Source: Adineta ricciae
Lineage: Eukaryota > Rotifera > Eurotatoria > Adinetida > Adinetidae
Direction of reading: 5' to 3'
DNA: 64,000 nt
NCBI GenBank assembly: GCA_905250025.1
Contig: CAJNOJ010000008.1
Coordinates: 372,001 to 436,000, forward strand
Shown here: piece by piece, positions 1-64,000 of the stretch
Layout of the letters: every line of letters begins with the position of its first letter
How positions within the stretch are numbered: position 1 is the stretch's first letter
Notes under the pieces: generated by a model
Told to the model about the DNA's origin: nothing
Databases searched by the model: none
Seen by the model: the letters and a program-made list of their open reading frames with translations, nothing else
Made by a program: the position numbers and the translations under genes

Positions 1-464
1 ATGACGTTAATCGTTACAATTTGATATTGAACTCTAAGTTCAACCGTAAAAGCACGAATATAATACTAATTAAGACAGCGGTAGATTTTCTTGCTCCGAT
101 GGATCGAAAAGGTCAATGCCTAATCTGTTTTGTAGAACGTTTCAAATACTTTGTAGTTCATAGCATACAACGTGACTTATCTCAAAGCGGATCTTATTTT
201 GATTATGTCATTAAATAAAACATGGCACAGTTAAACGGAATGACGATCTTATCACGAATAAACATCTATGTTTAAGCATCTCATCTCGGAAAAACGCAGT
301 AGCAAGTGCTTTTATCTCAGACCGTTGTCAATAATTTTACTCTTGTGAAAAATAACTAGTACGAGTTCGAGAGAAGTCGAGTGACACAATTGAAAAGAAA
401 AAAGATGCATTTATTTTCAAGATGAATTTTTAGTTCACAAAAAACCGAGAAAAGCAAGATTACA
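1..464. other. No gene recognised at window start
   Basis: A 65-codon open frame lies at 21-218 (+) but its translation has no recognisable motif and no splice context. The stretch is AT-rich and is probably the 3' flank of the minus-strand 7TM gene that ends at 465. Confidence 0.4.
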
Positions 465-2075
465 TCACAGTGAAGTTTGTTGAAATTGATTTAGACTTGT
501 TAAATTACTTGTGGTTATGACATTTTGACTACTAGTATTATCGTCATAGATAACAACTGACTCGTTCGGATAACTAGTTGAATGTTCTTCATAAGCTGAT
601 GATGTTAGATCGAGTGTAAAAGAATTTTTCGAATGTTCATTTGAATTTCCATCACTTTGATGATACGGAACAAAGCGTAGATGAAAATGGATAGTCGGCC
701 GCCGAAGCCTCCATGAAAAACGCAGCTTTGTATGAAGAATATAATGAAATATTGAGGAAATATATGATGAAAATATGCTGAAAGACAAATAGAAAAATAA
801 GAAGGTTAAACGAACTGGAATGGAGTAATAAACCAAACAGAACAGCGAGTAAAAGAACATTTTGACTGGTAGCCATTTGAACGGTGATGACACGAAGTAT
901 AAAAGTATCGTCAACGAACATATGTACACCAGACGGATGAGAATGAATGTCGTATGGCAATAAACAATGATATATTGAAAATACCGTAAGTATGCTAATA
1001 ACATCAGTTGTCTATGTCGTTCAGCGCATTTATTTTGCTCGAGAACAAGCGCTTTTTCATACAATGCTCGATGATATTCGATATCCATTGATGGAATTTG
1101 ATAACGATTGACACTTATTAGATAATACACAATCATCGAAAGGTAGAAGAATGAATGAATTAGAGTGATGAAATTGGCTAAGAAATAATTTCGTTGGCCA
1201 TAAGTACATCGATGTACTCGATAGGACATATTTTTGATTTGGGATTTATTGAATTTCCGATGGATTTTTTTCGGCTTCTTTCGGGTTCGGTTTTTATATG
1301 TAGAATTTTGCGGGCTAAATAAATTATACGGAACTTTGATAAGTATCTCGAAAGTCGAATCATCCTTTTGAGTGTGAATAATCTTTTCCGGATTAGTTGG
1401 TATAATCCGTAATTTTTGATAATTTCGAGCATATTTATCCAGATCAGCATAGAATTTCGAATAATCGTTCAATTTCATGTCATTTATATGATACAACGGC
1501 ATGGGATACTCTTGAATACTAACCTCCGAGTTCCACCGGTTCAACATTACCAAGTGAATCTTCTCAACTTTCAAATGCGTGATCCAGTTGTTAATGTATA
1601 CAATGACCAATAAACAAACTAATGTCAGCGCCCGGGAATGTACTCGACTCGAGTTCGGCAATGAGTGATGTTTGAGAAAGTACTGAACTTTCTGACAGCG
1701 TATTGCATAGATAAATATGAGTGTTAAACATTGTCCGCCCTCCGACGATGCTTTCAAATAGTGTGGCCATCGACAAAAACCGCTGAAGTACTTTTCTTGG
1801 ATCATGATTAAATTGAACTTCAATAGAATGATGAATATTAATTGAATTATATCGTAGAAGATCATCGAATAGATGAACGGAATGAGACATGGGAAAAATA
1901 TCGTCCGAGATCGATAGAACAATATAATAATACTGAATATCGTTAGGAAAACGGTAACAAATGTTGATATATACAAATATTTGAATGATACTGTGTTGAA
2001 GAAGATTTCTTCAATATCATCGAAATATAATTTGTAAATCGGTATGATATTTGAATCCGAAGTATTTGCGCTCAT
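465..2075 (-). CDS. Single-exon seven-transmembrane (GPCR-like) protein
   Basis: One uninterrupted frame of 536 aa. Hydrophobic segments can be placed at about 34-54, 61-88, 112-126, 149-163, 296-320, 366-396 and 404-447, the count expected of a G protein-coupled receptor. Cys101 just before the third segment and Cys290 just before the fifth sit where class A receptors form their conserved disulfide. The extracellular loop between segments 4 and 5 is very long (about 165-295) and rich in Lys, Arg and Tyr, and the N-terminus carries an N-x-T sequon. A Ser/Thr/Asn-rich cytoplasmic tail follows from about 470. No DRY or NPxxY motif is obvious, so the ligand and even the class are not assignable. 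The absence of introns contrasts with most neighbours but is common for receptors. Membrane location is inferred from hydropathy only. Confidence 0.6.
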   Translation of the reverse strand: MSANTSDSNIIPIYKLYFDDIEEIFFNTVSFKYLYISTFVTVFLTIFSIIILFYRSRTIFFPCLIPFIYSMIFYDIIQLIFIILLKFNLIMIQEKYFSGFCRWPHYLKASSEGGQCLTLIFIYAIRCQKVQYFLKHHSLPNSSRVHSRALTLVCLLVIVYINNWITHLKVEKIHLVMLNRWNSEVSIQEYPMPLYHINDMKLNDYSKFYADLDKYARNYQKLRIIPTNPEKIIHTQKDDSTFEILIKVPYNLFSPQNSTYKNRTRKKPKKIHRKFNKSQIKNMSYRVHRCTYGQRNYFLANFITLIHSFFYLSMIVYYLISVNRYQIPSMDIEYHRALYEKALVLEQNKCAERHRQLMLLAYLRYFQYIIVYCHTTFILIRLVYICSLTILLYFVSSPFKWLPVKMFFYSLFCLVYYSIPVRLTFLFFYLSFSIFSSYISSIFHYILHTKLRFSWRLRRPTIHFHLRFVPYHQSDGNSNEHSKNSFTLDLTSSAYEEHSTSYPNESVVIYDDNTSSQNVITTSNLTSLNQFQQTSL

Positions 2076-4946
2076 TGGTTTTTAGTTAGGAATGAACGGA
2101 TGAAAGTAATCTGAAACAAATTCCACGTTTTGTTGCCATTTCAAATTAGTTGAACAAATTTGACACAGTTATGTTTGATCTGAAAATATTTGTTGAATAT
2201 AACGAGAAATGAAAAGGTTACTAAAAATAACTTCTACAAATATACTAACATTTGTCATATAACTTCCTCTATAAGTTTCTGATTTCATCTTGTGTTTCTG
2301 ACAGAAATGAGCGACAACATTAACATATCGTTTAACAATGCCATTCGGCAAGAAAAGACGGAGAGCGAGAGAGAGAAAGAGAAGAAACGACGAAATGTGC
2401 GTGTTATTTTCTATAAAGAAAATGAAACAATTCTCTGTACTGTGCGAGAGTAAGTGACATTAAGTGTCGAGAATGAGGACAGAGAAAAAGATAATGAGTA
2501 AAGACGTGACCTTTTCAAAAATAAGACTATAAAATAAATAAATACTAGAACGATTTGTGTTATCTTATGGTAGAAACCTGAAAGCCAAATAAAGCTCTCC
2601 ATGTACTTCGTAATGACTAAGTTAAACGAGGCAAGCGAAAGTACTGCAAGTAAGATTTTCAATTTTCTTGGATGTAATTGTTAAGTGAATGGATTTCTGC
2701 GTCACTGAACACATCACATTTAGAGTAGAAAATGTCTTGGATCACCATAATTCATCGAATTCTGATGATATCTATAGGCGAACTCATCGATAAAGGCACA
2801 TTTACAACTTGAAGCAAATCTATTCATGCGTGTAGATTGATGAGATTCGTAAGGCCAAACGCCCATGATGTAGGCGACCGTTCACAATTCAAGTGTGAAA
2901 AAAATGAATAGGATAAACGACTTACCATACGCTATATTGTTCTAATAAAAGAACATGAAAGCCGTCTTTGAGAGAATTTATTATCTGTATGATCTAAGTC
3001 TTTTATAATAACACTAAAAAAGCTCGTCATACGTTCTATTAATAACTCGAAAAGATTGCTTTTTTTTTCGGTGTACTTTTTCTTCGATCATCGATCTTTT
3101 CTAGTTTTGAACGCGCATGAAAAGAAAATATTCGCAGTACTGGCACATAGTAATAAATTATTCGATAAATGTCAATGCTTCAACGAATAGGAAGAAAAAT
3201 CTCGTCAAGTCAGTTTTACAGAGGAGTACCCCCCTTCGACGCAGAATGATCTGATGAAAGAAAATTGACTATATATGCTAATCGAGAGCTGAAAGAAAAC
3301 AAAGACCTCAATGTAATCACAATGATTCCTACTGTTTAATTCAAGCATGTATCCATTAAATGCTGCTTTCGTTCTGATGTTCTAAAATTAGATAACGCAG
3401 ATACAGGTTTGAAAGTAAATATAATGGAAATTTTAGGTCATTTCATTGGGCAGATGTTTAGGTTCCTGTCATTTGGAAAAATATTTAGAGGAGATGACGT
3501 ATGGAGAATAGTTTAACGCACTATTTGACTTGCAACTAGCTGCATAGAGTACGATGGAATAAACGTATCGAAAGAAAGTAATCAGTTATGAATCAATAGA
3601 ACGAAAAATCATCTGACAAGGGTACATTTTCGAATCTCGAGAGAATTCTAGGCCATTGTTCGAACGAGATACTAATCTATCATTGAATATGATCTTTATT
3701 ATTGTTTTCATATACATGCTTTGTTGACTAGCATCACGAAGAGTATCAGGAATTCTGCTCTATCACAGGTCCATAGGATAGCTGATACTTTCTTACTTTA
3801 AAATTCTCATGTGGAACTATAATGTGAGCTAATTACTTGTCACAATGACTTAGCGGTAAAATAACATGTGAGAAATGAACGTGCATGAACGTCGTACTCG
3901 CCGGATTTGTTTGATCGTTTTTCCAAACGCTCGATTAGTCGACATTAGTACGCATTTTTCTTCAGTACGCTCAGTAATCACTGCTATTCAGAACTTATCG
4001 TAGAGTTGAAACATACTTGAACAGATACTTGTTTGATTTTGCCAATTATCTTCGCTTCCGCAAACAAAAACAAACCTTTCACTTCACATTGACGATGACG
4101 ATATTTTGTCGAACGTCTCATCGTGAATTACTCTAGGCTCAGACTCGACGTAACTGTTGAAGTTATTTGCGTATGGTTAACATGTAACTGAGTCGACGAG
4201 AAAAATATGTATTCAACTAATTATGATGTATATAACGGGAAATACGGTGAGAGACAACATTTCTCTCCAGGATAATAGCTACAAATGAGCAACCTACACA
4301 AAGAGCTCATTTTCTCGAAGATAAAGAGAAGAGAGCAAATATTATGAAAGGACATGTTTTCTTTCGAGCGAGTAGAGCGCATAAACACATTCATTGGACC
4401 AGTTTTTAGGAAGATATGATTATACAAAGTGACAGAAGATATATAGAAATGTTTGACAGTAAAAGTGCACAAAGAAAAAGAGCACTGGTTATATTCTAGA
4501 AACTTAAATTTTTAATTATTTTTTGTGAACTAAAATGCTGTATGTCGGAAAAAGAATGCAATCTTTTCAGATTAAGATATAAGAAATGAAATATGACGTT
4601 CTCGTGCTTCTTTTTTTTTAGAAAAGGAAATGAAATTGCTTCGTAATCCTTCCTCTTAATAACTCCATAAAAAAAAGTAAACTAAATCATATCATCATCT
4701 TGCATACATCGCATGGCATTGCTCGACTCGATATGAATATCGCTTTTGACATATTACAAAAGCGCCATCTATCCCGAGGATATTTCTATTGGTTTCGTCG
4801 AATAACCAAAATCATGTTCTTTCAACATACGTCTTGTCGTCGAGCTTTATTTATATCACGTGAAAGCAATCAAGAAAGATTTCCTTTATTCATTCGTAGA
4901 AAACAAAGACGAAAAAGTTTCATTCTTCTATTCGCATACAGAAGTC
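2076..4946. other. Gene-poor stretch of about 2.9 kb
   Basis: Only short frames of 60-85 codons occur and none shows a motif or convincing splice sites. There is a GA-rich low-complexity run near 2357-2390. No tRNA B-box, telomeric repeat or transposon coding sequence was seen. The last 250 bases are probably the promoter and 5' leader of the F-box gene. Confidence 0.4.
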
Positions 4947-7186
4947 ATGTCTGAAATGACGAAACTAACGCGCAGACGTAAGAGACGCGATCGTTCGAAA
5001 ACGAACAGTGCTGTTATTGCCGAAGCATTGTTTCCAAACTTTTCCAAACGGCCGTTCGATGAAATTAATAGTAGTAATTCCAATGGAATTAAACGACGAG
5101 CTCTATCAGCAACAACAGGAAGTGAAAATCAAATTTGTTCAGTGGTTATTATCGATAATCAATCAGGTATGGCGACATTCAAAATGTGACACTCTTGCGC
5201 CAAATGTTTTCTTCATTCTTTTTAGAGATTAAACAACCGACAACGATGTTTGACAATCTTGGAGATCAAAAGAAACCCGTTACTACGTTCGAAGGCAGTT
5301 TGCCGAATGAAATCTTATTTGAAGTGTTCAAATATCTCTCTCAGTCGGATCTGTTTTATGCGTTTTTAAATCTTAATCAACGCTTTAATCACGTACTTCA
5401 ACCCTACACACATCATATCGATTGTTCCAAGTTATCTATTGAACAATTCGAACATATCCGAAATCATCTGTCCAATGTTAAATCATTGGTGATTAACAAT
5501 CAGGTAAGTTAATTTTAGTCGAAAGAACTAAAAGATCTCATATGATCTTTTTTTTGTTTAGTATGCAATTAAGCAAGTATTCCGTATTGATTTGAACCTT
5601 CACCGTTTCCCATTTCTCGAACGCTTATCGCTCGTTGATCCGACTATTGAAGAACTAAATTTAATCTTTTCTAAACTTAAACAAATGTCGATTCGCACAC
5701 TCAACATTCGAATTCAACGACCGTCATCGTCAACAAACGAAGTCACATACAAAAGCTGCCTACAGCATCATCTTTTCGGTTTAACACAAATCAAAACTTT
5801 ACAGTCGATAACCATCGAAATGCACAACAACGACTATCTACAATTCGTTGCTAAAACAGACATCCCAGCGAATTATGATCACTTGAAAGAGTTGACCATA
5901 CCCTTACGATCGTTCGATAGTCTTTTGTTACTATTAGAACATGTACCGAACTTACAAAAGCTATGTGTGAAATTATTTGCTGATCAAACCCCGCTGAATG
6001 TTCCCTTATCTGGCAAACCTCCGATAAATTTAGTTGATTTTGAATTGCATGTGACAGGAAATGAATTGAATTTCGATCGATTTGTCCTACTAATGACAAG
6101 TCGAATACGTGCAGCTAGATTAGAACGTTTAGCTTATTTCAATCGTACTACAACTGATCAAACGTATTTCAAGTAAGTTTAGAGAACGATAATTTTCTTT
6201 TTGTAAAAAGCGTGTGTCGTTTTAGCGGCCATCGATGGGAAATCTTCCTTGAAAATTCCTTTCCACGTCTGAAACAACTTCAGTTTTGTTTCGATATGCC
6301 TGTTGATGATATTCATACTCGGCTCAATTCGATACTTGCATCATTTTCATCGTTCGATAATCATTGGCCCATCGGACATATCATCTGGCGTCCACATTCG
6401 AACAAAACCCGATTGAAACTCTTCACCTTACCATATGCATTCGATACATTAAAATTATCCACTTCGAATTCGCGTTTATTCAATCAATCAATTCTGAAAA
6501 AGAACTTCAAATCCGTTGAAAAACTAGTGCTCGACGCTACACATGGAACCATCAATGAAATCAATCAGCAACTAATCGAATTGTTCAAACAACACTGTCT
6601 GAAAGTTCATACTTTACAAATACAAAATATCGTCATTCCAACAACTGACTCATGTCAACTATCATCGAAGCCATCCAATCTCGTATTTCAACATTTGAAG
6701 CATTTGATTATCAATGAATGTGATGGACGATTATTCCCATTAATCTTTTCATTGGCACCTTATTTAACAACATTGACAGTTACAGGTTATTTGCTTATCA
6801 AATATTTCCTTCGAATTCCATCGCCGGATGCCTCGTATTTGACACGCATTCAAGCCTTAGAACTAAATTGCATGCAAATCGATCGGCAGAATCGTTTAAA
6901 TCGTATCCTAACCGATTTACCGGCATTGTTTCCCTATCTTGAACACTTAACCATTGATATTAACCCAAAATTATATGTAGATTTGAAAACAATTAAAACA
7001 ATGTTAGATGTTTTCATTGAATTAATCAGTTTGAAAATTCAACGAACAAATAAGTATATCTTGGATAAAAGTCCGCAAGATGATCGACAGGTTCGAAATT
7101 ATTTCGAAATCAACTCACTTCGTTTACATCATAGTGAAACATATGAAATTATTTGTAAAGATAGTCAATTTGAAATTTGGTTATAG
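4947..7186 (+). CDS. F-box protein with leucine-rich-like C-terminal region
   Basis: Four exons join into an open frame of 689 aa: 4947-5166, 5226-5503, 5562-6172 and 6226-7186, with GT-AG introns of 53-59 bp. The start is the ATG opening MSEMTKLTRRRKRRDRSK; an in-frame upstream ATG at 4860 exists but the basic run just after 4947 looks like a normal N-terminus. Residues about 98-140 (SLPNEILFEVFKYLSQSDL and on) are an F-box, the segment that binds Skp1 in SCF ubiquitin ligases. The remaining 540 residues contain irregular Leu-rich stretches typical of substrate-recognition regions, without a clear repeat register. F-box families are often large, and the substrate cannot be told. Its body is present only once, although its 3' flank from 7208 onward is repeated at 24318. 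Confidence 0.8.
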
Positions 7187-7374
7187 AGTTCTTTTGTTTT
7201 GTTCTTTTTCTCCTTCTTCTCACGTTTTTATTCTTATCGTTCAGATTTTTCTTCTTTATTTTTAACCCTTGTAATTATATTTACGACATGCTGTACATTT
7301 GTTTTGTAAAACGTTCATAACTGAACAGGAAAGATAGATCGAAACATCACACATTTTTACAATAAAACCAACAT

Positions 7375-8662
7375 TTATGCAATATCCATTGTCAAACGCG
7401 CAGCACTTGAGAGTACATCGATTACCTCGTCGACGGTTGGACGTTGCTCAGGTTCAGTATGAAGCATGGAAAGCATGGTATCGATGATGATCGATGGATA
7501 GGTCGAGGATTGAACAGGAAGTTCAATGCGACCACTGGCAATGGCTAATGCAACACTGAATATACAACAGAAGTTCGATTTCATAGACAGCGAAAGGAAT
7601 AAATAGTGTCTTACCTATCTCCTCTTGAATATACATCGTCAAAAGGTCCTTTGCCGAAGCAGCATGCGTACAGAATCCCACCCAATGAGAAGATGTCCGT
7701 TTTCGAAGTGATTACAGCGTTTGTCTCGATATGAAATAACTCCGGAGCACGATCTATTCAAATCCATGTAATTTTATCGATCTTCATAGATTGACTTACA
7801 TTGTACGCAACAGTTTTCTTCTGCCCAATCCTAAACAGCTATGATCAAGTCGAAGGATTGCTTTCTTAATTAAACTCACCTGCCATTTTTGTGCATCAGA
7901 TCGGTTTGTGATGGAAATCGTAGCTGGTGTCATCGAACCAAAATCTAATATAACACCCTGGGAGTTATTTAACAGCATCACGTTACTAGGTTTTAAATCT
8001 CTATAAAATATAAATCAACAATCTTGCTAGCTGTCTGATTCAAGACAACCTGTGTGCCATTTGTTTCTCATGAATTTGACGGACACCTTCACAAATACTT
8101 AAGAATAATTCCAGTAACACACGAGTAGTAAATTTCGTTTGCCTATCGAAAACATTCTGCAATGATCCATTCTATCGAACATGAAGGTGAATAACATTGA
8201 GCCCAAACACAATTTCGATGATTACTTTAAAGTAATGGAAAACTAGCCAGAAAATACTTGTCACATGTGCACTAGGACTATATTTCACTTGTTCGTGATA
8301 CAATAGTGAAACTAAATAGAAAGATCTGTAGAGAAGAAAGATCCAGCGAGAATCTTTTCGCCAACCTAAATTTGAATGCGAAAATCTTTGATAGTTTTCT
8401 ATTTCATCTCGCGCACGTTTTTCTTCTTCATCCGTATGACATGACATTTTCTTCACTGCATATTGATGACTATCTGCTGTATTCCGTGCTTCGAATACAT
8501 AACTGAAACTCCTAAAAACAACAGAATCCATTCACCAACTATTCTCCCTAAGCGCGAATTCGATCTCAAAGCTTAAGCAAACTACCCTTCGCCAATTTGA
8601 CGCATGAGATAAAACTTTTGTCCTTGAATGACCACACTTTGCCGTCCGCAGACACAACCCAT
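7375..8662 (-). CDS. STK16: STK16/MPSK1-like Ser/Thr protein kinase (copy A)
   Basis: Eight exons (8586-8662, 8366-8511, 8226-8311, 8050-8171, 7880-8000, 7800-7830, 7615-7753, 7375-7555) give 300 aa; the vertebrate protein is about 305. The N-terminus MGCVCGRQ carries a Gly2 myristoylation site next to Cys residues suited to palmitoylation, as in STK16, a Golgi and membrane-associated kinase of the NAK family. The glycine loop GEGSFSYV is at 24-31, the ATP lysine is Lys46, the catalytic loop HRDLKPSN is at 143-150, DFG is at 163-165, and the RAPELF activation-segment end and a DIFSLG-type subdomain IX follow. All key kinase residues are present, so it should be active. STK16 is linked to secretory trafficking. 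One exon is only 31 nt. The E93-like gene follows upstream on the same strand. Confidence 0.93.
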
Positions 8663-9152
8663 ATTTCTAGAAACTCGAAAAACAGAACAGTTGTATATGT
8701 ATTGCACAAAACAGGACATGAAAAGTTCTTTATTATTTGCTTTTTGTGTGTGCACGCTGGATGGCCTAGTCGAATAACACAGATTTAAGAAAAAAGAAAG
8801 AAACAACAAGAACAAATACTGAATGTGTTTGTAGCAACAGACAATGATGCACATTTAGATATACAATAAAGAAAAATGACAGACAAACTTGGAAATGTTT
8901 TGTTAAAAGAACTGAAAAGAAAATTCACACAACAAAGATTCCTCTCTCCTCCATGTTTTCAAATGCACGTACGCAGACTGTTAGGAAAGAAAATGACACA
9001 TGAAGATTCTCTCATGGATGCGTTCTTGACTAGTAAAAACATGTACTATAGATCTATATACACATTGAAACAAAAAGTAGAAATTGATGTATGGATGTGT
9101 AAAAATGAGTAGAAAGATGTAGAGAAGAAGATTAATTGATTGTCGAAGAAAA
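8663..9152. other. Spacer between STK16-like start and E93-like stop (copy A)
   Basis: About 490 bases with no supported gene. It must hold the STK16 promoter and 5' leader and the 3' UTR of the E93-like gene, both on the minus strand. Short frames on both strands show nothing recognisable. Confidence 0.4.
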
Positions 9153-11083
9153 TCAATTGAGACATTCTTCGAGATCATCATCAGCATCATTCGAATCATT
9201 CTCGTCATCGATTTCGTTCAGATTACTGTTTGAGAAAGGTATACAACTACCAAGACCTTTCGATGATTTATCGTCATCGTCATCTTCATTATCACCACCT
9301 GGAATATTTCATGATAAGCTTCATCAAACAAAAACAAATTCCACTCACCCTGTGACATTACATTGTTATCATTATCATTAATAGATGTCGATTCATGCTT
9401 AGGCTTAGCTGTTGACGATGTTTTCGTATTTCTTTCTTTGACTTTGTATTCCAACTGAAACATGCATTGATAGAATGGAAAACTCAGAGTTAATCAAACT
9501 CACCGTCGAGTGCGGTACGCCGAAATAGGAACCTGCTTTATGTACAGACATTTCATTGCTTAAAACCGCTGCGACTGCTTTAGCTAGTTGTTCCGATTCA
9601 TAACGACGATACTGTCCACGCTTTGGACGGATTTGTTTGCCATCATTACCAATATTAACCTTGTTATTATTATTTATAATATCCACCGATCGTCCTTTCG
9701 GAATGTATGACGTTGACTGATGTGATTTGGACTTATGTTTACTTTTCTTATGAATCGATGACGAACTAGTCAATGAGACACTCGATGCAGATGAAGAACT
9801 TGAAGACGGAGGATTGACCTTGTCGACATGCTAAGCAGATAACAATATTTTACAGTATGAACACAATTGAAATGAATCCATCTACAAACCTTTTGTGACT
9901 TTTCAGTGCTATTGCTATGATTAGTATTATTGTTAAAATGGTTAAAAATATTTGAGTTGTATTGTTCATCATTATTGGTATTTTGCTTTTTAACAAACAA
10001 TAGTTCACCTTTACGCGACGCACGCGGTTGTGGTGTAGATGTGGTTACCGCTTGCTGTTGTTGCTGTTTTTGTTTCTCGAACATTTCGTGCAATATACGC
10101 ATCATGACATCATTAAGTAAATGATTAACATGAAATGATTCGGTGAGAATAGATGATGAATGATTGGATGAACTCTTTGATTTCTTATTGACTGAAGATG
10201 GATGACGTTGACATTCAATTTCTTGTAGCATTCGTTCGTATGCCATTTGTTTGGCTAACTGAGCAATGCGATTATCTTGCGAGATGGAACTTTTCTTTTT
10301 CGGTGGTTGAGAGTGTAAAATCGGAACTGTCGGCGATGTTGGAAACAGATTCAAATTCATATACGGTTGAGGTGAAAATTCTTAACGAACATAACACTTT
10401 CAATCCAACGATGACATTCAATTTGTCAAGACTCTACCTAACTGACTGGTGATCATTTCAGACATAAAACGATCGAATTCTTCTTGACCATATATTGATG
10501 GCATATCTGACTTGATATCAAACATTGGTCGATGTCTACAAAGGAAAATGTTTGTTTCGTGAGAACTTTCTCGTGCGTGTGTATTTACTTGACATTTGTT
10601 CGATGATTTGAGGTGATCAATGGCGGATGACTTGCGGTTGACTTTAAACTTAAGTCCAGTGGTGCATTTTCCTCGTCGTCAATAACTGTTTCTTTAATGA
10701 AATGATGCGGATGCTCGTTCGATCGACTGAGATGTTTTTTACTGCCTAAATATTCTTGTCGATTGAGACAAAACAAACATTCTTGATCGGCATTAAAATC
10801 AACTGGTACTTGTTCTTCTACAAAGTCGAAATGTCAGTCTTTTCTGCATAAAAATCTTGTTTTTCCTCACCATCTTTATCTTGGAATATGTTCACATCGA
10901 ACTCCAAATGATTTTTTGATATTGTCTCTAATCCTGAAAAGATAAAACAAGCATGTTCTTTGTTTTCTTGTTAAAATTTTTCCCTTTACCAATTTGTAGC
11001 AAGACATTTTTGGTCCATTTATTAAATTCTCGTCGAGCTAATTTACGATCCTGTTGACAACGAGCTGAATAACATTCCGTCAT
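9153..11083 (-). CDS. LCOR/E93 (MBLK-1)-like transcriptional regulator (copy A)
   Basis: Eight exons (10990-11083, 10871-10933, 10589-10817, 10438-10535, 9890-10380, 9504-9830, 9349-9454, 9153-9298) join into 517 aa. Residues about 393-443 (KRGQYRRYESEQLAKAV, then VPHSTLEYKVKERN) match the psq-type helix-turn-helix DNA-binding domain of vertebrate LCOR and insect E93/Mblk-1. PLDLSLK at 105-111 is a CtBP-corepressor docking motif, also found in that family. The rest is low complexity: poly-Gln, poly-Asn, Ser-rich and an acidic tail. An N-terminal block with spaced Cys residues resembles the conserved N-terminal region of E93. The protein should act in the nucleus as a repressor or steroid-axis regulator; its targets here are unknown. 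An AG directly precedes the chosen ATG, so a 5' non-coding exon is possible. Confidence 0.87.
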
Positions 11084-11502
11084 CTGAAATATTCAGTTGA
11101 AAACAAACATGAAATCAAACGCGCTTTTTGAAAGTTAAAAAACGTTTTCTGGCACCGTCAAACTCGATTAATTAGCTATTCAGTCATGCAGTCAACAAAA
11201 AGAAACATGACATAATGACGAGATAAATTAGAAACAGGAAGAGCTTCTATGAAATTCTCCATGTGATAAAGAAAACATCACTTTTCTACCAATCAACAAT
11301 CAGCTACCATTAATATCGTAAATGAACACCTTGAATGTTTTAATTGTAGTTTATTCCTCGCACAGATGGCGCAAGTTGTTTGAAGAACGAACAATTTTCA
11401 TCAATGCTTATTAGAAGAAAAGATTAAATATATATTTTTTGTTTGAAAATGACAAAAAATAAAAAGTAGAATTGATGAATAAAATATGCATACATAGGAG
11501 TG
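11084..11502. promoter_or_regulatory. Conserved non-coding tract upstream of E93-like gene (copy A)
   Basis: This 419-base gap lies between the E93-like start and the CFAP57 stop. Positions 11146-11383 differ from copy B (28267-28504) at a single base, far less than nearby introns, so the tract is probably promoter or 5' UTR of the E93-like gene. No specific binding site could be assigned. Confidence 0.5.
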
Positions 11503-14500
11503 TCAATGAGCTGTTAATGCTGATGGGATCGGTGGCAGTTGTCCCGAGGTCGGACGCGATCGATTACCAGTTGCTGAACTACTACGTCTATTGCCGGACT
11601 CCATAATAGCAATTTGTTCGTGAAGTCGTTGAATTTCCTGGCGTTGATGTTGGATTAAATTCTCTAATTCTCCTTGTCTTTCTTTGACAATGTGTGCGTT
11701 CTGATGTGTATTCAATGCTTGAACAATATCTTCTGTGGTACGTGCAGCTGTTTTACGACTGATACCCATAGCTGTTTGAAGTTCTTGTAACTTAACTCGA
11801 GCAGCTTTCAATTCGCGTCGTAGATCGTTGATTTCTTTGATTAACGTGACGTTTTCCTGAGTAAGTGAACGTTTGAAATGAGGCTAAAATCGTTTGGGTA
11901 AAACGAAAACTTACTTGCATGATACGAATGTTTTCTGTTTTGTGTCTTTCGGAGTCCTTATCAACTTTAGCCTAGCAAAAAAAAGCAATGAGAGACAGGT
12001 TCGAGTGAAAATATCAAAATACCTTTAAACTTCGAACAGTTCGTTCGAGATGATCACGTTGTCGAGCATATTCTTTAGTTATGTCTTGATCGATATTGGC
12101 TTCTTCGGTCTAATTCAATGAAAATTAGTTCAAACAAAGTGTTATTTCGATGGTCATTTACCGCATCTTCTCGAACATATTGAGCATAGATCTCGGCAAC
12201 GCGTTGTGTCAATAATTTTGGTTCGGTAATCAATGCTGAACAATTGTGAATATCTGTTTTGATACGTTTCAAAGCCAGTTCCGAATCTCGTTTCTATTAG
12301 AAATGGAAAAATCGATTAGCTTATGGATGCATAAGTTTCATTGACAAACCATTTGTTTTTCTTGTTGTAAAGCTAGAGAGGACGCATTTAGTTTCGAACG
12401 TAATTCTTCATTTTTCAGTTTTTCTTCATCATTGCTTTTACTCAATCGTTCAAGCTCAGCTTCCATCTGAAAGAACAATCAATTTTCGAAAACTGAATGA
12501 ATAAAGAAGAGAATAATGAAGATTATTTACATTTGTAATTTGTTCCTTTTTATCTTTGATTTCAATTTCACGCGGTTCAATTTGTTTCTTCAATTCTTTG
12601 ATCTTATAATCCAAGACGAACTTGAATTTTTCTAATTCTTGATTTTTACGTTTCAATTCATAAATTCGTTTTTCCTAGAGGAACATATTCGATAACGTTT
12701 TTCTTTCCTACAAAAGATTTTACTTTATCTTGAATGGTTTCATCCCGCTCTTGGATTTCTTTTTTCAATCCTTCGATATCCTTTTTCAGCCCACGAATAT
12801 TATTCTGTAATTTTACTTCTTCACTCTTGGAATTTCCCAAATCGACTTCTTTCTTTCGAATACCTTCTTCTAAATCTTTCACCTTGGCAATGATAAAAAT
12901 GGAATCGCTCGTTTTTCCTGCAAATATCAACCTACTTTTCGTTGATAGGTTGTACTTTTATTTCTCAAATTGACGTTTTCTTCTTTGCATTGACTCAACG
13001 CTTGTTCATTTGCTTGCATTAATTTGAGAATTTCTTCATCGGCATCCTCTTCAATTTGACGTTTAGTTTCCTCGTAATCACGCGATTGTTGTTTGCCTTT
13101 CTCATGTTCCTTAATAATGATACAGATGATAGATGAAGTTTAATTCGAAAATAACATACGACAAATAGTTGGTTTTTGATCTTCTCGAGTTCCGTGGTGT
13201 ATTTCAATCGTTGCCGTGCGACGTCTTCTTCTTTCTTATTTTCCAATTCGGTCAATTGCCGTTCGTAGTCTTCTTGGGTTTTCTGGGTTTTACTTTGAAG
13301 ATCTTGATATTTCTCATATTCGAGCATGAGCTTTTGATTATTGGAACTTTCTACGAACAGACAAAAGAGAACAAATCAAAACTTCGTTCAGGAAAATTCT
13401 ATTCAACTGATACGCAAATTCATGGCTGATTAGATCAACTTACGAAAAGAAGAATACTACATGAAAATAATGTTTTAAGAGAAAACTTCTTAGAGAAGAG
13501 ATCTTCCTTACCTAAATCTTGTAATTCTTTGGTTTGCTTTTCCAGAAGATCATGCAGTTGTTCAGCATGTTTACTAGCCTCTTTTTCTTTTTCGGCAGTA
13601 ACAACGGTATGTTTCATTTTCAAATTCTCCATTTCTTGCATTAATTTATCACCTAAGTCACGAATTCGTTCCGTGTAAGTCATGTCTTTCAGTTTCAATT
13701 GATAATCATTCTCTTCACGCAATTCCGACACACGTTGTTTCAATTCACGTATCAGTGCGTTCTTCAAACAGATCGAATTTACTAGCGAGAACAGATCAAA
13801 ACAGAATATTTACTTTTTCTTCCAGGTCACTTTTTGTAATCAGAATTTCCTCAGCATAGATGATGTCTTTCTCTTTTTTCGCAATACCAACTTCTTGTAA
13901 GGTCCATATGATGACAATACCATCATCACCGACAGTGATAGCATATTCATCTAGATATGTGATGCGTAACTAAATAAAGATTATGTTTGAATAGTAAACG
14001 ATTGGAGCCAGGAATTCAAGTGCATTACTCGATTGATCATGCCAACATGTCCGACGTATTCGGTGAATTCATCCGGTTTCGATAATGGGAATGCGTATGA
14101 CCGAACAGTTCCTTTCGAAGTGCCAACTAATAAAGATTTACCCGTATGACTAATTGCAATCGATGTCGGCTGAACGTCGTCCGGAGTGATTGGAAGTTCA
14201 CGAACGATTTGCTAAAAACGAAATTGACTTAATCATCTGTCAGAAATAAGTGAGAAGAGAACAAACTTGTGCTTCGTAAATTTCCTTAATTTTTCTATCA
14301 GTACCCACAGCAAATACTGTTTTAGCATCAGCGCTAATGCCGAGTCCTGTGTAACCACATGCTTTTAGAACGGCCTCGTGTAATCGTTTCGAGGTTGCCA
14401 CTTCCCATTCATAGATGGCTCCATCCATACCACACGAGAACAATCGTGCATCATCCGGTGACCAAACCAGCTGTCGGACCTAAAGGTAAAACTTTATTTC

Positions 14501-16457
14501 AACATTTTTCTATCGAATGCTCAACAGACTTTGCCATTGTGTCCTTTTAAACTGGTGACAGAGTCTAGAGTAATTGTAGAATAGATTTGAATCACATTGC
14601 CATGTACGGCAGCAAATAAGTGTCCACCATTGCTAAACAACGCTTCACGACAACCACGGATAGGAATGTCTTTGAATAGACGAAGGTCATCGATCAGGAT
14701 TGTGAATAATTTCAGTTTATCTGCAAATCCAACGAGAATGAACAAGCCCGATGGATGTAGAGAAACAGCATAGGCTTCTTCTTGAAACTCTTTACATATC
14801 TCAAGTGCACTAAAACAAATTGCATTGCTCGTTTTATCGAAAAGATACAAAATAATAAACTCTTACCCTGTTTCATAATTCCAGATTCGGACGGTTTTAT
14901 CGACGCCGCAAGTGGCGATCAGTTGTTTTCGAATACAAGTATCACATCCAGTCACTTGAGCACAATGATTGCCATCTGCTAAGAATGTGAACGTAGCAAC
15001 ATCCTAAAACATAGGAGAAATGAAAAAAAAAACAAAATGTTGTTGATAGTGATCCCTTACTTTGGTGATATCGATGTTGGAAAACGAAACTTGATAGATT
15101 TGTTGATGATCTGTAGCAACAACTAACGTCTCTTCCGAAGGACTTAAACACATGGAAGCAACTTGTTGGTTATTCATCTTCTCAGAATTGTTGGGCAAGA
15201 CAATTTCTCGATTACGTCGATAATATTCTCGATTGTCATCAATTCGATCGAACATATATACTTTGTTAACGCCAGCAGCAACCAGAATACCACGTGAAAA
15301 TGGTACGATACATGTCACTTCAGATTTATTGGCATAATTATCCTCGAGATTAATGTCCATGTTACTTTCACCAATGCCTACACGATCGTCACCAGAATGT
15401 AGACTTGTTACGGATCTGAAATGTATTCAAAAATAGAAAACCTTCAATGTTGAAAGTTACTGTTTTACCGTGACTCAAATTTTGCATCAAGTTTGATCTC
15501 ATGAAGGATTTCACCGTTTTGGATCAAAAACAGTTTGCCTTGATCAGTGCCAGCTAACAATCGTTCATCCGATACCCAGCAATGGCAAGTGAAATTGTGT
15601 TGCTCTTGTTTAAGATTTTGAGATGGTTTCAATACGGATTCGTTATATCGAAACATTCTGAAGATGCCATTGCCAATCGCACATATCTGAGTATTATCTT
15701 GAGGATTGAACGAGACCTAAACAATACGTGGGACTTCAAAGCTTGCTTCACTAGTATTTTGTATGTTTTCATCGGTATTATTCGTGAAGCTTTATGAGTG
15801 CAATGAATAGGAAATCTAACTTAGTTGAATTCTTTTCATTATACTCAATTAAGGCCGACTATATTGGCTTTTCGTATTTAGAGATAATCTCATTAGATTA
15901 GCTATGTGGATAACGAACCTGATTAACCGAGGCAGGCGCTTGTGAAGCTGTTGTTGATTTTATATCAATGCTAGCCATCACCTTTCCTTTTTCCCAAGAC
16001 CAATAGATGAGCGAGTGGTCGGGAGCTCCACCTTGCGTCAATAAATATTTCGAATCCGGTGAGAACAGTAATGAAACGATATCGCTAGACTTCATTGTTT
16101 CAGGTTGTAATGTTTTTCTTCGTTTACCAGTTTGAAGATCATAGATGGTCACTGATGGATGATCGTTGATTTTTTCAGCAATGGCTATCACACGTCGATT
16201 CGGACTAACAGTCATTGTTGTCAGTGCTAGAAAACATCATATTGTTGTTTATATCACATATGCTAATGAGAACTTTTACCTTGAGCGTTGATTGAACATG
16301 GAATAACTCTTTGTGATTTCTGATCGATACCATATAGGACAATATTTCCACCAGCGATGTATACAACGGTCTGCTCATCTTGAAATGCCAAGCCGTTCGT
16401 GACCAAACTTCGCACACCGATGACTTGTTTTACAGAAAGAACACCAGGTTGAGCCAT
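11503..16457 (-). CDS. CFAP57: CFAP57 (WDR65), ciliary WD-repeat and coiled-coil protein (copy A)
   Basis: Nineteen exons from 16280-16457 down to 11503-11856 sum to 3723 nt, an open frame of 1240 aa; human CFAP57 is about 1250. The first 650 or so residues are WD40-type repeats forming beta-propellers (for example [42 protein letters not shown]). Residues about 690-1190 are a nearly continuous coiled coil rich in Glu, Lys and Gln, and the C-terminus is a short Ser/Thr/Arg-rich tail. CFAP57 is an axonemal protein of motile cilia associated with inner dynein arm assembly, which fits an animal that swims and feeds with ciliary bands. The start [17 protein letters not shown] matches the conserved opening of the family. 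An X-box-like motif lies about 150 bases upstream. Confidence 0.94.
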
Positions 16458-17258
16458 GGTTTAAGAGAATGATCGAATTGAGGAGTAACAGGTAACTATC
16501 GGTCTGTTTATTGACAGAATACTTGACACTTTATTGTAATTCAACAAATGTAATCTAAACTCATTTCGAATGTATATGAATATCAGTGACCATTTTTGAT
16601 TGTTATAACCATGACAACAGTGGTGTACAGGTAAACATTGAAACTACTTAAAAAATAGTCCAAGAAAAAAAAATCGATATTTAATTATTAGTGGATTGAG
16701 AGAATCCAGATGAGTAAAATTTATTGTTAATTTCAATTGAAAATTTATATACGATTGTATGTGGCGCTAGTTGCATCATTACAGATTTTACATGCAAGAA
16801 TTGCTGCTTTGAATTTGAAAACGAAAGAATGACAGTTCAGTTCAAATTAGAGTCGAGAAAGTAAACTATCTATGATCCAATGAATGTTTCGTGCTGTCAT
16901 AACGATTTCCTTGTGGTAAACCGAATGTTTTTTTTTAATGTTTCATACTTAACAATTAATGTATCTCGAGGGCGAGAGTATGTTGACTTTATGCATGGTT
17001 CACAATTATCTATCGTTCGTTGCTATCGACGATCTACTATATTATCGGGCAAAGCTTAAAAATGCACGCCGCCGATATTCATTCAGTCCACGTGTGTCGC
17101 GTGTATATAAATAGATATCACGTAGAACCAGAAAGAAAAATCTTGTTTATTGAAAATGAAGAATACATGAAACAAGAACAGAGATAAAATCTCTTCAACT
17201 ATCCCAAAGAATATATATGAAGATGAGCGATCACTATAAGTCTCATAATGAAAAATTC
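16458..17258. other. Spacer between CFAP57 and NUPR1-like genes (copy A)
   Basis: About 800 bases without a supported gene. The left part is the CFAP57 promoter (conserved island 16483-16629). The right part is the 3' flank of the NUPR1-like gene. Copy B differs here by several substitutions and small indels. Confidence 0.4.
16605..16618. promoter_or_regulatory. X-box-like RFX binding site upstream of CFAP57 (copy A)
   Basis: The sequence ATAACCATGACAAC fits the ciliary X-box consensus GTHNYYATRRNAAC at 13 of 14 positions (the first base is A, not G). It lies 148 bases upstream of the CFAP57 start codon, within the distance usual for RFX sites of ciliary genes. The surrounding 147 bases are identical in copy B. 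Function is inferred. Confidence 0.5.
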
Positions 17259-17541
17259 CTATTTCTTTTCGTGTTTTTGATTCTTTTCATTATTGACCAT
17301 GGCTTGAACAATCTTTCGTGTATCACCGCCAGCATCGTGATGTTGCGAGTTCAATTGTACTTCCACTTTACTACGTTGTTTGCCACCACTAATCAACACA
17401 TATTTAAAAGTTTTTAATAATCTTCGCGATGAATGTTTTCGCTTGTCGTTACCTGCCGGCGTTTAAATACTTTTCATATTGTTCATAGGTATCTTCGGGA
17501 TTCTGTTCAGCTAATGCTGAGGCCGAATTTGTCGACGACAT
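17259..17541 (-). CDS. NUPR1 (p8)-like small stress-response nuclear protein (copy A)
   Basis: Two exons (17453-17541 and 17259-17388) give 72 aa; vertebrate NUPR1 is about 80. The pattern DTYEQYEKYLNAG, then a Gly-Gly-Lys basic stretch, then GGDTRKIVQAMVNNEKNQK parallels the conserved core of NUPR1: acidic-aromatic helix, Gly turn, bipartite basic region, and a GGHERK-like segment with a Lys-rich end. NUPR1 is an intrinsically disordered chromatin-binding protein induced by cell stress. The gene is too short to stand out as one frame because the 64-bp intron splits it. The two window copies encode the same protein; they differ only at silent positions. Assignment rests on pattern matching of a short, low-complexity protein. 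Confidence 0.7.
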
Positions 17542-18161
17542 TGGAAATAGTTACGTTGAATAGTCTAGAAAAATTCGAATGAAACGATTTGTGTGTAGCG
17601 GTGAAAGATCAAACGAACGCAAAAATGTGAAATGTTTTACTGATATTATAGTCTCCGTCGTCATCGTCACCTCTACGAACGAAATAGAGAAGAACAGCTG
17701 CGCCACTTGACTAAGCCTCTATTAAACTATAGGAGCGATGTTTCGAGAAAAACGAATATCTACAAAGGAAAGAAAAAGTCACATATGGTTAAAATCACAT
17801 GCCAAGGAAAAATTCGAAACGATAGTTTTTTTCCAAAACGAAAAAATTCGACAGAAGAAACGTTCATTTAATTCTTCGATTGACAAATCTATGATTTAAC
17901 AAAGACGATAATTATTTATTGATGCAAATTTGATGTCGATAAATAATGCACGAAAGAAAAAGTTGTTAAAAGAAAACATTGAAGAAAAGATTTGCTCCGT
18001 CTGGCATTCATACAACAATTTTGCTTTGAATCTCTCTGAGAATGTTGATAAACAAATCAACGGCTGATTAATGGATTGCACAATACCATATATTATCCGT
18101 TAGATTGAATATACAAACATTCCTATTTCTGCGTTCGCGTTCTTTGGAAGGCAAAGCAATT
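17542..18161. promoter_or_regulatory. Shared 5' region of divergent NUPR1-like (-) and CD225-like (+) genes (copy A)
   Basis: The two genes are divergent and separated by 620 bases, so their promoters share this region. No open frame with a motif is present. No clear TATA or heat-shock element was identified. Confidence 0.4.
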
Positions 18162-18673
18162 ATGTTTTCTTCACAAGTGTGTTCGATCTTTCATTCGCAT
18201 CCTAAACTAACTTCGTGCCATTGGTCATCACCAGGTCGATCGATAACAAATGAGCGGGGTACTACTTCATTCGGTTATGGTAAGACAATGTCGCAAGATA
18301 TGATTAAATATTATCCTTCTCATTGGTTTAGAACAATCATGCCAAAGTTCAGCACAATTATTTGTCAATAAAAAAGCACATCCCAAACGACACCTTCTCT
18401 GTGCACTTATTGCAACTATCTTATTCCTTCCGACTGGTAAATGATAGAAGTCAGAACAAAAAATGAATCGTCATTTGTTGATATCTCATAGGTCTGGGAG
18501 CGATCTATTTTGCATCAAAATCTTGGAAATGCGAGTGCCATGGCCATTACGAACAAGCATTGATTTACTCGAATCGATCGTTTTCGTGGGCAGTAGCGAC
18601 ATTCGTCATTGCACTCTTCTTGTATTTGACCGTTGGTCTATTTATTGTTATCTGTAAATCTCGTCCGTATTGA
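18162..18673 (+). CDS. CD225/dispanin-like two-pass membrane protein (copy A)
   Basis: Three exons (18162-18279, 18332-18436, 18492-18673) give 134 aa. The N-terminal 65 residues are Ser/Gln-rich and probably cytosolic. From about 68 the pattern HPKRHLLCALIATILFLPTG begins an intramembrane or first transmembrane segment with a Cys-containing loop (KCECHGHYEQALIYSNRS), followed by a clear second segment (WAVATFVIALFLYLTVGLF) ending in KSRPY. This layout and the GLGAIYFASKS and A-x-x-YS-N-R-S-F motifs are those of the CD225 family (IFITM, PRRT, TMEM233, TRARG1 types), which act in vesicle fusion and trafficking. Subfamily cannot be told. Copies differ by a few residues. Confidence 0.75.
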
Positions 18674-18827
18674 AAACAAATATATGTATTTATGAGCAAT
18701 CGTTCAATCGAAACAACTGATATTTATTGAGTTTTTTTCTGAGGTGAATAAGAAATATCTAACTAAAAGAGCAAGATTAAAATCGCAGTCTAGCTAATTT
18801 CTGTTTATAGACGAATTTGAATAGTTT

Positions 18828-21800
18828 CTATGCCAATGTTACACGGAATGTTCGAATTTGCATGGGTTTTAAAACAATATTCACATCTTTGACGGAGATT
18901 TTTTCTAGAAGAAGGAAAAGGCGATAGTGCAAAGTCAAGGAAGGATATTTGAAACTTACTGGACTTTTTCATCTTCGATGATTCACCTTCTTTAGTTATC
19001 CATTCTAATCGTTCCATATCAGCTAGTGCTAAATTACCTGCTAAAGTTAATTCAACAATATCAGTAATAGTGCCCAGTGTTTGAAATAGTTGTTGTAAAT
19101 CAAATGTAACTGCATTTGAATACGTATCATCTTCGTTCACTTCAAAATAGTGTTCAACACGAATTAAATATTGTTTGGTATCGAGTTGATCGAACGTCAA
19201 CAAATGAATATTTAATGGAAGGTCCTTTGTTAGAGCAGACCATGTTTGACGATACGTAGCAGAGTAATCAGCATAGGATAAATGCGGTAAAGCATAGGTT
19301 GCTAGTGGACGCATGTATAAGTTTTGAGATTGAAATCGATGATAGAGAGCACTTGATTCAGGCTTTTCGACGATGAGAAAATGTTTACCACGGACAACAA
19401 GACCTTGTCCAAAAGCAGTTTCATTTAAGGGTTCGCCGACACCGAGTGCATCATCAAAAAGCGTACGTCTGTGTACCATCAGTTCGAGTGAACCGTCACG
19501 GATACTGCCACCACCTTCAGATCGATCTATGAAAAGGAAAACATATGGAATAGAGAATCTTTTGCCTTTTCTATCGTACCAGTGAGTATGGTTAATTGAC
19601 GATTAGATTCTTTAATCCAAATACGACTATTGACTGGATAATAGTTTCCGCTGACTGCTTCGACTTTTGTGTAATTCCACGTGGGACGATAATCTCGTAC
19701 ACGTTCGAGAACTTCACGTCCGTTAGCATCTGTATAAAATTTCGCTCCACTTTGAATGTCTGTATCGTAACGAAGAATAATTTCTTTGCCAACGTCGTCT
19801 GCGATTGGTATCGGCCCAACTGTCCATTGAACTTCGACTGCTTTTGAATCGTCATAAAGAGTAATTTCTTGACTGGCCCAATCATTGAAGACAATCACAG
19901 CTGTTTGAATAGTTTCGCCTTTGATACATGTTCTGGCAAATATCGGTGATCATCATGTTTCCTCAGTGTACCAAAAAGAATCGACTTACATCGAACGAGT
20001 GCAACTGACTTGCTGTGGATTTGATGAAATCGGTCGAAATATGTACGCACCAGATGCTTGAAATTCTGATTGAGAGTTATTACCCGGTGCACCTAAATTG
20101 TCGATGTTAATTATACATCTCATACGAGAATTAAACTCACTTGAATACCAATAGATTCCTTGACTCGTAAATGGAACAACAATATTCTTTTTCAAGTTTG
20201 TGATTTTCAGTAGATTGCCGTTATCATCCAATTCAACTCGAAGATACTACAAACGTATAACAGATTGTAACTTAGATATATATTCGATTAAATTCCTGTT
20301 ACTTCATTTTCTAGGACACATTGATCATTCTTACTAATCGAAACGTCGGTCTGTTCATCAGTTTCACTGGCTAGAACAAAATCATACTTTTTTGTTTATG
20401 ATGCTCAATTCCATGTTTTGATGCTTACTTTTGACTTCAAAATAATACGTATTGAAACCAAGAGCTGGTAAGAGAACTTTAAAGACAAGTTGATTGGTAG
20501 CAAAACTCTTTCGGCCGGGAATTTTCTTTGTTGGTTCAGAGATTGGAATGAACTATCGAAAGAACACTCAAAAACATAAGAAATCGCGTGAAATGGATCA
20601 TACGTCAGCTAAAACTGCGTGTTCGGTTGCGTCACGGATGGAATATTTTTTCGTCACAGGCACTCGAACATGACGAGTAATCGTGTGTACAGTTGGATTC
20701 CAAAGTGTTAATGTGAACTATCATGGATAAATAAAATAAATCGAGAAAGAAAGTCTTTTATTGCACTTACTTGATCTTGTCCTTCGATCGGTAAACATTC
20801 GCTAATGTTTGTTAACTGACAAAGAAACTGAGGCGCTTTTGGTGGTATTGTCGCATCCTTTGATAACAATTTTATATAAGCAGCATTGATCACATCCTAA
20901 AGAGTTACAAAAAATGTTCTTTGGTTATAGATTTTAGTGTGATTTCGACATACCACTGCTGCATCAACACCCTCCGCTAGACGCTGGGCATAATCTTCGG
21001 CAACATGTTGTTTTTCCGTTCCACTTATTCCATCGTGGTGTTGAACAATACCCATTGCTTCGCCTACAATAAGAACATTATGGTTCGATATGTTTTCTCT
21101 CTGGAAGGAAACTGTCTTACTCAACGGAAAAGTTCTATTGCGTATATTAGTATTGGCAAATGCATTCAACTGTCTAGTTGCTTGTAAAATATTGTTTGTG
21201 CGACGTTCGTAACCTTTCAATGCTGCTCGTGATGTAAAATAACCAGTCCAAAAGCCATGTGGATGATGTGAATACGGGAAGAAGTCATCCGTTTTCGATG
21301 TCCAAAGACGATCAGCTTTATTCAAAGCATACAGATAACATGATGGGGTCGAATAGAACACATTCACGTCGCTACCATTGGCTTGCTAAATATATTTTCT
21401 TGGTTTGAATAGAATGATCAAATCGAGCGACTCAATACCTGTGCATTGACATATTTGATAAGTTTATCCATATTTTTAAACCATTCATTAGCATTTTCGT
21501 ATTGAAAATCACTACCCATAGTCATAATGATATGATTTGTTGCAAAACCGTATGCCTAAAAAGATACTTTGATGATTTATTTCTTAGTTGTAAAAATAGC
21601 CGACGAACTTCGTTATGTGCAGTATCAATAAATGCTTTAACGCGCTCTGGAACGTTATAATCATGTAAACGAGGATCATCCTAGGAAAGCATATTTGTGT
21701 CGGGATGAAACCAAACAAAAGCAACTCACCATGATTGGTTCATCACCACAAAGTATATCGAAACAAAAGGAACTGGGAGGAACATACAGATTTGGTAAAA

Positions 21801-22757
21801 GACCGGTTAATAGCCAAGCTTGACGGTCTACATATACATGTAACATCTTCTCATTTAGCTCTCTAATATTTCACTCAATCTTTACCTAGATTCGCACTAG
21901 CTTTCCAGAGCATTTCCATTGTCTTTGTTTTATTACGTTGAGTGTAATCTTCGTAATCCGAACGACCAAAAAATAGACCGTCAAAACCCATCTATGTTAA
22001 TTATTAAAACTCGTATTTCAGTCAAATGATCTAAGGAAAATCGAATACCTGTGCAAAAAGAGATGCTTGCTCCCTGGAGTGTCCGAAAGGATCGATCTGC
22101 CAACCGATCTTTGGTCGTCCACATTCACCGAATTGATCACGTAAAAATTCCGCTCCCAACGCATGTTGATCAATAATGGAATTGTAATGCGTCGACGCTT
22201 CATCATTCATACACCAGCCACCAGAGATGAATTCCAAACGACCTGTAAAAAGCCAATGCATAACTCTTTGAACTTTAGCGAAACACTCTACCTTCACTAA
22301 CGAATTTCTTCACTTTATCATGTATTTCATCCGTTTGCTGATTCCACCAGCGCCAGAAAAAGGCCATTTCAACGTAGATAAAACGTCGATCAGGATTATC
22401 TTCTAATGCACGCACCACCGAATCGAGAACGTACTGAACTCCAGCATGTTGAATATTATTTCGAGCTGAATAAAATCGAATTTATCCTACAAAGAACGTT
22501 AGCATATTCTCATTTACCTCCATAATAGTACTGATCAACGGTTTTTAACCATCCGACATCGTCGTGCGTATGTGCAACTATGTGAACATTGAGTTTCTTC
22601 GGATCACCGACATTGCATGCCTAGACAGAAGATTGTATTAGATATCTAGAAAATCAATCAATCTTACAGCATAACCACAACCATTTGATGATTTGATAGG
22701 TACTGCAATGCAGAGCGATATTGAAAAGGCTAGAAATGCGATGAATGAAATGTACAT
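18828..22757 (-). CDS. MAN2B1: Lysosomal alpha-mannosidase, GH38 (copy A)
   Basis: Nineteen exons sum to 2967 nt, giving 988 aa; the human enzyme is about 1010. A signal peptide ([18 protein letters not shown]) starts the protein. [11 protein letters not shown] at 46-56 holds zinc ligands, the nucleophile is Asp173 in [23 protein letters not shown] follows, and [13 protein letters not shown] carries the further zinc histidine. The enzyme removes alpha-mannose from N-glycans in lysosomes. Exon sizes keep phase throughout. The last exon (18828-18904) reads in a frame ending [11 protein letters not shown], the typical PMEIRTF-type GH38 terminus; a longer frame running to 18805 passes through the last intron and is wrong. 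The convergent CD225-like gene ends 154 bases beyond its stop. Confidence 0.95.
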
Positions 22758-23217
22758 TGTACAAAAATCACAAACTAGAATTGAAAAGAGCAGAGTGAAC
22801 TGAATGAATTTTGATTATCAACACGAACTTACCCACTTGTGATTGGTAAAGAAAAGTGTTGAAAGAAACTGTACCGGGACAATCTTTATCACAGTTTAAT
22901 AATAATAAAAGAAAGAAATCTATAGATTAATAATCAAACAATTATTTGATGAAATATTACACATGAGATCGAGTACATTTTCACTATTCTAACATAAATA
23001 GATAAGAAGAGTACACGTATATAAATATATTTAAAAAGTAACGAAAGATAAGTGCAGGTTTATCAGAATTACTTATGATAAAGGGTCATGGTCAAAAAAT
23101 AGCATTATATGACACACCTTGTTCAGTGCAACGATAGATATCACGTAAAACTTTTCTAAAAAAGTGCATACGCAACGAAGTGTATCCGTGTAAATAAGCG
23201 CAGGTGATACCGGTGCT
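22758..23217. other. Spacer between mannosidase start and JTB stop (copy A)
   Basis: A 460-base non-coding gap holding the promoter and 5' leader of the mannosidase gene and the 3' UTR of JTB. Nothing recognisable is seen in either strand. Confidence 0.4.
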
Positions 23218-23709
23218 TCACTCGTCGCTAATATCAATCTGTCGTTTGATTCTCTCAATCATTTGTTTATCTAAAGTCTTCTGCCTCCAATAAACACTAA
23301 TAACCGATAGTAAACTTAGGGAAAACATTAGACCTTCAAAGTACCAGAAGTGTTCCTTTTGAATATAGATTGGTACTGGACATGCGCGATAGACTTTAAT
23401 GTTCGACTGTGGACAGAAAACTGATTCGCGAAAGCCTGTCGGTGAACAACCCATAGCTTTCGAACGTATGTTAAATGCTGAACATTTCGTACAGGATTCG
23501 ACAACATCAACTGTCTCTGTAAGATAACATGGATATTTGTGTTGATCATCAGTTGTAGACATGTTTGCCGATGTTGATGAGTGCATCGATGACATTTTAG
23601 TCATGATAAACATCGAATGTAAACGCGCTATGAAGACGATGCTTACTGTCAAGAATAAAGTAGCGGCAGCACAAATAATAAAACGACGACGAGTTAAATA
23701 ATCAATCAT
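23218..23709 (-). CDS. JTB: JTB (jumping translocation breakpoint) family membrane protein (copy A)
   Basis: A single 163-aa frame starting MIDYLTRRRFIIC. A hydrophobic signal-anchor lies at about 9-30. The extracellular domain has the conserved Cys pattern (PCYLTE, SCTKCSAF, MGCSPTGFRESVFC, ACPVP), then a transmembrane segment (WYFEGLMFSLSLLSVISV) and the short basic tail RQKTLDKQMIERIKRQI, which matches the JTB signature RQRQLDRKALEKVRKQIE. JTB is a small conserved transmembrane protein with a midkine-like fold, implicated in cytokinesis and mitochondrial function. An in-frame extension upstream to 23757 crosses a splice-acceptor-like site and differs in length between the two copies, so the start at 23709 is preferred. 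Copy A and copy B proteins differ at about 8 of 163 residues. Confidence 0.92.
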   Translation of the reverse strand: MIDYLTRRRFIICAAATLFLTVSIVFIARLHSMFIMTKMSSMHSSTSANMSTTDDQHKYPCYLTETVDVVESCTKCSAFNIRSKAMGCSPTGFRESVFCPQSNIKVYRACPVPIYIQKEHFWYFEGLMFSLSLLSVISVYWRQKTLDKQMIERIKRQIDISDE

Positions 23710-24225
23710 GAGTGAGTTGTATCTAAAAATAGGATGCAATTTTACAATGTGACTCATTATCTACAATGGAACCGAGTGAAAAAATCCAAATGTGTACCTG
23801 AGATTTTTGCGTTGTTGCCTTCTTTGCAATCGATCTTGTCAAATATGATGTTCAGGGATGCTTTTGTAAATGAAAAAACAATCATGATACCGTTTCGCTT
23901 GATTAGCGTAGCCAGCAAAAGGTACATATATATATTCTAACAATTATTCGCCGTGGTGCAACCGCTATCCAATCACTTTAGCACCAGTGACATCTGGCAA
24001 ATGAAAAAGAATCAAAATGAAATTTATTCGTAAAAATCAATTGAACTCTTTCTGTTTAAGTTTTTATCTAAAATTTTAGCTACGTCAAAGAAAAATATCA
24101 ATCAAACCAATCGTCACAAAGAACTAGATGTTCACACACACACACATCTAATTGTGTTTATTATTTTTAATTCTTTCTTCCAATAACTGGTGACATAGAT
24201 ATTCTTATCTATTGATTAGTGTATC
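23710..24225. promoter_or_regulatory. Divergent region between JTB (-) and PABPN1 (+) (copy A)
   Basis: About 515 bases with no coding signal, flanked by divergent start codons. It includes a (CA)n microsatellite at 24133-24146. The sequence just upstream of PABPN1 is nearly identical in copy B. Confidence 0.4.
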
Positions 24226-24316
24226 ATGGAATCCGCAGCACAGAACGGTAATACTGATAAGGAAATATCTTCAAAAACTAATGCTATTCTTAGTTCAGAT
24301 GATCAACAAAATGTAT
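24226..24316 (+). pseudogene. PABPN1: PABPN1 exon 1 fragment cut at the N
   Basis: The first 91 bases of PABPN1 ([16 protein letters not shown] and on) are identical to 41354-41444. The sequence then stops at the N at 24317 and continues with F-box 3' flank. The rest of exon 1 and all later exons are missing, so nothing functional can be made from this fragment as assembled. It most likely reflects a contig end, not biological truncation. Confidence 0.9.
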
Positions 24317-24317
24317 N
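24317..24317. other. Single undetermined base at repeat joint
   Basis: The only N in the window. It lies exactly between the PABPN1 exon 1 sequence and the start of the second copy of the F-box 3' flank, as expected for a scaffold joint of unknown size written as one N. Confidence 0.95.
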
Positions 24318-24485
24318 TTCTCCTTCTTCTCACGTTTTTATTCTTATCGTTCAGATTTTTCTTCTTTATTTTTAACCCTTGTAATTATATTTACGACATG
24401 CTGTACATTTGTTTTGTAAAACGTTCATAACTGAACAGAAAAAGATAGATCGAAACATCACACATTTTTACAATAAAACAAACAT

Positions 24486-25774
24486 TTATGCAATATCCAT
24501 TGTTAAACGAGCAACACTTGAGAGCACATCGATTACTTCGTTAACGGTCGGACGTTGCTCAGGTTCAGTATGAAGCATGGAAAGCATGGTATCGATGATG
24601 ATCGATGGATAGGTCGAGGATTGAATAGGAAGTTCAATGCGACCACTGGCAATGGCTAATGCAACACTGAATATGCAACAGAAGTTCGATTTCATAGACA
24701 GCGAACGGGAAAGATAGTGCCCTACCTATCTCCTCTTGAATATACATCGTCAAAAGGTCCTTTGCCGAAGCAGCATGCGTACAGAATCCCACCCAATGAG
24801 AAGATGTCCGTTTTCGAAGTGATTACAGTGTTTGTCTCGATATGAAATAACTCCGGAGCACGATCTATTCAAATCCATTGCAATTTTATCGATCGACATA
24901 GATTGACTTACATTGTACACAACAGTTTTCTTCTGCCCAATCCTAAACAGCTATGATCAGGCCGAAGGATTGCTTTCTTAATTAAACTCACCTGCCATTT
25001 TTGTGCATCAGATCTGTTTGTGATAGAAATCGTAGCTGGTGTCATCGAACCAAAATCTAATATAACGCCCTGAGAGTTATTTAACAGCATCACATTACTA
25101 GGTTTTAAATCTCTATAAAATATAAATGAGCAATCTTGCTAGCTGTCTGATTCAAGACAACCTGTGTGCCATTTGTTTCTCATGGATTTGCCGAACACCT
25201 TCACAAATACTTAAGAATAATTCCAGTAACACGCGAGTAGTAAATTTCGTTTGTCTATCGAAAACATTCTGCAACGATCCATTCTATCGAACAGGAAGGT
25301 GAATAACATTGAGCCCAAGCACAATTTCAATTATTACTTTAAAGTAATGGAAAACCAGCCAGAAAATACTTGTCACATGTGCATTCGGACTATATTTCAC
25401 TTGTTCGTGATACAACAGTGAAACTAAATGGAAAGATCAGTGGAGAAGAAAGATCTAGCGAAGATCTTTTCGCTAACCTAAATTTGAATGCGAAAATCTT
25501 TGATAGTTTTCTATTTCATCTCGCGCACGGTTTTCTTCTTCATCCGTATGACATGACATTTTCTTCACTGCATATTGATGACTATCTGCTGTATTTCGTG
25601 CTTCGAATACATAACTGAAACTCCTAAAAACAACAGAATCCATTCACCAACTATTCTCTCTAAGCCCAAAATCGATCTCAAAGCTTAAGCAAACTACCCT
25701 TCGCCAATTTGACGCATGAGATAAAACTTTTGTCCTTGAATGACCACACTTTGCCGTCCGCAGGCACAACCCAT
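24486..25774 (-). CDS. STK16: STK16/MPSK1-like Ser/Thr protein kinase (copy B)
   Basis: Same eight-exon layout as the gene at 7375-8662 with every splice dinucleotide conserved. The N-terminus reads MGCACGRQ, keeping the myristoyl Gly2 and adjacent Cys. Other changes are conservative, such as Lys to Asn in the EEEKRARDE segment and Ala to Val near the C-terminus. The first intron and exon 2 have accumulated several substitutions. Kinase motifs are unchanged, so both copies look functional. Confidence 0.92.
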
Positions 25775-26265
25775 ATCTCTAGAAACTCGAAAAACAGAAC
25801 AGTTGTATATATATTGCACAAAACAGGACATGAAAAGTTCTTTATTATTTGCTTTTTGTGTGTGCGCGCTGGATGGCCTAGTCGAATAACACAGATTTAA
25901 GAAGAAAAAAAAGAAACAACAAGAACAAATACTGAATGTGTTTGTAGCAACAGACAATGATACACATTTAGATATACAATAAAGAAAAACGACAGACAAA
26001 CTTGGAAATGTTTTGTTAAAAGAACTGAAAAGAAAATTCACACAACAAAGATTCCTCTCTCCTCCATGTTTTCAAATGCACGTACGCAGACTGTTAGGAA
26101 AGAACATGATACATGAAGATTCTCTCATGGATGCGTTCTTGACTAGTAAAAACATGTACTATAGATCTATATACACATTGAAACAAAAAGTAGAAATTGA
26201 TGTATGGATGTGTAAAAGTGAGTAGAAAGATGTAGAGAAGAAGATTAATTGATTGTCGAAGAAAA
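25775..26265. other. Spacer between STK16-like start and E93-like stop (copy B)
   Basis: About 490 bases corresponding to 8663-9152, with a handful of substitutions and no gene seen. Confidence 0.4.
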
Positions 26266-28204
26266 TCAATTGAGACATTCTTCGAGATCATCATCAGCAT
26301 CATTCGAATCATTCTCATCATCGACTTCATTCAGATTACTGTTTGAAAACGGTATACAACTGCCAAGACCTTTCGATGATTTATCGTCATCTTCATCGTC
26401 ATTATCACCGCCTGGAATATTTCATGATAAATCTGATCAAACAAAAGCAAATTCAACTCACCTTGTGACATTACATTGCTATCATTATCATTAATAGATG
26501 TTGATTCATGCTTAGGCTTAGTTGTTGACGATGTTTTCGTATTCCTTTCTTTGACTTTGTATTCCAACTGAAAAATCCATTGATAAAATAGAGAACTCAG
26601 AGTGAATCAGACTCACCGTCGAGTGTGGTACACCAAAATAGGAACCTGCTTTATGTACAGACATTTCATTGCTTAAAACCGCAGCGACTGCTTTAGCTAA
26701 TTGTTCCGATTCATAACGACGATACTGTCCACGTTTTGGACGGATTTGTTTGCCATCATTACCAATGTTAACCTTGTTATTATTATTTATAATATCCACC
26801 GATCGTCCTTTCGGAATGTATGATGTTGACTGATGTGATTTGGACTTATGTTTACTTTTCTTATGAATCGATGACGAACTAGTCAATGAGACACTCGATG
26901 CGGATGAAGAACTTGAAGACGAAGGATTGACCTTGTCGACACACTAAGCAGATACCAATATTTTACAGTATGAAAACAAACAGAATGAATGCATCTACAA
27001 ACCTTTTGTGACTTTTCATTGCTATTGCTATGATGATTATTATTATTATTGTTATTATTAAAATGGTTAAAAATATTTGGATTGTATTGTTCATCATTGT
27101 TGATATTTTGCTTTTTAACAAACAATAGTTCACCTTTACGTGACGCACGCGGTTGTGATGTAGATGTTGTTGCCGTTTGCTGCTGCTGTTTTTGTTTCTC
27201 GAACATTTCGTGTAATATACGCATCATGACATCATTAAGTAAATGATTAACATGAAATGATTCAGTGAGAACTGATGATGAATGATTAGATGAACTCTTT
27301 GATTTCTTATTGACTGAAGACGGATGACGTTGAGATTCAATTTCTTGTAGCATTCGTTCGTACGCCATTTGTTTGGCTAACTGAGCAATGCGATTATCTT
27401 GCGAGATGGAACTTTTCTTTTTCGGTGGTTGAGAGTGTAAAATCGGAATTGTCGGTGATGTTGGAAACAAATTCAAATTCATATACGCTTGAGGTGAAAA
27501 TTCTTAACGAAAATAACACTTTCAATCGAACAATGGCGTTCAATTTGTCAAGACTTTACCTAACTGACTGGCGATCATTTCAGACATAAAACGATCGAAT
27601 TCTTCTTGACCATATATCGATGGCATATCTGACTTGATATCAAACATTGGCCGATGTCTACAATGGAAAAGATTTGTTTCGTGAGAACGTTCTCGCGCGT
27701 GTGTATTTACTTGACATTTGTTCGATGATTTGATGTGATCAATGGCGAATGACTTGTGGTTGACTTTAAACTTAAGTCCAGTGGTGCATTTTCTTCGTCG
27801 TCAACAACTGGTTCTTTAATGAAATGATGCGGATGTTCATTCGATCGACTGAGATGTTTTTTACTGCCTAAATATTCTTGTCGATTGAGACAAAACAAAC
27901 ATTCTTGATCGGCATTAAAATCAACTGCTACTTGTTCTTCTACAAACTCGAAATGTCAATCTTTTCTGCATAAAAATCTTATATTTGCTCACCATCTTTA
28001 TCTTGAAATATGTTCACATCGAACTCAAAATGATTTTTTGATATTGTCTCTAATCCTGAAAAGAAAAAGAAACATGTTATTTGTTCTCTTGTTAAAATTT
28101 TTGCGTTTACCAATTTGTAGCAAGACATTTTTGGTCCATTTATTAAATTCTCGTCGAGCTAATTTACGATCCTGTTGACAACGAGCTGAATAACATTCCG
28201 TCAT
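26266..28204 (-). CDS. LCOR/E93-like transcriptional regulator (copy B)
   Basis: Same exon layout as 9153-11083. The psq-type DNA-binding domain and the PLDLSLK CtBP motif are unchanged. Differences concentrate in codon repeats: the poly-Gln run loses one residue and the poly-Asn run before HHSNSNEKS gains about four, giving an expected length near 520 aa. The acidic tail is also reshuffled (DNDDEDDDK against DNEDDDDDK). Such replication-slippage changes are typical between alleles. Confidence 0.86.
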
Positions 28205-28623
28205 CTGAAATATTCAGTTGAAGACAAACATGGAATAAAAAGCGCTTTTTCAAAGTTAAAAAACGCTTTCTGGCACCGTCAAACTCGATTAATTAGCTAT
28301 TCAGTCATGCAGTCAACAAAAAGAAACATGACATAATGACGAGATAAATTAGAAACAGGAAGAACTTCTATGAAATTCTCCATGTGATAAAGAAAACATC
28401 ACTTTTCTACCAATCAACAATCAGCTACCATTAATATCGTAAATGAACACCTTGAATGTTTTAATTGTAGTTTATTCCTCGCACAGATGGCGCAAGTTGT
28501 TTGAGGAACGAACAATTTTCATCAATGTTTATTAGAAGAAAAGATTAAATATATATTTTTTGTTTGAAAGTGACAAAAAATAGAAAGTAGAATTGATGAA
28601 TAAAATATGCATACATAGGAATG
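28205..28623. promoter_or_regulatory. Conserved non-coding tract upstream of E93-like gene (copy B)
   Basis: Counterpart of 11084-11502. Positions 28267-28504 carry one substitution relative to copy A. No known site assigned. Confidence 0.5.
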
Positions 28624-31600
28624 TCAATGAGCTGTTAATGTTGATGTAATCGGTGGCAGTTGTCCCGAGGTCGGACGCGATCGATTACCAGTTGCTGAAC
28701 CACTACGTCTATTGCCGGATTCCATAATAGCAATTTGTTCATGAAGTCGTTGAATTTCCTGGCGTTGATTTTGGATTAAATTCTCTAATTCTCCTTGTCT
28801 TTCTTTGACAATGTGTGCGTTCTGATGTGTATTCAATGCTTGAACAATATCTTCTGTGGTACGTGCAGCTGTTTTACGACTGATACCCATAGCTGTTTGA
28901 AGTTCTTGTAACTTAACTCGAGCAGCTTTCAATTCGCGTCGTAGATCGTTGATTTCTTTGATTAACGTGACGTTTTCCTGAGTAAGTGAACGTTTGAAAT
29001 GAAGCCAAAATCGTTGGAATGTAATAAAAACTTACTTGCATGATACGAATGTTTTCGGTTTTGTGTCTTTCGGAGTCCTTATCAACTTTAGCCTAGCGAA
29101 AAAACAATGAGAGACAAGCTCGAATGAAATATCAAAATACCTTTAAACTTCGAACAGTTCGTTCGAGATGATCACGTTGTCGAGCATATTCTTTAGTTAT
29201 GTCTTGATCGATATTGGCTTCTTCGGTCTAATTCAATGAAAATGAGTTCAAACAAAGTGTTATTTCGATGGTCATTTACCGCATCTTCTCGAACATATTG
29301 AGCATAGATTTCGGCAACGCGTTGTGTCAATAATTTTGGTTCGGTAATCAATGCTGAACAATTGTGAATATCTGTTTTGATACGTTTCAAAGCCAATTCC
29401 GAATCTCGTTTCTATTAGAAATGGAAAAAATTGATTAGTTTATGGATGAATAAGTTTCATCGGCAAACCATTTGTTTTTCTTGTTGTAAAGCTAGAGAAG
29501 ATGCATTTAGTTTCGAACGTAATTCTTCATTTTTCAGTTTTTCTTCATCATTGCTTTTACTCAATCGTTCAAGCTCAGCTTCCATCTAAAAGAACAATCA
29601 ATTTTCGAAAAAATGAATTAAAAAGGAAAAGAACAATGAAGATTATTTACATTTGTAATTTGTTCCTTCTTATCTTTAATTTCAATTTCACGTGGTTCAA
29701 TTTGTTTCTTCAATTCTTTGATTCTGTAATCCAAGACGAACTTGAATTTTTCTAATTCTTGATTTTTACGTTTCAATTCATAGATTCGTTTTTCCTAGAG
29801 GAACACATTTGATAACATTTTTCTTTTCTAGAAAAGGTTTTACTTTATCTTGAATGGTTTCATCCCGCTCTTGGATTTCTTTTTTCAATCCTTCGATATC
29901 TTTTTTCAACCCACGAATATTATTCTGTAATTTCACTTCTTCACTCTTGGAATTTCCCAAATCGACTTCTTTCTTTCGAATACTTTCTTCTAAATCTTTC
30001 ACCTTGACAATGATAAAAATCGAATCACTTGTTTTTCCTGCAAATATCAACCTACTTTTCGTTGATAGGTTGTACTTTTATTTCTCAAATTGACGTTTTC
30101 TTCTTTGCATTGACTCAACGCTTGTTCATTTGTTTGCATTAGTTTGAGAATTTCTTCATCGGCATCCTCTTCAATTTGACGTTTAGTTTCCTCGTAATCA
30201 CGCGATTGTTGTTTGCCTTTCTCATGTTCCTTAATAATGATACAGATGATAAATGAAGTTCGATTCGAAAATAACATACAACAAATAGTTGGTTTTTGAT
30301 CTTCTCGAGTTCCGTGGTGTATTTCAATCGTTGCCGTGCGACGTCTTCTTCTTTCTTATTTTCCAATTCGGTCAACTGTCGTTCGTAATCTTCTTGGGTT
30401 TTCTGAGTTTTACTTTGAAGATCTTGATATTTCTCGTATTCAAGCATAAGCTTTTGATTATTGGAACTTTCTACGAACAGACAAAAGAACAAATCAAAAC
30501 CTCGCTCAGGAAAATTCTATTCAACTGATATGCAAATTCATAGCTGATTAGGTCAACTTACGAAAAGAAGAATACTACATGAAAATAATGTTTTAAGGGA
30601 AAACTTCTTAGAGAAGCGATCGTCCTTACCTAAATCTTGTAATTCTTTGGTTTGCTTTTCCAGAAGGTCATGCAGTTGTTCAGCATGTTTACTGGCCTCT
30701 TTTTCTTTTTCGGCAGTAACAACGGTATGTTTCATTTTCAAGTTTTCCATTTCTTGCGTTAATTTATCGCCTAAGTCCTCAATTCGTTGCTTGTAGGTCA
30801 TGTCTTTCACTTTCAATTGATAATCATTCTCTTCACGCAATTCCGACACACGTTGTTTCAATTCACGTATCAGTGCATTCTTCAAACAAATCGACTTTAC
30901 TAGAGAGAATAAATCAAAACAGAACATTTACCTTTTCTTCCAGGTCACTTTTTGTAATCAGAATTTCCTCAGCATAGATGATATCTTTCTCTTTTTTCGC
31001 AATACCAACTTCTTGTAAGGTCCATATGATGACAGTACCGTCATCGCCGACAGTGATAGCATATTCATCTAGATATGTGATACGTAACTAAATAAAGATT
31101 ATATTTGAATAGTAAACAATTGAAGCAAAGAATTCTAGTGCATTACTCGATTGATCATGCCAACGTGTCCGACATATTCGGTGAAATCATCCGGTTTGGA
31201 TAATGGGAATGCATATGACCGAACAGTTCCTTTCGAAGTACCAACTAACAAAGATTTACCCGTATGACTAATTGCAATCGATGTCGGCTGAACATCGTCC
31301 GGTGTGATTGGAAGTTCACGAACGATTTGCTAAAAATGAAATTGACTTGTTCACTTGTCAGAAATAAGTGAGAATAGAACAAACTTGTGTTTCATAGATT
31401 TCTTTAATTTTTCTATCAGTACCCACAGCAAATACTGTTTTAGCATCAGCACTAATACCGAGACCTGTGTAACCACATGCTTTTAGAACGGCTTCGTGTA
31501 ATCGTTTCGAGGTTGTCACTTCCCATTCATAGACGGCTCCATCCATACCACACGAGAACAATCGTGCATCATCCGGTGACCAAACTAGCTGTCGGACCTA

Positions 31601-33571
31601 AAGGTAAAACTTGATTTCAACATTTTTCTATCGAATGCTCAACAGACTTTGCCATTGTGTCCTTTTAAGCTGGTGACATGGTCTGCAGTAATTGTAGAAT
31701 AGATTTGAATCACATTGCCATGTACGGCAGCAAATAAATGTCCACCATTGCTAAACAATGCTTCACGACAACCACGGATAGGAATGTCTTTGAATAGACG
31801 AAAGTCATCGATCAGGATTGCAAATAATTTCAATTTATCTGCAAATCCAACGAGAATGAACAAGCCCGATGGATGTAGAGAAACAGCGTAGGCTTCTTCT
31901 TGAAACTCTTTATATAACTCAAGTGCACTAAACCAAATTGCATTGCTCATTTTATTGCAAAGATACAAAATAATAAAACCCTTACCCTGTTTCATAATTC
32001 CAGATTCGAACGGTTTTATCTATACCACAAGTGGCGATCAGTTGTTTTCGAATGCAAGTATCACATCCAGTAACTTGAGCACAATGATTGCCATCTGCTA
32101 AGAATGTGAACATAGCAATATCCTAAAACATAGGAGAAATGCAAAACAAACATTTTGTAGATAGTGATCCTTTACTTTGGTGATATCGATGCCGGAAAAC
32201 GAAACTTGATAGATTTGTTGATGATCCGTAGCAACAATTAACGTCTCTTCCGAAGGACTTAAACACATGGAAACAACTTGTTGGTTATTTATCTTCTCAG
32301 AATCGTTGGGCAAGACAATTTCTCGATTACGTCGATAATATTCTCGATTATCATCAATTCGATCGAACATATATACTTTGTTCACGCCAGCAGCAACCAG
32401 AATACCACGTGAAAATGGTACGATGCATGTCACTTCGGATTTATTGGCATAGTTATCTTCGAGATTAATGTTCACATTAGTTTCACCAATGCCTATACGA
32501 TCATCACCAGAATGTTGACTTGTTACAGATCTGAAATATATTCAAAAATAAAAGATCTCCAATATTGAAAGTTTCCGTTTTACCGTGACTCAAATTTTGC
32601 ATCAAGTTTGATCTCATGAAGGATTTCACCGTTTTGAATCAAAAACAGTTTGCCTTGATCAGTGCCAGCTAACAATCGTTCATCAGATACCCAGCAATGA
32701 CAAGTGAAATTGTACTGCTCTTGTTTAAGATTTTGAGACGGTTTCAATATGGATTCGTTATAACGAAACATTTTGAAGATGCCATTGCCAATCGCACATA
32801 TCTGAGTATTATCTTGAGGATTGAACGAGACCTAAACAATGCGTGGGACTTCAAAATTTGCTTCAGTAGTATTTTGTATGTTTTCATCGGTATTATTCGT
32901 GAAGCTTTATGAATGCAATGAATAGGAAATCTAACTTAGTTGAATTCTTTTCATTATACTCAATTAAGGACCACTATACTAGCTTTTCGTATTTAGAGAT
33001 AATCTCATTGAGTTAGCTATGTGGATAACGAACCTGATTAACTGCGGTAGGCACTTGTGAAGTTGTTGTTGATTTGATATCAATGCTAGCCATCACCTTT
33101 CCTTTTTCCCACGACCAATAGATGAGCGAATGATCGGGAGCTCCACCTTGCGTCAATAAATATTTCGAATCCGATGAGAACAGTAATGAAACGATATCGC
33201 TAGACTTCATTGTTTCAGGTTGTAATGTTTTTCTTCGTTTACCAGTTTGAAGATCATAGATGGTCACTGACGGATGATCATTGATTTTTTCAGCAATGGC
33301 TATCACACGTCGATTAGGACTAACAGTCATTGTTGTCAGTGCTAGAAAACATCATCTTGTTGTTTATACACATATGCTAATGAAAAATTTTACCTTGAGC
33401 GTTAATTGAACATGGAATAACTCTTTGTGATTTCTGATCGATACCATATAGGACAATATTTCCACCAGCGATGTAAACAACGGTCTGTTCATCTTGAAAT
33501 GCCAAGCCATTCGTGACCGAACTTCGCACACCGATGACTTGTTTTACAGATAGAATACCAGGTTGAGCCAT
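28624..33571 (-). CDS. CFAP57: CFAP57 (WDR65) (copy B)
   Basis: All nineteen exons of the gene at 11503-16457 can be followed here with intact frames. Amino-acid changes are few: MAQPGILSV for [22 protein letters not shown] for [13 protein letters not shown] in the coiled coil, and [10 protein letters not shown] for [10 protein letters not shown] at the C-terminus. Introns differ more, for example in the 13.40/30.51 kb intron where four bases are lost. Both copies appear able to make the ciliary protein. Confidence 0.93.
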
Positions 33572-34369
33572 GATTTACGAGAATGATCGAATCGAGAAGT
33601 AACAGGTAACTATCGGTCTGTTTATTGACAGAATACTTGACACTTTATTGTAATTCAACAAATGTAATCTAAACTCATTTCGAATGTATATGAATATCAG
33701 TGACCATTTTTGATTGTTATAACCATGACAACAGTGGTGTACTGGTAAACAGTGAGACTACTTTAAAAAAATCCAAGAAAAAAAATCGATATCTAATTAT
33801 TAGTAGGCTGAGAGAATCCAGATGAGAAAAATTTATTGTTAATTTCGATAGAAAAATTCTATACGATTGTATGTGGCGCTAGTTGTATCATTACAGATTC
33901 CACATGCAGGAATCGCTACTTTGAATTTGAAAACGAAAGAGTGACAGTTCAGTTCGAATTAGAGTTGAGAAAGTAAACCAGCTACGATCCAATGAATCTT
34001 TCGTGCTGTCATAACGACCTTCTTGTAGCAAACTGAATGTTTTTTCTGTTTCATACTTAACAATTAATGTATCTCGAGGGTGAGAGTATGTTGACTTTAT
34101 GCATGGTTCACAATTATCTATCGTTCGTTGCTATCGACGATCCGCTGTATCATTGGGCAAAGCTAAAAAAATGCACGCTGCCGATATTCATTCAATCCAC
34201 GTGTGTCTCGTGTATATAAATAGATATCATACGTAGAATCAGAAAGAAAAATCTTGTTTATTGAAAATGAAGAATACATGAAACAAGAACAGAGATAATA
34301 TCTCTTCAACTATCCCAAAGAATATATATGAAGATGAGCGATCACTATAAGTCTCATAATGAAAAATCC
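33572..34369. other. Spacer between CFAP57 and NUPR1-like genes (copy B)
   Basis: Counterpart of 16458-17258. The promoter-proximal 147 bases are identical to copy A; the middle part has several substitutions and short indels. No gene seen. Confidence 0.4.
33719..33732. promoter_or_regulatory. X-box-like RFX binding site upstream of CFAP57 (copy B)
   Basis: ATAACCATGACAAC, identical to 16605-16618, placed 148 bases upstream of the copy B start codon. The spacing is also conserved. Confidence 0.5.
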
Positions 34370-34655
34370 CTATTTCTTTTCGTGTTTTTGATTCTTTTCA
34401 TTATTGACCATGGCTTGAACAATCTTTCGTGTATCACCACCAGCATCGTGATGTTGCGAGTTCAATTGTACTTCCACTTTACTACGTTGTTTGCCACCAC
34501 TAATCAACACATACATAGAAGTTTTTTTTATTAATCTTCGCGATGGATGTTTTCGATGGTCGTTACCTGCCGGCGTTTAAATACTTTTCATATTGTTCAT
34601 AGGTATCTTCGGGATTCTGTTCAGCTAACGCTGAGGCCGAATTTGTCGACGACAT
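34370..34655 (-). CDS. NUPR1 (p8)-like stress-response protein (copy B)
   Basis: Two exons (34567-34655 and 34370-34499) of exactly the same lengths as in copy A, encoding the same 72 residues; only silent changes were noticed (for example GGC to GGT in the GGDTRK segment). The intron differs by substitutions and a three-base length change. Complete amino-acid identity against intron divergence suggests purifying selection. Confidence 0.7.
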
Positions 34656-35272
34656 TGGAAATAGTTACGTTGAATAATCTAGAAAAATACGAATGAAACG
34701 ATTTGTGTGTAGCAGTGAAAGATCAAACGAACGCAAAAATGTGAAATGTTTTACTGATATTATAGTCGTCATCGTCACCTCTACGAACGAAATAGAGAAC
34801 AGCTGCGCCACTTGACTAAGCCTCTATTAAACTATAGGAGCGATATTTCGACAAAAACGAATATCTACAAAGGAAAGAAAAAGTCACATATGGTGAAAAT
34901 CACATGCCCAGGAAAAATTCGAAACGATAGATTTTTTTTCCAAAACTCAAAAATTCGACAGAAGAAACGTTCATTTAATTCTTCGCAATTGACAAATCTA
35001 TGATTTAACAAAGACGATAATAATTTATTGATGAAAATTTGATGTCGATAAATAATGCACGAAAGAAAAAGTTGTTAAAAGAAAACATTGAAGAAAAGAT
35101 TTGCTCCGTCTGGTATTCATACAACAATTTTGCTTTGAATCTCTCTGAGAATGTTGATAAACAAATCAACGGCTGATTAATGGATTGCACAATACCATAT
35201 ATTATCCGTTAGATTGAATATACAAACATTCCTATTTCTGCGCTCGCGTTCTTTGGAAAGCAAAGAAGCATT
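34656..35272. promoter_or_regulatory. Shared 5' region of divergent NUPR1-like and CD225-like genes (copy B)
   Basis: Counterpart of 17542-18161 with small deletions (the TCATCGTC repeat region is shorter). No gene seen. Confidence 0.4.
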
Positions 35273-35794
35273 ATGTTTTCTTCACAAGCGTGTTCGATCT
35301 TTCATTCTCATCCTAAACTAACTTCGTGCCATTGGTCATCGCCAGGTCGATCGATAACAAATGAGCGGGGTAGTACTTCATTGGGTTATGGTAAGACAAT
35401 GTCGCAAGATATGATATGATATGATTAAATATTCTCCTTTTGATTGGTTTAGAACAATCACGTCAAAGTTCAGCACAATTATTTGTCAATAAAAAAGCGC
35501 ATCCCAAACGACACCTTCTCTGTGCATTTATTGCGACTATCTTATTCCTGCCGACGGGTAAATGACAAAAGTCAGGACAAGAAATGAATTGTCATTTGTT
35601 GATATCTTATAGGTCTGGGAGCGATCTATTTTGCATCAAAGTCTTGGAAATGCCAGTGTCATGGTCATTACGAGCAAGCATTGATTTACTCGAATAGATC
35701 GTTTTCGTGGGCAGTAGCAACATGCGTCATTGCACTCTTTTTGTATTTGACCGTTGGCCTATTTATTGTTATCTGTAAATCTCGCCCTTATTGA
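35273..35794 (+). CDS. CD225/dispanin-like membrane protein (copy B)
   Basis: Exons 35273-35390, 35453-35557 and 35613-35794 have the same lengths as in copy A and give 134 aa. Residue changes include Cys to Arg in EQSCQSS and Thr to Ser in the N-terminal region; both membrane segments are kept. Intron 1 is longer by a short ATATG-type tandem repeat near 35409-35424. Confidence 0.74.
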
Positions 35795-35948
35795 AAACAA
35801 ATATATGTATTTATGAGCGATCGTTCAATCAAAACAACGGATATTTATTGAGTTTTTTTCTCAGAGATGGATAAGAAATATCTAACTAAAAGCAAGATTA
35901 AAATTGCAGTCTAGCTATTTTCTGTTTATGGACGAATTTGAATAGTTT

Positions 35949-38900
35949 CTATGCCAATGTTACACGGAATGTTCGAATTTGCATGGGATTTAAAACGATA
36001 TTCACATCTTTGATAGAGATTTTTTCTAGAAGAGGAAAAAGACGATAGTGAAAAGTCAACGAAGGATATTTGAAACTTACTGGGCTTTCTCATCTTCGAT
36101 GATTCACCTTCTTTAGTTATCCATTCTAATCGTTCCATATCAGCTAATGCTAAATTACCTGCTAAAGTTAATTCAACAATATCAGTAATAGTGCCTTGTG
36201 TTTGGAATAGTTGTTGTAAATCAAATGTAACTGCATTTGAATACGTATCATCTTCATTCACTTCAAAGTAGTGTTCAACACGAATTAAATATTGTTTGGC
36301 ATCGAGTTGATCGAATGTCAACAAATGAATATTCAATGGAAGGTCCTTTGTTAGAGCAGACCATGTTTGACGATACGTAGCAGAGTAATCAGCGTAGGAT
36401 AAATGCGGTAAAGCATAGGTTGCTAGTGGACGCATGTATAAGTTCTGAGATTGAAATCGATGATAGAGAGCACTTGATTGAGGCTTGTCGACGATGAGAA
36501 AATGTTTACCACGAACAACAAGACCTTGTCCGAAAGCAGTTTCATTTAAGGGCTCGCCAACACCGAGTGCATCATCAAAAAGCGTACGTCTGTGTACCAT
36601 CAGTTCGAGTGAACCATCGCGGACGCTGCTACCACCTTCGGATCGATCTACGGACAAGAAAACATATGAAATAGAGAATCTTTTGTGATTTCTATCGTAC
36701 CAGTGAGTACGGTTAATTGTCGATTAGATTCTTTAATCCAAATACGACTATTGACTGGATAGTAGTTTCCGCTGACTGCTTCGACTTTTGTGTAATTCCA
36801 CGTGGGACGATAATCTCGTATACGTTCGAGAACTTCACGTCCATTAGCATCTGTATAAAATTTCGCTCCACTTTGAATGTCTGTATCGTAACGAAGAATA
36901 ATTTCTTTGCCAATATCGTCTGCGATTGGTATCGGTCCAACTGTCCATTGAACTTCAACTGCTTTTGAATCGTCATACAGAGTAATTTCTTGACTGGCCC
37001 ATTCGTTGAAGACAATCACAGCTGTTTGAATAGTTTCACCTTTAATACATGTTCTAACAAATATCGGTGATCATCATGTTTTCTCAGTGTATCAAAAAGA
37101 ATCGACTTACATCGAACGATTGCAACTGACTTGCTGCGGATCTGATGAAATCGGTCGAAATATGTACGCACCAGATGCTTGAAATTCTGATTGAGAGTTA
37201 TTACCCGGTGCACCTAATTTGTCGATGTTAGTTATACATCTCATACGAGAATTAAACTCACTTGAATACCAATAGACTCCTTGACTTGTAAATGGAACAG
37301 CAATATTCTTTTTCAAGTTTGTGATTTTCAGTAGATTTCCATTATTATCGAATTCAACTCGAAGATACTACAAACGTATAACAGATTGAAACCTAATTAG
37401 ATATATATTTGATTATATTCCTGTTACTTCGTTTTCTAGGACACATTGATCATTCTCACTAATCGAAACGTCAGTCTGTTCATCAATTTCACCGGCTAGA
37501 AAAAAAATCATACTTTTTTGTTTATGATGCTCAATTCCATTTTTTAATATTTACTTTTGACTTCAAAATAATATGTATTGAAACCAAGAGCTGGTAAGAG
37601 AACCTTAAAGACAAGTTGATTGGTAGCGAAACTCTTTCGACCGGGAATTTTCTTTGTTGGTTCAGATATTGGAATGAACTATCGAAAGCACATTCAAAAA
37701 CATAAGAAATCATCTGAAATGGATCATACGTCAGCTAAAACTGCGTGTCCGGTTGCGTCACGGACGGAATATTTTTTTGTCACAGGTACTCGAACATGAC
37801 GAGTAATCGTGTGTACAGTTGGATTCCACAGTGTTAATGTGAACTATCATAGGTAAATAAAAGAAATTCAGAAAGAAAGTCTTTTATTGCACCTACTTGA
37901 TCTTGTCCTTCGATCGGTAAACATTCGCTAATGTTTGTTAACTGACAAAGAAATTGGGGTGCTTTTGGTGGTATTGTCGCATTCTTTGATAACAATTTTA
38001 TATAAGCAGCATTGATCACATCCTAAAAAGTTACAAAAAATGTTCGTTGCTTATAGATTTTGGTTTGATTTCAATATACCACTGCTGCATCAACACCCTC
38101 CGCTAGACGTTGGGCATAATCTTCGGCAACATGTTGTTTTTCCGTTCCACTTACTCCATCGTGATGTTGAACAATACCCATTGCTTCGCCTAGAATAAGA
38201 TCGGTATGGTTCGATATGTTTTCTCTCTCTCTCAAAGGAAACTGTCTTACTCAACGGAAACGTTTTATTGCGTAAATTAGTGTTGGCAAATGCATTCAAC
38301 TGTCTAGTTGCTTGTAAAACATTGTTTGTGCGACGTTCATAACCTTTCAATGCTGCTCGTGATGTAAAGTAGCCAGTCCAAAAGCCATGTGGATGATGTG
38401 AATACGGAAAGAAGTCATCTGTTTTCGATGTCCAAAGACGATCAGCTTTATTCAGAGCATACAGATAACATGATGGGGTCGAATAGAACACATTCACGTC
38501 GCTACCATTGGCTTGCTAAATATATTTTCTTGGTTGAAACAGAATAATCGAATCGAGCGACTCAATACCTGTGCATTGACGTATTTGATAAGTTTATCCA
38601 TATTTTTAAACCATTCATTAGCATTTTCGTATTGAAAATCACTACCCATAGTCATAATGATATGATTTGTTGCAAAGCCATATGCCTAAAAGATGCTTTG
38701 ATGATTTATTTCTTAATTGTAAAAATAGCCCACGAACCTCGTTATGTGCAGTATCGATAAATGCTTTAACTCGCTGTGGAACGTTATAATCATGTAAACG
38801 AGGATCATCCTAAGAAAGTATATTCATGTCGGGGATGAAACCAAACAAGAGCAACTCACCATGATTGGTTCATCATCGCAAAATAGATCGAAACAAAAGG

Positions 38901-39887
38901 AACTGGGAGGACTATACTGATTTGGTAAAACACCGGTTAATAGCCAAGCTTGACGGTCTACATATACATGTAACATCTTTTCATCGAGTTCTCTGATATT
39001 TCACTCAATCTTTACCTAGATTCGCACTAGCTTTCCAGAGCATTTCCATGGTCTTTGTTTTATTACGTTGATTGTAATCTTCGTAATCCGAACGACCAAA
39101 AAACAGACCATCAAAACCCATCTATGTTAATTATCAAAACTGGTATTTCAGTCAAATGATCTAAGAAAAATCGAAAACCTGTGCAAAAAGAGATGCTTGC
39201 TCCCTGGAGTGCCCGAAAGGATCGATCTGCCAACCGATCTTTGGTCGTCCGCATTCACCGAATTGATCACGTAAAAATTCCGCTCCCAACGCATGTTGAT
39301 CAATGATTGAATTATAGTGCGTCGACGCTTCATCATTCATACACCACCCACCAGAGATGAATTCCAAACGGCCTGTAGAAAATCAATGCATAACTCTTTG
39401 AACTTTAGCGAAATATTCTACCTTCACTAACGAATTTCTTCACTTTATCATGTATTTCATCCGTTTGCTGATTCCACCAGCGCCAGAAAAAGGCCATTTC
39501 AACGTAGATAAAACGGCGATCAGGATTATCTTCCAATGCATGCACCAACGAATCGAGAACATATTGAACTCCAGCATGTTGAATATTATTTCGAGCTGAA
39601 TAAAATCGAATTTATCCTACAAGAAACTTTAGTATACTCTCATCTACCTCCATAATAATACTGATCAACGGTTTTCAACCATCCAACATCGTCGTGCGTA
39701 TGTGCAACTATATGAACATTGAGTTTCTTCGGATCACCAAGATTGCATGCCTAGGCAGAAGACTGTATTAAATATCAAGAATATCAATCAATCTTACAGC
39801 ATAACCACAACCATTTGATGATTTGATAGGTACTGCAATGCAGAGCGCTATTGAAAAGGATAGAAATGCGATGAACGAAATGTACAT
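35949..39887 (-). CDS. MAN2B1: Lysosomal alpha-mannosidase, GH38 (copy B)
   Basis: Follows copy A exon for exon. [34 protein letters not shown] and QHHDG motifs are unchanged. The C-terminus reads MNPMQIRTF-like (a Lys to Asn change brings it closer to the family NPMQIRTF form). The intron after the KTFPLS exon carries a CT-rich insertion. Because the splice sites are intact, the enzyme should be complete. Confidence 0.93.
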
Positions 39888-40346
39888 TGTACAAAAATCA
39901 CAAACTAGAATTGAAAAGAGCAGATTGAACTGAATGAATGTCGGCTATGAACACGAACTTACCCACTTGTGATTGGTAAAGAATGATGTTGAAAGAAACT
40001 GTACCGGGACAGTCTTTATCACAGTTTAATGATAATAAAAGAAATAAATCTATAAATTAACAGTCAAACGATTATTTGATAAAACATTACACATGAGATC
40101 AAGTACATTTTCACTATTTCAACATGAATAGATAAGAAAAGTAGAAGTATATAAATATATTTAAAAAGTAACGAAAGATAAATGCGAGTTTATCAGAAAT
40201 GCTTATGATAAAGGGTCATGGTCAAAAATAGCATTATATGACACACCTTGTTCAGTGCAACGAAAGATATCACGTGAAAATATTCTAAAAAAGTGCAGAC
40301 CCAACGAAGTGTATCCGTGTAAACAAGCGCAGGTGATACCAGTGCT
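39888..40346. other. Spacer between mannosidase start and JTB stop (copy B)
   Basis: Counterpart of 22758-23217, about 460 bases, no gene seen. Confidence 0.4.
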
Positions 40347-40838
40347 TCACTCGTCGCTAATATCAATCTGTCGTTTGATTCTCTCAATCATTTGTTTATC
40401 TAAAGTCTTTTGTCTCCAATAAACACTAATAACCGATAGTAAACTTAGGCAAAACATCACACCTTCAAAGTACCAGAAGCGTTCCTTTTGAATATAGATT
40501 GGTACTGGACATGCGCGATAGACTTTAATGTTCGACTGTGGACAAAAAACTGATTCGCGAAAGCCTGTCGGTGAACAACCCATAGCTTTCGAACGCATGT
40601 TAAACGCTGAACACTTTGTACAGGAATCAACAACATCAACTGTCTCTGTAAGATAACATGGATATCTCTGTTGATCATCGGTTGTAGACATGTTTGCCGG
40701 TGTTGATGAGTGCATCGATGACATTTTCGTCATGATAAACATTGATTGTAAACGCGCTATGAAGACGATGCTTACTGTCAGGAATAAAGTAGCGGTAGCA
40801 CAAATAATAAAACGACGACGAGTTAAATAATCAATCAT
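40347..40838 (-). CDS. JTB: JTB family membrane protein (copy B)
   Basis: 163 aa, same length as copy A, with conserved Cys residues and basic tail. Changes include His to Gln in the signal-anchor flank, Ser to Pro and His-Lys to Gln-Arg in the extracellular part, and Leu-Met-Phe-Ser to Val-Met-Phe-Cys in the membrane segment. A two-base difference just upstream of the ATG breaks the upstream in-frame extension seen in copy A, which supports this start. Confidence 0.92.
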   Translation of the reverse strand: MIDYLTRRRFIICATATLFLTVSIVFIARLQSMFIMTKMSSMHSSTPANMSTTDDQQRYPCYLTETVDVVDSCTKCSAFNMRSKAMGCSPTGFRESVFCPQSNIKVYRACPVPIYIQKERFWYFEGVMFCLSLLSVISVYWRQKTLDKQMIERIKRQIDISDE

Positions 40839-41353
40839 GAGTAGTTGTATCTAAAAATAGGATGCAATTTTACAATGTGACTCATTATCTACAATGGAAC
40901 CGAGTGAAAGAGTCCAAAATACGCACCTGAGATGTTTGCCTTGTTGTCTTCTTTGCAATCAATCTTGTCAAGTATGATGTTCAGGGATGCTTTTGTAAAT
41001 AAAAAACAATCATGATACCGTTTCGCTTGATTAGCGTAGCCAACAAAAGGTACATATATATATTTTAACATTTATTCACCGTGGTGCAACCGCTATCCAA
41101 TCACTTCATCACCAGTGACATCTGGCAAATGAAAAAGAAACAAATTGAAATTTATTCGTAAAAACTGATTGAACTCTTTCTGTTTGAGTTTTTATCTAAA
41201 ATTTTAGCTAGGCCTAGGATAACTATCAATCAAACCAATCGTCACAAAGAACTAGATGTTCACACACACACACATCTAATTGTGTTTATTATTTTTAATT
41301 CTTTCTTCCAATAACTGGTGACATAGATATTCTTATCTATTGATTAGTGTATC
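40839..41353. promoter_or_regulatory. Divergent region between JTB and PABPN1 (copy B)
   Basis: Counterpart of 23710-24225. It includes the (CA)n run at 41261-41274. No gene seen. Confidence 0.4.
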
Positions 41354-42323
41354 ATGGAATCCGCAGCACAGAACGGTAATACTGATAAGGAAATATCTTC
41401 AAAAACTAATGCTATTCTTAGTTCAGATGATCAACAAAATGTATCCGATTTGCTTTTGGATACATCCGAAATGGGCGACGAAGCAGATTTGGAATCCATG
41501 CGTAAACGAATACGAGAAATGGAGGAAGAAGCAGAAAAACTGAAACAAATGCAACTGGAAGTTGAAAAGCAAATGCAATTGCCCAGTACGCCTGGTACAC
41601 GTAAGTTTCTTTTCTACTTACATATACAGTAATCTAGGTTTTATCTTTTCGATTAGCTCCATTTCCAACCATCGAAGAAAAAATGGAAGCAGATTTACGA
41701 TCGGTCTATGTGGGAAATGTATGTTGATAAGAGAAGACTCAACTAGTTTCGTATCGTCCGTTTTCAATTTAGGTGGATTATTCGGCAACAGCACAAGAAC
41801 TTGAAAATCATTTTCATGGCTGTGGTTCAATTCACAGAGTGACGATATTATGTGATAAATTTACTGGTCAACCGAAAGGGTATGAAAAGGCGTGCGTATA
41901 TCCGATTTTCTTTATTCTTTTTCTTCTAGTTTTGCCTATGTTGAATTCTCTGACAAAGATTCTGTACAGACTGCTCTTGCACTTGACGATTCTCTCTTCA
42001 AAGGACGTCAGATTAAAGTAAGAAGACCAAAATAATTCTATTTTAATAGGAAGAAGAGTATTTCAGGTAACTGAAAAACGAACAAATCGTCCTGGTGTAT
42101 CATCTACAGATCGACCACCTCGTGGTGGACTTCGTGGTTTTGGGCGTGGCCGATTTCCTCGCGGTGGCGCCTATATGCCTTACATATCTGCTCCATATCG
42201 TGGCCGAGGCGCTCGACCATTCTTCCGGTATTCTAATCACTCGTGATGGAATCTTGGATACCATCTTTGTTTTGTACTTTTAGGGGACGCGGTCGATCGA
42301 GTTATTTCTTTGCGCCCTATTAA
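41354..42323 (+). CDS. PABPN1: PABPN1, nuclear poly(A)-binding protein
   Basis: Six exons (41354-41600, 41657-41718, 41773-41879, 41930-42017, 42067-42227, 42284-42323) give 234 aa. An acidic start is followed by a coiled coil at about 47-75 ([18 protein letters not shown]), the helix that activates poly(A) polymerase. A single RRM at about 97-172 has RNP2 (SVYVGNVDY) and RNP1 (KGFAYVEF). The C-terminus is Arg/Gly-rich ([29 protein letters not shown]), the usual site of arginine methylation and nuclear import. The protein controls poly(A) tail length on nascent mRNA. The mammalian N-terminal poly-Ala stretch is absent, as in other invertebrates. This is the only complete copy in the window. 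Confidence 0.95.
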
Positions 42324-43460
42324 ATCAAAAGAAACTATGGTCAATGTCAAATAAACCGGTTTTGTCTTCTGATCTGTTTTCATTCGTACGAAATGAACTA
42401 CTTTGGTATGCTTGTATCTGTACACCTGTTTCGTTCGGTGAGAGGTTACCTGAAGCTCTATGTCATGTTTCTCTCTCTCTCTCTTTCTACTTCCTCCACA
42501 TACACGTACTTGTAGCGTTTTTCTCTTCTGTACTCATTATTTGCTGTTTTTTCGTTATTGTGACAGGAACAAGAAATTTAATTTGATTTATCATCTTTCA
42601 TGATGAATTCATAAGATAAAAACAAAGAAACCAACGAATCTTTCTTTCTATTTCACACGAAAAACGGAAATGTACGGCACTACGAGTGCATCGATTCGAT
42701 CAATGATAATATCATCATCTGAAAGCAAATATTTAGTATAGTATACGAATGTTATCTACTTCCTTGAACAATCTGACGCGATTTGTTTATTTTTATTTTC
42801 TGTCGAATAATATTTTTTTGATGTATCTCTGCATTTGGATACATGATATATAAAATCGATAGATTCGATTATCATCATTTCCAAAGGGCGTTTCTTTTGT
42901 GAAAACTTGGTTGAGAACGACAGTCGCTGTCTCGATTGTGACAGCTAATCGTCAAATGACGAATACACGCACGATTGGTTAAAATTTAAGTTGGAAACCA
43001 AGTTAAAATACATGAGATATGGATCAAATGACATGCGTTATTAATCGCTTGATTGTATTCAACGCGTGACCAAGAAAATATTTGAGTGAGAAATCAAGCG
43101 AAGCTTCGAGCTTTAAGTATCATGATTTTACAAACATTGTATCTGTATGAATGCAAAGTTTGCCTAGAGAAAATAACGGTGAATATATAAATCGAAAAAT
43201 TAGATTGAGTAAAGAATGAAATTTCGTTTGAATGATACGAAGTTGACTAACGTTTCGATACATCCTTCCTGGCAGTATTTTTTATCGAATGAGTAATATG
43301 TGACGTCCTTTTAAAGTATATCATGCTTTTCTCGCTTTTTCCCTCCTCTCTCTTTTTGCGTTCTGGTGAGAAGTGAAATATATATATATAATTATACTGC
43401 AGAATAGCTTTTTTTACGCGTCTGCCTGTCTGTCTAGCTTTAAATACAGCGCTTTCCAAT
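42324..43460. other. Spacer between PABPN1 and MGLL-like gene
   Basis: 1.1 kb without a supported gene: PABPN1 3' UTR, then AT-rich sequence, then the MGLL-like upstream region with a short (TA)n run at about 43378-43390. No regulatory motif assigned. Confidence 0.4.
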
Positions 43461-44321
43461 ATGGGAGAATTCGAATTGATTTCGTGCGATGGGCTTCGAC
43501 TTTCAGGTTACGATTGGTCTCCAGAGCACCATCAATCAGCACCAATTGCGGTCGTTATACTTCTACACGGTCTAGCCGAACATAGTGGCCGGTACGAACA
43601 CGTAGCACAGTTTTATAATGAAAACAATATTGCTGTCGTTACAATGGATCTTCGAGGACACGGTCTAAGTGAAGGAGCGCATGTATATATTCCAACAAGT
43701 GAATCGATGTTCGAAGACATTGATTTATTGGTCCGAGAAGCGCGAGTTCGATATCCATCATGTCCCGCTATTCTTTATGGACATTCGATGGGTGGAAATT
43801 TAGCATTGTCTTATACACTCAGTCGCTATTCCGATCCAGATGTCAAATGTCCGTATCAAGCTGTACTTGTCTCGAGCCCGTGGATACGTTTAGCACGGAA
43901 ACTTCAACCACCACGTCCCATCAATGCCTTAATTCGAACTGTAGGACGATTGAATCCATCATTAAAAGTTCCACTTCGATTCGATCCACGAATTATCACA
44001 CGTGATGAAAGTGTTGCAAATGCCTATCACGAAGATCCTTTGATTCGTCGATCAGCGACCTTATCACTTGCGCATCAAATCGGCGGTATGGCTACGATGC
44101 TTGACCGAACAGCTTGTACGTTTCATATTCCCGTTTTGATCCAACATGGTACTGCAGATAATCTAACGAGTCACAATGCCAGTTCAAGATTTGCTAATCG
44201 AGGAACAAATATACAATTTAAAAGCTGGCCGGATTGTTATCATGAATTGCACAATGAACCTGAAAGAGAAGAAATCTTTGATTTTACATTAAATTGGATT
44301 TATGATATTGTGTTATCTTAA
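43461..44321 (+). CDS. Monoacylglycerol lipase-like serine hydrolase
   Basis: An intronless 286-aa frame starting MGEFELISCDGLRLSGYDW. It is an alpha/beta hydrolase of the monoglyceride lipase / Hydrolase_4 group. The oxyanion HG is at 36-37, the nucleophile is Ser109 in GHSMGG, the acid is Asp233 in HGTADNLTS, and the catalytic histidine is His261 in CYHELHNE. DLRGHGLSEG at 63-72 is the other family signature. The helical cap lies at about 140-210. It should hydrolyse monoacylglycerols or related esters in the cytosol or at membranes. Vertebrate MGLL is of similar size but has introns; the lack of introns here, among intron-dense neighbours, raises the possibility of retroposition or horizontal acquisition. 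Exact substrate unknown. Confidence 0.88.
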   Translation: MGEFELISCDGLRLSGYDWSPEHHQSAPIAVVILLHGLAEHSGRYEHVAQFYNENNIAVVTMDLRGHGLSEGAHVYIPTSESMFEDIDLLVREARVRYPSCPAILYGHSMGGNLALSYTLSRYSDPDVKCPYQAVLVSSPWIRLARKLQPPRPINALIRTVGRLNPSLKVPLRFDPRIITRDESVANAYHEDPLIRRSATLSLAHQIGGMATMLDRTACTFHIPVLIQHGTADNLTSHNASSRFANRGTNIQFKSWPDCYHELHNEPEREEIFDFTLNWIYDIVLS

Positions 44322-45873
44322 ACGATTTGCTTTAATTACTTCTTTCCTGGAGAAAAGAAAAACGTTTGTTCTCTTATTGAGTCCTGGTGATTTAAAAAAT
44401 TGACTTTTTGTTTCGTGTATTGACAAAAGGAGAAGAAGCAATCACTTCTTCTTCTTCTACCACACTATTCTTTCGTTTTTTTTACGAATAGCTCGCTGGA
44501 TTCTAGCTAAAGATTAGTATATTCGCCTATTGATTCTTAGGTTAGCTCTTCTATACTCCGGAGTTTCCAAATAAGACGCTTGAATTGAACAAATACATTG
44601 TCTATGATAAGAGACCATTGTTTATCTTTACCGGATTAAATCTATCTAAACAATCATCCATGGGTAGAATGGTATTGATATACGTATGATAAAAAAACGT
44701 CTTGATTTCTAATGGTTTCAGATAATGGATCATGTGTAGAACTTCTGTTCAGGGCTATCATTCATCAAGTACAAGATGTATTACAAATATCCTTGCTTGA
44801 TGTACATTTAGAGGAATGAAAAAAACAGAATAGACGGGTATGTATATACATAACAGATATGTCTATACGTGGGAACAAAACAAAAATCGAGCATATCTCA
44901 TATGGTTTTAGTTTTAGGGAGATAATCTCGAGCTCGACATAGAGAGAAGCAGGATATACAAATAAATCATCTTTCCAACTGTGTAAAAATATCCACAAAG
45001 ACAAAAGCAGAACATGCTGATGAACAATAATGTGTGTGTATACATGCCAAGTCAAGATGTTTATTCAATGTTGATAAAGAGAAGGAAGAGCACGAGATTC
45101 TTGACAACGTTATTCAACAAGATAGAGAAAGAAGTAATAACAATAGAAGATAATCTAACAAGGCGACTGACATGTCGTATTCAAAGTTGACTTGTTGGAG
45201 AAAGAATTGTTTGATGCTATCAAAACACTTGGTAATTGTATCGATCTACATGCACATACGTTTTTAACAGTACCCACTGTTTATTTACCTAGTTAAATTT
45301 AAGTTAACTTTGTTGAGTAATCGAATATCTGTTGATTATTCTAATTAATATTTAATGCCTAATTATGACCTTGTTCTTTTATCAATCGTCATTTCTTCAG
45401 ACAGTAAAACTTGACATGAATATTGTGTCTGGCTTTGTCTAGCTAAATATCAGCAATCTTTCATCTTTCCCTTCTCATTGACATCGGCCACCTTCGTCTA
45501 TGACAAGAAAGAAACTATCCTGCTTGCCTTTTGTTTTCTTATTAAGTTTTGTAATAACCAAAAAGAGATAATAGACCAGAGAAGATCTTATTTAAAAAAA
45601 TGCCAGATAGAGCAGAGAAAAGGACAAGAAGAAAATACAGGAGGTAGTTGTATGAAGTATCTATAGAATCGTAGTAATCCGGAACAGAGGGAAGAACGAT
45701 TAAACATCATTTTTTGCTTGTCGAACGACATATGCATGTTTACTATAAAAGAGAAAAAAAGAGAGGCAGACCTTATGGATAACATTAGAAGCGAATCGAT
45801 TTTTTTGACAAATAGAAAGAATACAACTTTCTGTCTTTTTTACTGTCTAATTTTAGAACGAAAGAAGGAAAAA
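44322..45873. other. Spacer of about 1.55 kb
   Basis: AT-rich, with no frame longer than about 95 codons that looks coding. The right end (from about 45700) is purine-rich and probably 5' leader of the following gene. Confidence 0.4.
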
Positions 45874-48800
45874 ATGACTACAACACCCCAAGAATTTCTC
45901 CAGTTTGCGAAAGATATGGGTTTAGATTATCAAAAATCTCTTCTGCAGACATCATCATCATCGGTCTCGAATGACGGTTATTCATTGACTGGTCTCTCAG
46001 TGCTCAACAATCTATGCCATCTGATCGAGCAGATTCACAGTTTGAAAGCTGAAAATAACCATTTGCGTGCTCACTTGGATTTAGTTAATCATGTCGAAAA
46101 ATTCTTGTACAAGAACGGAGGTGATTCCAAACTTAATCATCAAAACAACAAAAAATATCTTCATTCAGCGATACCGATACACCATGGTGATGGAATCGGT
46201 GATGAAGAGAAAAGTTTTACACTATCACCTTCCAATTCATTAAAAATTAAAAAACGTGGCTCGCCAACATTGTCGATCAGCAGCCGAGAGCGACAAGGTA
46301 AATGATTCATCGAATACACTCGATTAAGACTTTTGTGATATTAAGCGAACCAATAATATGCCTTCTTGATTGACAGGAACAGACGTTTACTATTTCATCA
46401 ACTGATTCTCCACGAAGGTTTCTGTTAAGTTTTCTTTTTCTTCCAGGAACGGACTTTCTCAATACTCATGAAGATTCACCATCATTGACACATGTTGATC
46501 ACGATCAACCTGAAGCCACCGAGACGACACCGAATTGGAATAATTGGAATAAACTTCGTCATGCGTTAAGTTTCTCTCGTCGCCGAAAACACCGTTCACC
46601 TATGAGTCCTATTCTGCCGCACACAGAACGAACGATTCCTGCGATAAGTATATCATTTGAAAGTGACGATGATCGTTTAAATGATCCTAAGCATCGACGG
46701 AAGAAAACTCAGCCGATTCGAACAGCGAACAATAATCGACGAGAGCTCAATAACGATGATTCGGAAGATGAGGAATTGGTCGAATTTCGACGACAAGGAA
46801 TCTCTCCTGCATCGACCTCCTCCTATCTACCTATCAGTTCAACAATGATGGATGATGATAACTCCTTCTCACGCAAACCATCGAAAATAGGTATAGGAAA
46901 TGATCTTGTGCTGATTTTCTGTAATCTTTCTAAATCATTTCCGTCGATGTATGTGTTAAGTAAAGTCCATCCCAACAAAATCAGACATGTCATTCGAAAG
47001 TTTCCCATATCGGTCGTATCATTAATGTTGTCTATCCAATCAGCAAATATCATCTGAATAGTATTGATGTTTTCTAATAATGACAGTATAGTAAACATGA
47101 TGATTAATAGCTTGAACGAGATACATGTCTAGTTAAAAACTCATTGCAGTTGTTTTCTTTTCAGCTCATTATCGTCATAAATTATATTCAAAACTTCATA
47201 CAGTTAAAAAACAATTCAGCGATCAAAACTCCATGTTACGTCCATTGACGAGTGCACATAGTTCGACGTTCGATGATATCGGTACATTCGACCTATCTAA
47301 AAACATTTGCTTTCAAATTTATGCGTAGGTTCGGGACTGAATCATGCTTTGCTATCAAGTCAATTAGCATCAGCAATGACGAAATCCTATCAACAGAAAA
47401 TGCGTGAATGGCAGAGTTTACAGAAGAGTAACTTTTTAGTCAATTATCGTCGACAATCTATTATCAATAAAAACGATATCAATAATTTTTCACGAAAGCC
47501 ATCGGTTGCCTCTCTTGTCAACGATCCGCATGTACCCGCCATTGAGATATCAAATGCCGAAATGGAAAACAATGTCGTGCCACTTAGTCCCATACTGTCG
47601 CCCAATCAACGCTCTTTGATTCTTCACCAGTGGCGTGAAATCATGTGTGAAGAAATTTGTTTACGAGAATACCACGAATATCTAGAACGAAAAATGCAAG
47701 AATTAAAGGAACTTGAAGAGAACTTAAAAAGTTTGAAAACCAATATTTTCTGTACAACTAAGCAAAAGCTGACCCTCAAACATCGCTCAATGTCAAGTAT
47801 TGAACAGCTCGATCAAGATATTTTAGATCAAAATCGACGAACCGATTTGCCACAACGTTGTCGATCGTTGCAGTCGCTAGTAACAGTACCAGCCTCATGG
47901 ATCTTAGCAGTACAGAGCGCAGCCTATTCGGATATCCTGGATGGAACGTCGAAGAGAACTACCGAACGAGCGATAATATTCAATAAGAATTTCTTCAACC
48001 AATTAAAGCATTTCAAGGATGAACGACAGCATTTCCAGCAAGATACATTGAAAAAGTTTCAAGAATTAAGACATTCGAAGTAAATTTATTCATACGAAGA
48101 ATATCATCCAAATAATCCCTAGACTAGATCCTTGTGGAACGAAATTAATTGAGTTTATAAGCGCTGTTAATTCCTGAGCGATATTTGTTTGTGACGACCT
48201 CTTTGTTTTTCTAATTTAGAACAAACAGTTCACCTGATGAACACTCGAAATCGAATCGAGCACGTACAAAAGTGATACTTACTCGCGCATGTCTACGCAA
48301 ATTCTCCTATACATCAACGAATGAATTTCCTCAATCATTTCTCTCAAATCCAATGATTCCATTACAAACAACGATCTCAAAATTGGAAACATCGTCGTTC
48401 ATCGATCTTCTTTCCTCGCCGACGAATCATGAACAAGACGCCAATTTTTCCTCAACAACGACGTTGAACAAACGATCGAAACGCGCACGTTTTGACTTCA
48501 AGAGAACCTTGCAGCGAAGTAAAAGTATGTGTATGACGCAATTCAATTCTTGGTTTCAACGTCGTCGACAACAGCATCTATCCGAGTCTCGAAGGAAATC
48601 TGCTGTTGATCCAAAAACGAACAAAGACTCCAAAATATCTCCGTGTTCAACACCAAAATTCCTGGGTTCGCCGCGATTAGCCCGTATTCATCAACGTATT
48701 TTCAAACAGCACCCGTCGCCGGTTGAACCTCTAATAGAATCACCTTCATTCTCTTCGCCATTATTGGATGACTCCGACGAACAATTTCAAAAGATCGAAC

Positions 48801-49036
48801 ATCCTGTTCGCATTTATTTACCAGCACGAAATTCTCCATCGACGCGGCATGTTCGCATTACTGACGCCACGTCAGTTGTAGAGAATAATAATAATAACAA
48901 TAATAATAATAATGCAACACCACCTATGTCAAAAATAGCGTCGCCGATACTACAGCGACGAAATTTTACATCTGCATTAAAAACAACTGCTCGAGAACGA
49001 CGAGAAAGTTTTGCGGCACAGTCCAAAAGTTCTTAA
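45874..49036 (+). CDS. Unrecognised 850-residue Ser-rich, partly coiled-coil protein
   Basis: Five exons (45874-46297, 46447-46890, 47165-47281, 47329-48079, 48220-49036) join into one frame of 850 aa starting MTTTPQEFLQFAKDMG. A helical segment at about 46-80 (LNNLCHLIEQIHSLKAENNH, then a leucine heptad) and a second at about 430-470 (REYHEYLERKMQELKELEEN) look like coiled coils. The rest is Ser/Thr/Arg-rich and probably disordered, with repeated FSRKPS and SPILSP/SPILPH motifs that resemble phosphorylation or 14-3-3 sites. A run of nine Asn codons lies near 48884-48914. Introns here (47-274 bp) are longer than average for the window. I do not recognise the family; a cytoskeletal or signalling scaffold is possible but unproven. 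Exon 4 could end at an in-frame TAA (48081-48083) if its last intron is retained. Confidence 0.65.
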
Positions 49037-51044
49037 ATCAACTTTCATTTCATTATTTCTTTTTCTTTTTCTTCAACTATATCTTGTTGCTTTTCATACA
49101 CACAATTTTTTTTTCCGTTGACATCTAATTTCACAGTAAATAGTCTTAATATAACGGATTAGTTCTGACAACATGTCACAAGTTGATTAGAACAGCAATA
49201 CATTCCTATTGTCGTTTTATCGTTAATATCTTCGAAGATAATGATTGTTTCTTTTCTCCCATACCATCTGTCGCATCTTTTTCTATTCCTAAAGATGATC
49301 ATACTCGCACAGGGAGAATGGAATTCATGTCATTACGTCCTCAGACTTGAGAACGTTTATTCATCAAAACTTCTCTTTCGTGCGAAAACATTGAGTAAGT
49401 ACAAATACATCGAGAACACGTCCTCGTTTTCAGTGTGCGCGATTTTATAAGATCCCTGAAATATATGATACATAGGAACCTTATTGCCTACATCATCGTG
49501 TGCCAATTAATCTGCTCGAGATCGCTTTAATCTGTAAAGGAAAAGCTTCCTAGTTCAGTGAACAAAACAGTATTTAATCGATCGGAAAGCGCCTATCTAA
49601 TCAATGATGTTAATCTATTGTCAGATAGTACGAATTGCCATATAAGCTTTGCCGTCAACATCTTATTGAGATACAGCTAGTAGAAAATGTCGAAGTTCCT
49701 TTCCCTAGACGAAATTTCAATAAGCTGTCTAATCATAATTAGAGGTGTCTGTTGCCTCACGTATAATATGTAGTTTATTAAAGCCGTACAATTAAATTAG
49801 ACAGCCGAGCATGAATGAACTTTTTCTACGACGTTGTGAACTATTTTAGTAATTTTACAACACGTACTGGAATCTGAGCTCCGTTGACAGGATATTTCAT
49901 GCTGGAAAAAAGCGGATTAAGACTTCAATGAAAACTGATTATTTGTCGAATACTATTCCGCGTCGCGGGAGCATTCCGAATAGCAATATTGAATGCTTTA
50001 GAAACCCATCTGAGAATGTTCCGCTCGTTTTCTTTGCCTTTTCTTCTGTTTTCTTATGTCGATATTCAATGCCTAAGGAAAAGACAATTTATTTCGCACT
50101 GTATGACATACAATAGAAATATATATATTTTTCCTTCTTTCGATTGATTATCATTCTTTTGTCCTACTTGGAATTCTTCTCTGGGCTTTTTGTTTCCAAC
50201 GACGACCTAACTAATCGACTCAATCTGAAGAATAGTCAGGCGATGAATGGTAGAAGTGGGCTGCCCTCTAAATATATACGACTCAATAGATAAGAGAAAA
50301 CATTATTACTTTTCACACAAAAGAAATCTAAGTTTCTTTGACACGTTGATGCCTCGGGCGAAATAGAGTATGTAATATTCAATCAAAAACTTGCTAAATT
50401 CTCGCGAGATTGACTAACAATTCCATTCACATATATTTTGACACTTCGAGTCGTCAAGAGAAACAATTGTGATACCAACAATAACGTATAAAACTGTTGG
50501 AATTAGGAACAGTCGTATGTCGACTAGTTATGCATTCATTTGTAAATTATGCACATATGAATAATGTATTTCGATTGGAAAAGTATTTTCTAATTATTTT
50601 ATCACGTCTCGAAAATTGTTCTTAATGTTTTCATGTGTGTACATGTATAATCATGGGAATAGTTTATTTTTAAAAGCGAGCCGTTTCCCATTTAACGGAA
50701 GAAAGAAAAAGAAAGAAAGAAAGAAAGCACGAAGGGAAGAGAGCAGACTTCTAGTTTAGTATTCCAGTGAATCGCACAAAAACTTTTTTTTCTATTAAAT
50801 AGAAAGAGTCAACATGGAGTCCTATTTCATTAATAATTCTCTGCGAATTGTTTTATCCACGATTAGCTAGTGAGACGAATAATTTATCTATGTAATATAC
50901 CCGAAGGATTCGCACATCTGTTGTTTATATGCTTATCTTTTTGTAAATCATATCCGCTATGACAGATTCGACACGATCAGTTTTCTTTCTAGGTGGGAGT
51001 TTATTTAATTCTTCTCAAATTATGGATAGAATGGGTACATGGAA
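49037..51044. other. Gene-poor stretch of 2 kb
   Basis: No convincing coding sequence. A GAAA-type low-complexity run lies at 50701-50730. The last part is presumably the GPCR promoter. Confidence 0.4.
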
Positions 51045-53187
51045 ATGTCAATGAATTGCACCGAAGGTAAACCAGTTGATAGACAACGGCAATATGCACG
51101 TTTTCTCATTTAGATCCAAGTCGATTCTTTGAATATCAATTTCGTTCACCATTCGCCTTTTGGACGCTAGGTGTTGCTAGTATTATTCTAGCCATTTTCG
51201 CCAATGCCGGTAATTTAATAAACTTATTTGTTCTTACACGGCGTCACATGCGATCGACAATGACAACATTGCTAGTGACACTCGCCTGGGCCGACCTCGT
51301 ACCGCCGACTGTTGTCTCTTTAAATAATATTCTATTCTATTACGTTCTACCTCGTATGGACCATTCCTCGACGTTTCTAACGACGAATCTCATCACTCGG
51401 ATACTGTTCAATGTTCTAGCAAATATCTTCACGACGTTCAGTAATTATTTGATTGTGCTGATTACAACATTTCGATTGATTGTTGTTACGGTAAATATAC
51501 GTTTTCATTTCTCGTTGTAGAAGAGAATTCTTTGTAGAAAACGATGAACTTTTTCAGACGTAAAAGTAGACTCCGGAAATCATGAGACATAGACGAATGC
51601 ATCAGATGATTTATTCGAAGAATCTGCATGGAGTGAAGATAAGAGTGTGATAATGTTTTCACAAGTGGAATACTAATGAACATCCGCATAGTGTTGAATC
51701 ATAAGTAAATGAATAAAACGAATGCGAATCCGTTGTACACATGCAGAATTTCGAAATAGCTTTCTTAGAATCTAATTTGTTAGGTATCAACCCACATTTG
51801 ACCTTATTCTCATCGTCAAGTTCCATACTACGTTTCTAATCGATATCGTCATATCTTCCGGCGTGAGAGTGTAATTGAATAAATTGCACCGAAAGTTTGA
51901 TTACGCCGAGCAGTATAGAGATCGCATGATGATAAAACAACAACAACAACTCAATCAACCCTCAAGATACTTTTTTTGCACTTCTTGAAAACATCTTTAT
52001 TGCCATTGTTGCTACGCCCAAGAGCATTGAAGTATTTCATATATATCACGTGTCGGCTTTTCCTAACGAGAAATTTAAAAGGCTGTTAATGCGAATTCGT
52101 AAAATTCGCTCGTTCTTTATAAAATAGAAATCGGCTTAAGGCATAAGTATCTTATCGAAAATATATACGCATGACGTAAGTGAATAGAAAATTAATCGAT
52201 AAAGATTTTCTCGCAGCACTTTACTCACTGAAGATTATTTTCAATTCCTTATAGAAACCGCTACTTGCAAAGAATTACTGTAATCGACGCACCGCACGGA
52301 ATGCTATTGTGATTCTTCTTATTCTCTCGATATTTATCAATCTCCCACTATTGTTCTATACCAATATTCGCATGTATTGTACAAATGACGGATCAATCAC
52401 GTATTACGGATTGGAATTATCATCATTTCTGCAAACGAAATACTTCACTCGGTTGTTCTACCCAACCGTGGTAATCATTTCCCTACTCGCTCCATGGTTA
52501 ATATGTTTTCTTATTTGGTTATTTTTGATTCGAGCGTTACGTTCAGCCCAAGTCCAGTTGACAACGAAAACGATGAATACAACGTTTACAAATGATCGAA
52601 AACAAGATACATACTTTCGTATTACATTGATGATCGTCTGTGTTTTAACTGTTTATATGGTTTGCCGTAGTGTACATTTATTCGAAGTTGTTTATATGAT
52701 GATGACGCCTTTGTTAAATCTGAAATTACAAATTTATTTTGCTCAACATCGAGTGCATTTATTTTGTATATCGAACATTATGTTAACTATCAATCACGGC
52801 GCGAACTTTTATATCTACTCCATTAATCCAAAGTTTCGTTTGACATTGAAACTGTATCTGACCTATTATTTCCGTCGATGTCGGATGAAACGACGACGTG
52901 CATTTACAATCTTTCATTTACGAAGGAAGAAAACCAATGATAGTTTAGATGGTTTGAGCATCCCGAATGACTTCCGTCGATCCTTGATGTTCACGACACC
53001 GCATGACATGTTACGTGGAAGAAAGTTTAATTTCAAGAAAGCGCATGAGTTGAATGCAAGAGCCAGTCTGCGCAAACCACAGAAGTATATTAATCAAATC
53101 GTCGAAATGCACTCAAACAATGAGAATTCCGAGAAAAGTATCGTTTGGAAAGAAATTGAACAAAACTTAAAACATTCTCGCCGATAG
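51045..53187 (+). CDS. Rhodopsin-type (class A) GPCR
   Basis: Three exons (51045-51066, 51114-51490, 52255-53187) give 443 aa. Exon 1 encodes a short N-terminus MSMNCTE with an N-x-T sequon. TM1 contains AGNLINLFVL (the class A GN motif) and TM2 has LAWADL (the LAxAD motif). TM3 ends FRLIVVTKPL in place of DRY. TM5 (FYPTVVIISLLAPWLICF), TM6 (RITLMIVCVLTVYMVCR) and TM7 (INHGANFYIYSINPKFR) follow. The pattern resembles FMRFamide-receptor-like peptide receptors, but the ligand is unknown. The 8-8.5 kDa tail is basic. Intron 2 is 764 bp, an order of magnitude longer than usual here. The modified DRY and NPxxY motifs could affect coupling. Confidence 0.82.
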
Positions 53188-54296
53188 GTCGTTTTTTTTT
53201 GTTTTGTGATTAATATATTAAGGATAAATTGTTTTTTTCTACATAAACTTCTCATTGCGCGCCTTTGAAAATAGAAGCAATTAGTTCGTTTGAAATTAAT
53301 GGGGGATGATCAGCAAGTCTGGTGTGTTCCAATTGATTGGTAAGAAAGGAAAACGATGTGGGTCGTCAGAACATCCGGATAGAATTTACGTCGGTTTATA
53401 TGTGTATATATAGGATACTAATCATGTTAATAATCGGTTTCGCCGACGCGAGCTATCGGCGACGGCAACGGATTAAGCTTCTCATAGAAAAAAGATGATT
53501 AGTAATAGATTGTTTTAGAGCGAGAGAATTAGGGTCTTCAACTGTTTGACATTAAGTTGTGGCGAATTTTCAGTTCTACTTCGAAATTACATGCTCTAAT
53601 TAATCACGATTACTTCTCCGGAAGTTTCATATACAATCACAAAAGCAGTTCCGATAGATAATGAACTCGAAATAATATGCTAGAGCTTCTATGATTTCCT
53701 GAAACTCGTATCATCATAATCGGCGATTCTACTATAATCAGAGACATGTACTCGACGGGGTTCGTGCTGTTTGAGAACATTAGTTTCATTGCTCCACGTT
53801 CTAACTGGAATTTTCCGAGACTAGGGATAGATGTTACAATAAAAATCTGCTCTACATATAGTGTATAAAAATAACTCTATTCGAATTAACTTTGATTATT
53901 AAGTAAAATGGAAGTGGGTCGCGATGATCGTGCTAATTAAATCGCTTGTAAATTAGATTTTAGTTAGTCGAAGCAAAAATAATTGAAAATAGCTTATAAA
54001 TTCAGTGAAGTCAAGAGCAGAAGAGATTTCCTATTTGACACGAACTCTAATCAAACGAGTAATGTAGCACATCTGATTAATATTTCACTCGTCTTCTCTC
54101 GTCATGTAAATCAGCCTGAATTATTGTCAACTTCCATATGACTGCATTTATTGAGTTTTAAAGAAAAAAAAGAGTTGAACGTACTGAGGAATGTTGAGCT
54201 GTCGAGAACTTGCTCCTTTTTCTTGTAGCGTGCCATTTTTAGCGGTAAATGTGTATTTACAGTTCCGTGATCATATTAGTGTATTCAGGCTGCAAC
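53188..54296. other. Spacer of about 1.1 kb
   Basis: No coding signal found. Exons of the following gene may begin somewhere in its right end, since that gene's start was not identified. Confidence 0.35.
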
Positions 54297-55791
54297 AGCA
54301 TGGGACCAAACTTATATCAATCTAGGCAATGTGTTTCTATCAGATACGACTGAGAAAGTTTTGACACAGGTCAAGGATTTGATTGATTTCAATGAAGTAA
54401 ACAATGTATTTGCTAGCAAATGATCTGAATGAGCGATTTGCATTTTTCGGATTGATAAATGGCGAACGATTGTCAATGGCTTAGTCGAACATGCTCTTGC
54501 GTACTCAGTAAACAACATTGAATAATTCAATCTCGAGCTTTCAAATTTATTGATAGCCGAATATTAATCAAGATCTTCTTGTCGCAAACGTTTCTGAGAA
54601 GATCTATCATGATTATCGATTTCTCGTAAGAGGCAAAAAGACAATGAACGGAGAGTACCATTCATGTTGAATATTTAGATGAAAGATGTTGATAAAACGT
54701 ATGAACAGAGTGTAAATGAAGTATTCAATCAATATAAAAACACAATATCATCACGGGCAGCCAACGGTGATGTAAGTTTGTTTGGCAACGAATCGATTAG
54801 ACGTATTAGAATGAACTCCAGATGCCGGATAAATGTGTCCACGAGGTTGTACGTGCTGTAGAACAGTTTAAAACTCGTCTTTTAGCTCGCACAGGCAAAG
54901 TAAAGCGATCAGAAAAATAAGCGAAACTACAATGTTTGACTGACTTCAGACGATGCGAAGAAATATACCTGACCAAGTGATAAAATCTGTTCAAGTTGGT
55001 TTAGCACGAAAGGGAATTGTACGCGTCATAAAAAAGAGCAAATTAACGATTCAGTTTAGTTTTCTTATTTTTCAAGGATTTAAACAAAATCAACGTGACG
55101 AAAAATGAACTTGGACAACTACTGAACGATTTATCACAGAATGAAGAATTTGTATGTTTTTATCTTCTGTTTCGTTCATAATATTCTCTTTTAGAATCGA
55201 ATGGATCTCGATCAGAAAGCAGGTATCGATGATAAGGCATGATTTGATACTGTGATTGATTGACGAACTAGAGGTGATCCAAGCACACATCGAAAAGCTG
55301 ATCTCGGAAAGATACAAAAACCCTGTGGTAGTATCTCTGCTTTTTTTAACAGTGACAACCTTAGATTTGATTCCAGAACGTGTATCCTATCGTCAACGAA
55401 GTACAATCAGCAATCTTACCGTCGATTCAAAGTCAATTTAAACCACAAAAGTTCAATGAAACAACGTTGCAGGACGAAGCAGATACGTCTCTCTCTGATT
55501 CGAGTAGCTATTCCGCTCATGGTACACGATCTCGACGAGATGAAACCAATCGAAAGCACAATCGACATAGCCAAAGGTAGTTGTTGAATTGAAAGAAAGT
55601 CTTTCTTTCAATGATATTCCAGAAAGCAAACATCGAATACTTCTATTCAATTTACTGGTGAATTCGTTTTTCTTTTCAAATTCCATGAAAACATTTCTCG
55701 TCTAGAATGTACTGATTATGATCCATATCGAAATTATGCGAAATACAAAGCAAAACGTTTACATGAAAATAAACAAAACGATGTCTATTAA
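54297..55791 (+). CDS. Unrecognised many-exon gene, 5' end uncertain
   Basis: A chain of small exons with good GT-AG borders and matching phases can be followed. It includes KIYHDYRFL, then ATG-containing 54679-54771 (MKDVDKTYEQSVNEVFNQY), NELQMPDKCVHEVVRAVEQF (from 54812), TMRRNIPDQVIKSVQVGLAR (from 54950), DLNKINVTKNELGQLLNDL (55078-55152), KAEVIQAHIEKLISERYKNP, NVYPIVNEVQSAILPSIQ, a Ser/Arg-rich stretch, and YDPYRNYAKYKAKRLHENKQ ending at TAA 55789-55791. Introns are 45-60 bp, typical of the window. Upstream, around 54297-54520, coding-like segments (AWDQTYINLGNVFLSDTTEK, ERFAFFGLING) fall in frames I could not join cleanly, so either an exon border was missed or the 5' part is decayed. 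Predicted mainly helical. No family recognised. It converges on the PPTC7 gene 36 bases away. Confidence 0.5.
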
Positions 55792-55827
55792 ATATTCTTC
55801 AGCTTCTTTTTTCAAATCGATCGCCGG

Positions 55828-57833
55828 TCAGACGGTATCCACACGACATACAATCACTAAAATATCATCTCGGCCATTAGCTATATATCCTTCAACTGCT
55901 TGACTAAGAAGATCATCAGCTAAGTCTTGCAGATCCTAGAAAAGAACTTCGTGTCAGAAAAATCATTGACGATTCAAAGAACTACTTTGTTAGCATTTCG
56001 TTCGACAATTTGCTGCAATTGATCAGATTGAATCACATCCCATAAACCATCAGATGACAAGATAATAATATCGTCCTTTTGAACTTCGAATGTATCCAGT
56101 GAACAATCACGTAAGACTTCACTGAAAAACGAAACGATAGTGTCGGAATGATTTATCCTTCACAAGGACTCACTTTTCATTGAGAAAACATGGTACACCT
56201 AGTGACCCATTCACAGCAAATAATTGCCTTGGTCCACACCCATTTGAATTCATTGTACATTTTGATCGACGATAGATATGATTATCTCGGTAGATAACAA
56301 AGCCACTGTCACCAATATTCAATGTCGTCAATGTTTTCTTTTGTTTGTCAAGTGCTAATAAACATAATGTACTACTGCCTAAAATTTTATACTTCGTATG
56401 TATAGAACGAAAAAGAAATTTCATCGGCTAATGGTACCTCGTATACGGCTGGCTTCAACTTGTTGCATTGCTGAGAGGATCAATCGTGGTAGTTGATTAG
56501 GTTGAACATTAGATTGACGAAGAATACTTCGGCAAGAAGCAAGAATCGCTCGAGAGAAATCAGCTGGATTAATTCCGAACGATCGATTCCCACCTGCGCC
56601 ATCAGCAAGCCCTAAGTTTTGCCCCCCAAAAAACATCTTCAATTTTTTTCGTACAACTATCACACTTACCAACAAAACAAAAGTCACGATTTTCCATAAA
56701 CATACCGGCATCATCACCAAAATCTCCATTGATTAAATTCAAATTCGACAATGGTAATTCACCACGCATGGATTTCGATGCGCCATTAACAGCAATACGA
56801 AAACAGAATCTTGTATTTACTGTTGCCGGGTAAACGCGCTCATGAACGATCTTTCCATTCGGCTCTTGATATGTGCTCGTTTTTGGCGATTTGCGTTTTA
56901 CAGTGGCCGAAATTCTCCGTTGAACGGGTTTCTCCACCTGTGCCGCAACACGTGTATTGTACTGTTTATTACACAGCCAAGTTTCATCATAGGTGATTTT
57001 CGGTTGATTACGAAATGATGTAAAAGCTGCCGGATGTCGGCGATGGCTCTGCGGATGGATGTTCTCTTGACTGTTTTCAGCAAAGTCTGAATATCGAACG
57101 AATTTGCGCGTTAAACTACAAATGAAAAGAAGAGTGTTGCTTCTTTTGAGAGCGTGTATAGGTGCACAACGTTCATTTGTCTAGCTCACTAATATGTGTA
57201 AACGAGAGACATGTCCTAATAAAGAAATTAGCGTATCAAACGCGTGTCTCGACAAATGATTTTACGCGGGTTATGATGTAAGTGATGTTTGTATGACATA
57301 TCTTCCTAACGAGTATCGTTTAGGTATTCACGTATGACAAACAAACTCAACATCTTCAATGACCATAAATTTATCATCATGTTTCATTAAAAACTGCACC
57401 CTAGAATCCCTATTCTTTTTAAGATATATCTCGATAACTTATCGGGAGACAGCTAATCAGTACACTTGATCTTAATGAACTAATGAAGATGTTCTTCAGA
57501 TTCGTAACACAAGATATAAAGTACAATTATCTAATTGTACGTGACAAGGACATTATTGAAAAGACTTCTCATCGGTGCAAATCTCGTGGTGCATTGTAAG
57601 GAAAATGTCCTGAGTACTTACGATTGTTCGCTACTGGTCGCTGAATCATGATTGTGATTGATTCGTGTGATTGATTTTGCTGCATTAACCATGTAAGTTC
57701 TCATCATGCCATGGAATTTTCGTTGAGTATTCGTGACCAATTTTGGTTCATAAAAGAATGGTGTTTTGTGATAATTCACTGGCATCTGTCGTTCCTTTCG
57801 GCAATATTGTGTAAAATCTGTGATTCGATCCAT
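55828..57833 (-). CDS. PPTC7: PPTC7-type PP2C protein phosphatase with long N-terminal extension
   Basis: Six exons (57622-57833, 56670-57115, 56438-56611, 56174-56378, 55986-56121, 55828-55935) give 426 aa. PP2C metal-binding and structural motifs are present: GDDAG at about 203-207, LADGAGG at 221-227 (the VADGVGG motif), NIGDSGF at about 298-304, SSDGLWD at 368-374 and GRDDILVIV near the end. The GINPADFS segment is specific for the PPTC7/azr1 group, a Mn/Mg-dependent Ser/Thr phosphatase of the mitochondrial matrix. Human PPTC7 is about 304 aa; the extra N-terminal 120 residues are basic and Ser/His-rich, and the start MDRITDFTQYCRKER is not a typical transit peptide, so location is uncertain. 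Intron 1 is about 506 bp. The gene lies 221 bases downstream of YARS2 on the same strand. Confidence 0.87.
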
Positions 57834-58054
57834 CTAATGTCGAAAATTTTGACTCGAACGCCCTTGTCCTCTCACTCTCGATCTCTTCTTCCTTTCGTAT
57901 TACTTATCGAATGAATATACATGCAATCGATCAAAATATATGAACCTTTTGCGCTTCATCGCACACGCGTATCGATATGTAAAAGTTTACATCATCAATT
58001 TAGAACAAAAAAAAAGAACGAATAACGAACACACAAGAGAAAAAACCCGAATCG

Positions 58055-60158
58055 CTAAACTTTTGAATGTAATGACATATCCGCATTTGTCCATCGAATC
58101 ATATAGAAGTTTTTTTTCCCTATAAAACATATCCAAATCGAGTGAACCTTTCTCTCATTCACATAATTTCTTACCAACACGGATGACCGTAATCAAATTC
58201 GGAAGTATATGAACGCCGAAAACGAGTATAGCCTGAGGATTGGCGAGTTTCTTGTGATTGACATAGACACCACCATCGGTGATCACTTTGAGAGCAACAG
58301 ATTGATTTGAGAAACATTTGGCAGCCATACAAACATCGAGTAGTGTAAGTTCTGCATAAAACAAAATTACAATCTTAGATACTGCAATCGATGATGTTAC
58401 CTGGATTGAGATCCATTTGCATAGTTGGTACACTAACAGATAGACCATTGATTTCTTTTTCAGTCAGATTATGAAGTAAATCGATATTCTGTGCGAACAT
58501 GGCTTGAGTACTACGAATAGCAGATTCCAGGCCTTGTTCTAACAAACGGGAGAAACTAATGATTAAGAATTAGGAAAGACAATTACCTCCATGAACTAGC
58601 AGCGTTATTTGTTTAGCTAATTTGATCTGAGCGGCATACTCATGCGGTTTTGCCTAAATCAAATGAAAAATGAAACTTCTGTAGATTGAAAGATTGAATC
58701 GTACTCGATGTGTTTCCATCAATTGCTGAATTTCATTCATTGGAAGAAATGTAAACATTTTCAAATACTCTTCGACTTTCGTGTCTGGTGTGTTTCGAAA
58801 ATACTGAATAGAAAAATCATCCAACAAGTGATTTTCGAACTCGACAAGTCAAACTTACTTGATAGCATTCATAAGGCGATGAGAAATTTTCATCAAGCCA
58901 AACAGCATTTCCCATACTTTTGCCTAATTTTTCACCATGTTCGTTAGTTATTAACGGTACAGTAACACCTAAGGTAAGGAAAAAGTATGTCGAATGAATG
59001 AGAACACCAAAATTCGAAACATACCATAAGTATCCTCTTCAAGATTTGTCATACGAGAAATGAAATCATGACCCGTGCGCATATTGCCTATTTGATCAAC
59101 ACCACCAAGCTAAAAGAACACCATTCAAATGGCAGCAGAATAGCAATTGTGACACGTTTACTTGAAAACGGCAGTCATACTGTTTGAATAAACAGTACCA
59201 ATCATAAGCTTGATAAAGTTGATAACTGAATTCATTGTATCCTAACCCATCGTGAGACGTTTCTAATCGAGTTTTGATTCTGGAAAAAGCAGAGTCCCAT
59301 AATCGATAATCCGAACGAGCAAAACATACACTTTTCGTGAAAGCAACGGATTCATACGGAAATGCGGTCCATACGTTGACACAAATGTAATCGTATTCAT
59401 ATTTTCATAGAATGACAAATTATTCACTACCCTTTTCATTCAAATAAATGCATATTGATTCAAAATATCAACTAAACATACGTCAAAGGTAATAATTTCT
59501 TTTGTGAACTCTTCCAAAAATATTTTTCATGATTAGCGAATATCAATCGAATCAATCGTTCAATATTTTCCGTGTTAGAGACAATATCATCATTGGTGAG
59601 ATATTGTTTACGTTCATGCAGTCGACCGGATGGATCACCGATTAGCACTGTGGCACTGCCTAACTAAATTGAAAAGAACAATGCGAAAGACACACACACA
59701 CACACACATGAATAGCGTTTCGATTTTCAAAGATCTTCTTTCTCAGCGAACACGTCTTCTATCGGTCATTTCCTTACGAGTGCAATCGGTTGATGGCCAG
59801 CACGTTGCCATTGAAGCAATCCGATCAAACCTAGACGAGATTGTAACTTATTTGTATAATCATTCCCATTCACTCACCAACTAGATTTCCGACGTGTAAC
59901 GATCGTGCTGTCGGATCAAATCCACAGTAGATCGTCTGCTTTTTCGATGTGACTAATTTTCTCAGATTGTCACTAGACAATCACTGAATGGTCTTAGGTG
60001 ATATATTCGCGCAAGAAAACTTACTCAACTTCCGCAAGGTTATCACAAAAGAATCCGCGCTCTTGGAGTTTAAATACATCACTCGTTTCACTAGATAGGT
60101 AGCGTTTTGATATCGAACAGTAACGTATCAATGAACGTTTTATTAGGTGATTTATCAT
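58055..60158 (-). CDS. YARS2: Mitochondrial tyrosyl-tRNA synthetase
   Basis: Thirteen exons sum to 1425 nt, giving 474 aa; human YARS2 is about 477. The basic N-terminus [20 protein letters not shown] is a mitochondrial targeting sequence; an in-frame ATG at 60203 would add 15 residues. The class I HIGH-equivalent HVGN is at 71-74, the tyrosine/tRNA-binding region includes [16 protein letters not shown] and GGVDQIGN, and KLGKS at 270-274 is the KMSKS-like loop found in the mitochondrial enzymes. The C-terminal S4-like RNA-binding domain ends in [10 protein letters not shown], encoded by a last exon at 58055-58119; stopping at 58155 would omit it. It charges mitochondrial tRNA-Tyr. Intron 3 (59664-59777) holds an (AC)n microsatellite. 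Confidence 0.95.
59691..59708 (+). repeat. (AC)n microsatellite in YARS2 intron
   Basis: Nine consecutive AC units inside the intron at 59664-59777, which is about twice the usual intron length as a result. Confidence 0.9.
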
Positions 60159-60451
60159 CTTTAATGCAAGAAAAGAGTTTTTATTATTATCTTTGATATC
60201 CAAATGACTAATGTTTTGGTTTCGCGCATTCCGATTCGCATCGATTTTTCGCTATTTCCTCCAGATTGCTTTTGATTGGTTGATGATGATGAAGTCCATA
60301 AGGAAAGGAAAATGGCACGTGCACTCCAATGACAGAAATACGTCATGCGACTAGAAGGAATCACGCACCCAGCAACGCGTCAGCCACACAAACAATCGAG
60401 TCATTTTGATTCTTACATGAATTTCTATTGATTAAATTAATAGATCTTATC
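60159..60451. promoter_or_regulatory. Bidirectional promoter region between YARS2 (-) and next gene (+)
   Basis: Divergent start codons are 293 bases apart. No TATA box obvious. The arrangement suggests a shared promoter. Confidence 0.5.
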
Positions 60452-62373
60452 ATGCCGATTGAAATTGGTCTTCTATCAACTCAGCAGGATTCTTTTGACC
60501 ATCACGAAGAACTAAGCAAACTTCTTACTGAAACTGATGTAAATAGTCACGTTTATGTGATTCGTTATTGCGTCATTTTGTTGCGTATTTTTCCTTTACA
60601 GGTCTTCTATGTTCCCCTACGGAATGAACTAAATGAAAACAAGTTAAATGCATACCGTGATCTAACCGATTTAACCAAGCGGTTTGACGAAGATCTTTCA
60701 AACAAACATTTAGTTGTGGTAAGAAATTATTGTTCAAAAAGTCTTCATCAATTTTTGATTGCTTGAACAAAGTGTAGACTTTTCGTGATATTGGTTATTC
60801 CTTGTTTCTCGATTCAGTACAAAGTGTTCCGGATGAAAGTGATCAATCAAAAGTAAGACGAATAAGATAGTTATCCTTCGTTACTCATTATGATTCATTT
60901 AGATTAAAGTTTCGGGAAAGATGATCGTCGATGGAATATGTATACAATTCTTGGGCTGTTTTGATTATAATCATACAGATCAAAAGCAGCAGTCTAGCAG
61001 CCAAATCATACAAATCAACGGTGTTGGAAGGGTCCAGTTAGATGAAGGATACTATCGAGAATTATCATCATCGCAGGTTTGTCGAAATACTTTATTGCTT
61101 GGTTAATCGAGAGGTTTGATCTCTTTTAGACTTTACCCGAACATAAAGTTAAAGAAGACGAGCACAAAGAAGAAACGACACTGAAATCAATTGTCAAAGC
61201 TAAAACACGGTCTTCAACTACGAAAACAAAAGATAAAGTCGAAGGTAATCGGCCTAAAACACGTTCAACAGCAACAAGCGAAGTCGTCGTACCAAAGGAA
61301 CAAACAAATCGTTTGGACAGTCCTCCGTCGAATGCTACTCTTCCATCACAATCACATTCATCTACTTCCACAACACGGTCACGAATGCGTTCACCAACTC
61401 ATATGCCTTATCCTCATCGGTCACCGAGAACTAAGCAGCATCGCACTTTGTCACCAGTAGATTTCATAAATTCATCCTTATCGACTCGTTCAGGTAAAGT
61501 GAGAACATTTTCTTCATGACACATCTGTTATGATCTGACGTGACACTATGTTAAGAGCTAATCCCTGGACAGAAGACAATTTCAACATTCTTTTTAGAAG
61601 GACATTCTTCTCTTATTTCTACGGGTTCGTCAACGTATCCCGATTATTCTCAATTAACTCCTTCATTAACCACATCACAATCCATCGAATACTCTCACGC
61701 TCATCGTTTACAAATTCTTTCTCAACAGCCTCATTTCCCTTCACCTACAATCGGTCAATCGACTATACCGATACAAATTCCAACACCGTCAAATAGTATC
61801 CTCTCTCCCGGATCGCTGCCACAGTTAACCAGTCTCTTTCTGCTGCCGCAATCTCAATCATTACCAACATATATACTTCCAAACTTTTCTAATCTAAGCA
61901 CAGGAGCAGCGCCATCTGCTACAAATCCATCTGGTACTCCATTTGATTTCACGCCCATACCAAGCAATACAAGTTTGTTATTAATTGCGAATCCGAACCA
62001 ACATCCCACACAACCCATACATATCTTGACACCAATCGATCATCGTTCATTACAATTTGCACATTATACCACAGCGAATATATTTTCTCAACCTCCTACA
62101 CCTTCTTATACGGTGGCATCGACACCATCATTATCCTCACGTATCAGCAATATTCTTCAACCAACATTAACGAACGATTCCTTATCGATGTTTCATAACA
62201 AACGACATGACAGTGAAGAAGAAAAACACGTTCAACAACCGATCGACTCAAGCAAACAATCGACTGGACAATTACCGTTTAAAAAACGACGCTATACTGG
62301 TCACCAAACACGAATGGCTAATGTTCACAATGATGATGATGATGATGTATCTGATGAATCTGTGAAAAAGTAA
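60452..62373 (+). CDS. Unrecognised 505-residue protein, Ser/Pro/Thr-rich
   Basis: Exons 60452-60538, 60602-60718, 60903-61076, 61130-61493 and 61598-62373 join into 505 aa from MPIEIGLLSTQQDSFDHHEE. The first 125 or so residues look folded (VPLRNELNENKLNAYRDLTD, KMIVDGICIQFLGCFDY). The rest is low complexity: a Lys/Glu/Arg-rich stretch, RSPTHMPYPHRSPRTKQHR, a long Ser/Thr/Pro/Gln-rich region and an Asp-rich end after a basic KKRRYTGHQ, which could be a nuclear localisation signal. This composition suggests a nuclear regulatory protein, but no known domain was recognised. A possible 35-nt exon at 60818-60852 has splice-like borders but breaks the frame and was left out. Confidence 0.6.
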
Positions 62374-62757
62374 TTCTATTTTTCTATCTGCGTACGTTCT
62401 TGTTAATTGTAAATAGTGTGCGTATTTTTCTAAGTCATTTTCTTTGCTTTTCTTTTCTTTCGAGTGGACCTTTTTTATTTTGCTGTTTTCTTTCAGAGCA
62501 ATCAATATTTTTATGAACATTCATATATATCTATACATACCTGTGTAAATACGTTTTTTTTTGACAATAAGTCTGATGTAATGAGTTATGCTTCTATCAA
62601 GAAGGAGTAATTGTGCGACCGGTGTATCAAATAAACCAGAAAGTGATAATATTTTTGTTTTTCCGCAGATGATAAAGTTGTGACGAATGTTTTGAAAAGA
62701 TGATTGTTTTTTTTCTCGGGATTCGTTTCAGATTTTCGTTTTATTTAAAGTCAATCT
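62374..62757. other. Spacer before GTF2H3
   Basis: 384 bases, T-rich, holding the 3' UTR of the preceding gene and the GTF2H3 promoter. Nothing recognised. Confidence 0.4.
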
Positions 62758-63681
62758 ATGTCGGCATCAGTCAAATATCTCGTTGTCATCATCGATCTAA
62801 ATCCAATCTACTGGGCTGACAAAGTCTCAGCATCGAATACGTTAAATTTTAAACAATATCTTAATACGATTATCCAGTTTTGCAATGCATACATTGCTTT
62901 CGACATCAACCATCGTTTGATTATAATCGGCTGTTCGAATAACGAAACATATTTTCTCTATCCTGATCCAGTCAACGAATCTTTGATTATTCCAACTGTG
63001 ACTAAAACGAATCTGTTCGAACAGCTATTCGTTGTCGATCGGGTAGTGGAAAACAATCTGAAAAATTTCATTCGTGATGGCTCATCGACAAGTCAATCAG
63101 TGGGTTCAATGATAACCATGGCCTTGACGCAAGCTCTTTGCTATATCAATCGTATCATACGAGATACTTTAGCAGGAGAGAAGAATTCGTTTCGAATCTT
63201 GATTATTCAGACAACAAATGATACATCGAAACAATATATGAATTTCATGAATGCCGTGTTCACATCAGAGAAGCTCAATGTACCTATTGACGGTTGTATT
63301 CTTAACAATGAATCCAGTCTTTTACAACAAGCTTGTAAGTTCCGTGACGTGAATACGTTTTAATACACAAGAGATTTTTGTTGTACAGGCGATTTAACAT
63401 CAGGAATCTACCTTCGTGTACCAGATCCAAATGGGCTATTGCAATATTTACTATGGCTTTATTTAACAGACAAGGAACTTCGTAAAATGCTGGCATTGCC
63501 GACGAAAATGGCTGTCGATTATCGTCCAGCATGTTTTTGTCATCATAAACTAATTGATACCGGTTATGTTTGTTCGGTGTGCTTATCGATCTATTGTGAT
63601 AATACTTCAGCATGTTCAACATGTCGCTCAGCATTTGATGCTAATGGATCTACGGACGGGTCGAAACGACCACTGAGATAA
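62758..63681 (+). CDS. GTF2H3: TFIIH core subunit GTF2H3 (p34/Tfb4)
   Basis: Two exons (62758-63334 and 63389-63681) give 289 aa; human GTF2H3 is about 308. The N-terminal 200 residues form the von Willebrand A-like domain of the Tfb4 family (YLVVIIDLNPIYWADKVS, NAYIAFDINHRLIIIGCS, ALCYINRI). The C-terminus has the conserved Cys-rich zinc-binding segment with CFCHHKLIDTGYVCSVCLS and CSTC. In TFIIH, p34 pairs with p44 in the core that serves RNA polymerase II initiation and nucleotide excision repair. The frame is complete with a standard 54-bp intron. The following gene starts 147 bases downstream on the same strand. Confidence 0.95.
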
Positions 63682-63827
63682 ATAATCATGAATCTTTTTT
63701 GTTCATTGTGATTGAATTTAATAGGAAAATACATTAGAAAATAAGATACAGTGATCACATATTGTCCTTGTAAATCATCACGCAAGTATTTCTTTTCGAA
63801 TTCTTCTAGATCCAGGAAATTTTACTC

Positions 63828-64000
63828 ATGGCAACTGATGAACCATTCCAAACAGATAATACAGCCTTAGGTGATTTAGAGAGTGAACAACTCTATCTCG
63901 AAGTAATCCGATTTTCCATCGAGTGTAGATGTTCAGCAATATTTTCATTTCATAGGCGGCAAATATTCTACAAAAACTGCAATTAGATAAACCTGCCGAA
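63828..64000 (+). CDS. Partial gene, N-terminus only
   Basis: Exon 1 (63828-63902) encodes MATDEPFQTDNTALGDLESE and a few more residues. After a 53-bp intron, exon 2 begins at 63956 (AANILQKLQLDKPAE) and runs off the window. The frame is open and the splice sites are standard, so this is probably a real gene, but 40 residues are too few to name it. Confidence 0.55.

What the first reader, a model, noticed from the sequence alone, without database searches (positions are those of the whole stretch)
7208..41444. Two 17.1 kb near-identical blocks in direct tandem with a single N at the joint: probably two haplotypes laid end to end
Copy A (7208-24316) and copy B (24318-41444) carry the same seven complete genes plus the start of PABPN1 in the same order. 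Differences are scattered substitutions and small intron indels, as between alleles. The outer ends are identical for about 91 and 120 bases, and the joint is an N. This is the signature of a heterozygous bubble whose two arms were scaffolded in series. If taken at face value the window would overstate gene number by seven and imply same-scaffold allelic copies, a point once debated for bdelloid genome assemblies.
Basis: partly seen in the sequence, partly recalled or inferred. Interest (0 to 1): 0.75.

Follow-up and report, generated by a model that had tools for sequence, protein, structure and literature searches.

The report
Two haplotypes misjoined end to end
The apparent 17-kb tandem duplication in this rotifer genome is almost certainly an assembly error that laid the two versions of one stretch end to end, and the same error appears to recur elsewhere in the assembly.

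Summary
Copy A (7208-24316) and copy B (24318-41444) stand in direct order with one N between them. They differ by 5.04% substitutions and 36 small gaps; the outer ends are identical for 121 and 221 bases (not 91 and 120).

The artefact reading is strongly supported. Assembly statistics match Adineta ricciae Ar_ARIC003. Divergence and pooled Ks (0.131) equal published allelic values (5.5%; 0.135). Copy A has two near copies, side by side; searched flanks have one. B's left tip is shared for exactly 121 bases, a k-mer length named in the paper; a second joint, on C223, again gives exactly 121, though between B's own two tips. Three of three long allele-level tandem blocks examined have a one-base N at the joint, whereas an older tandem gene pair on C3 has none.

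So B is most likely an unmerged graph contig carrying the other haplotype, set in series by a scaffolder. Reads were not available; the joining tool is not identified; the third joint (C3) lacks the 121-base tip. Same-scaffold allelic false duplication is a known artefact class.

The parts
1..7207 (.). left flank, single copy in the assembly; weak F-box-like exon at 5159-5509
   Evidence: the self match plus three matches of 66-75% over at most 355 b; (below the curated cut-off)
7208..24316 (+). copy A (one haplotype), continuous with the left flank
7208..7328 (+). 121 b exactly shared with the start of copy B: inferred graph vertex where the haplotypes part
   Evidence: in the window this 121-mer occurs only at 7208 and 24318
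24096..24316 (+). 221 b exactly shared with the end of copy B; holds the start of the PABPN1-like gene, cut by the N in copy A
24317..24317 (.). single N, scaffold joint; no suffix/prefix overlap of 5 to 399 b across it
24318..41444 (+). copy B (other haplotype), continuous with the right flank
24318..24438 (+). first 121 b of copy B, identical with 7208-7328
41224..41444 (+). last 221 b of copy B, identical with 24096-24316
41348..42246 (+). exons of the PABPN1-like gene (RRM) running from copy B into the right flank; gene model not made
41445..64000 (.). right flank; 41445-49444 single copy, with stretches of 66-80% identity on contig C3 (ohnologous)
   Evidence: also a 49-b 85% match on C40 and a 30-b match on C20; searches are 10-kb queries in which the self match is not listed
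19530..22309 (-). GH38 alpha-mannosidase exons in copy A; the family is multi-copy in the genome
23221..23760 (-). JTB gene in copy A (counterpart at 40350-40850 in copy B)

Best explanation
The block is a false tandem duplication. The assembler (SPAdes, apparently with k=121) separated the two roughly 5%-diverged haplotypes of Adineta ricciae over this stretch, giving one contig of left flank plus haplotype 1 (copy A) and another of haplotype 2 (copy B) plus right flank. Because the two contigs overlap only in part, the step that removes redundant haplotigs kept both, and a scaffolder set them end to end with a one-base gap. In the animal the stretch exists once per homologous chromosome. Shown: two copies at allelic divergence, single-copy flanks, a tip of exactly 121 bases, like joints elsewhere. 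Inferred: the pipeline steps, and why the scaffolder joined these two ends.
For: Assembly: contigs C127-C130 are 284,915, 283,933, 277,305 and 281,877 b and C1033 is 10,113 b, against published N50 283.8 kb, L50 129, GC 35.5% for Ar_ARIC003; GC of the window plus 200 kb of C3 is 35.9%. Method: 'reference' assemblies are haploid and start from SPAdes; a final k-mer of 121 is named for the companion maxhap assemblies. Tips: copy B's start matches copy A's start for exactly 121 b; on C223 the two tips of block B are reverse complements for exactly 121 b. Divergence 5.04% and pooled Ks 0.131 (18 of 24 ORFs, those with Ka/Ks<0.5) or 0.133 (4 ORFs >=150 aa, unfiltered), against homolog Ks 0.135 and allelic heterozygosity 5.5%. 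Copy number: three queries that together cover all of copy A each find two near copies (94-100%), both on C8; flank queries of 7.2 and 8 kb find one. Recurrence: C3:247684-284810 / N / 284812-321947 (six BLAST pieces of 90.5-95.2%; 5.9% substitutions; Ks 0.157), and C223 from 102660 / N at 142495 / from 142496 (94.4% over 3.7 kb, 88.0% over the first 1.9 kb). Control: a tandem GH38 gene pair on C3 (333749-337388 and 338646-342178, 80-90% alike in three pieces) has no N. In the window the A tip occurs only at the ends of A and B, and nothing overlaps across the N.
Against: No read depth or spanning reads could be examined. The paper names k=121 for the maxhap assemblies and 'default settings' for the initial assembly, so its use here is inferred. 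The C3 joint shows no exact 121-b tip: the outermost identical runs are 3 and 58 b. At C223 the 121 b lie between B's own tips, not between A and B; A's own tips agree for only 32 b from the outside. The window's A end matches for 221 b; I read this as the shared edge up to the next heterozygous site, untested. The scaffolder for A. ricciae is not stated in the sections read, and why it joined ends that overlap by 17-37 kb is unexplained. Nowell et al. 2018 report conflicting read-depth signals in A. ricciae and name segmental or partial genome duplication among possible causes, and Jaron et al. suggest that ploidy may differ; this leaves some room for real duplications. One more single N (C20:516638) could not be tested.
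Confidence: 0.96

Rival explanations
1. A true tandem segmental duplication of 17 kb on one chromosome, old enough to have diverged by 5%, with an unresolved gap at the junction.
For: Both copies lie on one scaffold in direct order. Pooled Ka/Ks is about 0.23, so both look constrained, which alleles would show too. The 2018 paper lists segmental duplication among possible causes of odd read depth in A. ricciae.
Against: It must reach the allelic Ks at two loci (0.131 and 0.157), have end identities seen at only 0.98% and 0.07% of internal points, give exactly 121 b at two joints, and have its breakpoint at a one-base N in 3 of 3 long blocks, while an older tandem gene pair on C3 is gap-free. 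Nowell et al. 2018 found only 2 same-scaffold tandem homologous blocks in an assembly from unamplified DNA of the same clonal culture.
Confidence: 0.03
2. Whole-genome amplification of the sample made a chimeric molecule that joined the two haplotypes.
For: ARIC003 DNA was whole-genome amplified from about 200 clonal animals; the C223 joint has inverted repeats at its tips.
Against: The joint is an N, not a sequenced chimeric junction, and no overlap crosses it; the exact 121-b tips look like graph edges.
Confidence: 0.01

Closest known systems
False heterotype duplication (PMC9516828; passages seen)
   Same: Both alleles kept in a haploid assembly, on one scaffold with a gap between; that paper reports 7 to 24% of false duplications on the same scaffold in three older vertebrate assemblies.
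   Different: Read depth and discordant pairs, which that paper uses, were not testable here; instead there is a tip shared for exactly the k-mer length.
Same-scaffold homologous blocks in bdelloid assemblies (Flot 2013 as discussed in Nowell et al. 2018, PMC5916493; sections 7, 9, 16 and part 1 of section 6 read)
   Same: Allelic gene blocks on one scaffold in a bdelloid; that paper suspects scaffolding error for some structures.
   Different: In A. vaga 23 of 25 such blocks were palindromes and 2 tandem; these are direct tandem, in another assembly of A. ricciae.

Membership tests
False heterotype (allelic) duplication | two copies at allelic divergence in a haploid assembly | tested here: met
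   5.04%, Ks 0.131 against published 5.5% and 0.135; searched flanks single copy
False heterotype (allelic) duplication | assembly gap between copies on one scaffold | tested here: met
   single N at 24317; likewise on C3 and C223
False heterotype (allelic) duplication | half read depth in both copies | not testable with these tools
   no reads held
False heterotype (allelic) duplication | discordant read pairs; one-copy k-mers in reads | not testable with these tools
   no reads held
True tandem duplication | sequenced junction between the end of A and the start of B | tested here: not met
   the junction is an N with no overlap of 5-399 b across it
De Bruijn graph edge (k=121) | contig tip of exactly k bases shared with another edge end | tested here: met
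   121 b between the starts of A and B and between the two tips of B on C223; not seen at the C3 joint; k itself inferred for this assembly

The most novel reading that the evidence does not exclude
A. ricciae really carries, at several loci, direct tandem pairs of allele-like blocks on one chromosome, so that 'alleles' are physically linked and cannot segregate as in ordinary meiosis; the unexplained read-depth signals of the 2018 paper would then have a cause.
Probability: 0.02. Interest if true: 0.85.

Novelty: not a real feature. Interest (0 to 1): 0.2.

Why it matters
Linked allelic copies were once offered as genomic evidence against ordinary meiosis in bdelloids (as told in PMC5916493). 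Here the pattern is best explained by contig tips of the assembler's k-mer length. It was found again in both other places followed up (C3, chosen for ohnology; C223, chosen because it looked like a pair), so gene-count, copy-number and linkage analyses based on this public assembly need de-duplication. A single N with a tip shared for exactly k bases is a cheap filter that needs no reads, though the C3 case shows that it would not catch every joint.

Tried and rejected
Considered a tandem duplication inherited from before the bdelloid genome doubling: rejected, because the ohnologous region on C3 has its own block with other boundaries and its own 5.9% divergence. Looked in print for SSPACE's habit of writing a single n for a negative gap: one search listing and passages of two papers gave nothing usable, so that is recalled only and not relied on. 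Tried to identify the organism further by COX1: the machine did not answer. The 10-kb queries do not list the self match, so the right flank was repeated with 8 kb. Nine probe pairs on C223 left of 100,300 showed no homology, which placed the joint. One search stopped with an error because exact 60-mers do not recur at the C3 joint; redone.

Full report
What is there. The window has one ambiguous base, N at 24317, and one long repeat pair, 7208-24316 and 24318-41444, in direct order, 94.5% identical. In a global alignment 860 of 17,074 aligned bases differ (5.04%), with 36 gaps, none longer than 12 b. Of 947 internal identity runs (runs of zero length included), 4 reach 121 b and 1 reaches 221 b; a random internal point has that much identity ahead in 0.98% and 0.07% of cases.

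Which assembly. The window is contig C8:372001-436000 of a 130.46-Mb, 1033-contig genome. Contigs C127 to C130 are 284.9, 283.9, 277.3 and 281.9 kb, and C1033 is 10.1 kb. The eLife 2021 paper (PMC7943196; sections 15, 16, 17, part 1 of section 5, and passages seen) gives for Adineta ricciae ARIC003 135.6 Mb, 4302 sequences, N50 283.8 kb, L50 129, GC 35.5%. This fits the same assembly without sequences under 10 kb; it is a match of statistics, not a test of species by a marker gene. The paper describes its 'reference' assemblies as haploid and starting from SPAdes, with redundancy removal or reference-guided scaffolding for named species; the scaffolder for A. ricciae is not stated in what I read. 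A final k-mer of 121 is stated for the companion maximum-haplotig assemblies.

Alleles by divergence. Pooled Ks between A and B is 0.131 over 18 of 24 non-overlapping ORFs (those with Ka/Ks under 0.5) and 0.133 over the 4 ORFs of 150 aa or more without filter. Published values for A. ricciae homologs are mean Ks 0.135 (PMC5916493, section 7 read) and allelic heterozygosity 5.5% (PMC7953838, passages seen). Ohnologs have mean Ks 1.27; here they appear as stretches of 66-80% identity on C3. In 3 of the 24 ORFs copy B has in-frame stops; since the ORFs run from stop to stop and may include introns, I draw nothing from this.

Copy number. Pieces of 1.2, 8.0 and 7.9 kb, together all of copy A, each find two near copies, both on C8; the last also finds 58 matches of 63-76%, mostly GH38 paralogues and ohnologous stretches. 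The left flank (7.2 kb) and right flank (8 kb) find themselves, ohnologous stretches and matches under 100 b. Three 10-kb queries do not list even their own place, with one candidate unscored each; I do not rest on them.

The tip signature. The start of B is shared with A for exactly 121 b, a k-mer length named in the paper. In a de Bruijn graph the arms of a bubble begin with exactly k shared bases (general knowledge), so B most likely begins where a graph edge begins. A second joint gave the same number by another route: on C223 the B block's two tips are reverse complements of each other for exactly 121 b and then differ, as for an edge that leaves and re-enters one vertex through an inverted repeat. 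A's tips there agree for only 32 b. At the C3 joint no such tip is seen: the outermost identical runs are 3 and 58 b. In the window the last 121 b of A occur only at the ends of A and B, the first 121 b of B only at their starts, and no suffix of A of 5 to 399 b equals a prefix of B. So nothing in the sequence links the end of A to the start of B. The PABPN1-like gene that starts in the last 221 b of both copies goes on only right of B, which is where the end of A would lead.

It recurs. C3:230001-430000, fetched because it is ohnologous to the window, holds a block of 37.1 kb twice, in six BLAST pieces of 90.5-95.2%, 5.9% substitutions and 72 gaps in global alignment, three of them over 50 b, Ks 0.157, joined by a single N at 284811. 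Among 142 protein-kinase matches (1312 candidates, 122 scored) I picked one same-contig pair 39.7 kb apart, on C223: 94.4% identical over 3.7 kb, no third near copy, a single N at 142495 with B starting right after it and 88.0% identical to 102660-104573. B was read only to 148,087 and at the contig end, so its full extent to 172,133 is inferred. So 3 of 3 long allele-level blocks examined have a one-base N at the joint. As a control, the same 200 kb of C3 holds a tandem GH38 gene pair (333749-337388 and 338646-342178, 80-90% alike in three pieces) with no N between. Not tested: closer same-contig kinase pairs (such as C137, C289, C5, C243), the offset pairs on C270 and C352, and one more single N on C20.

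What remains open. Reads were not available, so depth and spanning molecules, the decisive tests, were not made. Nowell et al. 2018 found read-depth signals in A. ricciae that they could not settle and named segmental or partial genome duplication among the possible causes, which leaves some room for real duplications. Why a scaffolder set in series two contigs that overlap by 17 to 37 kb is not explained. The 221 b at the right end is probably the shared edge up to the next heterozygous site; this is inference.

Verdict. This belongs to the known class of false heterotype duplications (PMC9516828, passages seen). The 2018 paper found only two same-scaffold tandem homologous blocks in an earlier assembly of the clonal culture and warned of scaffolding errors (PMC5916493, section 9 read). 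I saw no statement about such blocks in the parts I read of the 2021 paper, and made no search of the literature for one.

Noticed in passing
L015-L023 (C3:247684-321947): A second tandem block, 37 kb twice at 5.9% divergence with a single N at C3:284811, in the ohnologous region.
   Followed up: yes
C223:102339-172133 (L056, L057, L076-L078): A third tandem block; copy A is bounded by inverted repeats of about 580 b (96%), and copy B, whose tips are also inverted repeats, seems about 10 kb shorter and ends with the contig (its middle was not read).
   Followed up: partly
L024-L025 (C3:333749-342178): A gap-free tandem pair of GH38 mannosidase genes, 80-90% alike, about 4.9 kb apart: what a genuine tandem duplication looks like in this assembly.
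   Followed up: partly
C270 near 56859 and 106843; C352 near 44612 and 73092: GH38 matches at constant same-strand offsets (49,984 and 28,480 b) suggest two further tandem blocks.
   Followed up: no
L013 position 1754 (C20:516638): Another single N, not tested for a tandem block; its two sides within 3 kb are unrelated.
   Followed up: partly
L039 (C50:1-20): The first 20 bases of contig C50 read N, either a gap at the contig start or a withheld stretch.
   Followed up: no
window:19530-22309: GH38 alpha-mannosidase is a multi-copy family in this genome, with several matches each on C3, C181, C267, C270, C352 and C374.
   Followed up: no
L026 (C3:351527-353012): A tandem array with a period of 141 b, copies 85-88% alike.
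   Followed up: no
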